This document shows positions 1 to 64,000 of a DNA stretch of 64,000 nucleotides, piece by piece. Source of the DNA: Glaciimonas sp. (GTDB lineage: Bacteria; Pseudomonadota; Gammaproteobacteria; Burkholderiales; Burkholderiaceae_D); assembly GCA_012927585.1 (NCBI GenBank), contig JABBOY010000042.1:62001-126000 (forward strand), read 5' to 3'. The position numbers and the translations under genes are program-made. The notes below the pieces were generated by a model. That model had not been told where the DNA came from. It did no database searches and saw nothing but the letters and a program-made list of their open reading frames with translations. How positions within the stretch are numbered: the first letter of the stretch is position 1; each line of letters starts with the position of its first letter.

Positions 1-519
1 TCCATTACCCGCATGGCCGTGGCTGAAAAAGTGGCTGGTGCCAAAACCAAAGCTGATTACGAAGCATGGGAAGGCAAGCAGGAAGAAGACAAGCTCAGGA
101 CAATGGGACGTAAATCTCTCATTCCTTATGGCCTCTACGTCGCTAAAGGCTTTGTCTCCGCCAATCTCGCGTCAGGCACTGGCTTTTCCGACGACGATCT
201 CACTCATCTGTGGGATGCCCTGAAGGGCATGTGGGATCACGACCGCTCTGCCTCAAAAGGCGTAATGTCCTGCCGAGGGTTGTATGTGTTCAAGCACGTT
301 GGCACCGACAGCGATGCAACCCAGCGTGTGCGTCAAGCGATGCTCGGCTGCGCCCCCGCGCAACGTCTGCTGGATTTTTCCGCGCCCGACCGCAAGATTG
401 ACAATGCCATTATCGAAATCAATCACCGCGATGGATTGACTGGCTCGCCCAGAACATTTGCAGACTATATTGTTGATGCGCATCGTGACCGCCTGCCAAC
501 AGGTGTGGAATTGATCTAG
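1..519 (+). CDS. cas7: CRISPR-associated protein Cas7 (Csd2-like, type I-C), C-terminal part; 5' end outside window
   Basis: Frame 1 is open from base 1 ([10 protein letters not shown]...). Motif [25 protein letters not shown] and C-terminus LPTGVELI resemble Csd2/Cas7. It precedes cas4-cas1-cas2. Confidence 0.88.
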
Positions 520-692
520 CCGAGTTGAAACCAATGGGAAGCAGCCAAGGTGGGTGGCGGTCTCACGGACATCCATATCGCGTGATTAAATCCGAGCAGG
601 TGAAATCCTGTGCGGTGTAGATCGTTTGGACGTTTATACGACTTATGGACAACGACATGAACTGGCGTAGTCGCGGCATAAATGCGGTCAAC

Positions 693-1016
693 TCACCGCC
701 GCTCTGCCCAATGCCTTGGCCGGCGGTTGTGATTAGCGCCGGCGATGACGCGGATTACATCGACTTGCAGCCGGTAGATCAGAGAATAGGGGGAACTATG
801 GAGAAACAGCGTTCGCGTATTGCGCGTGCCGGTTTCGCTCAACTAGGGAACCGATTCAGGAGACCAAGCGCTTGATCGAGATCCCAGCGAAATCATCTAC
901 TGCGCTGAGCACGCCTTCGCCGATGTACCAATCGATAGCAGCATTGGCATCGGCTTGCACCTCGTTGCTAATACTGACTCGCACCGGTTTTGGCAGTACG
1001 TGCGGAGCCGGGTCAT
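693..1016 (-). pseudogene. ParE/RelE-like toxin remnant (frameshifted or internally stopped)
   Basis: Minus-strand translation gives VLPKPVRVSISNEVQADANAAIDWYIGEGVLSAVDDFAGISIKRLVS*, then in another frame ..LIYRLQVDVIRVIAGANHNRRPRHWAERR*. These resemble the N- and C-terminal signatures of ParE/RelE toxins. Confidence 0.6.
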
Positions 1017-1083
1017 CATTTCATCGGTGGGCGTCTTTTGCGTGCGCCCGGTTTCCATGTCCGCTAATATTAGCAGCCGCGAC
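985..1083 (-). pseudogene. Antitoxin C-terminal remnant abutting the cas4 start
   Basis: Minus-strand ADMETGRTQKTPTDEMMTRLRTYCQN resembles the C-terminus of antitoxins paired with ParE-type toxins. It is truncated just before the cas4 ATG. Confidence 0.4.
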
Positions 1084-1714
1084 ATGAGTGAGATAGCTCC
1101 TGCCCCGGAACCCGTCCCTCTTTCCGCACTCAATCACTGGAACTATTGCCCACGCCGTTGCGGGTTGATCCACATGGAGGGGGAATTCACGGACAACATC
1201 CACACCGCACGTGGTAACGCGGAACATGAAAAGGTCGATGGCATCCACCATGAAGCCAGTGGCGATCGGCGTATCGAAACCGCGCTACCAGTTTGGTGCG
1301 ACCATGCCGGTTTGATCGGCAAATGCGATGTGGTGGAGTTTCTCGCCGACGGCACGCCTTATCCCGTCGAATATAAGCATGGCATCAAGCGAAAGTGGAT
1401 AAACGACGATATCCAGCTTGCCGCGCAAGCCATGTGTCTGGGAAATGCTGGGCCGCCCGGTGCCAAGCGGGGCCATTTTCCATGCCAGTAGCCACCGGCG
1501 GCGGGAAGTTCTCATCACGCCGGAACTCAAGCAGTTAGTGATTGAAACCGCTGATGCCATTCGCGCCATGTTGACCTCGGGAAAACTGCCGCCGCCGGTC
1601 AACGATGCCCGTTGCAACGAGTGTTCGCTGAAAGACATCTGTCAGCCTGAAGCAGTGGCGCAGCGAGACCGGCAGCATCAACAAAGGCTCAACTTGTTCA
1701 ACCCGGAGGAATAA
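1084..1714 (+). pseudogene. cas4: Cas4 (type I-C-like), single frameshift near 1437-1445
   Basis: MSEIAPAPEPVPLSALNHWNYCPRRCGLIHMEGEF...DIQLAAQAMCL continues in another frame as EMLGRPVPSGAIFHASSHRRREV...NDARCNECSLKDICQPEAV. The Cas4 N- and C-terminal cysteines are in different frames. Confidence 0.88.
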
Positions 1715-2749
1715 GTGCACAGTGTCCAGAATACCCTCTACGTGATGACGCCCAATGCCTATGCGCATCTGGAGAATGCCACCTTGCGTATCGACGTCGA
1801 GCACGAGAAGAAGCTCCAAGTGCCGCTCCATCATCTGAATGGGCTAGTGTGTTTTGGCAACGTCATGGTGTCGCCCGGGCTGATGCACCGGCTGGCCGAT
1901 GAGGGAAAATCGCTGATACTGCTGGACAATTCAGGTCGCTTCAAGGCGCGGCTCGAAGGCCCTGTCTCGGGTAATATCCTGTTGCGTCAGGCCCATCACC
2001 GGTTAGCGTCCGAGCCGGCTTTCAGTCTTGAGTTTGCGCGTGCCGTGGTGGTCGGCAAACTCAAGAACAGCCGTACCAATCTGCAACGGGGCGCACGCGA
2101 AGCCGCCGATGTGGATGAAGCCGCAACGCTTACGCGTTCCGCGAATAATTTGGCCGCTTCGGTGCGCGCTGCGGTTGTTGCCAATAATCTGGACGAACTG
2201 CGCGGCGTGGAAGGCGAGGCGGCGCGTGGTTATTTTGCTGCCCTCAATCTGATCGTCAAACCCCAGGCGCGTGCATCGTTTGCGCTCAACGGGCGCACCC
2301 GCCGCCCGCCGTTGGACCGATTCAATGCGCTGATCTCCTTTCTGTATGCGATGAGCATGAACGACTGTCGTTCTGCCTGCGAAGCTGCGGGGCTGGATGT
2401 GCAACTTGGTTTCCTGCACGCGGTGCGCCCCGGTCGCGCTGCACTTGCATTGGATTTGCAGGAAGAATTTCGCTCGATAATTTGTGATCGGCTGGCGCTG
2501 ACCCTGATTAATCGTGGGCAGATCACCGCTACGGATTTTGACGAGCGCGAAGGCGGTGCAGTGATGTTGGGCGACAAAGGCCGTCGGATTGTCGTCACCG
2601 CCTGGCAGGAGCGCAAACAGGAAGAAATCATCCATCCGCTCACCGAAAACAAAATTCCTATCGGCCTGCTTCCTTTTATCCAGGCGCGTTTCATCGCCCG
2701 CACCGTCCGTGGTGAGATGGAAGGCTATTTGCCTTATCTGACAAAATAA
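1715..2749 (+). CDS. cas1: CRISPR-associated endonuclease Cas1 (I-C-like), GTG start
   Basis: 344-aa [24 protein letters not shown]..., [25 protein letters not shown], conserved Cas1 architecture. Downstream of cas4. Confidence 0.95.
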
Positions 2750-2792
2750 TCGTTACCCATTTCCCTCTAGGAGAGGGCCAGGGAGAGAGAAA

Positions 2793-3083
2793 ATGCTCAT
2801 TATTGCCACCTATGATGTTTGTACTGAAACGGCAGCCGGCCGCAAGAGACTGAGGCGCGTTGCAAAAGCCTGCGAAAGCATGGGCCAGCGGGTGCAGAAG
2901 TCTGTATTTGAATGCACCGTCAACGAAATGCAGTTTGAACAATTGGAGCGTACATTGCTCGCAGAAATCGACGTGACGCAGGATAATCTGCGTTTCTATC
3001 GCATTACCGAGCCGGTGGATCTGCGGGTCAAGCAACACGGTTGCTTCCGCTCAGTGGATTTTGACGGGCCGCTCATTGCCTGA
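2793..3083 (+). CDS. cas2: CRISPR-associated endoribonuclease Cas2
   Basis: 96 aa, [41 protein letters not shown]. Typical Cas2 N-terminus directly upstream of the array. Confidence 0.96.
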
Positions 3084-3259
3084 GCGCGAATGGCTATCAA
3101 CGACCAACATGCAGCGCTTTCGCGCAAGCGCTAACTCAATGATAAATATGACATTTTCACGCGGAACAAAATCCATGAGCAGAAATCCACCGTTTTCTGG
3201 AGCAGGTTCGCGGGAAAATACAGAAATCTTCTTGCGTAACAGTCGGTTGCGTGAGTAGA
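3084..3259 (+). promoter_or_regulatory. Putative CRISPR leader
   Basis: 176-bp noncoding segment between the cas2 stop and the first perfect repeat. Repeat degeneration at the opposite end supports this orientation. Confidence 0.7.
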
Positions 3260-5059
3260 GCATCGCCCGGCCAATTGGCCGGGCGCGGATTGAAACGGAA
3301 TATGCGTAAGCGTGTTGGGCAATTCCTTCACGCATCGCCCGGCCAATTGGCCGGGCGCGGATTGAAACTTCATCGGCAATCGTACTGCACCAGCAAAAAC
3401 AGGCATCGCCCGGCCAATTGGCCGGGCGCGGATTGAAACTGTAGCAGAATTGGAAGGTCGGCTAGGACATGTTGCATCGCCCGGCCAATTGGCCGGGCGC
3501 GGATTGAAACAATGTACGCAGTTGGCAATATTGGGAGGCAGGCCGCATCGCCCGGCCAATTGGCCGGGCGCGGATTGAAACCGTCAGGTCGGCCAGCACG
3601 GGGGCGGCGTATAGGGCATCGCCCGGCCAATTGGCCGGGCGCGGATTGAAACACGAGAGAAGGAAAGCATTATTGCAGGATTCATGGCATCGCCCGGCCA
3701 ATTGGCCGGGCGCGGATTGAAACATGCAAGCAGTTGGAATTACAAAAAACCGCGCCAGGCATCGCCCGGCCAATTGGCCGGGCGCGGATTGAAACATCCG
3801 CAGGGCTTCGCAGCGTGAAGTGCATTAGAGCATCGCCCGGCCAATTGGCCGGGCGCGGATTGAAACATGCGCAAAGTACCGGGCAATTCATAGCCGGCTC
3901 GCATCGCCCGGCCAATTGGCCGGGCGCGGATTGAAACTAATTTCCGCTTGCATGTAATGCATCGTGGTTCTGCATCGCCCGGCCAATTGGCCGGGCGCGG
4001 ATTGAAACAAAATCCATACCAGCATTATTTGGCATTTGGTAAGCATCGCCCGGCCAATTGGCCGGGCGCGGATTGAAACCGTTCGATAGCCATCCAATCA
4101 CCATCGGATAAGGCGCATCGCCCGGCCAATTGGCCGGGCGCGGATTGAAACGTCTCTGGACGCGTTCAGTGATCGAATCATCGAGGCATCGCCCGGCCAA
4201 TTGGCCGGGCGCGGATTGAAACAACAAGTTTGGTGCTGTGACTGTGACGGGTGGTTACGCATCGCCCGGCCAATTGGCCGGGCGCGGATTGAAACATCCT
4301 TTACTGGCTTTGTCGGTGCCGCCTACCAAGGCATCGCCCGGCCAATTGGCCGGGCGCGGATTGAAACTGATTGCCGACATGATACGGAAAGACGCATTCA
4401 AGCATCGCCCGGCCAATTGGCCGGGCGCGGATTGAAACTTACATAGACCGTTTCAATGCGCGGAATGGGGGATGCATCGCCCGGCCAATTGGCCGGGCGC
4501 GGATTGAAACCAGCTTGCAGGCATTGAATGGTGCACCGAATCCAGCATCGCCCGGCCAATTGGCCGGGCGCGGATTGAAACATCAAAAACAACAGGCCAC
4601 TCACCGACACCCGCAAGCATCGCCCGGCCAATTGGCCGGGCGCGGATTGAAACAGGGGTATTGGATGGAGGATGAAATAGCTGGGACTGCATCGCCCGGC
4701 CAATTGGCCGGGCGCGGATTGAAACATGAAGCTTAGTGAGCGTATCTATTTTTAGCGAAGCATCGCCCGGCCAATTGGCCGGGCGCGGATTGAAACTGCA
4801 CAGTGCCTGCAACGCTTGGCGATATGCCGGGCGCGGATTGAAACTTATCGATTGCTTTATCTGCAGCGGCGGGCCAGGAGCATCGCCCGGCCAATTGGCC
4901 GGGCGCGGATTGAAACAGCCATCGAAGGCCGCAAGGAAGAGCCGGTCAAGAGCATCGCCCGGTCAATTGGCCGGGCGCGGATTGAAACGTGATGCTGCCC
5001 GGGTCGTTTAATATTCCCTTGTGCATCGCCCGGCCAATTGGTTGGGCGCGGATTGAAAC
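3260..5059 (+). CRISPR. CRISPR array: 26 repeats (one truncated), 25 spacers of about 34-36 nt (one 29 nt)
   Basis: Repeat GCATCGCCCGGCCAATTGGCCGGGCGCGGATTGAAAC (37 bp) at about 71-72 bp period. Truncated copy at 4826-4844. Variants at 4952-4988 (GGTCAATTGG) and 5023-5059 (GGTTGGGCG). 3' ATTGAAAC is the usual handle. Confidence 0.99.
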
Positions 5060-5519
5060 GGAGTTGTCGCTTGCCGATGCGGTCGCTCTTTATCATGGGT
5101 TGGGTGAATCTATTAAGCGTGTGGTCGAAAGTGAAAAGGCATTGAAAGGCGATGGAACGTACTACAACCTCGCCGTTATCGCTAAATCAGGATCAGGAAT
5201 GTCGTTCCCACGTTCCAAGCTTGGTGATGGAAAATTCGTTTTTATTGACGGAATGCCAGATGCATCCATGATTCCCGGTCTGTAACGCACAGAATCAAAG
5301 GAAATCGGAAATTGCACTAACGCCTGAATTGATCGTCTTGGTGATTGATAAAGTTGGTCGGTTCAACACGGATATCTTGTCCGGCTGGGAAGCTGGCTTG
5401 ATGGGACCACGACGTAAAATGAAAACATTAGGGCAAATACGCCTTATGAAACGCGCTTGAATTGATCGGAAAATTAGTTCCCTGGGATCAGCACAGGCTA
5501 CATGAAAGACAGATTTTTA

Positions 5520-5537
5520 TGCATTAAATATAATGCA
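5520..5537. promoter_or_regulatory. Putative HipB operator 1
   Basis: Near-palindrome TGCATTAAATATAATGCA upstream of hipB, matched by a second site at 5560. Confidence 0.6.
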
Positions 5538-5541
5538 ATAA

Positions 5542-5577
5542 TTGACAGATAATTGTTTTTGCACTATATTTGATGCA
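5542..5577 (+). promoter_or_regulatory. Putative hipBA promoter with operator 2 (5560-5577) over the -10 and start codon
   Basis: TTGACA (5542-5547), 17-bp gap, TATATT (5565-5570), ATG at 5577. TGCACTATATTTGATGCA is a second near-palindrome. Confidence 0.6.
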
Positions 5578-5837
5578 TGGAACTTGATGAAATCGGCGCT
5601 TTAATCAAAGAAGCGCGTAAAAACAAAGGATTGACTCAGGAGGCAGCAGGCAAGCATCTTGGGATGAGTCGCGCCACTGTTTCGGGGATAGAGACTGGCA
5701 AAATTGCTGAAGTAGGATTGCGTAAAACGATGATGTTATGTGCGTTGCTTGGTCTTGAACTAAATGTCTCTCCTCGCCGCAAATATCCGACATTGCAAGA
5801 ATTACGAAAAGAAAATTATGCAAAAAAACGGGATTAG
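5577..5837 (+). CDS. hipB: XRE-family antitoxin, HipB-like
   Basis: 86 aa with HTH: IGALIKEARKNKGLTQEAAGKHLGMSRATVSGIETGK. Overlaps the hipA start. Confidence 0.88.
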   Translation: MELDEIGALIKEARKNKGLTQEAAGKHLGMSRATVSGIETGKIAEVGLRKTMMLCALLGLELNVSPRRKYPTLQELRKENYAKKRD

Positions 5838-7068
5838 TGTATTTGCTTCTGGCGCATTAGCGGGCGACATCATCCGTAGCGATGTGGAAGAGGATATGTT
5901 CTTATTTATCTACGACCGTGATTGCCAAACGAATTGTGCGGTTTCATTAACAATGCCCATTACGCGTGACCCATACGATTCAATGGGAACGATACATCCA
6001 ATCTTCGAGATGAATTTGCCAGAAGGTGCTTTGCGCGAAAAGCTGGAACGTATGTTCTCAAAAGTAGTGCCGAATTTTGATGCTCTATCTTTCTTGCAGC
6101 TTATCGGGAAATCACAAATTGGCAGGTTGCGCTATACCCAGGCAGGTGCCGAGCTTGAAGAAGTACCGACACAAAGCGTGAACGATCTCCTTGCATATGA
6201 TGGGACCGAAGATTTATTTAATGATTTGTTGGCGCGTTTCGCACAGTATTCCGGCATTTCCGGTATGCAGCCAAAGGTATTGATTCGTGACGATAATGAA
6301 CGATTACTAAACCGGCTTACGCACCGTGGCGCAACGCACATTGTCAAGAGCTTTGACCCTCGCGAATATGCGGAACTCGCAGCAAATGAATTTTTTTGCA
6401 TGGAAGCGTCTCGACATGCAGGGTTGCCAACAGCGGCGGTTCAATTATCAGAAAATCGCACAATGCTGGTGGTGGAACGTTTTGATCTCACGGACAAAAC
6501 ATATTTGGGGTTCGAGGATTTTTGTGTATTAAGCGGGATGCGATCAACTGGTCGCTACGATTCGTCTTACGAAAATGTAGCAAAGCGTATTAAGCAGTAT
6601 GTATCACCTGAACATCACGCTAATTCGATGTCTCATTACTTTGGCGCTGTGGTACTTGCCTGTGCAATTAGAAATGGTGACGCACATTTGAAAAACTTTG
6701 GTGTGCTCTATAGTCATCCAGATAGTGATGTGCGTCTTGCTCCAGTTTACGACATGCTGTCAACAAAACCATACCAGCGTCGTGACGTATTGGCCTTGGA
6801 GCTGAATGGATCAAAGCAGTACCCGTCCCGCCAGGAATTGATTCAGTTTGGGAGACAAGCCTGCGGCTTATCCAGAGCCTCAGTCAATTCCGCGATTGAC
6901 CAGGTGCTGCACGGCGTCACTCAATCGATACACGACATGAATGCGTTCACACAATCTCACCCGGATTTTGAATTGCCGATGAAACACTTCTGTGCTGTGT
7001 TTCAGGAAGGTATCGAATCAGTGACCCATGGAACATCTTTGTCGGCATTGAGGTCGGTGTCTCTTTAA
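5818..7068 (+). CDS. hipA: HipA-family toxin kinase
   Basis: MQKNGISVFASGALAGDI..., SGISGMQPKVLI, HIVKSFDP, NEFFCMEASRHAGLP, ERFD, CAIRNGDAHLKNFGVLY, LAPVYDMLST: HipA kinase motifs. Start moved from the tracked 5764 to 5818. Confidence 0.93.
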   Translation: MQKNGISVFASGALAGDIIRSDVEEDMFLFIYDRDCQTNCAVSLTMPITRDPYDSMGTIHPIFEMNLPEGALREKLERMFSKVVPNFDALSFLQLIGKSQIGRLRYTQAGAELEEVPTQSVNDLLAYDGTEDLFNDLLARFAQYSGISGMQPKVLIRDDNERLLNRLTHRGATHIVKSFDPREYAELAANEFFCMEASRHAGLPTAAVQLSENRTMLVVERFDLTDKTYLGFEDFCVLSGMRSTGRYDSSYENVAKRIKQYVSPEHHANSMSHYFGAVVLACAIRNGDAHLKNFGVLYSHPDSDVRLAPVYDMLSTKPYQRRDVLALELNGSKQYPSRQELIQFGRQACGLSRASVNSAIDQVLHGVTQSIHDMNAFTQSHPDFELPMKHFCAVFQEGIESVTHGTSLSALRSVSL

Positions 7069-7083
7069 GATATAAATAAGCAC

Positions 7084-7272
7084 GCTGAGATCAATAATCT
7101 AACTGTTGTCGATAACCTTGCAGGTACTCCAGTTACTGGATTGGTCTTGGCCGTCAACGACCATTATGTTTTGCAAAGTGCTGGCCGAAAGAACGTGCGT
7201 ATCCACGCAATTGACGCGAACGACGAGGAGAACCGGATGATGCCGGCAGAAATTGATAGCCTGTACCCGAAG
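7084..7272 (+). pseudogene. Coding remnant resembling KfrB/LPD-type C-terminal domains of plasmid proteins
   Basis: Frame reads HAEINNLTVVDNLAGTPVTGLVLAVNDHYVLQSAGRKNVRIHAIDANDEENRMMPAEIDSLYP and runs into a CRISPR repeat. Confidence 0.3.
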
Positions 7273-7390
7273 GCATCACCCGGCCAATTGGCTTGGCGCG
7301 GATTGAAACAATAAATACCAATAAATACCGCAAACGTTATAACGTATCATTCTGCATCGCCCGGCCAATTGGCTGGGCGCGAACTGAAAC
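7273..7390 (+). CRISPR. Two outlying degenerate repeats of the same CRISPR family (7273-7309, 7354-7390) with a 44-nt spacer
   Basis: GCATCACCCGGCCAATTGGCTTGGCGCGGATTGAAAC and GCATCGCCCGGCCAATTGGCTGGGCGCGAACTGAAAC. Confidence 0.95.
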
Positions 7391-7418
7391 AAACAAATAA
7401 ACAAACGGGAATTGCACC

Positions 7419-8684
7419 TTGAGTATCTTAAAAAACCTGCCGTTTGAATGGCTGGTCGGTCTGCGCTATACCCGCGCCGGACGACGCAGCGGACGCAATA
7501 GTTTTATTTCCTTCATTTCACTGATTTCGATGGCCGGCATCGCACTCGGTGTGGCGGCGCTGATTGTGGTGCTGTCGGTGATGAACGGTTTTCAAAAGGA
7601 TGTGCGTGACCGGATGCTGTCGGTGCTGGCGCATATCGAAGTGTCTGACGCCAGCGGCGCCATGACCGACTGGCAGGGTACCGCCAGGCAAGCTATGCAG
7701 GATAAGGAAGTCATCGGCGCGGCACCGTATGTCGCCACGCAAGCGATGCTCACGCGCGACGATATCCTGCGCGGAGTCGTTATCCGCGGTGTGTTGCCGC
7801 AGCAGGAACGTGCTGTGTCGGATGTGGCTAATCAGGTGCGCCAAGGTAGTTTCGATGACTTGAAAGCGGGTGAATTCAACGTGGTGCTTGGTGGCGAACT
7901 AGCGCGCGCGCTGCATGTGCAAATCGGTGAAAAAGTGACGATGCTGGCGCCGCAGGGGCAGGTAACCCCGGCCGGCGTGCTGCCGCGGCTGAAGCAATTT
8001 ACCGTGGTCGGTATCTTCGAGGCCGGCCATTACGAATACGATTCGACGCTGGCTTTCATCCATATTGACGACGCGGAAAAGATGTTCCGGCTGGCGGCGC
8101 CGTCCGGTTTGCGCTTGAAGATTATCGACATGCAACGCGCGCCGCAGGTGGCGCAGGATTTGTCGAAGCTTCTTTCCGGCGACTTGATCATCAGCGACTG
8201 GTCGAAGCAAAACCGCAACTGGTTTGCCGCGGTGCAAACCGAGAAGCGGATGATGTTCATTATCCTGACCCTGATCATTGCAGTGGCTGCTTTCAATCTG
8301 GTCTCGACCCTGGTGATGACAGTGACCGACAAGCAGGCCGATATTGCGATCTTGCGCACGCTGGGCGCGTCGCCGGGTTCGATCATGAAAATTTTCATGA
8401 TTCAAGGTGCGCTGGTGGGTTTGCTCGGCACTGGGATCGGCGTCTTCCTGGGTATTTTGGTGGCGCTGAATGTTGATGTGATTGTGCCGGTTATCGAGCA
8501 TCTGCTGGGCGTACAGTTTCTGCCCAAGGATATTTACCTGATTTCCGCGCTGCCGTCCGATTTGCGCTGGCCGGATGTCTACACCATAGGCTGCGTGGCA
8601 GTGGTGATGGCATTCCTTGCCACTTTGTATCCGAGCTGGCGCGCCGCGCGCGTGCGCCCGGCCGAGGCTTTGCGCTATGAATGA
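7419..8684 (+). CDS. lolC: Lipoprotein-releasing ABC transporter permease LolC/E
   Basis: 421 aa, MacB/FtsX-like permease: [58 protein letters not shown] start. Followed by lolD. Confidence 0.93.
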
Positions 8685-9465
8685 TCTTAACCACCCTCCC
8701 AGGGAGCACTCCTTGCCGCCGCTAATGCAACCCGTCGTATTGTCGTGCCGTAATCTGTCCAAGAAATTCGTCCAGGGTGCATATTCGGTCAATGTGCTGT
8801 CCGGCATCGAGCTGGATATTCATAAGGGCGAGCGGGTGGCAATTGTCGGCGCATCCGGCTCGGGCAAATCGACCTTGCTGCATTTGCTGGGCGGTCTGGA
8901 TACGCCGACCTCGGGTAGCGTGTCCCTGCTGGGGCGCGATTTTGCCAGCCTGAATGAAAAAGTGCGTGGCGATGTGCGCAATACCGCACTGGGTTTCGTG
9001 TACCAGTTCCACCATTTGCTGCCGGAATTCTCGGCGCTCGACAATGTCGCGATGCCGCTGCTGATCCGTCGCCTCAAGCGCAGCGATGCGCAGCAACAGG
9101 CGGCAGCGATTCTGACGCGGGTCGGGTTGGGGCACCGCGTCACGCATGTGCCGGGTGAATTGTCCGGCGGCGAGCGGCAGCGGGTTGCGCTAGCGCGCGC
9201 GCTGGTGACGCAGCCGGCTTGCGTGTTGGCCGACGAGCCGACCGGCAACCTCGATCGCAAGACCGCACATCAGATTTTCGACCTGATGCTGGAACTGTCG
9301 CGCACGCTTGGCACCGCTTTCATCATCGTGACGCACGACATCGAACTGGCGCGGCATTGCGACCGCGTGCTGCATCTGACGGAGAACGGCTTGCAGCCCT
9401 ATGTTGAACAAGCTGAACAAGCTGAACAAGCTAAACAAGTTGAGCATAGCGAGCATGTGGATTGA
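8677..9465 (+). CDS. lolD: Lipoprotein-releasing ABC transporter ATPase LolD
   Basis: Walker [19 protein letters not shown], signature [15 protein letters not shown], Walker [13 protein letters not shown]. Start corrected to 8677. Confidence 0.95.
9404..9442 (+). repeat. 9-bp tandem repeat (GCTGAACAA-type, about 4 copies) in the lolD/tatD overlap zone
   Basis: ttgaacaagctgaacaagctgaacaagctaaacaagtt. Encodes [11 protein letters not shown] in the lolD frame and [12 protein letters not shown] in the tatD frame. Confidence 0.85.
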
Positions 9466-10297
9466 CAGCCATTGCCACCTGGACGCGCACGAATTCGGCG
9501 CCGATGGCGGCTTGACGGGGGCATCAGTGGCGCACAAGGCGGCGCAACTGGGGGTCGACTGGATTGTCATTCCGGCGGTGGAGTCCGGCAATTTCACGGC
9601 GGTTGCCGCCTTGGCGCACAGCCAACCGAATTGCGCGTATGCGCTGGGGATTCATCCGATCTTCGTGCCGCAGGCGCAGCAAGCCGATTTAGACGCTTTG
9701 CGCCAGCGCGTGGCGGCTGCAATGGCTGACCCGCGCCTGGTCGCAATCGGCGAAATCGGACTCGATTTCTTCCTGCCCAACCTGAAAACTGCAACCATGG
9801 CTGAAAAGCAAACCTATTTCTACCGCGAACAATTGAAAATCGCCCGCGACTTCGGCCTGCCGGTGCTGTTGCATGTGCGACGCTCGCAGGATTTGATACT
9901 CAAGCAGTTGCGCATAATTGCCGTTCCCGGCGGCATCGCGCATGCATTCAACGGCAGCCTGCAGCAAGCGCAAGCCTTCATCAATCTCGGTTTCAAGCTG
10001 GGCTTTGGCGGCGCGATGACTTTCCCGCGTGCATTGCAGATTCGCCGTCTGGCCGTGGCGCTGCCGCTGGAAGCTATCGTGCTGGAAACCGATGCGCCGG
10101 ACATTTCGCCGGTATGGCTGCACCCGGCGCGCAACAGCCCGGAACAGTTGCCGCAGATTGGCTTGCACCTGGCCGAGCTGCGCGGGCAAGCGGCTAGCCA
10201 TGTCGCCAGCGTTACTTCCGCTAATGTTGCGGCGGTGCTGCCGAGATTGGCAACACTGGCGGCCTTGGCTGCCGCCAACTTTCAAGACGCTCGATAA
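9455..10297 (+). CDS. tatD: TatD family hydrolase
   Basis: [46 protein letters not shown]. Start taken as 9455; a frame-compatible ATG also exists at 9401. Confidence 0.9.
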
Positions 10298-10388
10298 CGT
10301 TATATAAAAATGACGGAGTATGCCTATAAATGGCTTATTCTCCGCATGCATTCATTGCAGCATCAAAAAATACGTATTGCAGTATGTT
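10298..10388 (+). repeat. Dispersed intergenic element, copy 1
   Basis: GGAGTATGCCTATAAATGGCTTATTCTCCGCATGCATTCATTGCAGCATCAAAAAATACGTATTGCAGTATG. Confidence 0.8.
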
Positions 10389-10417
10389 AAATTTTTTAGT
10401 TCCTCATATAAATATCC

Positions 10418-12868
10418 ATGCGTAGCGCCATCATCGGCTTTGTGATCGGTATCGTCTGGTTGCAAAACCAGCCGGTGTTGCCGACTTTGACGCTTACGTT
10501 GCTGTTGCTGGCGGCAGCGGTGCTCGGCATGGCGGCTTGCCGTTCGCTGCGACCGGTTTTGCGGCCGGCTTTATTGCTGGCCTGTGGCACCATGTTGGGC
10601 TTCGTCTGGGCGGGATTGCTGGCGCAGCAGCGTTTGGCGCATGCGTTGCCGGACGATTGGGAAGGGCGCGACGTAACGGTGATTGGCACCGTTGACAGCC
10701 TGCCTTACCGCTTCGATCAGGGTGTGCGCTTCAATCTGGCGCTGGAGCAGATGCTGGTGTTGCAGTCGGACGGCAGCACATTGGCGACGCCTGATTTGCC
10801 GCCCAATTTTCCTCCTAAAATCGCTTTGTCCTGGTATTCGATGCCGGCAGCGGATGTGGTGCCGGCAGTCGAGCCCGGTGAGCGCTGGCAACTCACGGTG
10901 CGCCTGAAAAAACCACACGGCAATGCCAATCCCGACGGCTTCGATTATGAAGTCTGGCTGCTGGAGCAGAACCTGCGTGCCACCGGTACTGTGCGCCCGG
11001 ATGCGCAAGCGACGCTGAAGAACCGGCGCTTGTCGGACTTCGTGTTCAGCGTCGGTAATCTGGTCGAATACTGCCGCGCCGGACTGCGCGAGCGCATTTA
11101 TGCCGCCTTGCCCGAGCATGAATATGCCTACGCCGGCGTGATTGTCGCGCTGGTGGTCGGCGACCAGCGCGGGATCGATCAAAGCGACTGGAAAGTATTC
11201 AACCGCAGCGGCATCGGCCACCTGATTTCGATTTCCGGCCTGCATATCACAATGGTGGCCGGCTTGTTTGCTGCGTTGGCGCAATGGCTGTGGCGGCGCT
11301 CATTGTTTACCAGTGCCGAGTTGCCCTTGCTGTTGCCGGCGCAAAAAGTCGCGGCGTTAAGCGGAGTCGTGATTGCGCTGCTGTATGTGCTGCTGGCTGG
11401 TTTCGGGGTGCCGGCGCAGCGTACTTTGTACATGTTGACAGTGGTCGCAGTTGCGCTCTGGTGCGGCCGCTTGACCAGCGTTTCGCATGTACTGTGCACT
11501 GCATTGCTAGTGGTAGTTGTGCTCGACCCCTGGGCCGTGCTGTGGCCCGGATATTGGCTGTCATTCGGCGCGGTGGCGAGCATCCTGTATGCCAGCGTCG
11601 GGCGCGCCCAGCCGCAGCGCCATTTAACTGAGATGCCCGACAGAATGACACGCTGGCGCAGTGCGCTGACATCCGCTGGCCATACCCAATACGTGGTGAC
11701 GCTGGGCCTGGTGCCGCTGACGATGCTGCTGTTTGGTCAAGTGTCGCTGGTCAGCCCGGTAGCCAACGCGGTCGCGATTCCATTGGTCGGTTTGCTGGTG
11801 ACGCCGCTGGCCTTATTGGGCAGCGTGCTGCCGGCACCATTATCGGGCTGGATTTTGGTCGCCGCGCATGCGCTGGTGGCGTGGCTGGCGGACGGTTTGC
11901 AGTGGCTGGCCGGTTTGCCGTGGGCGGTTTGGTCGGCGCCGCTGCCGTCCTGGTGGATTTTTCTGTTCGCTTTGCTGGGAACCGTGTGGTTGCTGGCACC
12001 GCGCGGTTGGCCGCTGCGTTGGCTGGGTTTGGCTGGCTGGTTGCCGCTGCTGCTGAACAGTCCGACCCAACCGCAGCCGGGCCAGATGTGGGTGACGGCT
12101 TTCGATGTCGGCCAGGGCATGGCCTTGCTGATTGAGACCAGGCAACACCGGCTGCTGTACGACACCGGTGCGTACTATTCTCCGCAGTCGAACGGCGGCA
12201 ATCGCGTCATCCTGCCGTACCTGAAGGCGCGCGGTATTGCGACACTGGATGGACTGATCGTGAGCCACAACGACAGCGATCACTCCGGCGGCGCACTGTC
12301 GATTCTGGACGAAATTACGGTCGGCCAGGTCTGGTCTTCGCTGGCGCTGACAAGCCCAATCGTCGCTGCTGCGCCGCGCCATCGGCATTGCGTGGCAGGG
12401 CAATCGTGGCAATGGGATGGCGTCCGGTTCGACATGCTGCATCCGCAAGCTTTGAGCCTGGATAACCCGAAGCAGAAGCCGAATGCGCTCAGTTGCACCC
12501 TGAAAATCAGCACCGGCAGCCTTTCGATCTTGCTGCCGGGCGATATCGAGGCGGCGCAAGAATCCGAGTTGCTGGGCAGTAATCGGGACGCATTGCGTGC
12601 TAATGTACTGCTAGCGCCGCATCACGGCAGCGGCACTTCGTCGACCATCGCCTTCCTGGACGCAGTCCAACCGGATCTGGCATTATTCCAGGTTGGCTAC
12701 CGCAATCGTTATCGGCATCCAAAGTTAGAAATTTTCGAGCGTTATGGCGCAATGGGGATACAGCGCCTGCGCAACGATGCATCCGGCGCAATCACCTTAC
12801 AATTCGATCAGACATTGCGCATTTCCGAATATCGCAGCAGCCATGCCCGCTATTGGTATGGACGCTGA
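10418..12868 (+). CDS. comEC: DNA internalization-related competence protein ComEC/Rec2
   Basis: 816 aa: membrane N-terminus, HLISISGLHITMVAGL, C-terminal MBL domain (VTAFDVGQGMALLIETRQHRLLYDTG, VSHNDSDHSGGA, LLAPHHGS). Confidence 0.95.
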   Translation: MRSAIIGFVIGIVWLQNQPVLPTLTLTLLLLAAAVLGMAACRSLRPVLRPALLLACGTMLGFVWAGLLAQQRLAHALPDDWEGRDVTVIGTVDSLPYRFDQGVRFNLALEQMLVLQSDGSTLATPDLPPNFPPKIALSWYSMPAADVVPAVEPGERWQLTVRLKKPHGNANPDGFDYEVWLLEQNLRATGTVRPDAQATLKNRRLSDFVFSVGNLVEYCRAGLRERIYAALPEHEYAYAGVIVALVVGDQRGIDQSDWKVFNRSGIGHLISISGLHITMVAGLFAALAQWLWRRSLFTSAELPLLLPAQKVAALSGVVIALLYVLLAGFGVPAQRTLYMLTVVAVALWCGRLTSVSHVLCTALLVVVVLDPWAVLWPGYWLSFGAVASILYASVGRAQPQRHLTEMPDRMTRWRSALTSAGHTQYVVTLGLVPLTMLLFGQVSLVSPVANAVAIPLVGLLVTPLALLGSVLPAPLSGWILVAAHALVAWLADGLQWLAGLPWAVWSAPLPSWWIFLFALLGTVWLLAPRGWPLRWLGLAGWLPLLLNSPTQPQPGQMWVTAFDVGQGMALLIETRQHRLLYDTGAYYSPQSNGGNRVILPYLKARGIATLDGLIVSHNDSDHSGGALSILDEITVGQVWSSLALTSPIVAAAPRHRHCVAGQSWQWDGVRFDMLHPQALSLDNPKQKPNALSCTLKISTGSLSILLPGDIEAAQESELLGSNRDALRANVLLAPHHGSGTSSTIAFLDAVQPDLALFQVGYRNRYRHPKLEIFERYGAMGIQRLRNDASGAITLQFDQTLRISEYRSSHARYWYGR

Positions 12869-12987
12869 AACCTTAGGCCCAACTCGTATGGGCAAACGAC
12901 CAAAGCAGAGTATCTTGCGGCCTTTGCAGAGATCATCTCCTACCGTCTGATCCGTGAGTGGTATCCAGGACTAACTGCTGGTTTCGC

Positions 12988-13262
12988 GTAGGCTATTCGA
13001 CGCCGTTCCAAAGGAAAATTTTGTAAAGCTGGCCCGATGGATATCTATTGACCATTCGCATTGAAATGGGTGGCCAGACTTGACGCTTATTAAAAATGGC
13101 CAACTGATGTTTGTTGAGGTTAAGACGACTGACAAATTACATCACAGTCAGCTTGTGACAATTCCTGCACTCATCAAGGAAGCTGGCGCAGATATTTCTG
13201 TGCTCCAATTATCACGCTCTAACAATTCATTCAAGCCGAAGCCGCTTCGCGGCTCGGCTTAA
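12988..13262 (+). pseudogene. VRR-NUC-like domain protein remnant with in-frame TGA at 13062
   Basis: RLFDAVPKENFVKLARWISIDHSH*NGWPDLTLIKNGQLMFVEVKTTDKLHHSQLVTIPALIKEAGADISVLQL; GWPDLTL...FVEVKTTD is the PD-(D/E)XK/VRR-NUC core. Confidence 0.65.
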
Positions 13263-13275
13263 TTCAGGCGTAAGC
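13216..13275 (+). other. Integron attC-like site 1
   Basis: GCTCTAACAATTCATTCAAGCCGAAGCCGCTTCGCGGCTCGGCTTAATTCAGGCGTAAGC. 5' RYYYAAC core, central hairpin GCCGAAGCCGCTTCGCGGCTCGGC, 3' GCGTAAG resembling GCGTTAG with one base lost. About 60 bp. Confidence 0.8.
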
Positions 13276-13323
13276 TCACTCGAAAGTTGAAAATAGCACC
13301 AATTAAGGTATGATTTATATACT

Positions 13324-13587
13324 ATGCATATTTTCGAATTTGACCGATCCAAAAGCGAATCCAACCTCGTAAAGCACAACATCGATTTTATGGATGCACA
13401 GTTGCTTTGGAGTGATCCAATGTTGTTGGAGATTCCGGCAAAAACGGAGGACGAACCTCGGTATCTGGTGATCGGGCTTATCGATGGGAAACATTGGTCA
13501 GCCGTCGTCACCTATAGAGGCGCAAATATTCGACTTATTTCTGTTCGCCGGTCACGATCTGAGGAGGTGGCACTGTATGAAAGCTAA
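13324..13587 (+). CDS. BrnT-family toxin
   Basis: MHIFEFDRSKSESNLVKHNIDFMDAQLLWSDPMLLEIPAKTEDEPRYLVIGLIDGKHWSAVVTYRGANIRLISVRRSRSEEVALYE: BrnT pattern. Confidence 0.85.
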   Translation: MHIFEFDRSKSESNLVKHNIDFMDAQLLWSDPMLLEIPAKTEDEPRYLVIGLIDGKHWSAVVTYRGANIRLISVRRSRSEEVALYES

Positions 13588-13846
13588 AGATTTCGAGCAA
13601 CATTTTGACGAGAGTGTCGACATTACTGGTTCTTTGGATTTATCCAAGGCGAAGCGCGTTTTGCAGCAGCAAAAACGCGTGAATGTCGATTTTCCCACAT
13701 GGATGATTGAGTCGTTAGATCGAGAAGCAAGCAAGCTCGGCGTTACTCGGCAATCCATTATCAAAGTATGGCTGGCTGAGCGCCTTGAAGCGAGCGCTTC
13801 CAACTCTTCGTTCCAACGGATGCGGACCGACGCGGCGCACCGTTGA
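13577..13846 (+). CDS. BrnA/CopG-like antitoxin with C-terminal run-on into an attC-like site
   Basis: Starts inside the end of brnT. DFPTWMIESLDREASKLGVTRQSIIKVWLAERLE is RHH-like; the tail SNSSFQRMRTDAAHR is encoded by attC-like DNA. Confidence 0.8.
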   Translation: MKAKDFEQHFDESVDITGSLDLSKAKRVLQQQKRVNVDFPTWMIESLDREASKLGVTRQSIIKVWLAERLEASASNSSFQRMRTDAAHR

Positions 13847-13872
13847 TTCCGACCTTACTTTGCCCGTTGGAG
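13798..13872 (+). other. Integron attC-like site 2
   Basis: TTCCAAC...CGTTGGAG outer cores, inner CCAACGG/CCGTTGA pairing, placed directly after the TA genes. Confidence 0.5.
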
Positions 13873-14007
13873 AGGTTCGATGGTTCGGGCAGGATGTTGC
13901 CTGAATTCCCTGCTTCGCCCTAAACGGTGACAATATTAACGGCTTGATAGCTCCAATAGTTTCAAATATTTATTGATTTATAAATAATCGCTCAACTGTT
14001 TTCCAGG

Positions 14008-14832
14008 TTGAAACCCCAGACCATGATGCCAAACAAACCATTACTCCATTTCGCCCACGCCAACAGTTATCCGGCCGGCACTTATCACGTATTTTTCCAG
14101 TATCTGCAACAGCATTACCGGGTGCAGGCGCTCGACATGCATGCCCATAATCCGAAATACCCGGTCAAAAACGGCTGGCGCGCGCTGAAACAGGAATTGA
14201 TCGACGATATGGCGGCGCGCTATGCTGAGCCGGTGATCCTGGTCGGTCATTCACTGGGCGGCATGCTCAGTCTGATGGTGGCCAAGGATCGGCCCGATCT
14301 GGTGCGTTGCGTGGTGTTGCTGGATTCGCCGGTGGTAGCGGGGTGGCGCGCATTGCTGTTGCGGGTCGCCAAATCGACTGGCCAGGATTTAAAATTCTCT
14401 CCGGCGCGGCGGTCGATCAAGCGCCGCAATGTATGGCCCGATGCCGACGCCGCATTTGCATATTTCGCTGCCAAGAAGATGTTTGCAATCTGGCCGCCGC
14501 AAGTGTTGCACGATTACCTGGATAGTGGACTGGTGCCGCACCCGAATGGCGTGACACTACGCTTCACGCGTGAAATCGAGACCGCGGTCTATCGCAGCCT
14601 GCCGCATCATCTCGGCAAGATCGTGCAGATGCCGTTTCCGGTGCCGGTCGGGTTTGTCGGCGGCATCGATTCGGTCGAATGCCGGCAAGCCGGTATGGCT
14701 GCAACCCGGCGCCTGGTCGGGCGGCATAGTCGGAAAATTCCAGGTAGTCACCTGTTTCCGATGGAGTCGCCGGCGCTGGCCGCTAGCGCCTTGCACGACA
14801 TGATCCGGTCGCTTGTGCCGTCGCAGGAGTAG
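14008..14832 (+). CDS. Alpha/beta hydrolase
   Basis: LLHFAHANSYPAGTY, ILVGHSLGGMLSLMVA nucleophile elbow. Confidence 0.88.
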   Translation: MKPQTMMPNKPLLHFAHANSYPAGTYHVFFQYLQQHYRVQALDMHAHNPKYPVKNGWRALKQELIDDMAARYAEPVILVGHSLGGMLSLMVAKDRPDLVRCVVLLDSPVVAGWRALLLRVAKSTGQDLKFSPARRSIKRRNVWPDADAAFAYFAAKKMFAIWPPQVLHDYLDSGLVPHPNGVTLRFTREIETAVYRSLPHHLGKIVQMPFPVPVGFVGGIDSVECRQAGMAATRRLVGRHSRKIPGSHLFPMESPALAASALHDMIRSLVPSQE

Positions 14833-14835
14833 GCC

Positions 14836-15795
14836 ATGTTGCGATTTACTGCAAAATTGTTGATTGGCGGTTTGCTGCTGGCGCATGCCATCCTGGTGCG
14901 CGCCGATGTTGTCTCCAACACACAGCCGGATTTCCAGACCGTGATGGCGCAAGGCAAATCCAGCATCGCGCTGGATATTGATAACGATAGCCTGCTGATG
15001 AACCGGAATGACGGTTTTTATAGCAGCGGGGTGCGCCTGACGCAGCAATATGCGTTGGATGTAGCGGGTGTAGCCGGCAGTGCATCGCACTTAGTGACAT
15101 ATGGATGGCGCATCGGCCATGAAATGTATACAGCGTCCGACATCAAGCTACCGCCGGCGCAAGTCAGAGCGCCGGATCATCCGTATGCTGCGTGGCTATA
15201 TGGCGGCCTGTTCCGGGAGAAGCGCCGGGTCGATGGCGCTTACACCAGGCTGGGTTTCGATCTGGGTTGCCTGGGGCCATGTGCAGCCGGCGAATGGGTG
15301 CAAACAAATTTGCACCGTTTGATCAACCAACCGTTGCCGCAGGGCTGGAGCCGCCAGATGAAAAATGAGTTCGGGGCGGTGCTATATGCCGATGTCGCAC
15401 CGGCGCGCTGGTCATTGCAGTCCTGGTTGGATCTGCAGCCCAGCGTGCAGGGGCGTTTTGGTAATATTTTTACCGATGTGACTGCCGCAGTGACGCTGCG
15501 CGCCGGCATCCTGGGCGACTTGCCGGCGGCGCCTACGCAGCATCTGTATCTAAAGCTCGGGGCGCGCGCAGTCGGCCGCGATGCGTCCCTGCAAGGCGGA
15601 TATTTTTCCAAAGACAATTTACATACGGTGCGCCCGCAGCGCCTGGTGGGGCAAGCGGAAGCCGGCCTGCAGTGGGTTCGGCCGCCCTTTGCCTTGCAGG
15701 CCGCAATCGTGCGGCGCAGCAATGAAATTCGCGATTTACCCGCGTCGGATGGCGCGCAAAATTTTGCCCGATTACAACTGGTATATTCGCCCTGA
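14836..15795 (+). CDS. LpxR-like (DUF2219) outer-membrane lipid A deacylase family protein
   Basis: Signal peptide, then DNDSLLMNRNDGFYSSGVRLTQQY, DHPYAAWLYGG, TRLGFDLGCLGPCAAGEWVQTNLHRLI. Confidence 0.82.
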   Translation: MLRFTAKLLIGGLLLAHAILVRADVVSNTQPDFQTVMAQGKSSIALDIDNDSLLMNRNDGFYSSGVRLTQQYALDVAGVAGSASHLVTYGWRIGHEMYTASDIKLPPAQVRAPDHPYAAWLYGGLFREKRRVDGAYTRLGFDLGCLGPCAAGEWVQTNLHRLINQPLPQGWSRQMKNEFGAVLYADVAPARWSLQSWLDLQPSVQGRFGNIFTDVTAAVTLRAGILGDLPAAPTQHLYLKLGARAVGRDASLQGGYFSKDNLHTVRPQRLVGQAEAGLQWVRPPFALQAAIVRRSNEIRDLPASDGAQNFARLQLVYSP

Positions 15796-15867
15796 GTTCC
15801 CTTGAGCATCAACTTAATTTGATGCTTGGAGAGCGGCCAAAATGTACTGGAATATCGGCGCTTATAG

Positions 15868-19802
<3,935 letters not shown>

Positions 19803-19866
19803 AATTGAGTTTTTCGGCCGTAAATATTCTGTTTTGCGACCGGACTCTTGATCTTGATTTTTCCCG

Positions 19867-20229
19867 ATGCGCTTGATCACCATTTCCTTAGTGCTGTTAC
19901 TGGCACTGATTCAACATCCGCTCTGGTTAGGCAAGGGCGGTTGGTTGCGTGTGTGGGATCTGGATCAGCAAGTCAATGATGCGCTTGACAAAAATATTGC
20001 ACTCAAGGCACGCAACGACAAGCTCGAATCGGAAGTTCGTGATTTGCAGAATGGCACCGGTGCGATTGAAGAGCAGGCCCGGTATGAACTGGGCATGATC
20101 AAGGAAGGCGAAATATTCGTTCAGTTGCTGCCGAACACAGGTGCCGCACCGCTCCAGATTGCACCGCCGCCGGTAGCGAAGATAACACCTCGCTCCAAGG
20201 TGCCTGCGGCTAAAGACCCCGCTCGGTAG
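19867..20229 (+). CDS. ftsB: Cell division protein FtsB
   Basis: Short TM N-terminus plus coiled coil ([56 protein letters not shown]) directly after eno. Confidence 0.93.
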
Positions 20230-20273
20230 TGCTTGTGGCGCACAATTTGCGCCCGTTGCTCTTTTGACTTGAT

Positions 20274-21200
20274 TTATTTCAGCGACGCCAGCGCCACTCG
20301 CGCAGCGGCCAGATCCCAGGCAGCTTGACCTACGGTTTTAAATACCGGCACCGTCGGCACCTGCGATAAGCGAACCGTGCCATCCAATACCTCCGATAAC
20401 GCAGATACCTGGCTCCAATCGACTTTGGCCCGCAGCAGATCGCCTGCTTCATGCCGGGCACCATCCAGATCGTCCACTATAATTTTCCGCTCATGCAGCA
20501 ATTGCGACGGAAATTCCGCCATGTCCGGCTTGAAAGCGCCCACTCCGATAGCCAATGTGGCGGCGGCAATCTGGGTCGGAATAACCGGGGTTTTGGAAGT
20601 GGTTAAGGCGATCACTACATCGGTGGCGGGCAGCTCCGATTCCAGTTGCGCGGCCCAGAGGGGCATCGCGGTAATCCCGGAATGACACTCGCGCAATGCA
20701 GCGCAAAATGCTTTTGCCTTGTGCAGCGCAGTGGCGGCGATCCAGAACCGCGATATGCCAAAAAAATCCACCAGAGCATCGACGTGCGCTGCAGCCTGGA
20801 TTCCGGTGCCGATGATCAGCACCGATTCGGGTAATTTCGGCAACAGCGTCTGAATGCCGAGCAGCGTGATGGCCGCGGTGCGGCGCGCGGTAACCGTTGG
20901 GCCATCCAGCAGCATCAGCCGGCGTCCGCTGGCGGTTTCAAAAACGATCACTTCACCCTGGATTGCAGGCAGGCCGTGCTGCGCATTATTGGCATGCACT
21001 GTCACTAATTTGGTCACGCTAATATCGCTGCCGATGGCAGGCATGCACAGCAAAACGCTGGCCGGATCAATCGGCACCACCAGCCGCTCGGGAGCCTGGA
21101 TTTGCCGGCTGGCTAATTCGCGCATCGCTTGCGCGATTGCCGGCACCAGTCTGGAATAAGGCAACGCCTGCGCAGTTTGAATCGAATTCAGAATTTTCAT
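20274..21200 (-). CDS. Ornithine cyclodeaminase/mu-crystallin family protein
   Basis: LVTVHANNAQHGLPAIQGEVIVFETASGRRLMLLDGPTVTARRTAAITLLG, ESVLIIGTGIQAAAHVDAL. Start corrected to 21200. Confidence 0.88.
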   Translation of the reverse strand: MKILNSIQTAQALPYSRLVPAIAQAMRELASRQIQAPERLVVPIDPASVLLCMPAIGSDISVTKLVTVHANNAQHGLPAIQGEVIVFETASGRRLMLLDGPTVTARRTAAITLLGIQTLLPKLPESVLIIGTGIQAAAHVDALVDFFGISRFWIAATALHKAKAFCAALRECHSGITAMPLWAAQLESELPATDVVIALTTSKTPVIPTQIAAATLAIGVGAFKPDMAEFPSQLLHERKIIVDDLDGARHEAGDLLRAKVDWSQVSALSEVLDGTVRLSQVPTVPVFKTVGQAAWDLAAARVALASLK

Positions 21201-21208
21201 AGTAATAG

Positions 21209-21300
21209 ATTTATATTTTTTATAAGGAGTATATGCAAAAAACAATGGTTATCCGCATATATCTATTGCATTATTAAAAAATACATTAGCGGGTATATGT
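21209..21300 (+). repeat. Dispersed intergenic element, copy 2
   Basis: GGAGTATATGCAAAAAACAATGGTTATCCGCATATATCTATTGCATTATTAAAAAATACATTAGCGGGTATATG. Confidence 0.8.
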
Positions 21301-21363
21301 TTTTGAGAAATCTATTGCGTGAACCATCCGGGTGTACTGCACTTCGGCTCAAGATTGCGCAAT

Positions 21364-22347
21364 TCAATGCTTGCATGCGCTGTCAGGCAGCACGTATTCT
21401 ACCGGCACGTCGGTCACAAACAACTGTGCGCAATCGACTTTGTCGAACGCGTAGTGCTGGCCGCAAAAGTCGCAATTAATCTCCAGCGCGCCTTGCTCCT
21501 GCAGCGCATCCGTGATCTCGTCCTGGCCTAGCATTTTCAGCATGTTGCCGACTTTGTCGCGGCTGCAATTACAATTGAAGCGGGGTTGCCGGGGTTCGAA
21601 GACGCGGATAGTTTCTTCCCAGAACAGGCGCTGCATCAGGGTGCCGATGTCGGTCGATAGCAACTCGTCGCGCTGTAAGGTGGTTCCAAGCGCTACTGCG
21701 CGGTACCAGGTTTCCAGGTCATCTTCCACCGGGGCGTCGATGCCGCCGTCCTTGGGCAGTTTCTGCAGCAGCAAGCCGCGCGCTACCGCACCGTTGGCGG
21801 CAAGCCACAGCTTGGTGTCGAGCTGCTCGGAACGCAGCATGTAATTCTCGATTACTTCCGCCACCGTTTCGCCGTCCAGCGGCACGATGCCCTGATAGGC
21901 TTGCTGGCCCGGCAGTTTGTCGTGCGGATCGAGCGTGATCGCAAAGCGGCCTTTGCCATGTGCATGTATCAGTTGCTGCAAGCCGGCCGCGTCGTCGATG
22001 ACAACATCCGGCGCGAGCTTGGCGGTGGCGCGCAGTTGCAGATCGGCGTCGCACTCGACTACCAATAATCGCACCGGGCCATCGCCGTGGATTTGCATGA
22101 TGATCGCGCCATTAAATTTAAGATTGGCCGACAGCAACGCGGCTGCCGCCAGCATTTCGCCCAGCAGCGCCTTGACCGCTGACGGATAATCGCTATGCAC
22201 CAGAATCTGCTGCCAGGTATCGGATAATTCCACTAATTCGCCGCGCACCGCGGCGTTTTCGAACATGAATTTTTGCAGCGTATCTGCTGTATTTTCTGTA
22301 TTTGCGGTATTTGGAATATTTGCCATCATTATCCGATCCGTTTGCAT
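21364..22347 (-). CDS. hslO: Hsp33 family redox chaperone
   Basis: [24 protein letters not shown]..., C-terminal zinc motif [10 protein letters not shown]...[16 protein letters not shown]. Confidence 0.95.
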
Positions 22348-22853
22348 TCTGTTTTGAATAATTGACCGCGCGCGACGTAACTGGCAGCGCTGGCCTGGAG
22401 TTGCGCCACGTCCTGTTCGCTCAAGCTGCGCACGGCTTTGGCAGGCGCGCCGATGATCAGGCTATTGTCGGGAAATTCCTTGCCTTCGGTGACCAGCGCA
22501 CCCGCGCCGATCAGACAATTTTTGCCGATTTTTGCGCCATTGAGAATTATTGCCTGGATGCCGATCAGCGAACCGTCGCCGATGGTGCAGCCGTGCAGCA
22601 TCGCCTGATGGCCGACCGTGACATTTTCACCGATAGAAAGCGGATAACCGATATCGGTATGCAGTACGCAGGATTCCTGCACATTGCTGTTTTTGCCTAC
22701 GCTGATACGTTCATTGTCGCCGCGCAGCGTGACTTCGAACCAGACGCTGGCGTTGGCCGCAATGTCGATTTTGCCGATCAGGTTGGCGCTGTCGGCGATA
22801 AAGGCCGAAGGATCGATTTGGGGCGCGTGCGCGCCCAATTGGTAAATGGCCAT
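22329..22853 (-). CDS. Gamma-carbonic anhydrase-like left-handed beta-helix protein
   Basis: Hexapeptide repeats: [86 protein letters not shown]. Confidence 0.92.
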
Positions 22854-22910
22854 GTTGTTCCGTAAAATAAGGGGTTAAATTTTGTATGGCGTCATTTTAA
22901 CGCTGCCCGC

Positions 22911-23750
22911 ATGAATCCATCTTCCCCGCCCGATTTCTCCCCGCTGCCAGCAGAATTGCAAGAGTTGCGTGCTGCAGCGCTGTTCTGGCTGTGCGAGCCG
23001 GACCCGGCCACTAAGGCCGCCGGCGTGAAGGCGCTGGCGCAGGCCTGGCTAACGGGCGCGATTGCGCTTGATGCGCAGGCAGTGTTGACGACGCATCGCA
23101 TCATCCCGGGCCAGCCGGCCAAGCCGGAACTGGTGTCGCCGCTGGCTGTGAAACGGCGCGCGATGCATACCGCTGAAGGCCGCGCAATCCTGATCCATGC
23201 GTTGGCGCACATCGAATTCAATGCAATCAACCTGGCACTGGATGTGATCTGGCGCTTTCCGAATATGCCGAGTGCGTATTACGCCGACTGGCTGCAAGTG
23301 GCGAATGAGGAAGCGCTGCATTTCTCGCTGCTGGCCGGGCATTTGCGCGGGCAGGGTTACGCTTATGGCGACTTTCCGGCGCACAACAGTTTGTGGGAGA
23401 TGGCGGCCAAGACCTCAGAGGATATTCTGGCGCGTATTGCGTTGGTGCCGCGCACCATGGAAGCGCGTGGGCTGGATGCCGCGCCGCCGGTACGCGCCAA
23501 GCTGGCGCAGGCCGGCGATCTGGCGGCAGCAGCGATTCTCGACATCATCCTGCGCGATGAAATCGGCCACGTCGGCATCGGCAACCGTTGGTACGACTGG
23601 CTGTGTCGGCAACGCAGCCTGGAGCCGGTGGCGACTTACGCCCGGCTGGCGCAGCAATACGCAGCACCGGTGCAGCGCGGCCCGTTCAATCTGGAAGCGC
23701 GGCGGGCAGCCGGTTTCAGCGAGGCTGAACTGGCGGCGCTGGGGCGGTGA
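22911..23750 (+). CDS. Ferritin-like domain protein (DUF455)
   Basis: HIEFNAINLALDVIWRFPNMPSAYYADWLQVANEEALHFSLLAGHLRGQGYAYGDFPAHNSLWEMA; ILRDEIGHVGIGNRWYDWLC. Confidence 0.9.
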   Translation: MNPSSPPDFSPLPAELQELRAAALFWLCEPDPATKAAGVKALAQAWLTGAIALDAQAVLTTHRIIPGQPAKPELVSPLAVKRRAMHTAEGRAILIHALAHIEFNAINLALDVIWRFPNMPSAYYADWLQVANEEALHFSLLAGHLRGQGYAYGDFPAHNSLWEMAAKTSEDILARIALVPRTMEARGLDAAPPVRAKLAQAGDLAAAAILDIILRDEIGHVGIGNRWYDWLCRQRSLEPVATYARLAQQYAAPVQRGPFNLEARRAAGFSEAELAALGR

Positions 23751-23785
23751 AGCGTTGCGCGTTCGCACTCTGCCGGAACTCTTCA

Positions 23786-23872
23786 ATTTTCAATATATTT
23801 GGCAGTATGTATGGATGCCGCTTGTTTTATATGCGGGGAATGCCATATTTATTGGCATACTCATTGTATTGT
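23786..23872 (-). repeat. Dispersed intergenic element, copy 3
   Basis: Reverse complement TGAGTATGCCAATAAATATGGCATTCCCCGCATATAAAACAAGCGGCATCCATACATACTGCC; stem ATGCCA/TGGCAT. Confidence 0.65.
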
Positions 23873-24068
23873 TATGAATGTGCCTGATGCCGCCGGCGTG
23901 GCGGTATAGCTAAGCAGGTATTTTCCTGTCCGGGCTGTGCTGCAATGCAGCAAAATACACTGTAGCATAGGCAATAACGATCCAATGCAATTTCCAATTT
24001 CCAATTCTCAATTCTATTAACCCGTACTTTCGCATCGTTTCGATGCGTCACTAGCCGGAGGAAACAGT

Positions 24069-25097
24069 GTGAAAAGAAAAATCGTGAGTTTTGCCTTGCA
24101 AGGCGGTGGCTCGCACGGAGCCTTTACCTGGGGCGTGCTGGACCGTTTGCTGGAAGACGGCAGGATCGATATTGATGGCATCAGCGGAGCCAGTGCGGGG
24201 GCGATGAATGCAATCGCACTGGCGCATGGCTATACCGTCGGCGGGCGCGACGGCGCACGGCAGGCGCTGCAGGATTTCTGGGATTGCGTGGCCGGCAAGT
24301 CGCCGTTCAGCCTGATGCCGGACGAGGCCACTTCTGCGCTTGATATAGGCACCCAATCGACGCCACTGCCGATCTTCCAGGCGATGCTGTCGATGGCGCG
24401 TTTTTTCTCGCCTTACCAACTCAATCCTTTTGATATCAATCCCTTGCGCGATATTCTGACGGATCAGATCGACTTTGACCGGATCAGGGCCGAATGCAAG
24501 CTCAGGCTGTTTATTGCGGCCACGCATGTCAGCAGCGGGACGCTGAAACTGTTTCGCAACAAGCAGCTCAGCGTGGATGCGCTACTGGCGTCGGCTTGTT
24601 TGCCGACCATCCACCGCGCCGTCGTGATCGACGGCGAATCGTACTGGGATGGCGGCCTGACTGCGAATCCGCCGCTATTCCCTTTGCTGCATCGCTGTTC
24701 TGCACACGATGTGATGGTGATCCTGCTGCATCCCTATCCGCGCCCGGAAATTCCCACCACCGCCGATGAAATCGCACACCGCTTGGCTGAAATGGGTTTC
24801 AGTTCAGCCTTTTTTACCGAGTTGCAAGGCTTGGCGCTCGTCAAGCGGGAGGCGCAGCGTGACTGGCTTTCGTTTGGCCGACTGGAGCGACGCCTGAAAA
24901 AGCTGAATTTGCATTTGATCGATGCCCAGGAAATGATGAGCCAGCTGAATATTCATAGCAAACTTAATGCGCAGCCAGGCTTCATCCACGCGCTGCGCGA
25001 CGAAGGCCGAAGCCGGGCAGAAGCTTGGCTGGCTCAAAATTTCGACAGTATCGGCACCCGTTCGTCGTTTAATCTGGCGCGCCTGCTGCCTACTTGA
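24069..25097 (+). CDS. Patatin-like phospholipase family protein
   Basis: VSFALQGGGSHGAFTWGVLDRLLEDGRIDIDGISGASAGAMNAIALAHG (GXSXG), DGGLTANPPLFPLL. Confidence 0.93.
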   Translation: MKRKIVSFALQGGGSHGAFTWGVLDRLLEDGRIDIDGISGASAGAMNAIALAHGYTVGGRDGARQALQDFWDCVAGKSPFSLMPDEATSALDIGTQSTPLPIFQAMLSMARFFSPYQLNPFDINPLRDILTDQIDFDRIRAECKLRLFIAATHVSSGTLKLFRNKQLSVDALLASACLPTIHRAVVIDGESYWDGGLTANPPLFPLLHRCSAHDVMVILLHPYPRPEIPTTADEIAHRLAEMGFSSAFFTELQGLALVKREAQRDWLSFGRLERRLKKLNLHLIDAQEMMSQLNIHSKLNAQPGFIHALRDEGRSRAEAWLAQNFDSIGTRSSFNLARLLPT

Positions 25098-25257
25098 CTG
25101 ATGCTGCGCACAAAAAATTCGGCCCGCGAAAAACACCAAAGAGACGGAAAAACGTTTCTGCCGCAGTCGACAGGAACGTGTTGCGCCGTCATTCGTGTTT
25201 TTCGTGGGCAATGCTTTTCAAGTCTTGCTTGCCATGTGCGTAGCGTCAGATACTGAA

Positions 25258-26943
25258 TCAGGACTTGGCGGCGCGTTCCTGTTCCATCATGCGCAGCACG
25301 CGGCGCTGGATTTTTCCAGTGGTGGTCATCGGCAATTGCGCGATGAATTCGATTTCTTTCGGATATTCATACGGCGCCAGTTTGCCGCGTACATGATTTT
25401 GCAATTCGGCGATCAAATGCTGATCGCCGCTGGCGCCGGCTGCCAGTACCACGAAGGCCTTGACAATATTGCCGCGTTCGCGGTCCGGCTTGGGTACGAC
25501 GACCACGCTGGCCACTGCCGGATGCTTGAGCAGGCAGTTTTCGATTTCAGAGGGGCCGATGCGGTAGCCGGCGGCCTTGAACATGTCGTCGGCGCGGCCT
25601 TCATACCAGAGGTAGCCGTCGCCATCCATCCGTGCCAGATCGCCAGTGCGACACCATTGCCCGCTGTATTTGCTATGGGTCGCTGCCGGGTTTTTAAAAT
25701 AGCCGACGAAGAATATCGGATCCGCATCGCCGTGGATATCGGTGCGGTTGAGCGCCACTTCGCCAATCGTGCCGGCACCCACCGGATTGCCGTCGTCGTC
25801 TATCACCGCGACCTGATGACCAGGATAAGGGCGGCCCATGCTGCCGGCTTTGGCAGGCCACTGCAGATAGGAATTTCCGACGATGTAATTTACTTCGGTC
25901 TGACCAAACATTTCATTGAGCGTAACCCCGAGCGCGCTGCGGCACCAGTCGAACACTGCCTCGCCGACCGCTTCGCCGGCGCTCATGATGGCGCGCAACC
26001 GCAGCGTGTAATGCTGTTTCGGAACCGGCATCTCCTTCATCATCATTTTCAAGGCGGTAGGGAACAGGAAGGTATTGGTGATGCGGTATTTTTCCAGTAG
26101 CGTGAAAGCGGTTTCCGCATTGAAGCGGCCGCGATAACCCAGAATCGGCTTGCCGAAATACAAGGTCGGCAACAGCGCATCCATCAGGCCGCCGGTCCAG
26201 GCCCAGTCGGCTGGCGACCAGAAGATGTCGTTGTCTTGCGGGAATCCGTTTTGCGATGCGACAAAGCCGCTTAGGTTGCCGATGATGGCCGAGTGCGGAA
26301 TCAGAGCGCCCTTTGCCGGGCCGGTGGTGCCGCTGGTATAGATCAGAATTGCCGCATCAGTGGCCTGCGTTATCTCCGACGCAAAGTCGGCGCTTGCCTG
26401 GATCATTTCTTGTTGCCAGTCCAGTGCATCCGGCATGTCGTACTCCAGCGCGAGCACGTGTTTGAGATGTGGACAAGTGGCGCGTATTTGCTGCAGATTG
26501 GCAGCACCGGCCTGATCGACGATAACTACTGTCGCAGCGCTATCTTGCAAGCGATATTCCAGAGCATCAGGGCCAAATAGCGATGACAGCGGCATGGCAA
26601 TTGCACCGAGTTGATGGCAGGCAATATGGGCAATTGCCGTTTCGGGACACTGCGGCAGAATGATCGCAACGCAATCGCCACGTTGTACTCCGAGTCGGCG
26701 CAACAGGTTGGAAAGTCGGTTAGCCTGTTCTTGCAGCGCTGCATAGGTGAGCGTTGCGGTGTGGCCGGCTTCATCTTCGAAATAAATCGCGATGCGCCGG
26801 CTGCTGTTGCTGTCCCTGGCCCAGCGCGTGCAACAGACCTCGGCAATATTGAGTTCGGTCGGCACTTCCCATCGGAATGCCTGGTAGATCGCAGCGTAAT
26901 TGTCTACCGCATCCGTCTTCAGTGTGGCGTTGGGGGAATTCAT
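25258..26943 (-). CDS. AMP-binding acyl-CoA synthetase
   Basis: AAILIYTSGTTGPAKGALIPHSAI, EMFGQTEVNYIVGN, GDLARMDGDGYLWYEGRADDMFKAAGYRIGPSEIE, TTTGKIQRRVLR. Start corrected to 26943. Confidence 0.94.
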   Translation of the reverse strand: MNSPNATLKTDAVDNYAAIYQAFRWEVPTELNIAEVCCTRWARDSNSSRRIAIYFEDEAGHTATLTYAALQEQANRLSNLLRRLGVQRGDCVAIILPQCPETAIAHIACHQLGAIAMPLSSLFGPDALEYRLQDSAATVVIVDQAGAANLQQIRATCPHLKHVLALEYDMPDALDWQQEMIQASADFASEITQATDAAILIYTSGTTGPAKGALIPHSAIIGNLSGFVASQNGFPQDNDIFWSPADWAWTGGLMDALLPTLYFGKPILGYRGRFNAETAFTLLEKYRITNTFLFPTALKMMMKEMPVPKQHYTLRLRAIMSAGEAVGEAVFDWCRSALGVTLNEMFGQTEVNYIVGNSYLQWPAKAGSMGRPYPGHQVAVIDDDGNPVGAGTIGEVALNRTDIHGDADPIFFVGYFKNPAATHSKYSGQWCRTGDLARMDGDGYLWYEGRADDMFKAAGYRIGPSEIENCLLKHPAVASVVVVPKPDRERGNIVKAFVVLAAGASGDQHLIAELQNHVRGKLAPYEYPKEIEFIAQLPMTTTGKIQRRVLRMMEQERAAKS

Positions 26944-27004
26944 CGGGTCTCCAGTATAATTATTGAACGATCGTGCTTTTTGAACACTGTTTAAACCAAT
27001 ATTT

Positions 27005-27892
27005 ATGGAAATCATCAAACAATCTCGCTCTGAATTTATCACGCTTCGCGGCCTGCAATACCATGTGCGTCATTGGGGTAATGATGATGCGCCAAAACTG
27101 TTCATGCTGCATGGCTGGATGGATGTGTCAGCCTCATTCCAGTTCGTGGTCGATCGTCTGCGTCAGGAATGGCATGTGATTGCGCCGGACTGGCGCGGAT
27201 TTGGCCTAACACGCGCGCCCGGTGTTGACTGTTACTGGTTTCCCGATTATGTGGCCGACCTGGATGCCTTATTGGATCACTACGCACCGGCGCAGGCGGT
27301 CAATCTACTGGGGCACAGCATGGGCGGCAACGTGGCTGGCATTTACGCCGGCGTGCGGCCGCAGCGCGTCGGCAAGCTGATTAATCTGGAGGGTTTCGGC
27401 ATGCCTGTGACGCTTGTGCAGCAGGCACCCGGGCGTTACGCGCAGTGGCTTGATGAGTTGCGCCAAAAGCCGGCGCTACGCACTTATCCGAGCCAGGCCG
27501 CGGTTGCCGCCCGGCTGCAAAAGACTAATCCACGCCTGAGCAATGCGCGGGCGGCTTTTCTGTCAGAGCATTGGGCGATTGAAAATAACCACGGCGCCTG
27601 GGAAATCCTAGGCGATCCGGCGCACAAGTTGGCCGGCCCGCTGCTGTATCAGGTCGAGGAAGTAATGGCTTGCTGGCAGGCAATTGCCGCACCGGTGCTG
27701 TGGGTCGAAGCCAGCGACACTGATGTCTGGAAGTGGATGGGGCCAAAATCGGAAGCCAGAATCGAGATTGATCGCCGCATCGCTTTCATTCGCAATGTCA
27801 CTATTGCAATAATAGACGATGCCGGCCACATGCTGCACCATGATCAACCGGAAGTTCTGGCGCGCCTGGTGGAAGATTTTTTGCTGGAATAA
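27005..27892 (+). CDS. Alpha/beta hydrolase
   Basis: FMLHGWMDVSASFQFVVDRL...APDWRGFGLT...NLLGHSMGGNVAGIYAGV. Confidence 0.93.
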   Translation: MEIIKQSRSEFITLRGLQYHVRHWGNDDAPKLFMLHGWMDVSASFQFVVDRLRQEWHVIAPDWRGFGLTRAPGVDCYWFPDYVADLDALLDHYAPAQAVNLLGHSMGGNVAGIYAGVRPQRVGKLINLEGFGMPVTLVQQAPGRYAQWLDELRQKPALRTYPSQAAVAARLQKTNPRLSNARAAFLSEHWAIENNHGAWEILGDPAHKLAGPLLYQVEEVMACWQAIAAPVLWVEASDTDVWKWMGPKSEARIEIDRRIAFIRNVTIAIIDDAGHMLHHDQPEVLARLVEDFLLE

Positions 27893-28008
27893 TGCGCCTG
27901 CTGGAGCGTGCCATGCCTATGGCGAAGCGAAAATGTGCACCTGCAGCATCAGGATTGCAAGCGGGGTACAATAAATCTTCCCTTGCTGCGCAACCTTATA
28001 CTATTTTT

Positions 28009-28842
28009 ATGCTGAACGCCGATCTTCATTGCCATTCCAACGTCTCCGACGGCGTCCTGACGCCACAGGCGCTGGCTGCGCGCGCCAAATTGAACGGCGT
28101 TGACCTGTGGGCTTTGACCGACCACGATGAAGTTGGCGGCATTGCGCAGGCCAGGCTAGCCGCGACCGAAAATGAACTGCGCTTCGTGGCAGGGGTGGAG
28201 ATTTCCGTCACTTGGGCGGCACAGACGGTGCATATCGTCGGCTTGCAGATCGATGAAACCAATAGTGCGCTGTTGCAAGGCTTGCAGGCGACTCGCGGCG
28301 GGCGCGAACACCGCGCACGCGCAATCGCTGCAGAACTGGCACAGCATGGTATTGCAGATGCTTACGAAGGTGCACTCAAATATGTAGGTAATCCGAATTT
28401 GATTTCTCGCACGCATTTCGCCCGCTACATCGTCGAACTCGGCCATCAACCCGATATCAGCGCCGTGTTTCGTCATTATTTGTCGGACGGCAAGCCCGGT
28501 TACATACCGCATAGCTGGGCCACACTAAAAGATGCCGTCGGCTGGATTCGCGGTGCCGGTGGCACTGCCATAGTGGCGCATCCGGGACGTTACAAATATA
28601 GTGCGCTGGCGCTTGGCGCGTTTTTGGATGAGTTCAAGCAACTCGGCGGTGCCGCCATCGAAGTTATTACTGGCAGCCATACAACCGATCAGTATCCGAT
28701 TTACGCCAAGATGGCGCAGGATTACGGTTTCATGGCGTCGCGCGGCTCGGATTTTCACGGGCCGCGCGAGTCACGCGTCGATCTGGGCGCATTGCCGCCG
28801 TTGCCGGCCGGGGTGATGCCGGTCTGGCACAATTGGGCTTGA
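28009..28842 (+). CDS. PHP domain-containing phosphoesterase (TrpH/RNase AM-like)
   Basis: MLNADLHCHSNVSDGVLTPQALAARAKLNGVDLWALTDHDEVGGI; GSDFHGP. Start corrected from 27892. Confidence 0.92.
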   Translation: MLNADLHCHSNVSDGVLTPQALAARAKLNGVDLWALTDHDEVGGIAQARLAATENELRFVAGVEISVTWAAQTVHIVGLQIDETNSALLQGLQATRGGREHRARAIAAELAQHGIADAYEGALKYVGNPNLISRTHFARYIVELGHQPDISAVFRHYLSDGKPGYIPHSWATLKDAVGWIRGAGGTAIVAHPGRYKYSALALGAFLDEFKQLGGAAIEVITGSHTTDQYPIYAKMAQDYGFMASRGSDFHGPRESRVDLGALPPLPAGVMPVWHNWA

Positions 28843-29002
28843 TCGTCCCCGTCCCCGTCCATTATTAGCCTTTACCGCTGCATAGGCGGCGCAAACAGAC
28901 GCGCTATATGTACATTCTGCCAGTCTTGCGCTCTTGAAATTCCTGTGCGAACGCCTTATCTTCGGAATAACTTATTTTGATTCAGTTGATAAAAGGCTTT
29001 AA

Positions 29003-29890
29003 ATGAAACGCATTGTTCTGTTCCTCGCCACCAACCTTGCCGTGATGCTGGTTATGTCAGTCGTATTGTCGGCCTTGGGCGTAAATCGCTACTTGACTGG
29101 CAGCGGCCTGAATCTGGGCAGCCTGATGGCGTTTTCGCTGGTAGTTGGTTTCACCGGCGCGATTTTTTCCCTGTTGATCAGCAAACCGATGGCGAAATGG
29201 TCGACCGGTGCGCGCGTCATTGATGCACCTTCGTCTTCCACCGAGTTGTGGCTGGTCGATACCGTGCGGCGACTGGCTGAGAAAGCCGGCATCAGCACAC
29301 CGGAAGTTGCGGTGTTTGATGGCGCGCCGAATGCTTTTGCCACCGGCGCGTTCAAGAATTCCGCGCTGGTTGCGGTTTCCACCGGCCTGCTGGAAAGCAT
29401 GACGAAGGAAGAAGTTGAGGCCGTCATCGGGCATGAAATTTCTCACGTTGCCAATGGCGATATGGTGACCATGGCCCTGATTCAAGGCGTGGTAAATACT
29501 TTTGTGGTGTTTCTGGCGCGGGTGGTGGCTTATGCAATCGACAAGGCAGTGTTCCGTGGCGGCAATAATGATCGCGGCCCCGGCATAGCATACATGGCCA
29601 CCGTATTTGTTTGCGAATTGGTGTTCGGCTTGCTGGCATCCATTATCGTGGCCTGGTTTTCGCGCCAGCGCGAATTTCGCGCCGACGCCGGATCAGTGCA
29701 GTTGCTAGGCCGCACCGAACCGATGATGCACGCGCTGGCTCGTTTGGGCGGAGTAGAGCCGGGCGAATTGCCGAAGTCGATGGCAGCGTCCGGGATCAGC
29801 GATAGGCCGGGTTTTTCAGCGCTGTTTTCGACCCATCCACCGATTGAAGCGCGTATTGCAGCATTAGCGGCATTGCGCGGCGGCGCATAA
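29003..29890 (+). CDS. htpX: Protease HtpX
   Basis: [17 protein letters not shown]..., [40 protein letters not shown]. Confidence 0.97.
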
Positions 29891-29983
29891 ATTTACAGTT
29901 TTCCTTAATTTCATTTTTAACTCCGTATTTAACCCAATACCGCGACGGTAGTTCTCACGCTACCGTCGTTGTCATTTGCCTCC

Positions 29984-30607
29984 ATGAGCCAATTTTTCCA
30001 GCTGCATCCAGATAATCCGCAACCGCGCTTGCTCAAGCAGGCAGCGCAAATTATTCATGCCGGCGGTATCGTTGCGTTGCCGACCGATTCCTGCTACGCG
30101 CTCATATGCCATCTCGATGACAAACATGCAGTCGAGCGCTTGCGCCGTATCCGCGGTATCGATGACAAGCATTTGTTGACCTTGCTGTGCCGCGATTTGA
30201 GTGACATCGCGGCCTATGCCCGGGTCGACAATACACAGTTCCGCATGCTCAAGGCCGCTACGCCCGGCCCGTATACTTTCATCCTGGAAGCCACCAAGGA
30301 AGTGCCGCGTCGCTTGAGTCATCCGTCGCGCAAGACGATCGGCTTGCGGGTGCCGGAAAACCGCATCACGCAAGCTTTGCTGGAAGAGTTGGGTCAGCCG
30401 TTGCTGGGTACCACCCTGATTTTGCCAGGACAGACTGATCCTTTGAACGACCCGGAACGAATTCGTGAGCTTTTGTCCAAGCAAATTGAGCTAATTGTGG
30501 ATGACGGCACCCGCGGCCTGGGACTGACTACCGTCATCGATTTGGTTGGAGCTGAGCCGGTTTTGGTGCGCCAGGGACGTGGCGACGCCGCATTGTTCGG
30601 TTTGTAA
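29984..30607 (+). CDS. L-threonylcarbamoyladenylate synthase-like protein (Sua5/YciO family)
   Basis: AGGIVALPTDSCYALICHLDDKHAVERLRRIRGIDDKHLLTLLCRDLS, PGPYTFILEATKEVPRRLSHPSRKTIGLRVPE. Confidence 0.92.
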   Translation: MSQFFQLHPDNPQPRLLKQAAQIIHAGGIVALPTDSCYALICHLDDKHAVERLRRIRGIDDKHLLTLLCRDLSDIAAYARVDNTQFRMLKAATPGPYTFILEATKEVPRRLSHPSRKTIGLRVPENRITQALLEELGQPLLGTTLILPGQTDPLNDPERIRELLSKQIELIVDDGTRGLGLTTVIDLVGAEPVLVRQGRGDAALFGL

Positions 30608-30631
30608 AAAATTCCAGGAAAAATCCCCGGT

Positions 30632-30728
30632 TTTTAATATAGTGAGGTATGTATTTTTTTTATGTCATTTGTTTATATGCGGAAATAGCATCATTTTTAT
30701 TTATACTCCATTGTATTTAAAATACAAT
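30632..30728 (-). repeat. Dispersed intergenic element, copy 4
   Basis: Reverse complement GGAGTATAAATAAAAATGATGCTATTTCCGCATATAAACAAATGACATAAAAAAAATACATACCTCAC. Confidence 0.65.
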
Positions 30729-30829
30729 GAAGCGCAAACAGCACCTGTCCCAGTTTTTATCGCGATTGATGCGGTATCTACAATTGCTGCAAACCGGTTG
30801 CGGCCCATCCCCTCTGATAAAATCCTGCC

Positions 30830-31489
30830 ATGAATGACATGATCCAAACCGTCGCTGTATATGCGCTGCCGGTATTATTCGCCATCACCTTGCATGAAGC
30901 GGCGCATGCCTATGCGGCCAAGTATTTTGGCGACACGACTGCGTACCAGCAGGGGCGCATGAGCCTCAATCCGATCAAGCACATCGATCCTTTCGGCACC
31001 ATTCTGATCCCGATCATGATGTATTTCGCTACCAGCGGTGCTTTTCTGTTCGGTTATGCCAAGCCGGTTCCGGTTGATTTTGGGCGTTTGCGCAATCCGA
31101 AGAAGCAAATGGCCTGGGTTGCTCTGGCAGGCCCGGCGGCGAATCTATTCATGGCACTGCTGTGGATGATATTCGGCATATTACTGGCTGCGCTACAGGT
31201 AGAAGATGTGTTTTTCATGCGGATGGTGCAAGCTGGCGTGCTGGTTAATTTGGTGATCTTTGCTTTTAATCTGTTTCCGTTGCCGCCGCTGGACGGCGGC
31301 CGCATCCTCACCAGTCTGCTACCGCTAAAATATGCCGCTCAGTTTGCCCGCGTCGAACCTTATGGCTTCTTTATCCTGCTGGCACTGATGTTTCTGAATG
31401 TGTTGCAGTATTGGTTGATACCGGTGATGGTGATTGCCAATACCGTATTGAAATTAATCGTTTCTCCTTTAAACTTACTTTTGAACTGA
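30830..31489 (+). CDS. Site-2 protease family (M50) membrane metalloprotease
   Basis: PVLFAITLHEAAHAYAAKYFGD (HExxH), FNLFPLPPLDGGRIL. Confidence 0.94.
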   Translation: MNDMIQTVAVYALPVLFAITLHEAAHAYAAKYFGDTTAYQQGRMSLNPIKHIDPFGTILIPIMMYFATSGAFLFGYAKPVPVDFGRLRNPKKQMAWVALAGPAANLFMALLWMIFGILLAALQVEDVFFMRMVQAGVLVNLVIFAFNLFPLPPLDGGRILTSLLPLKYAAQFARVEPYGFFILLALMFLNVLQYWLIPVMVIANTVLKLIVSPLNLLLN

Positions 31490-31499
31490 CCGACTAATT

Positions 31500-32702
31500 A
31501 TGTATCCAGATCGCGTTGTTTCCGGCATGCGCCCCACTGGCGCCTTGCACCTTGGTCATTATCACGGCGCCTTGAAAAACTGGATAAGGATGCAGACCGA
31601 AATGCCGTGCCTGTTTTTTGTTGCCGACTGGCATGCATTGACTACCAACTACGATGACCCTTCGCTGATAGAAGCCAGCACTTGGGATATGTTGATCGAC
31701 TGGCTGGCAGCCGGTGTGGATCCGTCCGAAGCGACTCTCTTTATCCAATCCCGGGTGCCGGAACACGCAGAATTGCACTTGCTGCTATCGATGGCTACCC
31801 CGCTGGGCTGGCTGGAACGGGTGCCGACCTACAAGGATCAAATCGAAAAGCTGTCGCACAAGGATCTCACCACCTACGGCTTTTTGGGTTACCCATTGCT
31901 GATGGCTGCCGATGTGCTGATTTATCGCGCCACCCAGGTTCCGGTCGGCGAAGACCAGGTGCCGCATGTCGAGATAACACGCGAAATCGCACGTCGCTTC
32001 AATCATTTGTACGGCAAGGAAAAAGGTTTTGAGGAAAAAGCCCAGGACGCGGTCAAGAAACTCGGCAGCAAGCGCGCCAAAATGTATAACCAATTGCGCA
32101 CCGAATTCCAGCAGCACGGCAAGGAAGATGCTCTGGAGCAAGCTAAAGCCATGCTTGATGATGCGCAAAGCTTGTCGATGATCGACCGTGAACGACTGTT
32201 CGGCTATCTGGAAGGCAGTCGTAAACTAATTCTGGTCGAACCGCAGGCGCGTCTGACCGAATCATCGCGCCTGCCCGGGCTAGATGGACAAAAAATGTCG
32301 AAGAGTTACGGTAATTCGATTGCGCTGCGCGAGGACAAAGAGTCTGTAACCAGGAAAATCCGCACTATGCCGACCGACCCGGCGCGTGTGCGCCGTACTG
32401 ATCCGGGCGATCCTGAAAAATGCCCGGTGTGGCAGCTACACTTGGTGTATTCCAATTCGACTACCAAGGAGTGGGTAGTCAAAGGTTGCACATCCGCCGG
32501 CATCGGTTGCCTTGAATGCAAACAGCCGGTGATCGACGCGGTATTGAAAGAGCAGGAGCCGATGCGCGAACGGGCCCAGCAATACCTCGACGATCCGTCG
32601 CTCGTGCGTGCAATCGTTGCCGATGGCTGCGACAAGGCGCGCAAACTGGCGCAGGAAACCATGCGCGATGTGCGTGAGGCGATGGGTTTGAGCTATAACT
32701 AA
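31500..32702 (+). CDS. trpS: Tryptophan--tRNA ligase
   Basis: RVVSGMRPTGALHLGHYHGALKNW, LPGLDGQKMSKSYGNSI. Confidence 0.97.
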   Translation: MYPDRVVSGMRPTGALHLGHYHGALKNWIRMQTEMPCLFFVADWHALTTNYDDPSLIEASTWDMLIDWLAAGVDPSEATLFIQSRVPEHAELHLLLSMATPLGWLERVPTYKDQIEKLSHKDLTTYGFLGYPLLMAADVLIYRATQVPVGEDQVPHVEITREIARRFNHLYGKEKGFEEKAQDAVKKLGSKRAKMYNQLRTEFQQHGKEDALEQAKAMLDDAQSLSMIDRERLFGYLEGSRKLILVEPQARLTESSRLPGLDGQKMSKSYGNSIALREDKESVTRKIRTMPTDPARVRRTDPGDPEKCPVWQLHLVYSNSTTKEWVVKGCTSAGIGCLECKQPVIDAVLKEQEPMRERAQQYLDDPSLVRAIVADGCDKARKLAQETMRDVREAMGLSYN

Positions 32703-32735
32703 GCCCAAATAAGCCTCCCCAAAAGTTAAACCGAA

Positions 32736-33320
32736 ATGCACCATCTCGCCGATTTCAACATGGATCAGGATGTACCTTCTGCATGGGTGCAGCGCTTCAC
32801 TGCGCTCATTCCGCCAGGACCCGTGCTTGATCTGGCTTGTGGTAGCGGCCGCCATGCGCGCCTTTTGGCAGCTTTGGGGCATCCGGTGCTGGCTGCGGAT
32901 CGCGATTCGGCTGCGCTGGCTAGTGCCGCAGGGCAGGGCGTTGTCACCATGCAAGTCGATCTGGAAGCCGATGCTGCGGCATGGCCTTTCGAAGCCGGAC
33001 ACTTTGCTGCGATTATTGTTACCAACTATTTGCATCGCCCTTTGTTCCCGCATATTTTGGATAGCCTGGCAAACGGTGGCTTGTTAATATATGAAACTTT
33101 CTCCACTGGCAATGCGCTCTACGGCAAGCCATCCAATCCGAATTTTTTATTGAGCCGGGGCGAATTGCTCGAAGTGCTCAGGCAGCATCCTTCAGTTACC
33201 ATGTACGTGCTCGCATTTGAAGAGGGCTATACCGAGACGCCGAAGCCTGCGATGGTGCAGAGGATTTGCGCCATCAAAAACGCAGCAGGCCTGGCTCCCG
33301 GACAGCCTCGATTGTTTTGA
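32736..33320 (+). CDS. Class I SAM-dependent methyltransferase
   Basis: PPGPVLDLACGSGRHARLLAALGHPVLAADRD. Confidence 0.9.
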   Translation: MHHLADFNMDQDVPSAWVQRFTALIPPGPVLDLACGSGRHARLLAALGHPVLAADRDSAALASAAGQGVVTMQVDLEADAAAWPFEAGHFAAIIVTNYLHRPLFPHILDSLANGGLLIYETFSTGNALYGKPSNPNFLLSRGELLEVLRQHPSVTMYVLAFEEGYTETPKPAMVQRICAIKNAAGLAPGQPRLF

Positions 33321-33421
33321 AACCCTATCCAAGCAGAAAAGCAAAAGAGCAACACTGCACCACGGGCGCGGGCTATCCGCTACAATTAATCTTTTATATC
33401 CCAACGTATTAAAGACTCTCT

Positions 33422-34315
33422 ATGATTAAGGGCAGCATAGTAGCAATCGTCACCCCCATGGACGCAGATGGCAGCCTGGATCTACCTGGCTTGCGCAAAC
33501 TAATCGACTGGCACATCGCAGAAGGCACCGATGGCATCGTGATCGTCGGTACTACCGGCGAATCGCCGACGGTCTCGGTGGAAGAGCACTGCGAACTGAT
33601 CAAAGTCGCGGTTGAACATGCCAATAAGCGCATTCCGATCATCGCCGGCACCGGCGGCAACTCTACTTCCGAAGCGATCGCGCTGACGCGTTATGCCAAA
33701 GAAACCGGCGCCGACGCATCCCTGCTAGTGGTGCCGTACTACAATCGGCCGACACAGGAAGGCATGTATCAGCACTTCAAAAAAATCGCTGAATCGGTTG
33801 ATTTGCCGGCAATCCTGTACAACGTTCCCGGCCGTACCGTGGCCGATATGCATAACGACACCATCCTGCGCCTGGCGCAGGTTCCGGGCATCATTGGGGT
33901 CAAGGATGCAACCGGCAATATCGGTCGCGGCACCGACCTGATCCGCCTGGCGCCACAATCCTTCGCGGTATATTCGGGCGATGATCCGACCGCTATGGCA
34001 CTGATGTTGTGCGGCGGGAAAGGCAATATTTCGGTAACAGCCAATGTGGCTCCGCGCGCAATGCATGCACTATGCATGGCGGCAATGGAAGGCAATGCGG
34101 CACGGGCAATTGAAATCAACAATCGATTACTGCCGCTGCACATCACACTTTTCATCGAACCCAATCCGCTGCCGGTTAAATGGGCAATGACTGAAATGGG
34201 TTTGATTCCACCAGGCATTCGATTGCCGCTAGTGCCGATGTCTGCGCAGTACCAGGATACGGTACGTGCTGCTCTTCGTGAGTCCGGTGTATTGCCGGGC
34301 GTTGTATTACATTAA
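33422..34315 (+). CDS. dapA: 4-hydroxy-tetrahydrodipicolinate synthase
   Basis: [67 protein letters not shown]. Confidence 0.97.
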
Positions 34316-34420
34316 GCGGTATTACCGGTATTACATTAAGCGTTAAGCGCAAACTTTTTCAACGGCCGGACAGGTTGCATTGCTCCGGCTCCGAACATCG
34401 CCTTTTCATTCCGAAACGAT

Positions 34421-35611
34421 ATGACTATTCGCAAGAGCAATCAGATGGATCAACGTAATATCGCCCAGCGCGGTATTGTTTATGGCTTAGTCCTGGCTGG
34501 CCTGGCCGGTTGCAGTTCCATCGGTTCCATGCTGGAGGCCGACAAGATCGATTACAAAAGCGCGGGCAAGGCATCCACATCTTCTCTCGAAATTCCGCCG
34601 GATCTAACCCAATTGCAGCGCGACAACCGCTACGCAATTCCCGATATCAATAACCGTGGTACTGCAACCGCTTCCGGTTTTAACCTGCAGCAAAATGTGC
34701 AGCGTCCAGCCACAGCCGCTGCAGCGGTGGCCCCCAAGGCGGTTGCCGACATGCGCATCGAGCGGGCAGGCGATCAGCGCTGGCTGGTCATCCAACAAGC
34801 GCCGGAAGTGTTGTGGCCGCAAATCAAGGATTTCTGGCAGGAATCAGGCTTTTTGATCAACATCGAATCTCCTGAAACCGGGGTGATGGAAACCGACTGG
34901 GCAGAAAATCGGGCAAAAATTCCACAGGATATTATTCGCAGGACTCTGGGCAAAGTGCTGGATTCATTGTATTCGACCGGCGAGCGCGATAAATTCAGGA
35001 CACGACTGGAGCGTGGCGCTGACGGCACTACTGAAATCTTTATCAGTCACCGCGGCGCGCAAGAAGTGCTCACTGGCAGCAACAAGGAAACTACGGTATG
35101 GACGCCGCGACCTGCCGACCCTGAGCTTGAAGCCGAATTTCTGGCACGTTTGATGGCGCGTTTCGGCGTCGAGACAGAACGCGCCAAGGTGATGGTGGCG
35201 AATGCCGCGCCGGAGCAGGCACGGGCTCGAATCGTCAAGGCAGGCAGCAGCAACGGCACCTATGTTGAAGTTGATGAAAACTTTGATCGCGCCTGGCGTC
35301 GGGTCGGCTTGGCTTTGGACCGGGTCGGATTCACGGTGGAAGACCGCGACCGCAGCCAGGGCGTATATTTCGTCCGTTACGTTGATCAAGACCTGGACGC
35401 CAACAACAAGACTTCTGGCGATAAAGGCTTCTTCTCCCGCCTGTTTTCATCCAGCCCTTCCGATAAAGCTAAAAAAGCACAGCGTTATCGGGTTGTGGTC
35501 AAAGGCGTTGCAGCGACCAGCCAGATATCCGTCCTGGACGACAAAGGAAATTCTGAAACTTCATCGGCCGCTGGCAAAATTCTATCTTTGTTGAATGCAC
35601 AATTGAAATAA
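34421..35611 (+). CDS. bamC: Outer membrane protein assembly factor BamC
   Basis: Lipobox LAGLAGCSSIGSMLEADKIDYKSAGK, LEIPPDLTQLQRDNRYAIPD; follows dapA. Confidence 0.92.
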   Translation: MTIRKSNQMDQRNIAQRGIVYGLVLAGLAGCSSIGSMLEADKIDYKSAGKASTSSLEIPPDLTQLQRDNRYAIPDINNRGTATASGFNLQQNVQRPATAAAAVAPKAVADMRIERAGDQRWLVIQQAPEVLWPQIKDFWQESGFLINIESPETGVMETDWAENRAKIPQDIIRRTLGKVLDSLYSTGERDKFRTRLERGADGTTEIFISHRGAQEVLTGSNKETTVWTPRPADPELEAEFLARLMARFGVETERAKVMVANAAPEQARARIVKAGSSNGTYVEVDENFDRAWRRVGLALDRVGFTVEDRDRSQGVYFVRYVDQDLDANNKTSGDKGFFSRLFSSSPSDKAKKAQRYRVVVKGVAATSQISVLDDKGNSETSSAAGKILSLLNAQLK

Positions 35612-35680
35612 ATTGCAGTTGCTTATGGTGTTTATGGCATTCGTGGCGCTGAAGGTACCAATTAGAGCGGTACCTGTATT

Positions 35681-36463
35681 TTGAAGTTCTCCAGCCTGGG
35701 CAGCGGCAGCGACGGTAACGCGCTGCTGATTTGCGCCGCATCGGGTATAACGCGCACTACGGTGATGCTCGATTGCGGCTTTGGCGTGCGAGAGGTCGAG
35801 CGCAGATTACTCCGGCTTGGCATGACGCCAAGTGACTTGTCCGGCATCGTAGTCACCCATGAGCACCAGGATCATGTCGGCGGCGTATTTACGCTGGCGC
35901 GCCGTCACCGCATTCCTGTCTGGCTCAGTTTTGGCACTTATCAAGCTGTAGTCCATAAATGCGATGGCGTTGAACTGCACTTTTGCCGCGACGGCGATAA
36001 TTTGATCATTGGTGATTTATCCTTGGCGCCGTACACCGTGCCGCATGATGCGCGGGAGCCGCTGCAATATGTCGTAACCGATGGAAACTCCATCTTGGGC
36101 GTGTTGACCGATGCCGGCCAATCAACGCCGCATTTGGTGCAGGCTCTAGGCGGATGCGACGCCCTTTTAATAGAGTGCAATCATGATCGGGTGATGCTAG
36201 CCAATTCCAAATATCCGCATTCACTCAAAAAGCGTATTAGCGGAGGCTATGGGCATCTTTCCAACGAAACCGCGTCAGGGATATTGCGTCAGATCGACAA
36301 TTCACGCCTGAAACGGTTAATAGGAGGCCATCTTAGCCTGCAAAATAATACGCCTGAACTTGCTCGGACAGCTTTAATGCGGGGTCTGGATGGTCATCAG
36401 GCCGAGGTGACAATGGCCTGTCAGCAAGAAGGATTCGACTGGATCGATTTATCGTCGGCTTGA
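35681..36463 (+). CDS. MBL-fold metallo-hydrolase
   Basis: KFSSLGSGSDGNALLI, GIVVTHEHQDHVGGVFTLARRH, LLIECNHD. Confidence 0.9.
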   Translation: MKFSSLGSGSDGNALLICAASGITRTTVMLDCGFGVREVERRLLRLGMTPSDLSGIVVTHEHQDHVGGVFTLARRHRIPVWLSFGTYQAVVHKCDGVELHFCRDGDNLIIGDLSLAPYTVPHDAREPLQYVVTDGNSILGVLTDAGQSTPHLVQALGGCDALLIECNHDRVMLANSKYPHSLKKRISGGYGHLSNETASGILRQIDNSRLKRLIGGHLSLQNNTPELARTALMRGLDGHQAEVTMACQQEGFDWIDLSSA

Positions 36464-36539
36464 TTTATTTTTTGTCTCCACCTAATGGAGAAGCTGTGGG
36501 AAACTCTTTTACTGCAGTGCAAAAAATACTTTAAACGCA

Positions 36540-36572
36540 AAAAAGCCAGCCGGATGGCTGGCTTTTTTAGGT
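36540..36572. terminator. Bidirectional intrinsic terminator
   Basis: aaaaaagccagccggatggctggctttttt between convergent genes. Confidence 0.9.
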
Positions 36573-36582
36573 AACCTGACGG

Positions 36583-36828
36583 TTACTTGGCTGGCGCATC
36601 AGCAGCTGGTGCTGCAGGGGCAGCAGGGGCAGCATCAGCAGCTGGTGCTGCAGGGGCAGCAGGAGCAGCTTCAGCAGCTGGTGCTGCTGGTGCAGCAGGT
36701 GCAGCTTCAGCAGCTGGTGCTGCAGGTGCAACTTCGGCAGCAGGAGGAGTAACGATAACTTCTTCTTTTTTGCCGCAGCCAACTAAAACGATAGCCAACA
36801 GGGAAGCTAACAAGAGTGATTTTTTCAT
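36583..36828 (-). CDS. Small Ala/Pro-rich repeat lipoprotein
   Basis: MKKSLLLASLLAIVLVGCGKKEEVIVTPPAAEVAPAAPAAEAAPAAPAAPAAEAAP...: lipobox LVGC plus AAPAAPAAE/D repeats. Confidence 0.8.
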   Translation of the reverse strand: MKKSLLLASLLAIVLVGCGKKEEVIVTPPAAEVAPAAPAAEAAPAAPAAPAAEAAPAAPAAPAADAAPAAPAAPAADAPAK

Positions 36829-37114
36829 GGGTATTCCTTAGGTTGAATAAATTACAAATTTATGCGATGAATAATTACCGGTAATTATCGCTCAATAGGT
36901 TGGTTCTTGTTCGAAAATGCACTTTTTGATGCACTGCGATACTTACGACCCTACCAACCCGAGATTATAGTGATTTTTCAGAGTTCTGCTATAGGTGCGT
37001 AAATTATTTTTTGTAATATCGCAACATATGCCGGCCCAAATCCAGTCGCCCGAGATGCAGAGGCTCGATTTTGTGAATTCGATTAGCTACTATTAATTGT
37101 CACTATGTAAATAC

Positions 37115-38236
37115 TTATGTCAGATTCAGCCAACCGTCCGTGTGCCACAAATGCAGCGCCTCTTGTACGTCAAGCGAAGCAGAGGCTACTTCTTTGCCGT
37201 CCAGCGCGCGGCTATCCGCCAGCAAGTCAAGCGTGGCTTTATCAGCGCGGGCGGCAGCGAACGATTCTCCATTGATGAAGATATGTTTACCACGATATAG
37301 CATTTGGGTTTTGCGAGACAGCGTTATGCCGCGCTTGATGGCCGCCTGAGTGAATTTTTCAGTAGAGAGCGAGCGTACCGGCGGCTTAAACGTTACGGTA
37401 GCCTTTGGTTCCGACAGGTAACCGCCCAGAAAGAGCGCCATGTCGTCTTCAGTAAACTGCACCTTGATCAATTCAGCCGAGATGCGCGATAGCATGGCGC
37501 CACTGATTTCGGCCGGGTGCGCAGTCGGTTTCAGGTCCGGGTCGGTGTATTTTCCGGGGAGGTCGATCGAATCAGCCATGAATTGCAGGAATGCTTCACC
37601 CAGTTCCTGATAAGCCGGGGCCCGAAATCCGACCGAGTAGGTCATGCATTCGCCGAGCGCGATGCCATCATGGGCATAATGGGGTGGCAGGTACAGCATA
37701 TCGCCTGGCTCCAGCACAAACTCTTCTTCCGGCTGAAAATCGCGCAGAATTTTGAGTGGCAAGCCGTCGATGATGGTCAGGTCTTTTTGCGCTCCGATAC
37801 GCCAGTGACGTCGGCCGTGCGCCTGTAATAAAAACACGTCGTAGGAATCAAAATGTGGGCCGACGCCGCCGGTGTCGGTGGCGTAGCTGATCATCAGGTC
37901 ATCCAGGCGTGCATCGGGCACGAAGCGGAACTGCCGCAGCAGGGCATCGGCCGCGTCATTATGCAGGTTGACGCTTTGCACCAATAGCGTCCAATTCTTC
38001 TGGTGGATGTCGGGAACGGTATCAATTGGACCGTTTTCCAGTTTGTATTGCTGATCGAAATGCGTCAGCAGACGGGATTCGACATCCTCCTGCCGGGCCA
38101 GCGCGAACAGAGCCTGACGCGATAGCAAGGGCTTGAAGCCGGGAATGGCTTGCCGGATCAGCAGCGGTTTTTTATGCCAGTAATCGCGGAAGAATTGTGC
38201 CGGCGTCAATCCGCCCAGGAGAGTGAGTTTTTTCAT
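37115..38236 (-). CDS. Cupin (JmjC-type) ribosomal oxygenase-like protein
   Basis: PAQFFRDYWHKKPLLIRQAIPGF, DTGGVGPHFDSYDVFLLQAHGRRHWRIG, LEPGDMLYLPPHYAHDGIA. Confidence 0.92.
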   Translation of the reverse strand: MKKLTLLGGLTPAQFFRDYWHKKPLLIRQAIPGFKPLLSRQALFALARQEDVESRLLTHFDQQYKLENGPIDTVPDIHQKNWTLLVQSVNLHNDAADALLRQFRFVPDARLDDLMISYATDTGGVGPHFDSYDVFLLQAHGRRHWRIGAQKDLTIIDGLPLKILRDFQPEEEFVLEPGDMLYLPPHYAHDGIALGECMTYSVGFRAPAYQELGEAFLQFMADSIDLPGKYTDPDLKPTAHPAEISGAMLSRISAELIKVQFTEDDMALFLGGYLSEPKATVTFKPPVRSLSTEKFTQAAIKRGITLSRKTQMLYRGKHIFINGESFAAARADKATLDLLADSRALDGKEVASASLDVQEALHLWHTDGWLNLT

Positions 38237-38302
38237 GCGTGCATTATAGTCAAGCTAGCTAGGCAGGTATAATCTGACCATTAACCTCAGAAAGGATTGA
38301 AC

Positions 38303-38851
38303 ATGAAGATTGCCAAAGATACGGTAGTGACTGTGCAGTACAAACTGTCAGATGCGCAAGGCAATCTGATCGAGGAAGGCCGTGAGCCGATGGTGTATCT
38401 GCACGGCGGCTATGAGAATACCCTGCCCAAGATTGAAGAAGCGCTAGAGGGCAAGGGCGCCGGCTTTGAGATCACTCTCCAGGTTGAACCGGACGATGCC
38501 TTCGGTGAATACGACGCGGAGTTGGTCAAGGTCGAGTCACGCAAGCACTTGCCGAATCCGCTGGAAGTCGGGATGCAGTTCGAAGGCACGCCGGAAGAAG
38601 ACGATGGGGACGAGAGTGGGTTGATTTTTACCGTGACCGATATTACCGACGACAAGGTGGTGCTGGACGGCAATCATCCGCTGGCAGGCATGGCGTTGCG
38701 GTTTTGGCTCAATGTCAAGGAGGTTCGCGCCGCTACCGAGGAAGAAATTGTGCATGAACACGTGCATGGCGCGCATGGCCACCAGCATGACGATGACGAT
38801 GATTTTGATGAACACTCAGGCGACGCATTCCGCTCCCATCCGCTGCACTGA
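38303..38851 (+). CDS. SlyD-like FKBP-type peptidyl-prolyl isomerase
   Basis: KIAKDTVVTVQYKLSDAQGNLIEEGREPMVYLHGGYENTLPKIEEALEGKGAGFEITLQVEPDDAFGEYD; His/Asp-rich tail. Confidence 0.93.
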   Translation: MKIAKDTVVTVQYKLSDAQGNLIEEGREPMVYLHGGYENTLPKIEEALEGKGAGFEITLQVEPDDAFGEYDAELVKVESRKHLPNPLEVGMQFEGTPEEDDGDESGLIFTVTDITDDKVVLDGNHPLAGMALRFWLNVKEVRAATEEEIVHEHVHGAHGHQHDDDDDFDEHSGDAFRSHPLH

Positions 38852-38883
38852 ATCGGCTGCTGCCGGACATACAACTTGCAATG

Positions 38884-38918
38884 CAAAAAACCGCAGACTG
38901 CGTTTCCTGCGGTTTTTT
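38884..38918. terminator. Intrinsic terminator after slyD-like gene
   Basis: aaaaaaccgcagactgcgtttcctgcggtttttt. Confidence 0.88.
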
Positions 38919-38935
38919 ACGTCAGGTAATTTTGA

Positions 38936-39040
38936 ATACGGTATTTTTGCTAATCATATACTAATCATGGTATTTTTAACTCCCGCATAATATATATGCG
39001 GAGATAGGCATGTTTTTGCCTATACTCCTATTTAATCAAT
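38936..39040 (-). repeat. Dispersed intergenic element, copy 5
   Basis: Reverse complement GGAGTATAGGCAAAAACATGCCTATCTCCGCATATATATTATGCGGGAGTTAAAAATACCATGATTAGTATATG. Two clear hairpins. Confidence 0.8.
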
Positions 39041-39982
39041 AGTAGATGATGATGTTGCCAGGCGAAACAGCGTGCGGCTTGCCGGTCGGACGCTGATCTT
39101 TGCCCAGCCGGTTCTCAGGCCCAAGCTGCCTATGTTTGCTAGCCAGTTGAGCGCATCCGGTTTTGCTTGCGCGTCGCTGTGCAGCAGCAGTAGCTTGCCG
39201 GGAAATTTTTTTGCCAGCGCGGTGAGTTGCTTGCGCACTTCGATAAAACCATCGCGCCGCCCTGCAAGCTTGGACAGTTTCACCGCATTTGGCACGACCA
39301 TGGGGTTGCCGTCGCAAAACAGCACGATCGCCCGATTTTTTCGCTGTGCCGCATGGATGAAGATCCGCTCCAGCCATTCGTGATTAGCGATTAAACGGTC
39401 TTCAAATTCACTGTTGCGCCCGGCATCCGGCAGGTAGTGGTTGTTGTCGACGGGTAAATTGACGGTTGCAAACAGGACGTTGCCATATTCCCACCGGGCA
39501 TTTTCCGCATAGCTACGGAATTTGGCGCTGCTGGTCTGGCGAATCAGCGGGATGCTGGTGCTGCCAAAAGAAACATCGTCCGAAAAAAACAGTTCGCGTA
39601 CCCGATTCAATTTTTGGATCGCAATCGATTTGCCGTTTTTGGTTTTGCAATCCGCCCAGTCGCTGGCGGCAAGCGATATGATCAACGCGTTTTCAGATCT
39701 GCCGAAGATTTTTCGGCTGCGAGAATACACATTGTCGCTGCAACTCTCGGCGCCGGATTTGATGCCATTGACAACCACGAACGCAAGGTTTTCTGCATTG
39801 CTGGCATTGATTGCTTGCTGCAGCGGGTTTTTATTGGCGTCAAGCTGAAAGGTATGCGCAATCACGCCAAAGTCGAAACTATCCGGTTGTGCCCAGACAT
39901 TGACCGTTGAGGTCAGCAGCAGCCCGGCCAAAAATGGCAATAAAAATAATAATAAAACCGGTCGGTTCATCGCAGCGCGCAT
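39032..39982 (-). CDS. Hypothetical secreted protein
   Basis: Signal-like N-terminus LLLFLLPFLAGLLLTSTVNVWAQ, 316 aa; immediately downstream of mutS. Confidence 0.75.
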   Translation of the reverse strand: MRAAMNRPVLLLFLLPFLAGLLLTSTVNVWAQPDSFDFGVIAHTFQLDANKNPLQQAINASNAENLAFVVVNGIKSGAESCSDNVYSRSRKIFGRSENALIISLAASDWADCKTKNGKSIAIQKLNRVRELFFSDDVSFGSTSIPLIRQTSSAKFRSYAENARWEYGNVLFATVNLPVDNNHYLPDAGRNSEFEDRLIANHEWLERIFIHAAQRKNRAIVLFCDGNPMVVPNAVKLSKLAGRRDGFIEVRKQLTALAKKFPGKLLLLHSDAQAKPDALNWLANIGSLGLRTGWAKISVRPASRTLFRLATSSSTID

Positions 39983-42661
39983 TCAGGCATTGGCCAATAG
40001 TTTGAGGCGATACAGCGTATCGAGCGCTTCACGCGGCGTCAGTGCATCCGGTTCGATCTCGGCTAGCGCGTCGGCGATGGCATTGCGTTCGGCTGGTTCC
40101 GGTTCGATCTCAGACGGTTCTGCCTCCAATGCGCCGGCTGCTGCAAACAGATCTAATTGCGGCGAGGCTGGTATCGAATTTGCCTCCAGCATAGCCAGAT
40201 GCCGGCGTGCGGCGCGGATCACCGTTTGTGGTACTCCAGCCAGTTGCGCTACTTGCAAGCCGTAACTTTGCGAGGCCGGACCATCTTCCACTGCATGCAG
40301 GAACACGATATTGTCCTTGTGTTCGACCGCCGACAAATGCACGTTGGCAGCACTCGGATGGTGTTGCGGTAGTTGCGTCAGTTCAAAGTAATGGGTGGCG
40401 AACAGCGTCAAGCTTTTGGTGGTTTCGATCAGATGCCTGGCGATGGCCCAGGCCAGCGCCAAACCGTCGAAGGTGGAGGTGCCGCGTCCAACTTCGTCCA
40501 TTAGCACCAGCGATTGCGGGGTAGCACCGTTCAGGATGGCGGCCGATTCGGTCATTTCGACCATAAAGGTGGAACGCCCACCCGCCAGATCGTCGGCCGC
40601 GCCGATGCGCGTGAAGATACGGTCGATCGGGCCAATCGTGGCGCTGGAGGCCGGGACATAACTGCCGACATACGCCAGCAGGGTGATCAACGCCACTTGG
40701 CGCATGAAAGTCGATTTTCCGCCCATATTGGGGCCGGTGATCAGTTGCAGCCGGCGCTCGGGATTGAATAAACAATCGTTGGCAATGAAACGTTCGATCT
40801 GATTCTCCACCACCGGATGGCGGCCTTGCACGATCTCAATGCAGGGCTCGGCCGTCAGAATCGGGGCGCACCAGTTGTGACGCGCAGCGTGGCTTGCCAG
40901 TGCCACCAGCACATCGAGTTGCGCTACCGCATGGGCAATATTTTGTAATGCAGCAATAAACGGGGCCAGCGCGTTAATTAAATTCTCATACAGGTATTTT
41001 TCGCGTGCCAGCGCCCGTTCCTGGGCCGACAGGGCCTTGTCTTCAAACGCCTTAAGTTCAGGCGTGATGTAGCGTTCGGCATTTTTCAGGGTTTGGCGGC
41101 GTCGATAATCGTCTGGCACCTTGTCGGTCTGGCCATGCGTGACTTCAATGTAAAAGCCATGCACCTTGTTGTATTCGACTCGTAAATTGGCGATGCCAGT
41201 GCGCTGGCGTTCCCGGGTTTCCAAGTCGAGCAAGAATTGCCCAGCGTTCTCGGACAGACCGCGCAATTCATCGAGTTCCGCGTCGCAACCGGTTGCGATA
41301 ACGCCGCCGTCGCGCACCATGGCGGCCGGCTCCGTCATCACGCTGCGTATCAGCAGATCGAGGCAGGCTTCAGGAGTTGCCAATGCGCTATGCAAAAAAG
41401 CCAGCAAGGCGGAGTCCGCTGCAGTATTGCATTGAGCGACCTGGCTGCGTAATGCAGGTAATTGTTGCAAGCCGTCTCGCAGGCCGGCCAAGTCGCGCGG
41501 ACGGGCAGACTCCAGCGCGATGCGGGTGGTGATGCGTTCGATGTCCGGGATCGCAGCCAGCAACCGCGACAGTGCATCGTTAGCGTCGTACTGCTGTAGC
41601 GCGGCAAGCGCAGCAATGCGTGCCTGCGCAATTGATTTGTCGCGGCTGGGGTGGTGTAGCCAGTGACGCAGCAGGCGCGAACCCATCGCGGTGCGGCAAT
41701 GATCCAGCAACGAGAATAAGGTGGGTGCCGCCGCTGAGGCATCCTGACCGCGTATTGTTTCGCTGATTTCAAGATTGCGCCGGGTCGCCGCATCCAGTCC
41801 TATGAATTCGTTTTCGGACTCGACCGTCAGCGTGCGCACATGTTGCAAGCTCTTGCCCTGCGTCGCTTGCGCATAGCGCAGCAGAGCGCCGGCGGCGCCG
41901 ATGGCGGCGCTGAAGCCTTCTGCACCGAAACCGTTCAGGGTGGCGACGTTAAGCTGTTCCAGCAAGGCTTTTTGACTGCTGGAAAAATCGAAATGCCAGT
42001 CTGCGACCCGCACGGTTTTATCGGAGATATTGGCTTGCAGCGCGATATCGCTGCCATCGGCCAGCAGGATTTCGGCCGGTGCGATGCGCTCCAATTCCTG
42101 CTGCAGGCGCGTATCGGACGGTTTCGCCTGTTGTGTAAATTCCATTAATTTCAAGGCGCCGCTGGCCATCGAGAGCCAGGCCAGGCCGATGGTGACGGTT
42201 TTGCGTTGCGTGATTTTGCACAAGGCGAGCAAAGGCTGCTCGGATTTTTCTGCCAGCAGATACGGGTCGCTCAAGGTTCCGGGCGTGATGACACGCTGAA
42301 CTTTGCGCTCGACTGGGCCCTTGCTGGTGGCTGGGTCGCCGATCTGCTCGCAAATTGCAACCGACTCGCCTTGCTTGATAAGTTTGGCCAGATACTGGTC
42401 GGCCGCATGAAAGGGAATCCCGGCCATTTTGATCGGATTGCCCGCGGAGGCGCCGCGTTGGGTCAGTGTAATACCCAATAATCGTGCAGCTTTCTCCGCA
42501 TCTTCGAAAAACAGCTCATAAAAATCGCCCATCCGATAAAACAGCAATGTCGATGGATAGTCCGCTTTAATGCGGAAATATTGCTGCATCATTGGGGTGT
42601 GCTTTTCCAGGGTCTTGATTGCTTTAGCTTCCTCCTGGATTTCATTGATTTCTACTGCCAT
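39983..42661 (-). CDS. mutS: DNA mismatch repair protein MutS
   Basis: [70 protein letters not shown]. Confidence 0.99.
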
Positions 42662-42913
42662 TCAATTCTCTCGTGAGGTGTCAACTAAATACATTTTTTT
42701 CTAAGTTTTTCACTAAAAATTAGCGCATCCGCAGCATGGATGCCGACTTTGTCGATGCGCATCGAAAGTAGCAATTTGCGTCCTGAGCATTGCCGAAAGG
42801 CGATACTGGCCATTTGCGCCATTGCAGGATTTAAAAGCAAGCGCCGGAGTGCAGTGTACTGTAGTCGTTGCTAAACTTGGTTTCAACAAGTAGCTCGTTG
42901 AAAGGAATACACC

Positions 42914-44041
42914 ATGAACATATCAGCGAAAAATGCACAGCGCGCGGCCGCCACCCTCGGCGATCCGCGCTGGGCTGCGGTTGTCGCTCGTCGGCCCGAG
43001 GCTGATAGCACGTTTTATTACTCGGTCAAGAGCACCGGCGTGTATTGCCGTCCTTCCTGCGCAGCCAAGTTGGCGCGGCCGGAGAATGTGCGTTTCCATG
43101 TGAGTTGCGCGGACGCCGAATTGGCCGGATTTCGGCCCTGCAAGCGTTGCAAACCGGATCAGCCTTCGCTGCTTGAACAATATGCAGTCAAAGTCATTGC
43201 AGCCTGCCGGATCATCGAAACATCGCAGAGCGTGCCGGGCCTGCAGGAACTGGCAAAGCGCGTCGGCGTAAGCCCCTATCATTTTCATCGCCTGTTCAAG
43301 CAGGCCACCGGATTGACGCCAAGGGGATATGCGGCGGCGCAGCGCGAGCAGCGGGTGCGCAATGAACTTGAGCGGTGTGACACGCGCATTGGCACCATTA
43401 CGGCAGCCATTTTCGACGCCGGTTACAAAGCCAACTCCCGTTTTTATGCAAAATCGGATGCGCTGCTGGGGATGACGCCGACCACTTATCGGGCCGGCGG
43501 CATCAACACTGAAATCCGTTTCGCGATTGGCGAATGCACGCTCGGTGCGATTCTCGTGGCGCAAAGCGAGCGCGGCGTTTGCGCGATTCTGCTGGGCGAC
43601 GATCCCGACGCGCTCGCGCGCGATCTGCAAGATCGCTTTTCTCGCGCTACGCTGATCGGCGGCGACAGTACATTTGAGCAACTGGTGGCCACGGTGGTCG
43701 GTTTTGTCGAGGCTCCAGGTAAGGGGTTGGGCCTGGGCCTGAACTTGCCGCTGGATATACGCGGTACCGCATTTCAACAACGGGTCTGGCAAGCGTTACG
43801 CGAGATTCCAGCCGGCCAAACCGCAAGCTACACCGAGATCGCATGCCGTATCGGCGCTCCGAAATCGGTGCGGGCGGTGGCTGGGGCGTGCGCCGCCAAC
43901 GCGCTGGCGGTGGCGATTCCTTGCCACCGGGTGGTGCGCAACGATGGCGGCCTGTCCGGCTATCGCTGGGGCGTCGAACGCAAACGCGTGCTGCTGGAGA
44001 ATGAAGCGCGCGCATTGCTGCAACAGGAGGTGCAGGGATAA
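42914..44041 (+). CDS. ada: Bifunctional Ada regulator/methylated-DNA--cysteine methyltransferase
   Basis: Ada Zn motif FYYSVKSTGVYCRPSCAAKLARPENVRF...FRPCKRCKP, AraC HTH, active site AVAIPCHRVVRNDGGLSGYRWG. Confidence 0.96.
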   Translation: MNISAKNAQRAAATLGDPRWAAVVARRPEADSTFYYSVKSTGVYCRPSCAAKLARPENVRFHVSCADAELAGFRPCKRCKPDQPSLLEQYAVKVIAACRIIETSQSVPGLQELAKRVGVSPYHFHRLFKQATGLTPRGYAAAQREQRVRNELERCDTRIGTITAAIFDAGYKANSRFYAKSDALLGMTPTTYRAGGINTEIRFAIGECTLGAILVAQSERGVCAILLGDDPDALARDLQDRFSRATLIGGDSTFEQLVATVVGFVEAPGKGLGLGLNLPLDIRGTAFQQRVWQALREIPAGQTASYTEIACRIGAPKSVRAVAGACAANALAVAIPCHRVVRNDGGLSGYRWGVERKRVLLENEARALLQQEVQG

Positions 44042-44251
44042 CCAGTCTGCAATGTCAATCTGACGTATTGTCCACAAAAGACACGAAAACACTCGCTAGC
44101 TATGACATAACCTGTAGATTGCAGTAAACCGAAATGCGAGTATATGGCGGGTCAAGTTGTCCAGGTCGTCAAACCCTTCATCTGCACCAGAAATACCCGC
44201 CGTTTCATCATCGCGCGTGCGCTGCATTGGAATAGGGTGCAGAGCAGTCCT

Positions 44252-45313
44252 TTACACGGATGTGTCGATATGGGAGTTAACAGACAAGAGGCTATGCACA
44301 ACCCCTTTGTTGCTGGAATACGCGTCTGGCTTAGTGATGGACTGTAGTAGATGTCCGAGGCGTTCGATTGCCGCTTGGGGGGACTGGCTGCCGCCATTCA
44401 GATTTCCGTCTTTCTGCATTTGTACGATGCCGGCTAATGCAGACATCCGATCCAGAGACTTCAAATTGGCTGCCGATCCTTGCAACAATGCAAACTTGTA
44501 GGCCGCCATCAATTGGTTTATGTCGCTTTTACTGAGGTGTTTTAGCGGTTGGTCGGCGGAATCTTGGGGCTTGCTTGGAACCCATTTAACACCTACGTAG
44601 GGATGGTCTATACGATACAGGGCTTGGGTAAATCCTGCGTCCGTTGGCTGAACAGGCTCGGATGCTTTGCCGTCTGGAGATGGCTTGCCGCCGGAGGGTG
44701 AAAGGGCGGAAATGAATTTTTCTAGTGACTCGAAGCTGACGGCACGTCTTGGATTACCTCCTCCTCCGCTCTGGGGATTAAGCATGTCTGCTAGAAAACC
44801 GGTATCCATGTCGGTTTCGTTGATAGCCTGACTGGTGAGCATGCGTTTAGCCAATTCGGCATCGTGGGCGTTGAATTTACCCACCCAGGGATTGCCTTCC
44901 AAATCGTATAGCCCTGTGTCTTCCCCCGTATTATTGCCTGTTATCTGGAGAAATCTATAATTTGCTAAATGAAATGCCAATCCATCCACCTGCACGGGAT
45001 CCATGCCACTGGCGGTTGCGTACTCGTAAGCCCGTTCAATAAGTTGCCTATCATTCATTTTTAGAAAACCGGCGCTACTATTGCCGCTCAGATTTTGTGT
45101 TCCAAAACTGAATTCCACCGGCGGTTGCGCCTGCGGGTCTTTGGTGCGGAATAACCGCAACAACAGCATCGCGTGTCCGCTGATTATCGCCGTGTCGCCG
45201 CTTTGTTTAGCGGGTTGGGTAATGGGATTTGCCGCCGTTGCCGTAGGCGCCATTTGCGTGGCGACTGTAGTTACGATTGATGGGGAGGGGCTGGATAAGC
45301 TAACGGCAATCAT
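44252..45313 (-). CDS. Hypothetical protein, Ser/Thr/Pro-rich N-terminus
   Basis: 353-aa ORF without a recognised domain; next to IS remnants. Confidence 0.65.
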   Translation of the reverse strand: MIAVSLSSPSPSIVTTVATQMAPTATAANPITQPAKQSGDTAIISGHAMLLLRLFRTKDPQAQPPVEFSFGTQNLSGNSSAGFLKMNDRQLIERAYEYATASGMDPVQVDGLAFHLANYRFLQITGNNTGEDTGLYDLEGNPWVGKFNAHDAELAKRMLTSQAINETDMDTGFLADMLNPQSGGGGNPRRAVSFESLEKFISALSPSGGKPSPDGKASEPVQPTDAGFTQALYRIDHPYVGVKWVPSKPQDSADQPLKHLSKSDINQLMAAYKFALLQGSAANLKSLDRMSALAGIVQMQKDGNLNGGSQSPQAAIERLGHLLQSITKPDAYSSNKGVVHSLLSVNSHIDTSV

Positions 45314-45585
45314 GAATATCCTCCTTGGAATTGGTGATAACGCCTCTTAATCAAGGGGTGATGGTAGTTAAGATAGGAAATTCAAGCGCACAAGTCAATA
45401 TATTTTCGGAGTCCATGCCCCGAGCGAATAGGGCGAGCGAATAGGGGCCCGACCCGAATGGCACTTACGAATGGCACTTACTTAAGGTCTAAGTGCATGA
45501 ATTAGCTGGGAAAAACAGGCTGGCATGATGGTAAGCGATGGGGTGCCTCAAAGGCGCTGATAACCCGTGATCCGCCTAAAGGCGG

Positions 45586-46004
45586 CTACAGTCCCACAAC
45601 ATTTGATCGTAACGATCATCTTCTTTCTCTTGATTACGGATGTAGGAACGAACTATTTCTTCATCCAGTCCTACTGTCGAGACAAAGTAGCCTCGCGCCC
45701 AAAATACCAGTAAAATTTCTCTGCCGAACTCCAAAATGCCGTGCTATCGAAATCGCACTTTTCCCCTTGATAAAGCCAACCACGTTTGATATCGAATACT
45801 TTGGCGGCACGCTCAAACACATATGAACATGGTCATTCATGAGATGGCCTTCGACAACCTCGCACTGCCTTTGTGCTGTGCCAACTCCCGAAATATCTCG
45901 CCAAGGTGCTTGCGTAATGCCCCATAAATCATTTTCTTGCGTCGCTTCGGAATAAACACGATGTGATACTTACAGTCCCATCTCGTATGACTACAGTCGG
46001 CCAT
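45586..46004 (-). pseudogene. tnpA: IS200-like transposase TnpA, at least two frameshifts
   Basis: Minus strand: MADCSHTRWDCKYHIVFIPKRRKKMIYGALRKHLGEIFRELAQHKG / CEVVEGHLMNDHVHMCLSVPPKYSISNVVGFIKGKSAISIARHFG / ARGYFVSTVGLDEEIVRSYIRNQEKEDDRYDQMLWD*, in different frames. Confidence 0.88.
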
Positions 46005-46008
46005 TTAA

Positions 46009-47673
46009 CCTGAATTTTGCATAAAAGAGGGCAAGAATGCCGTAAGTGATTGATAAAATGTGAGTTATCAAGAAACACACTCATCAACACCAACAGCACC
46101 TTGCCCGACGTGAATTTTACTTCAGAACAGCTTCGCTTCGCCTCTATTCCAGGTCATACCATCCGCGCTGATTTTGCCGGCGGCGGCTTGTCGTCCGACC
46201 TCGGGCCTCTGCTGCTGCGCGGTGTCGATCGCCAGATCGGCTTGACCGAACGCATCAATGCAGCCGTAGTCGATACCCGACACGCCAGCTACATCACTCA
46301 TTCCCAGTATGACCTACTGGCGCAGCGTATCTACCAAATCTGGTGCGGCTACGAAGACGGTAACGATTCCAATTGTTTGCGTCACGATCCGATGTTCAAG
46401 CTTGGCACTGGCCGCTTGCCGTTCGATGCCGACACTGCGCTGGCATCGGCGGCGACGATGTCGCGTTTCGAACACGCGGCCAGCAGCAAGGATATTTATC
46501 GGTTCAGCCAGGCCCTGGTCGAACAATTCGTCGCTGGCTTTGCCTGTCCGCCAAGCAACCTCGTGCTCGACCTGGATCACTCGGAAGACGCGGCCTACGC
46601 ACAGCAGCCGCTGGCGTTTTACAACCATTTCTATCAAAGCACGTGCTACCTGCCGCTGATGATCTTCGACGGCCAGTCTGGCGCGCTGGTGGCCGCCGTG
46701 CTGCGCCCTGGCAAACGGCCAACCGGCGCCGAGAACGCTATGATCATGCGCCGCGTGCTCACGCTGATTCGCCGCCACTTTCCTAACACGCATATCCTGG
46801 TGCGTGGCGACGGCCATTTCAGCGGCCCGGAAATGATGGCGATGATCGACACCATGCCGAACACCGACTTCATCTTCGGATTTCCCGGCAACGCCAAGCT
46901 GCAAGAGCTGGCCGAACCGGCCAAGCAGCGCGCCTGCGATTTGTGGGCATCGGTACAAACGCAGGACGTGGTGCCGCAGGCGGTGCGCCTATTTGACGAG
47001 TTTCCCTACACGGCCCGCTCATGGCCGAAAGCGTGGCGCGTGCTGCTCAAAGCCGAGGTGATGGCCCTAGGCGAGAACCCACGCTTCGTGGTCACCTCGC
47101 TGGTCGGACTTGATGCCGGCACGCTGTACGAAGACATCTACTGCGCGCGCGGCCAGGCCGAAAATTTCATCAAATACCTGAAGGGCGACTTGGCGGCCGA
47201 CCGCACCTCGTGCACGAGCTTCCTGGCCAATTGCATGCGCCTGCTGCTGCATGCCGCCGCCTACGTCTTGCATCAAACTGCGCACCCAGGCGTTGCAACA
47301 TACCGCGCTGTCGCAAGCGCAACCATCAACAGTCATCGCCAAGTTGTTCAAGATCGCCGTCCAGGTCCGGCAAAGCAAGCAGCGCGTCACGTTACATCTG
47401 CCCAGCGCCTGCCCGGTAAAACATTTGCTGCATACGCTCGCTGAACGGTTGTTCGTATCCATCCCCGCAAGCATCGTCAACTCTTCCTGAGTTGGCTTCG
47501 TCTGGTCAGACGAGAATCGACCTCCCGCCCGCAACTTTCACTACCCAACCCGATTGCCAACACCCCCATTTCGCATGGGTAGGGCGAGTTTCACCCAACG
47601 TTTTTTAGACCATCCGGTAAACCGACATCGCGAGCAAATTTCGGCCACAATGCCAGTTTATGAAACATTCAGG
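46009..47673 (+). mobile_element. IS1380-family-like insertion sequence
   Basis: Imperfect terminal inverted repeats: left CCTGAATTTTGCATAAAA, right (reverse complement) CCTGAATGTTTCATAAAC, enclosing an IS1380-type transposase. No clear target duplication. Confidence 0.75.
46050..47490 (+). pseudogene. IS1380-like transposase with C-terminal frameshift near 47275-47285
   Basis: FAGGGLSSDLGPLLLRGVDRQIGLTERINAAVVDTRH..., LDLDHSEDAAYAQQ, YCARGQAENFIKYLKGDLAADRTSC. The tail LRTQALQHTALSQAQPSTVIAKLFKIAVQVRQSKQRVTLHLPSACPVKHLLHTLAERL is in another frame. Confidence 0.85.
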
Positions 47674-48149
47674 CTAGTTAAAGGTTTCAATCAGGCCTGA
47701 ACGGGAAACCTCCGCATTGATTTCAGAGCGTGTGCTAGGCGTTGTTCGGGCGCATGGCGGCTTGGTTCACGACTTCTCCTCTCCTTGTATTGACTCAATT
47801 ACGTCTCGCATCAACTGACGGGCTTTAAACAGTGGCCAGCTACGCACAGGAATATGATCACACAGGATGGGGCAGCTACATCAGGAAAAAGATTGTGCGG
47901 CAGCTACATAATTCCGGGAATAAGCCATCTTCGAAATGTGCGCTCCATAGGAAAGGAGTTAACTCGCGTGTTTGCGCTGCGATCAAATATTGTTGAGCCA
48001 GTGCAGCCTCCCGAGGCTGCGCGATGCGCCTGGTTTGCGATTCGCGCCATTCGCCCTCGGTATCAGCCCCCAGCTTGCGCACCAACAGAGTAAACTGCGC
48101 ATTACGTTTTTTCGCATAGTGCGATTCGAGCGAACTTGTGAGCGTTACC

Positions 48150-50096
48150 ATGTCTGAAACACCTATTCCTTTATTTACCGACTTAAACCTTAGCGCGCCG
48201 TTATTGCGCGTGCTGCAGGATCTCGGCTATGAGTTGCCATCACCGATTCAGGCGGCAACTATTCCTATTTTGCTGGACAATCGCGACGTGATCGGCCAGG
48301 CGCAAACCGGTACCGGTAAAACGGCTGCTTTTGCGCTGCCGATTCTGGCCCGCATCGATCTCAAGCAAACCACACCGCAAGCGCTGGTGCTGGCGCCGAC
48401 GCGCGAACTGGCGATTCAAGTGGCAGAAGCATTCCAGAGCTACGCCGCACATATTCCCGGTTTTCATGTACTGCCGATATACGGCGGCCAGAGCTATGGC
48501 GCGCAACTCTCCGCATTACGCCGCGGCGTGCATGTGGTGGTTGGCACGCCCGGTCGCGTGATTGATCATCTAGATAAAGGCTCGCTGGATCTGTCGAAAC
48601 TCAAAACGCTGGTACTCGATGAAGCCGACGAGATGCTGCGCATGGGTTTCATCGACGATGTCGAACGCATCTTGCAGGAAACGCCGGAAACGCGCCAAAC
48701 CGCGTTGTTTTCCGCCACCATGCCGTCGGCCATCAAGCGCATCGCCCAAACCTATTTGCGTAAGCCGACGGAAGTCACCATCGCCGCCAAAACCGGCACT
48801 GCCGACAATATTCGACAGCGCTACTGGCTGGTTAGCGGGATGCATAAGCTTGATGCGCTGACGCGGATTCTGGAAGCCGAAACTTTTGACGGCATGATCA
48901 TTTTTTCGCGCACTAAACTGGGCACCGAAGAATTGGCCAGCAAATTACAGGCACGCGGTTTTTCTGCTGCGGCGATTAATGGCGATATCCAGCAGCAGCA
49001 GCGCGAACGCACCATTGGGCAGTTAAAGAGCGGCGAGATTGATATTCTGGTTGCCACCGATGTCGCCGCACGCGGCCTGGATGTGGAACGCATCAGCCAC
49101 GTGATCAATTACGATGTGCCGCACGACCCGGAAAGCTATACCCATCGCATTGGTCGCACCGGGCGCGCCGGGCGCAGCGGCGAAGCGATTTTGTTCATTA
49201 CCCCACGCGAACGGAATTTACTGAAGGCGATTGAACGCGCGACCCGGCAACCGATTTCGCAGCTGGAATTGCCGACCGTTCAGGTGGTCAACGACGTGCG
49301 TATTGCCAAGTTCAAGGATCAAATCAGCGACACTCTGGCCTTGGGCGAGTTGGAAGTATTCACATCGCTGATCGAAGAATACGAGCGCGAGCACAATGTG
49401 CCGGCGCTTGAAATAGCAGCAGCATTGGCGAAAATGGCGCGTGGCAATGTGCCGCTATTGCTGGATAAAAAACAGCGTGAGCCACAAGCAGCGCCGGCCA
49501 GGTCTTTCGATGAAAAATCAGTACGTGCAAGCAAGTTTGATCGCCCTGAGCGGCAAGAGCGGTTTGAACATTCTGAGCGACCAGCGCGGCAGGAACGCCC
49601 TGAGCGCAAGGATCAAACCGAGCGTCCTGCTTTCCCAAAGAAAGAGCGAGGCGATCGCCCGACTAATGCCGGGATGCAGACTTTCCGTATCGAAGTCGGC
49701 CATGTGCACGGCGTCAAGCCCGGCAATATTGTCGGCGCGATTGCCAACGAGGCGGGACTGGATTCCAAAAATATCGGCCGCATCGATATCCAGGATGATT
49801 ACAGCATGCTGGATTTGCCGGCCGACATGCCAAAAGACCTTCTCGATCATCTGAAAACCGTGTGGGTGGCTGGACAACAGTTGCGCATCAGTCGCGAGGG
49901 CGAACAGTCCGATAACGCCGATAAATCCGCCAGTAAGAAAACTCCATTTTCTGCTACCAAAACGGGTGGCGATAGAAGAGTCGGTGAAAAAAAATTCGGT
50001 GACAAGCCGCCGTTCAAAGCCAAAAGCGATTTTGCCAAGCGCCCATCCGATGCCGCCAAGGCCAAGCCACATCGCAAAGGCCCCAAGCTGGTGTAG
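48150..50096 (+). CDS. deaD: DEAD-box ATP-dependent RNA helicase (DeaD/CsdA-like)
   Basis: AQTGTGKTAAFALP, VLDEADEMLRMGF, HRIGRTGRAGRSGEAILF; C-terminal DbpA-type RNA-binding domain and basic tail. Confidence 0.93.
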   Translation: MSETPIPLFTDLNLSAPLLRVLQDLGYELPSPIQAATIPILLDNRDVIGQAQTGTGKTAAFALPILARIDLKQTTPQALVLAPTRELAIQVAEAFQSYAAHIPGFHVLPIYGGQSYGAQLSALRRGVHVVVGTPGRVIDHLDKGSLDLSKLKTLVLDEADEMLRMGFIDDVERILQETPETRQTALFSATMPSAIKRIAQTYLRKPTEVTIAAKTGTADNIRQRYWLVSGMHKLDALTRILEAETFDGMIIFSRTKLGTEELASKLQARGFSAAAINGDIQQQQRERTIGQLKSGEIDILVATDVAARGLDVERISHVINYDVPHDPESYTHRIGRTGRAGRSGEAILFITPRERNLLKAIERATRQPISQLELPTVQVVNDVRIAKFKDQISDTLALGELEVFTSLIEEYEREHNVPALEIAAALAKMARGNVPLLLDKKQREPQAAPARSFDEKSVRASKFDRPERQERFEHSERPARQERPERKDQTERPAFPKKERGDRPTNAGMQTFRIEVGHVHGVKPGNIVGAIANEAGLDSKNIGRIDIQDDYSMLDLPADMPKDLLDHLKTVWVAGQQLRISREGEQSDNADKSASKKTPFSATKTGGDRRVGEKKFGDKPPFKAKSDFAKRPSDAAKAKPHRKGPKLV

Positions 50097-50303
50097 TGTT
50101 GATCGGTAGATCGGGTTAGCGGCTGTACCGCGTAACCCGACCGTGATTCTACTGATTCCGGCTCGTCCTGTTTGGCGAGCGCGTAAGGTCAATACTTGAT
50201 TGGATTTTTGCCAGATCGGTCTGAAAAATGAAAACTACGTTGGTAAAGCTGGCTGCAAAAATGGATGGCTTAAATAATTCCGATTGCGCTCGCAGCGTCA
50301 GTA

Positions 50304-50732
50304 ATGCAATCCAGTCAATCCAGGAAACCGGTTTTGATGCCTCCTAAACCAGTTTCCTGGATGCACTTGCTGACGCCCTACGAGGCTGAAGCATGGATCG
50401 AAGCTCTCAACCAGGCCTTGCAGCAGTACTTGCCAGAAGCCAACGCAAGTGGTTACGGAGTCTGCTTTTCCCTGGCAGAAGGAGGCGACATCTTTTTGCA
50501 CACCACCTCGGAAGGTTATGTCTTGCTGGATATGACGCCGGATGCGCAGTGGGCCGCGCCCGTTGTTGCCGCCGCTGTCAATGTGGCACAACCTGCCTCC
50601 CAAATTTGGCATTTTCCCGACGATAAGCTAGTGCAATTCGTGCTGGGAATCAGCAGTTTGGTTGCTTCAACAACCATGATTTTGCGGCACGATTTCAATT
50701 GGAAGCGAAAGCGCATTCCTCTGGGTCGCTGA
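50304..50732 (+). CDS. Hypothetical protein
   Basis: 142-aa ORF between helicase and hisC; no recognised domain. Confidence 0.5.
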   Translation: MQSSQSRKPVLMPPKPVSWMHLLTPYEAEAWIEALNQALQQYLPEANASGYGVCFSLAEGGDIFLHTTSEGYVLLDMTPDAQWAAPVVAAAVNVAQPASQIWHFPDDKLVQFVLGISSLVASTTMILRHDFNWKRKRIPLGR

Positions 50733-50937
50733 TCGGGAAGTTTTTTTGAGCGCAGTAAAGACGCCTACCGACTTGTAATTTCGGCTTGCCGCATGGAGAT
50801 TCCGTCGCAAAGAGGCAATCATCAAATCGATAAAAACGCTCGGATCGTAGCCTGAAGCCCGCTCCCGCCCGATCAAACAAACAGTGGCGCATGATACCAT
50901 TTATGGCTTCTGCTGCATTCGACCTTGCGAGCCGTTC

Positions 50938-52044
50938 ATGAGCCAATACTGGAGTTCCCTTGTTCACCGTCTGACCCCGTACGTTCCGGGCGAGCAACCC
51001 AAGTTGCCCGACCTGGTCAAGCTGAACACCAATGAAAACCCCTACCCGCCGTCGCCGCAAGCTGTCGCAGCGATGCAGGAGGAATTGGGCGCCACAGGCG
51101 CGAGCTTGCGCCTCTATCCCGACCCCAACGCCGACCGCCTCAAGGACGCCATCGTCGCCCATTTCGCCAAGTTTGCGATCACCCCGGCACAAGTTTTTGT
51201 CGGCAACGGTTCGGATGAAGTGCTTGCACACGCCTTCATGGCGCTGCTCAAGCACGAAACGCCAATCCTGCTGCCGGACATCAGCTACAGCTTCTATCCG
51301 GTGTATTGCGGTCTTTATGGCGTGGAACACCGCGCCATCCCGCTCGGTGAAAACTTTGAAGTCCGGGTCGATGACTACGCTCGCGAGAGCGTTGGCAACG
51401 GCGGCATCGGCGGTATCGTCATTGCCAATCCCAACGCGCCGACCGGCCGGCTGCTGCCGCTGGCTGAAATCGAGCGTCTGGTGGCCGCTCACCGCCAATC
51501 CGTTGTGGTCATTGACGAAGCCTACATCGACTTTGCCGGTCAGGTTATTCCGACAGCGATTGCGCTGGTCAATCGCTATCCCAATCTGCTGGTCATCCGC
51601 ACCCTCTCCAAGTCGCACTCGCTGGCCGGGCTGCGCGTCGGCTATGCCGTCGGCAACAGCCTGCTGATCGAAGCGCTGGAACGAATCAAGAACAGTTTCA
51701 ATTCCTATCCGCTCGACCGTCTGGCCATTGCCGGCGCTGCCGCTGCAATGGCCGACAAGGCGCATCTGGAGAAGACGCGACTAACCGTCATGAACAGTCG
51801 CGCCGCGTTGACGTCCGCGCTCGAAGCCCTCGGCTTCGCGGTGCTGCCGTCGGCCGCCAACTTCATCTTCGCGCGCCATGCGCAACACGATGCCGCGCAA
51901 CTGGCGGCTGAACTGCGCCAGCGCCAGGTCATCGTTCGCCACTTCAAGCTGCCGCGTATCGACCAGTTCCTGCGCATCACCATCGGCACCGACCCGCAGT
52001 GTCAGACACTGGTCGGCGCGCTACGGGAAATCCTCGGCCAGTAG
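50938..52044 (+). CDS. hisC: Histidinol-phosphate aminotransferase
   Basis: [51 protein letters not shown]. Start corrected to 50938. Confidence 0.95.
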
Positions 52045-52282
52045 CCGGCACGAAGAACAGGCAAAAACCGAGGCCAAGCCAAGCGGCACTTACGCCTGAA
52101 ATCCAATAAGCACGGGCATCTTCAATGCACATGCCTGTAGCGTCAATTTTTATGCGGCATTACAGGCATGCGACCTGTAGATTGTCTATTTACGCGGCAA
52201 TCACGGCAGTTGCCGGGGAGCAGCAATCTATCCCCGCTTACTTCCAGGCAATCTTCTCCAACCAATTATCACCGGAGCATTC

Positions 52283-53108
52283 ATGCTGAACATCGGCGGC
52301 CACCTTTCCACCAGCAAAGGCTTCATGGACATGGGTCGGGATGCGCTGTTCATTGGCACCAACACCTTCCAGTTTTTTACGCGCAACTCGCGTGAGGGCA
52401 CCGCCAAGGCTATTGACCCGGCGGATCTCGACGCTTTTCTCGAACTGGCGGCAGAACAGCGCTTTGCCACGCTGCTGGCGCATGCGTCGTACACGCTCAA
52501 ACCGTGTTCGGCGGCCGAGAAAGCCCGAAATTTTGCCATGGCGACCATGCAGGACGATCTGGCGCGCATGGAGCGGCTGTCCGGCAACCTATACAATTTT
52601 TATCCCGGCAGCCACGTCGGGCAAGACGAAGCGGCCGGCATCGGGATGATCGCGGCGCAGTTCAACCGCTTGCTGACGCCACAACAGACGGCCACCTTGC
52701 TGCTAGAAACCATGGCCGGCAAAGGCAGCGAAGTCGGTCGCACGTTCGACGAACTGCAGCAGATTCTGGACGCCGTCGAACTCAAGGAAAAAATGGGCGT
52801 CTGCCTTGACACCTGCCACATCCATGACGCCAGCTAAGACATCGTCGGCAATCAGGACGGCGTACTGACGGAATTCGACAGCCTCATCGGCCTCGACAAG
52901 CTGCGCGCCATCCACCTCAACGACAGCCTGAATCCTTTCGGCAGCCACAAGGATCGCCACGCCCGCATCGGCTACGGCCATATCCGCCTGGAAGCCATCA
53001 CCCGGATCATCAACCATCCGGCGTTACGTCAGTTGCCGTTCCTGCTCGAAACGCCCAACGAACTGTCCGGCTACGCCGAGGAGATCGTCTTGCTAGCGGG
53101 TACTGCCT
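52283..53108 (+). pseudogene. nfo: Endonuclease IV (Nfo-like), in-frame TAA at 52835-52837
   Basis: [35 protein letters not shown]...[62 protein letters not shown]...[21 protein letters not shown]. Confidence 0.9.
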
Positions 53109-53248
53109 GGTCGGTCGTACTAGCTCTTGTCAACCTGACTGCATTGCTGCAAACTGGCGTTGACTTATCCCATAGCATGACCTACTGCACAGCGTGGTTG
53201 ATGAAAAATCGCGCTGCAATTCTATTTCCAAATCTGAGTAAACCCATT

Positions 53249-54397
53249 ATGAATCATACAAAATTAATCCCACTACTGGGTGCGATGGCGTTCGCTATCG
53301 CAGGCAATGCAGTTGCAGCGGAACAAATCGTCAAGATTGGCCATGTCGCGCCGATTTCCGGCGGTATCGCGCATATTGGCAAGGACGTGGAAAACGGTGT
53401 GCGCATGGCGATTGAAGAACAGAACGCCAAAAACATCGTCATTGGCGGCAATAAAATTCAGTTTATCTTGCTGGCCGAAGATGATGCCGGTGATCCAAGA
53501 CAAGCCACCACCGTGGCGCAAAAACTGGTGGATGCAAAAGTCAATGGCGTCATCGGTCACCTCAATTCCGGTACCACGATCCCCGCTTCGCGCATTTATC
53601 ATGACGCCGGTATTCCGCAGATTTCCCCTGCCGCGACTAATCCAAAATACACCCAGCAAGGCTACAACACGACTTTTCGCGTAGTCGCCAACGATAGCCA
53701 GCTCGGAGGCGCGCTCGGCCGTTACGCCACCACTGTCCTGAAAGCCAAGAACTTTGCGGTGATCGACGATCGTACCGCGTACGGCCAGGGCCTTGCGTCC
53801 GAATTCATCAAGAGCGTCAAGAAACAATCTGCACGCGCCAATATCGTTTCGCAGCAATACACCACGGATAAAGCGACTGACTTCAATGCGATTCTGACCG
53901 CGATCAAGGACAAAAATCCAGATGCGATCTTCTTCGGCGGACTCGATTCGGTAGCTGGCCCGATGCTGCGCCAGATGAAGCAACTCGGCATTCATGCCAA
54001 GTTCATCGGTGGCGATGCCATTTGCACCAGTGAAATTGTCAAGCTGGCCGGGGACGCGTTGGGCGAAGGTCAGGTGTATTGCGCAGAAGCGGGCGGTGTG
54101 GTTGAAGCCAACAAAAAATCGCTCGATAACTTCAAGACTGCCTACAAAAAGAAATTCAATATCGAAGTCCAGATATATTCGCCGTATTCATACGACGCCA
54201 CCAACGCCATGATCGCTGCAATGCAGCAAGCGAAATCGGTCGAGCCGGCAAAATATCTGCCGTTTTTGGCTAAAATCAACTACACCGGCGTCTCGGGTAT
54301 CATCGCCTTCGATACCAAAGGTGACATCAAGAATGGCGCGCTGACGATCTACACTTACAAAGACGACAAGCGCACTCAGGTAACCGTGACTAAGTAA
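53249..54397 (+). CDS. Branched-chain amino acid ABC transporter substrate-binding protein
   Basis: Signal peptide [59 protein letters not shown]. Start corrected to 53249. Confidence 0.94.
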
Positions 54398-54441
54398 TTT
54401 GGGTCTGGATGATGCCGGCCTGAAGCCAATTTTCTGAGCAA

Positions 54442-54486
54442 TAAAAATGCCTGCGCAACTGAATATTGATTGCGCCGGCATTTTTA
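54442..54486. terminator. Intrinsic terminator
   Basis: aaaaatgcctgcgcaactgaatattgattgcgccggcattttt. Confidence 0.88.
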
Positions 54487-54576
54487 TTTTTTATTAAATA
54501 ACGGGAGTATATGAAAAATAATATGCTTTTCCGCATACATATTATGCAGCATTAAAAAATACACGGGGTAGGTATG
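54487..54576 (+). repeat. Dispersed intergenic element, copy 6
   Basis: GGGAGTATATGAAAAATAATATGCTTTTCCGCATACATATTATGCAGCATTAAAAAATACACGGGGTAGGTATG. Confidence 0.8.
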
Positions 54577-54617
54577 AATTGCTTGAAGCGAGACGCCGAT
54601 AGGCGACTCAAAACTGT

Positions 54618-55631
54618 CTACACCCAGCCGCTATCGTGCAATTCCTTCTTGATGTATGCGTAAAACACCGGTGCTGCAACTACGCCGTGCAGGCCGAATA
54701 GCGTTTCCATTACCAGTATTGCACTCAGCAACTCCCACGAGCGGGCATTGACTTGGGCGCCGATGATTCTGGCATTCAAAAAATACTCCATCTTGTGAAT
54801 CAGTATCATGAAGATCAGTGACGCAATCGCCGTATTTAAGCCATGTGACAAGGCCACGATCACGATCACCGAGTTAGACACGATGTTGCCGACCACCGGT
54901 ATCAGGCCGACGATGAAGGTGATGGCAATCATGCTCTTGGTAAATGGCAGATGCACGCCTGCCAGCGGCAACACCACTACCAGATAAAGCGTAGTGAATG
55001 TGGTGTTGATGAGCGAAATGCGGACTTGGGCGAACACTACTTTCTGGAAAATTTCGCGCAAATTGAGCATTCGTTCATGCAGTGCGGCGGCAAATGGCAG
55101 GTAGCTTACATGTGCAGTAGCGTCCTGTAGCGCGACCATGCTGCCGATGATCATGCCGAGCAGCAGATGGACGATGATGCGCCCGGCTTCTTGCCCTAGC
55201 AATTTTGCCTCACCCGCGTGTGCCCGCAGCCAGTCGGTCAAGAGTGTGCGCAAGGCATCGACGCCATCCGGCAAATATTCACGTACCCAGGGCGGGATCT
55301 GATTCCGCGACGCTTCGATAATATCGGCCAGTTTTTGCAGCAAGCTGGAAAGATTGCCGGTATCGCTGCGCATAAACGCAAACATTGCCCAGATCAGGGT
55401 CGACAAGGCCGCCACAATCAACCCGGACAGCAAGGCAACCGCGATCCAGCGCGCCTGGTGGGTGCTGAATTTTTTGGCAATGGTGGGCGCCACCAGATGC
55501 ACCAGAGAATGCACCAGCAAGCCTGAAAACAGCGCCAATAGCAGGCCCGACTTGAGCACCACAAATAACGCCACGGCCATCAGTACGTAAGATGCTGCGA
55601 CCGGCAAAGTGATCTGGCTTGGTTTGTTCAT
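54618..55631 (-). CDS. AI-2E family transporter
   Basis: Multi-TM protein with the PerM/AI-2E-exporter-like pattern ...ITFIVGLIPVVGNIVSNSVIVIVALSHGLNTAIASLIFMILIHKMEYFLNARIIGAQVNARSWELLSAIL. Start corrected to 55631. Confidence 0.85.
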   Translation of the reverse strand: MNKPSQITLPVAASYVLMAVALFVVLKSGLLLALFSGLLVHSLVHLVAPTIAKKFSTHQARWIAVALLSGLIVAALSTLIWAMFAFMRSDTGNLSSLLQKLADIIEASRNQIPPWVREYLPDGVDALRTLLTDWLRAHAGEAKLLGQEAGRIIVHLLLGMIIGSMVALQDATAHVSYLPFAAALHERMLNLREIFQKVVFAQVRISLINTTFTTLYLVVVLPLAGVHLPFTKSMIAITFIVGLIPVVGNIVSNSVIVIVALSHGLNTAIASLIFMILIHKMEYFLNARIIGAQVNARSWELLSAILVMETLFGLHGVVAAPVFYAYIKKELHDSGWV

Positions 55632-55747
55632 GGGAATAGTAAGTGAGAAAGTGAACGTGATTAAGCCACTGCTTATCAATAAATTCAATCGAAATAGGGC
55701 TTAAGCATAGTATCGACGACAAAATGGCGCCGTTAATGTGCCAATTA

Positions 55748-55836
55748 AATATTAAAAAATAAGGAGTATGTTGATAAAGCAATGCATCTTCGCAAATATA
55801 TCTGGGAATTTTAAAAATACAGTAATGGGTATATAA
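55748..55836 (+). repeat. Dispersed intergenic element, copy 7
   Basis: GGAGTATGTTGATAAAGCAATGCATCTTCGCAAATATATCTGGGAATTTTAAAAATACAGTAATGGGTATA. Confidence 0.75.
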
Positions 55837-56205
55837 ATTGTTGCCAGTTGTAAACAATTAAGCCATTTCTCAGTAAGACGGTGCCGCTGGCCCAGGGTTT
55901 CACGCGTCGGCCAGACTTGTTTGCCGATCCGCAGTTCTAGGTCTTCATAATCAGCCTTACAGGCTGATCTCGGATCGCGGTTCAAGGTTCAATGATACAA
56001 AATGCAAGCTATGTTGGCTAACGCACAGAAAGGCATGAATTCTCTGAGTATTATTAGAATCGCAAGGTTCATATCGTATTGCATCGTAACCATCCCTCTC
56101 TAGCCCACTGAACACCACAGCGAGTATCGTCATGCACCTGCTATTAACATCTACCGAATCTTCCGGCTTCCAGCCCCGGCGTTATCGCCTGCTGGGTAGC
56201 TGCGC

Positions 56206-57855
56206 ATGAGTGCCGCAACCAATCCGCTAGCCGGCACATCGGCGTTGCAGTCAATGCTGGTCGATGTGTCGAAGCTGCTCGCCGCTTATGTTGACCTGCG
56301 CCCCGATCCTTCGGTGCCGGCCCAGCGCGTCGCTTTCGGCACTTCCGGTCACCGCGGCAGTTCGTTCGAGCGCAGCTTTAATGAATGGCATGTGCTGGCG
56401 ATCAGCCAGGCGATTTGCGAATACCGCAAAACCAAGGGTATCGATGGCCCGCTGTACATCGGTATGGATACCCATGCGCTGTCGCAGCCGGCTTTCGAGA
56501 GTGCGCTGGAGGTGTTGGCCGCTAACCGGGTTGAAACGATGGTTTCCAAAGGTGGCGAATTCACGCCGACGCCAGCGGTCTCGCATGCGATTCTGGCCTA
56601 CAACCGCGGTCGCACATCGGGGCTGGCCGACGGCATCGTCATCACGCCCTCGCACAACCCGCCCGCCGACGGCGGCTTCAAATATAACCCGCCGAACGGC
56701 GGCCCGGCCGATACCGGCGTTACCGGCTGGATCCAGGCCAGGGCCAACGCTCTGCTCGAAGCCGGCTTGAAAGAAGTGCGCCGCATGCCGCTGGCGCAAG
56801 CGCGCCGCGCTGCTACCACGCATGAGTACGATTTTCTCGAAGCCTACGTTGCCGATCTGGAGAGTGTGCTCGATCTTGAGGTGATTCACGCTTCCGGCAT
56901 TCGCATGGGTGTGGATCCGCTGGGTGGTGCCGGGGTGCATTACTGGGCGCGGATTGCCGAGCGCTACCGGCTCGATCTGAACGTGGTCAGCACGGTAGTC
57001 GACCCGACTTTCAGCTTCATGTCACTGGACTGGGATGGCAAGATTCGCATGGATCCATCTTCGCCGTTCGCGATGCAGCGGTTGATCGGATTGAAGGATC
57101 GCTTTCAGGTCGCGTTTGCCTGCGACACCGATTACGATCGTCATGGCATTGTGACGCCCGCAGCCGGGCTGCTGCCGACCAACCACTACCTGAGCGTTGC
57201 GATCGATTACCTGTTCCGTAATCGCCCGCACTGGAGCCCGCAAGCGGCAGTGGGCAAATCGGTGGTCAGCAGCGCGCTGATCGACCGCGTGACGCAGCGG
57301 CTGGGACGCAAGCTTTACGAGGTCCCAGTCGGCTTCAAATGGTTCGTCGACGGCCTGTGCGACGGTTCACTCGCCTTCGGTTGCGAGGAAAGCGCCGGCG
57401 CAACTTTCAGCCGCATGGACGGCACCGTCTGGACCACCGACAAGGATGGCATCGTGGCGTCGTTGCTGGCGGCGGAAATCAGCGCCAGCACTGGCCGCGA
57501 TATTGGTGAACTGTATCGCGACCTGGTGCGTGATTTGGGCGAGCCGTTCACGGATCGAGTCGAAGCGCCGGCGACTGCCGAGCAAAAAATCCGATTGGCG
57601 AAACTGTCTCCCAGACAGATAGACAGCACCGAGATGGCCGGCGAGAAGATCGAAAGCGTGCTTGATCGTGCACCCGGCAACAACGCGCCGATTGGTGGCA
57701 TCAAGGTGATCACAGCCAGTGGCTGGTTCGCGGCGCGCCCGTCCGGCACTGAGGATATCTACAAGATTTATGCGGAAAGCTTCAAGAGTAAGGCGCACCT
57801 GAAATTGATGGTGCAAGAGGCCCAAAGCATCGTCGATGCAGCGCTCGCGGCGTGA
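56206..57855 (+). CDS. pgm: Phosphoglucomutase (alpha-D-glucose phosphate-specific)
   Basis: VAFGTSGHRGSSFERSFNEWHVLAISQAICEYRK, GIVITPSHNPPADGGFKYNPPNGGPADT, GCEESAGATFSRMDG. Confidence 0.97.
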   Translation: MSAATNPLAGTSALQSMLVDVSKLLAAYVDLRPDPSVPAQRVAFGTSGHRGSSFERSFNEWHVLAISQAICEYRKTKGIDGPLYIGMDTHALSQPAFESALEVLAANRVETMVSKGGEFTPTPAVSHAILAYNRGRTSGLADGIVITPSHNPPADGGFKYNPPNGGPADTGVTGWIQARANALLEAGLKEVRRMPLAQARRAATTHEYDFLEAYVADLESVLDLEVIHASGIRMGVDPLGGAGVHYWARIAERYRLDLNVVSTVVDPTFSFMSLDWDGKIRMDPSSPFAMQRLIGLKDRFQVAFACDTDYDRHGIVTPAAGLLPTNHYLSVAIDYLFRNRPHWSPQAAVGKSVVSSALIDRVTQRLGRKLYEVPVGFKWFVDGLCDGSLAFGCEESAGATFSRMDGTVWTTDKDGIVASLLAAEISASTGRDIGELYRDLVRDLGEPFTDRVEAPATAEQKIRLAKLSPRQIDSTEMAGEKIESVLDRAPGNNAPIGGIKVITASGWFAARPSGTEDIYKIYAESFKSKAHLKLMVQEAQSIVDAALAA

Positions 57856-57878
57856 TGCTGTCGTGCGGCGTTTGACAG

Positions 57879-58472
57879 GTGATCGGAGTGTCTGTGAGTG
57901 AGTCGGCGAGCAATGTTGATGTTGATGTTAATGCGCTAACGGTTTGGACTATCGGCCATTCGACGCGTGCACTGGATGATTTTCTGGCGCTGTTGGCGCA
58001 GTACCGGATTGAGGCGGTGGCAGACGTGCGCAGTTTTCCCGGTTCGCGACGTTATCCGCACTTTGGCCGGCTTGCGCTGCAAGCTAGTTTGCCCCAACAC
58101 CGGCTTGAATATCATTGGCTGCAGGCCCTTGGCGGACGCCGCCGGCCGGTGCCGGACTCCCCCAATACTGCGTGGCGCAATATCAGTTTTCGCAGCTACG
58201 CCGACTACATGCAGACGCCGGAATTCGGCGCAGGTCTGGATCAGTTTCTGGAACTTGCGCGGCGTTTGCGCACAACTCTGATGTGCGCGGAATCCCTGTG
58301 GTGGCGCTGTCACCGCTCCATGATCGCCGATGCTCTGCGTGCCCGCGGCATCAATGTGGTGCATATCCTCGATGCGAAACACAGTACGCTCCATCCTTGG
58401 ACTGCACCGGCGCGTATCGTGGAAGGCAGGCTGACTTACAGTGCGGAGGAAAACGACGCCCCGTTGCTCTGA
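57879..58472 (+). CDS. DUF488 domain protein
   Basis: [39 protein letters not shown]...LMCAESLWWRCHRSMIADAL. Confidence 0.9.
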   Translation: MIGVSVSESASNVDVDVNALTVWTIGHSTRALDDFLALLAQYRIEAVADVRSFPGSRRYPHFGRLALQASLPQHRLEYHWLQALGGRRRPVPDSPNTAWRNISFRSYADYMQTPEFGAGLDQFLELARRLRTTLMCAESLWWRCHRSMIADALRARGINVVHILDAKHSTLHPWTAPARIVEGRLTYSAEENDAPLL

Positions 58473-58554
58473 TGCGGTGTTTGCATTTTCGGCAGAGCGA
58501 TCTGCGGACTGTCTAAATCGACCCAGCGTAGAATACGAATAGCGCACTTCGAAA

Positions 58555-58640
58555 TAGCGTAATACACTATTGGGTATAACAAAAAATACTGCTTTCTCCG
58601 CTTCATATGCGTCGCATATAAAATATACTGGTTAAAATTC
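58555..58640 (+). repeat. Dispersed intergenic element, copy 8 (divergent)
   Basis: AATACACTATTGGGTATAACAAAAAATACTGCTTTCTCCGCTTCATATGCGTCGCATATAAAATATACTGG. Confidence 0.6.
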
Positions 58641-59810
58641 TTACATTTTTGTTAGTCTTTTGGCGATAAAAGCCGGACGCTGTTCCCATAGCAGGCTGGC
58701 TACGAAGACTGCTGCTCCCATCCACAATACAACCACCACCGCATTCACATGGATGCTTTCCATTAAAGCGCCGGTCAGCAGCGGCCCACCGCTGCCCGAG
58801 ACACCCCAGGTGGCGTTGATGATGGCGGTAGCAGCGACCAGTCGTTGGCCGGAAAAGCGTTCGCCGCAGGCTACCAACGAGAGTACATAGATGCCGCCGG
58901 CAGCGCCGCCCAGTACATACAGCAGGGTCCACCACAGCCATGGCAGCATGACAGCAAGTGGCATTAGCGGCAGCAGCAGGCAGGCGGCCAAGCCGCATCC
59001 CATGTGGACGCGAGCGCGGCCGATGCGGTCGGCCAGCCAGCCGAGCGGGAACTGCAAAGTGGTGTTGCCGATCAGCATCACGCTCGCAGACAGCAGCGCC
59101 TGTTCGACCGAGATGCCGTGACGCATGCCGAACAGCGGCAGCAGGCTTAACGCCAACGCATCGAACAGGGCGAAAAAGGCGGTGCCGAGGATGATCACGG
59201 GCATGCGCGGAGCGACGATTTTCCAGTCTGCCTTGGGTTCGTCTTCGATGATGTGGCTGCGATTGGACATCAGCGCCAGGCCCGGAATCGATAGTAGAAA
59301 CAATGCGCCGCAAGCTGCGAATGGCCAGGCAATCCGATCTGAAAGCAGTGCCACCAGAGCCGGGCCGATCAGCTGGAACAAAGTAAAAGTGGTGGCGTAC
59401 AGGGCCACTACCCGCCCGCGTGAGCCATCCGGCGCCAGCTTATTGACCCAGGCTTCGCCCACAGTAAACAGCACGCCTAAGGCGGCACCGAAAATGAAGC
59501 GCAGTACGCTCCAGTAGATCAAGTGGGTGCTGGTTTGCATCAGCATGGTGGACAACGCGGCGACTGCCACCGCACCGATCATGCTGTTGCGCGGCCCCAA
59601 GCGCGCCACCCACCCCGCCACGAATGGCACTATCGCCAGGATGCCGAGTGCGCCCAGGGCTGTCATCAGGCCGACGACATGGTTGCCCAGGCCGCGCTGA
59701 TCGAGCGCTAAAGCAGTCAACGGCAAGGTTGCGCCGAGGCCGAGGCCGACTACGGCCACACTGACGGTGAGCGCCAGAAAATCCCGCCACGGCAGCGTCT
59801 TCATAGCCAT
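58641..59810 (-). CDS. MFS transporter
   Basis: 389-aa multi-TM protein: LGWLADRIGRARVHMGCGLA, SRGRVVALYATTFTLFQLIGPAL. Confidence 0.92.
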   Translation of the reverse strand: MAMKTLPWRDFLALTVSVAVVGLGLGATLPLTALALDQRGLGNHVVGLMTALGALGILAIVPFVAGWVARLGPRNSMIGAVAVAALSTMLMQTSTHLIYWSVLRFIFGAALGVLFTVGEAWVNKLAPDGSRGRVVALYATTFTLFQLIGPALVALLSDRIAWPFAACGALFLLSIPGLALMSNRSHIIEDEPKADWKIVAPRMPVIILGTAFFALFDALALSLLPLFGMRHGISVEQALLSASVMLIGNTTLQFPLGWLADRIGRARVHMGCGLAACLLLPLMPLAVMLPWLWWTLLYVLGGAAGGIYVLSLVACGERFSGQRLVAATAIINATWGVSGSGGPLLTGALMESIHVNAVVVVLWMGAAVFVASLLWEQRPAFIAKRLTKM

Positions 59811-60045
59811 GCCCCGGCCAGGATCAGGTGTGCTGTCAGCATCTTGCGCAAGCGGGCGGCGAAAGGGCCGAGCATGAAAATATCGGTTTGGGCCGGCGTT
59901 GCACCGGGCAAGCCGGCAAATGAAAATTTGATTGTCACGGAGTGTAAAGTGGTTCTATTGATATTGTGAAAGTGGAACTGCTAATTTAGTTCGATCCAGC
60001 TTAAGATAATTTTAACGGGTATTTTTGCATATAGATAGCCGTATG

Positions 60046-60070
60046 AACCGGTTCACAGACCGGTTTTTTA
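60046..60070 (+). terminator. Plus-strand intrinsic terminator upstream of the glutamine-synthetase-like gene
   Basis: AACCGGTTCACAGACCGGTTTTTTA; U-run only on the plus strand, 118 bp before the 60188 ATG. Confidence 0.7.
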
Positions 60071-60187
60071 TGTACATAAAAGCGGATCTAAAAATATAAA
60101 AATATTGCGTTAAATTGGTTTTATGGGTTTTCCCCTAAAATCTAAAAAACCGATTTCTGCCAAGCCGTTCCATACCGGGGAATTCAA

Positions 60188-61525
60188 ATGACACAAACGA
60201 TGCACGCGTTTCTGAAGGATAAGAACATTCACGAGGTGGAATGCGTGATCCCGGACATGACGGGAATCGCGCGCGGCAAGATATTGCCCAGAGACCTGTT
60301 TATCGCAGCAGGAGAAATGCGGTTACCGAAAAGCGTGCTGCTCAATACTGTCAATGGCGAGCAACCGGCCAATGGCCCGTATGTGGGCTCGACCGACCCC
60401 GACATGATTTGCGTGCCGGACCCCGCCAGTATACGGATAGTGCCGTGGGCCGCCGAATCGGTAGCGCTGGTGATTCACGATTGTGAGAACTTCGACGGCA
60501 GTCCGGTCGGATTGTCGCCGCGCGCGGTATTGCGCCGGGTACTGCAGTTATATGCCGAACGCGGCTGGAAGCCGGTGGTGGCACCGGAAATGGAGTTTTA
60601 CCTGGTGGCTCGCAACAGCAATCCGCACGAACCACTGACGCCGCCTTTAGGACGCACCGGCAAGCCGGAGTCGGGGCGTCAATCGTATTCGATCGATGCG
60701 GTGAACGATTTCGATCCGTTTTTTCTGGAGTTGTCGTCCTTTTGCAATACCCATCAATTGGGCGTGGAAACATTGATCCACGAAGCCGGCGCCGGGCAAA
60801 TGGAGATCAATTTTTCGCATGGCGATGCGCTGGAACTGGCGGATCGAGCGTTTCTATTCAAGCGGGCGGTTCGGGAAACGGCGCTTAGGCACGGCATTTT
60901 TGCCACCTTCATGGCCAAGCCGATGGAGCGGGAGCCGGGCAGCGCAATGCATATCCACCAGAGCATCGCCGATGCGCAGACCGGACAAAATGTGTTTTCG
61001 AACCCCGATGGCAGCGCGAGTGCCTTGTTTTTCAGTTATATCGCCGGGTTGGAGACCTATGTGCCGCAGTCGATGCTGATGTTTGCGCCGTATGTGAACT
61101 CGTACCGTCGCCTGTCGCGCTTCATGTCGGCTCCGACCAATGTGCGCTGGGGCTATGACAACCGTACTTGCGGCATCCGAATTCCGAATTCGGGGCCAAA
61201 TAATCGCCGCATCGAGAACCGTGTACCGGGCGTGGATGTCAATCCTTACCTGGCGATGGCGGCCACGCTGGCCTGCGGTTATCTGGGCATGGTGGCGGGG
61301 CTGGCGCCGTCGGCAGCGACCGAAGATAGTGCCGAGCAGGTGGATGACGAACTGCCGCGCAACCTGGAAGACGCAATTGTCTGCATGCGTGCCTGCCAGC
61401 CGTTGGGTGAAATCCTGGGTGAACTCTTCGTCAAGGCATTTTGCGAAGTCAAGGAGCTTGAATTCGCCACCTACAGCCGGGTTATCAGTTCTTGGGAGCG
61501 CGAACATTTGATGCTTCTGGTATGA
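60188..61525 (+). CDS. Glutamine synthetase family protein (gamma-glutamylputrescine synthetase-like)
   Basis: VECVIPDMTGIARGKILPRDLF, PEMEFYLVAR, EAGAGQMEINF, MAKPMEREPGSAMHIHQSI, IENRVPGVDVNPYLAMAATLACG. Confidence 0.92.
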   Translation: MTQTMHAFLKDKNIHEVECVIPDMTGIARGKILPRDLFIAAGEMRLPKSVLLNTVNGEQPANGPYVGSTDPDMICVPDPASIRIVPWAAESVALVIHDCENFDGSPVGLSPRAVLRRVLQLYAERGWKPVVAPEMEFYLVARNSNPHEPLTPPLGRTGKPESGRQSYSIDAVNDFDPFFLELSSFCNTHQLGVETLIHEAGAGQMEINFSHGDALELADRAFLFKRAVRETALRHGIFATFMAKPMEREPGSAMHIHQSIADAQTGQNVFSNPDGSASALFFSYIAGLETYVPQSMLMFAPYVNSYRRLSRFMSAPTNVRWGYDNRTCGIRIPNSGPNNRRIENRVPGVDVNPYLAMAATLACGYLGMVAGLAPSAATEDSAEQVDDELPRNLEDAIVCMRACQPLGEILGELFVKAFCEVKELEFATYSRVISSWEREHLMLLV

Positions 61526-61532
61526 ATTTTTA

Positions 61533-61618
61533 CACGATTAATGCAGGGTATGCCTAAAAATACCTTGCTTGACGCAATATATATGAAAGATTTAAAAAAT
61601 ACAGGATTGGGTATTTTA
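61533..61618 (+). repeat. Dispersed intergenic element, copy 9
   Basis: GGGTATGCCTAAAAATACCTTGCTTGACGCAATATATATGAAAGATTTAAAAAATACAGGATTGGGTATT. Confidence 0.75.
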
Positions 61619-61659
61619 TTATTATCCAGACCGTGAATTTTTGGAGGAGATGAAACCCG

Positions 61660-63069
61660 ATGACAAGTTCAATTATCAAGCACGACTTGGCCGACAATTC
61701 CGTTAAGCAGCTGCTCCGGCGCGGCATTGACTGGGGTCGTGCGCAAGCCTTGCACGAGCGGGAACGTATCGTTTTTAGCGCTGGCAATCCGCGCTCAAAA
61801 GCTTTGGCCGACCGCGCTGCCGCACACCTGCTGTTCGGTGTGCCCTTGCACTGGATGACCGATTGGTCGACGCCGTTTGCGCTGACAGCGCTTGAGGCTA
61901 GCGGTGCGCAGGTAACCGATGCCGATGGTCATCAGTATGTCGATTTCTGCCTCGGCGATACGGGCGCGATGTTCGGCCATGCACCGCAGCCGGTTGCACA
62001 GGCACTGGCGCGGCAGGCCACACTCGGTTACACCACGATGATGCCGTCCGAAGATGCGGTCTGGGTCGCAGAGGAGCTGGCGCGGCGCTTTGGCCTGCCG
62101 GTCTGGCAGTTTGCACTGAGCGCCTCGGACGCCAATCGCTTCGTGCTGCGTTGGCTGCGCGCCGCCAGCGGGCGACCGAAAATCCTGGTGTTCAATGGTT
62201 GTTACCACGGCACGGTGGATGATGTGTTCGTCGATCTGGTCAATGGCAAGCCGCGCCAGCGCGACAGCCTGCTGGGCCAAGTGGTGGATCTGACTGTCAA
62301 TACGCTGGTGGTTGAATTCAATGATCTGGCCGCACTCGATGCGGCGCTGGCTGCCGGCGATGTCGCCTGCGTGCTGGCCGAGCCGGTGATGACCAATATC
62401 GGCATGGTCTTGCCGCAAGACGGCTATTGGGCCGCAGCGCAGCAGATCATGCGCCGCCACGGCACGCTTCTGGTGCTGGATGAAACTCACACCATCAGTT
62501 CTGGGCCGGGCGGTTATGCGCGCCTGCACGGCTTGCAGCCGGATGCGCTGGTGGTCGGTAAGCCGGTTGGTGGCGGCGTGCCGTGCGCGGTGTATGGGTT
62601 TAGTCGAAGTCTGGCAGCGCGGGTTGAGCAGGCCAAGCGGCAGGCGCCGCCAGGTCATTCCGGGGTTGGCACCACATTGACCGCGAACATGCTGACGATG
62701 GCCGCCATGCGCGCCAATCTGGCCGAAGTGATGACCGATGCAGCTTATGCGCAGATGTTGGTGCTGGCTGAACGTCTGGCCCAGGGCTTGCGCAGCGTGA
62801 TTGCAAAACACCGTTTGCCGTGGTGCGTGACGCAAGTCGGCGCGCGTACCGAATTTCAATTTTCAGCGCAACCGCCGGTCGATGGCAGCGCTGCCGAAGT
62901 GATTCTGGATAGCGAGCTGGAGCAGATCATCCATTTATTCCTGCTCAATCGCGGCATGCTGATCACGCCGTTTCACAACATGATGTTGGTGTGTTCGCAC
63001 ACGCCGGTACAGGACATTGATCGTTTTTTGTCGGTATTCGACGATTGTCTGCAACAACTTGCCGGTTAA
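61660..63069 (+). CDS. Class III aminotransferase
   Basis: YVDFCLGDTGAMFGHAPQPVAQAL, NGCYHGTVDDVFV, LLVLDETHTISSGPGGYARLHGLQPDALVVGKPVGGGVPCAVYGFS. Confidence 0.92.
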   Translation: MTSSIIKHDLADNSVKQLLRRGIDWGRAQALHERERIVFSAGNPRSKALADRAAAHLLFGVPLHWMTDWSTPFALTALEASGAQVTDADGHQYVDFCLGDTGAMFGHAPQPVAQALARQATLGYTTMMPSEDAVWVAEELARRFGLPVWQFALSASDANRFVLRWLRAASGRPKILVFNGCYHGTVDDVFVDLVNGKPRQRDSLLGQVVDLTVNTLVVEFNDLAALDAALAAGDVACVLAEPVMTNIGMVLPQDGYWAAAQQIMRRHGTLLVLDETHTISSGPGGYARLHGLQPDALVVGKPVGGGVPCAVYGFSRSLAARVEQAKRQAPPGHSGVGTTLTANMLTMAAMRANLAEVMTDAAYAQMLVLAERLAQGLRSVIAKHRLPWCVTQVGARTEFQFSAQPPVDGSAAEVILDSELEQIIHLFLLNRGMLITPFHNMMLVCSHTPVQDIDRFLSVFDDCLQQLAG

Positions 63070-63292
63070 ATGACGTTACGCATTTTCTACAGCAGGCATG
63101 CAAAATGCAAACAAAAATCAGGATCAACATTTGATCGGGATTGCAAAAGCCAATGCTGACTGCCGATTGAATAATTCCTTTCATTTTGTAGCAAGTCAGA
63201 TCGCATTGAATAGCTATCGCCCGGTCTTCCACCAGTGGGAGCGCGCTGGAGAGTGGAAATGTAAGCAGTCGTTGCTTGGCCGGTTGCCGAGT

Positions 63293-63380
63293 AAATTTTT
63301 AATAGTTAAGGAGTATGACTATTTTTATGATAGTTTCCGCATATTTTTATTGCAGTAATAAAATATACCAATAGCAGTAC
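63293..63380 (+). repeat. Dispersed intergenic element, copy 10
   Basis: GGAGTATGACTATTTTTATGATAGTTTCCGCATATTTTTATTGCAGTAATAAAATATACCAATAGCAGTAC; stem ACTAT/ATAGT. Confidence 0.75.
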
Positions 63381-63485
63381 CGTAGTACGACAAGCCCTTT
63401 CGCAAGCGTTGGAGCTTGCTCAGGCGCAGGCCCCGGTTGGCTGGTTGAATCGAGCTTGTTTGCGTCACAAAGCACAACGCGTTTT

Positions 63486-64000
63486 TCAGAGCCGCGTCCC
63501 GGCCTGAATAACGTGCGCCAGCAGTTTTCCGTAATAACTGATTTTGTCCATATTGACGTAAGCATAGCCGACCAGCAAGCCGCGCCGTACCGGTTGTTGC
63601 AGGTAATAATTGGACAGCGGTTTGACTGCAATGCCGGATTCTGCCGCCAGGCTGGCTAGCGCCACATCGTCCACTTGATCGGGTAATTCGATCACCAGAT
63701 GCAGGCCGGATTCTTCGCCTGAAATCTTGATATTGTTGCCGACCTGGGCCACCAGCGTCTTGCGCAATAGTTCGCGCTTGGCACCGTAAGCCTGGCGGAT
63801 TTTGCGGATGTGGGTAGTGAAATGCCCGGCCGCGATGAAGTCCGCCAGCGCTGCCTGGATCATCAATTGGCCGGGCCGGTGCAAGTCATACAGCGCGCTT
63901 TTGAATGGCTCCACCAGCAGCGGCGGCACCACCAGATAACCGACCTTGATGCCGGGATACAGAACTTTCGAAAAAGTGCCCATGTAGACCACGCGGCCAT
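63486..64000 (-). CDS. MocR/PdxR-type GntR regulator, C-terminal part; start outside window
   Basis: MVYMGTFSKVLYPGIKVGYLVVPPLLVEPFKSALYDLHRPGQLMIQAALADFIAAGHFTTHIRKIRQAYGAKRELL: aminotransferase-like domain of MocR regulators. Frame reaches the window edge. Confidence 0.85.
   Translation of the reverse strand, partial: GRVVYMGTFSKVLYPGIKVGYLVVPPLLVEPFKSALYDLHRPGQLMIQAALADFIAAGHFTTHIRKIRQAYGAKRELLRKTLVAQVGNNIKISGEESGLHLVIELPDQVDDVALASLAAESGIAVKPLSNYYLQQPVRRGLLVGYAYVNMDKISYYGKLLAHVIQAGTRL

What the first reader, a model, noticed from the sequence alone, without database searches (positions are those of the whole stretch)
10298..63380. Ten-copy dispersed intergenic element family: hairpin core between imperfect direct repeats
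About 85-105 bp elements recur only between genes (10298, 21209, 23786-, 30632-, 38936-, 54487, 55748, 58555, 61533, 63293). By-eye consensus: AAAAAATA..ggGGAGTATgcc-WaWAAAt-ggcwtttTCCGCATATATATTgCAgcatTAAAAAATACAgtatTGGGTATa. The 5' edge (TTAAAAAATAAGGAGTATG) resembles the 3' edge (TTAAAAAATACATTAGCGGGTATATG), so a hairpin core lies between direct repeats. The first stem differs in sequence but keeps pairing: ATGCCA/TGGCAT (copy 3), ATAGGC/GCCTAT (copy 5), ACTAT/ATAGT (copy 10), GCC/GGC (copy 1). That suggests selected structure rather than simple AT-rich homology. Copies occur in both orientations and in tandem, convergent and divergent gene contexts, and none is seen inside a gene. It could be a MITE/REPIN-like element, a structured RNA or a protein-binding site. 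I do not recognise it as a named family.
Basis: partly seen in the sequence, partly recalled or inferred. Interest (0 to 1): 0.85.

Follow-up and report, generated by a model that had tools for sequence, protein, structure and literature searches.

The report
Evenly spaced conserved chromosomal DNA site
Roughly 460 copies of an ~85-bp DNA site sit between genes in this bacterium at surprisingly even ~9-kb intervals; evolution keeps each copy's key bases fixed, so it is probably a docking site for an unknown protein that organises the chromosome rather than a jumping gene or a structured RNA.

Summary
All ten copies are real. The same family recurs at ~0.11 per kb (about 460 per genome) in all four sampled genomes of the genus (Oxalobacteraceae, Burkholderiales), and in diverged form in two other genera of the family. 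It has no Rfam, phage, plasmid or viral-contig match.

None of ~257 context-checked copies lies inside a gene. They prefer convergent gaps and gene 3' ends, with no orientation bias relative to genes.

What is conserved is a spaced set of DNA boxes (GGRGTAT, MCGCAT/TGCG dyad, ATAC, GTAT) separated by A/T-only blocks.

Two findings change the reading. (1) Copies are not decaying repeats: at orthologous sites, conserved columns change at 2.6-4.7% and variable columns at 17-45%; no young paralogs exist; ~95% of copies are shared between species 16% diverged. (2) Copies repel each other within ~5 kb and are more evenly spaced than chance (CV 0.66 vs 0.94, p<=0.001). This recurs in three of four tested genomes of a second genus, where positions differ but spacing persists.

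Best explanation: a dsDNA binding site for an unidentified chromosome-organising protein. The function is inferred and the protein is unknown.

The parts
10299..10387 (+). element copy 1, between tatD and comEC; orthologous copy present in all four genus genomes, absent from other genera
   Evidence: cmsearch 66.1 bits; ortholog and empty-site comparison
10315..10321 (+). copy 1, box 1 GGAGTAT (consensus GGRGTAT)
   Evidence: GTA invariant and GTAT nearly so in 86 aligned copies; kept across genera
10342..10360 (+). copy 1, central dyad CCGCATGCATTCATTGCAG (consensus MCGCAT...TGCG)
   Evidence: sequence of the dyad differs between genera while remaining a dyad in many copies
10370..10373 (+). 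copy 1, box 2 ATAC (GTAT on the other strand), preceded by an A/T block
   Evidence: near-invariant
10382..10385 (+). copy 1, box 3 GTAT
   Evidence: near-invariant
21210..21298 (+). element copy 2; in G002 a synteny break falls inside this element
   Evidence: break
23793..23880 (-). element copy 3
   Evidence: orthologs in G001, G002 and G003
30637..30726 (-). element copy 4
   Evidence: ortholog in G002
38956..39044 (-). element copy 5 (first 13 bp overlap the end of the upstream gene)
   Evidence: context; ortholog in G002
54486..54571 (+). element copy 6, directly downstream of an intrinsic-terminator-like hairpin
   Evidence: sequence
55745..55834 (+). element copy 7
58556..58637 (+). 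element copy 8 (weakest of the ten, 45.2 bits)
61527..61614 (+). element copy 9, starts 1 bp after a stop codon
63293..63379 (+). element copy 10

Best explanation
Each copy is a double-stranded-DNA binding site of about 85-100 bp for a chromosome-organising nucleoprotein complex. An unidentified sequence-specific protein would read the three GTAT boxes (forward, reverse, forward). The A/T-only blocks would let the DNA bend or wrap, and the central dyad, which varies between genera, would be read by the same or a partner protein. About 460 such complexes, set some 9 kb apart between genes and mostly at gene 3' ends, would mark or anchor loop or supercoiling-domain boundaries, or absorb transcription-driven supercoils. 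Shown here: the site anatomy, copy number, intergenic placement, in-place purifying selection, A/T-block selection, short-range mutual exclusion and cross-genus recurrence. Inferred: binding by a protein, bending, and the chromosome-scale function.
For: In-place selection: orthologous copies differ at 2.6% of conserved columns vs 17.4% of variable columns in G000-G002 (42 pairs), and 4.7% vs 44.8% in G000-G003 (20 pairs). Retention 42/43 and 18/19, with 69/69 pairs in the same relative orientation. Spacing more even than chance: CV 0.656 vs 0.943+-0.060 for a gap- and context-matched null, p<=0.001 in G000 and in G002, 0.02 in G003; observed/expected pairs 0.19 at <1 kb, 0.38 at 1-2 kb, 0.54-0.75 at 2-5 kb, ~1 beyond. 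Short-range exclusion again in a second genus: G109 1 vs 8.9 expected under 5 kb, G178 9 vs 21.6, G088 9 vs 16.3. Positions mostly differ between the genera, so spacing rather than location persists. dsDNA property selected: in A/T columns A<->T swaps (102) exceed transitions (57), while in variable columns transitions (158) exceed A<->T (76). No gene-strand preference (78 sense, 71 antisense); convergent gaps 29% occupied vs 14% divergent and 10% tandem. Box spacing fixed: GTAT to WWWAC is 46-47 nt in 234 of 245 copies. Depleted in accessory islands (6 in ~133 kb, 0.045/kb vs 0.11 overall).
Against: No binding protein was identified and no experiment exists. In G317 the short-range exclusion is absent (10 vs 7.3 expected under 5 kb). 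Exclusion could also be a footprint of target immunity at the time of insertion. Spacing is quasi-regular, not periodic. The genus genomes share ancestry, so G000, G002 and G003 are not independent tests. Many g32 copies lack box 1.
Confidence: 0.45

Rival explanations
1. Relics of an old transposon (MITE- or transposon-end-like, several transposase boxes) that spread with target immunity and were later kept only partly; the even spacing records the immunity radius.
For: Multiple repeated boxes resemble multi-site transposon ends (own knowledge); positions differ between genera, so copying must have happened; exclusion below ~5 kb.
Against: Neutral relics would mutate evenly, yet conserved columns are 7-10 times slower than variable ones at orthologous copies; no young copies; no TIR/TSD seen; Y1/RAYT genes not associated; depleted in recent islands.
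Confidence: 0.2
2. A structured RNA in untranslated regions (stability, processing or termination element).
For: Many copies lie close to stop codons (median 38 bp); central dyad and weak arm matching (z -2.1 to -3.2 for the dyad in the g1 sets).
Against: Sense and antisense equally common (78 vs 71) and divergent gaps occupied; no covariation; no Rfam match; A and T interchange freely; some copies sit beside ordinary terminators.
Confidence: 0.12
3. Operator sites of a transcription regulator (a huge regulon).
For: Fixed box spacing and selection.
Against: Promoter-bearing divergent gaps are not preferred, elements sit nearer stops than starts, positions change between genera, spacing is even.
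Confidence: 0.1
4. A DNA uptake signal for natural transformation, maintained by uptake bias.
For: Some known uptake signals combine a core with phased A/T blocks and are more evenly spaced than chance (own knowledge, not retrieved here); the genome carries comEC.
Against: Length ~85 bp, ~1 per 9 kb, never in genes, restricted to a few genera.
Confidence: 0.06

Closest known systems
REP/BIME elements, notably gyrase-binding BIME-2 of E. coli (PMC6379681)
   Same: Intergenic, many copies, between genes; a role in DNA topology is documented for BIME-2, and gyrase prefers ~130-bp sites with phased A/T content.
   Different: No GTAG/CGTC-tagged GC-rich palindrome (PMC3733652); here single ~85-bp units with fixed GTAT boxes, even spacing and individual-copy selection; no RAYT association.
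REPIN-RAYT populations (PMC8049555)
   Same: Long-lived repeat population inside a genome.
   Different: REPINs replicate through RAYT and centre on a master sequence; here paralogs are only 57% identical with no master class, and variable sites differ freely.
Architectural chromosome sites such as matS or parS (own knowledge)
   Same: Dispersed sites bound by a dedicated protein, under selection, chromosome-scale role.
   Different: Those are short single palindromes confined to a macrodomain or the origin region; these are multi-box and found in every large stretch sampled.
MITE-type elements: Correia/NEMIS, ERIC, RUP/BOX (own knowledge)
   Same: Intergenic, ~100 bp, dispersed.
   Different: Those have terminal inverted repeats or similar copies; neither is seen here.

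Membership tests
MITE | Groups of similar, recently copied members | tested here: not met
   Paralog identity mean 57%, max 84.5% for a nearby pair
MITE | Terminal inverted repeats and target-site duplication | tested here: inconclusive
   Ends are not inverted repeats by inspection; empty sites are too diverged to judge a duplication
MITE | Copies decay neutrally after insertion | tested here: not met
   Conserved columns 7-10 times slower than variable ones at orthologous copies
REP/REPIN-RAYT | GTAG- or CGTC-tagged GC-rich palindrome | tested here: not met
   Consensus GGRGTAT...MCGCAT...ATAC...GTAT, A/T-rich
REP/REPIN-RAYT | RAYT gene flanked by the repeats | tested here: not met
   Y1_Tnp loci of six genomes: 2 of 20 clearly contain an element by the g1 profile (plus a marginal g32-profile hit in one g65 locus), ~7 expected from g1 density
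Structured RNA family | Covarying base pairs | tested here: not met
   No pairing columns; arm-swap effect weak
Structured RNA family | Match to a catalogued family | tested here: not met
   Rfam 15, gathering and E<=0.5
Intrinsic terminator | GC stem followed by a U-run in gene orientation | tested here: not met
   Dyad is followed by an A block; sense 78 vs antisense 71
Gyrase/BIME-2-type site | Bound and cleaved by gyrase in vivo | not testable with these tools
   Needs Topo-Seq; only gene-end/convergent placement and A/T blocks are consistent
Chromosome-architecture site | Copies individually under selection | tested here: met
Chromosome-architecture site | Non-random chromosomal spacing | tested here: met
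   (not in G317)
Chromosome-architecture site | Dedicated binding protein | not testable with these tools
   No candidate protein identified

The most novel reading that the evidence does not exclude
A sequence-encoded chromosome ruler: hundreds of selected, multi-box sites that keep a minimum distance of about 5-8 kb and set the boundaries of roughly 9-kb loops or supercoiling domains, maintained by spacing rather than by position across genera.
Probability: 0.3. Interest if true: 0.92.

Novelty: new variant of a known kind. Interest (0 to 1): 0.75.

Why it matters
Bacterial chromosomes are thought to be divided into supercoiling domains of roughly 10 kb, and fixed DNA boundary elements are generally not known for them (own knowledge). 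A family of several hundred selected intergenic sites with built-in mutual exclusion at that same length scale would make the question directly testable: find the protein, map contacts, delete or move the sites. It also shows that an intergenic repeat family can be functional infrastructure rather than a mobile or decaying element.

Tried and rejected
First MAFFT attempt on loosely cut segments failed because minus copies were cut wrongly. A first pattern search was off by one base and found no window copy. Idea that the element is a site-specific recombination site: a G002 synteny break lies inside window copy 2, but each half is joined to unrelated DNA rather than to another element, so it is a breakpoint, not a crossover between copies. 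RAYT mobilisation: not associated. Presence on phages, plasmids or viral contigs: none. RNA structure: no fixed-column covariation; weak arm-matching only. Leading-strand orientation bias exists but is weak (156 of 262, p 0.0024, related genomes pooled) and is not used as a main argument. Other repeat families as spacing controls were too rare to be informative. Literature searches found no description of this family; the library is open-access only.
Full report
OBSERVATION. A profile built from the ten reported copies finds exactly ten in the window, at E 1e-19 to 4e-13. In 796 kb taken contig by contig, independently of hits, 88 copies were found. With a profile from 135 copies, 281 hits were found across all sequence in hand and none in the reversed control. 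Density is ~0.11 per kb, i.e. about 460 per genome.

WHO HAS IT. The window belongs to a genus whose other members include Glaciimonas sp. KJC.1 (G002), Herminiimonas sp. CN (G001) and an Oxalobacteraceae MAG (G003); these identifications rest on equal contig lengths. All four genomes are saturated with copies. Of 295 genomes of the family, 16 have matches, in 3 of 44 genera (g1, g32, g65). In 399 genomes of the order, only g1 and g32 match. No phage, plasmid or viral-contig match, no Rfam match.

ANATOMY. From 88 copies: A/T block - N4 - GGRGTAT - N4 - A/T block (AAAAA) - N6 - TTT - MCGCAT - A/T - TGCG - A/T block (WAAAAATAC) - N7 - AGTAT - A/T block. GTAT, CGCA, ATAC and GTAT are nearly invariant. 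The distance from GTAT to WWWAC is 46-47 nt in 234 of 245 copies. In genera g32 and g65 the GTAT, ATAC and GTAT boxes are identical, while the central dyad changes sequence but remains a dyad in many copies: CCGCA/TGCGG in g1, TTGCGCA/TGCGCAA in G317, CCCC/GGGG in G114. Many g32 copies lack the first box.

STRUCTURE TEST. RNAalifold finds no pair in the ten copies. Mutual information over 88 copies finds no pairing columns in the first stem. Swapping arms between copies changes hairpin energy only slightly: z -2.1 to -3.2 for the central dyad and -1.4 to -2.5 for the first stem in the g1 sets, weaker in g32. In the strict dyad subset, pairing of the flanking bases is only slightly above expectation.

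PLACEMENT. 0 of ~257 copies overlap a called gene by more than 30 bp. Convergent gaps are occupied in 29% of cases, divergent in 14%, tandem in 10%. In tandem gaps 78 copies are sense and 71 antisense. Distance to a flanking stop has median 38 bp, to a flanking start 124 bp. At tatD-comEC the two genes are only a few bases apart in several other genera, while the genus carries ~115 bp with the element. Gene calls come from a simple hexamer ORF caller written here.

NOT YOUNG, NOT DECAYING. Paralogs in the own genome are 57% identical on average, max 84.5% for two neighbouring copies. Orthologous retention is 42/43 (G000 to G002) and 18/19 (G000 to G003), with 69/69 pairs in the same orientation. 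Substitution at conserved vs variable columns: 2.6% vs 17.4% in G000-G002; 4.7% vs 44.8% in G000-G003; 3.2% vs 46.2% in G002-G003. A neutral relic would change evenly, so individual copies are under purifying selection where they stand. In A/T columns, A<->T exchanges dominate (102 vs 57 transitions), the reverse of variable columns (76 vs 158). The selected property there is A/T content of the duplex, which points to DNA rather than RNA.

SPACING. Against a null that places the same number of sites in real intergenic gaps, weighted by gap type, spacing is more even: CV 0.656 vs 0.943+-0.060, p<=0.001 pooled, <=0.001 in G000 and G002, 0.02 in G003. Pair counts relative to expectation are 0.19 (<1 kb), 0.38 (1-2 kb), 0.62, 0.54 and 0.75 (2-5 kb), and about 1 beyond. 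In genus g32, with uniform nulls: G109 has 1 neighbour distance under 7.5 kb vs 12.8 expected (p 0.0005), then ten between 7.5 and 10 kb; G178 has 9 under 5 kb vs 21.6 (p 0.0005); G088 9 vs 16.3 (p 0.017); G317 shows none of this (10 vs 7.3). Of about a dozen g32 loci whose gene neighbourhood could be found in the genus, only one or two carry an element at the same place. Positions turn over between genera while the distance rule mostly persists.

MOBILITY. Segments present in only one of G000 and G002 carry 6 copies in ~133 kb (0.045/kb; recounted without the unsampled 100-kb stretch), about 2.4 times below the overall density. Y1 transposase loci are not enriched for elements. One synteny break in G002 falls inside copy 2, but the halves are joined to unrelated DNA.

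MECHANISM. The simplest reading is a dsDNA binding site for a nucleoprotein complex with a chromosome-scale job: box-specific recognition, A/T blocks for bending, placement at gene ends, even spacing and replaceable positions. Supercoil-domain or loop anchoring, or gyrase-type supercoil relief as described for BIME-2 and for long phased gyrase sites in E. coli (PMC6379681), are the leading versions. The binding protein is unknown. The main rival is an ancient target-immune transposon whose recognition sites were later put to use; it explains exclusion but not, alone, selection on each copy. [quoted passage not shown] this family differs by having no master sequence and no RAYT link.

CAVEATS. 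Genus genomes share ancestry, so tests in G000, G002 and G003 are not independent; several assemblies are MAGs or drafts. g32 copy lists are incomplete (150 best candidates scored), and the g32 spacing nulls are uniform rather than gap-based. Function is inferred from sequence alone.

Noticed in passing
window 3260-4916 (+): CRISPR array of 23 repeats of 37 bp, all matching Rfam CRISPR-DR9 at the same score.
   Followed up: no
window 21241-21273: In G002 (Glaciimonas sp. KJC.1) a synteny break lies inside element copy 2; the two halves sit on different contigs, each next to unrelated DNA.
   Followed up: partly
window 12871-14026: About 1.15 kb directly downstream of comEC that is absent from G002; a 57-bp piece (window ~13218-13275) recurs elsewhere in the genome at 89-98% identity, so possibly an insertion-sequence remnant.
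   Followed up: no
window 45718-45983 (-): Fragmented Y1 (IS200/REP-type) transposase reading frame; the genome holds about ten such matches, several with stop codons (G000:C36:107718-107983).
   Followed up: partly
window ~25097-25220: Another short repeat with many genome-wide matches of 71-90% identity, unrelated to the element.
   Followed up: no
L046, just upstream of the element before comEC (~9740-9850): In G002 a GTAGGAGCGCATCCGGGCGCG REP-like palindrome is inserted next to element copy 1.
   Followed up: no
G000, G002 and G003 stretches (L065-L184): Elements lie with the G-rich (leading) strand in 60% of cases (156 of 262, p 0.0024), a weak replication-direction bias.
   Followed up: partly
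genus g32 genomes G317, G178, G088, G109: A large sub-population of elements lacks box 1 but keeps everything from the first A block onward.
   Followed up: no
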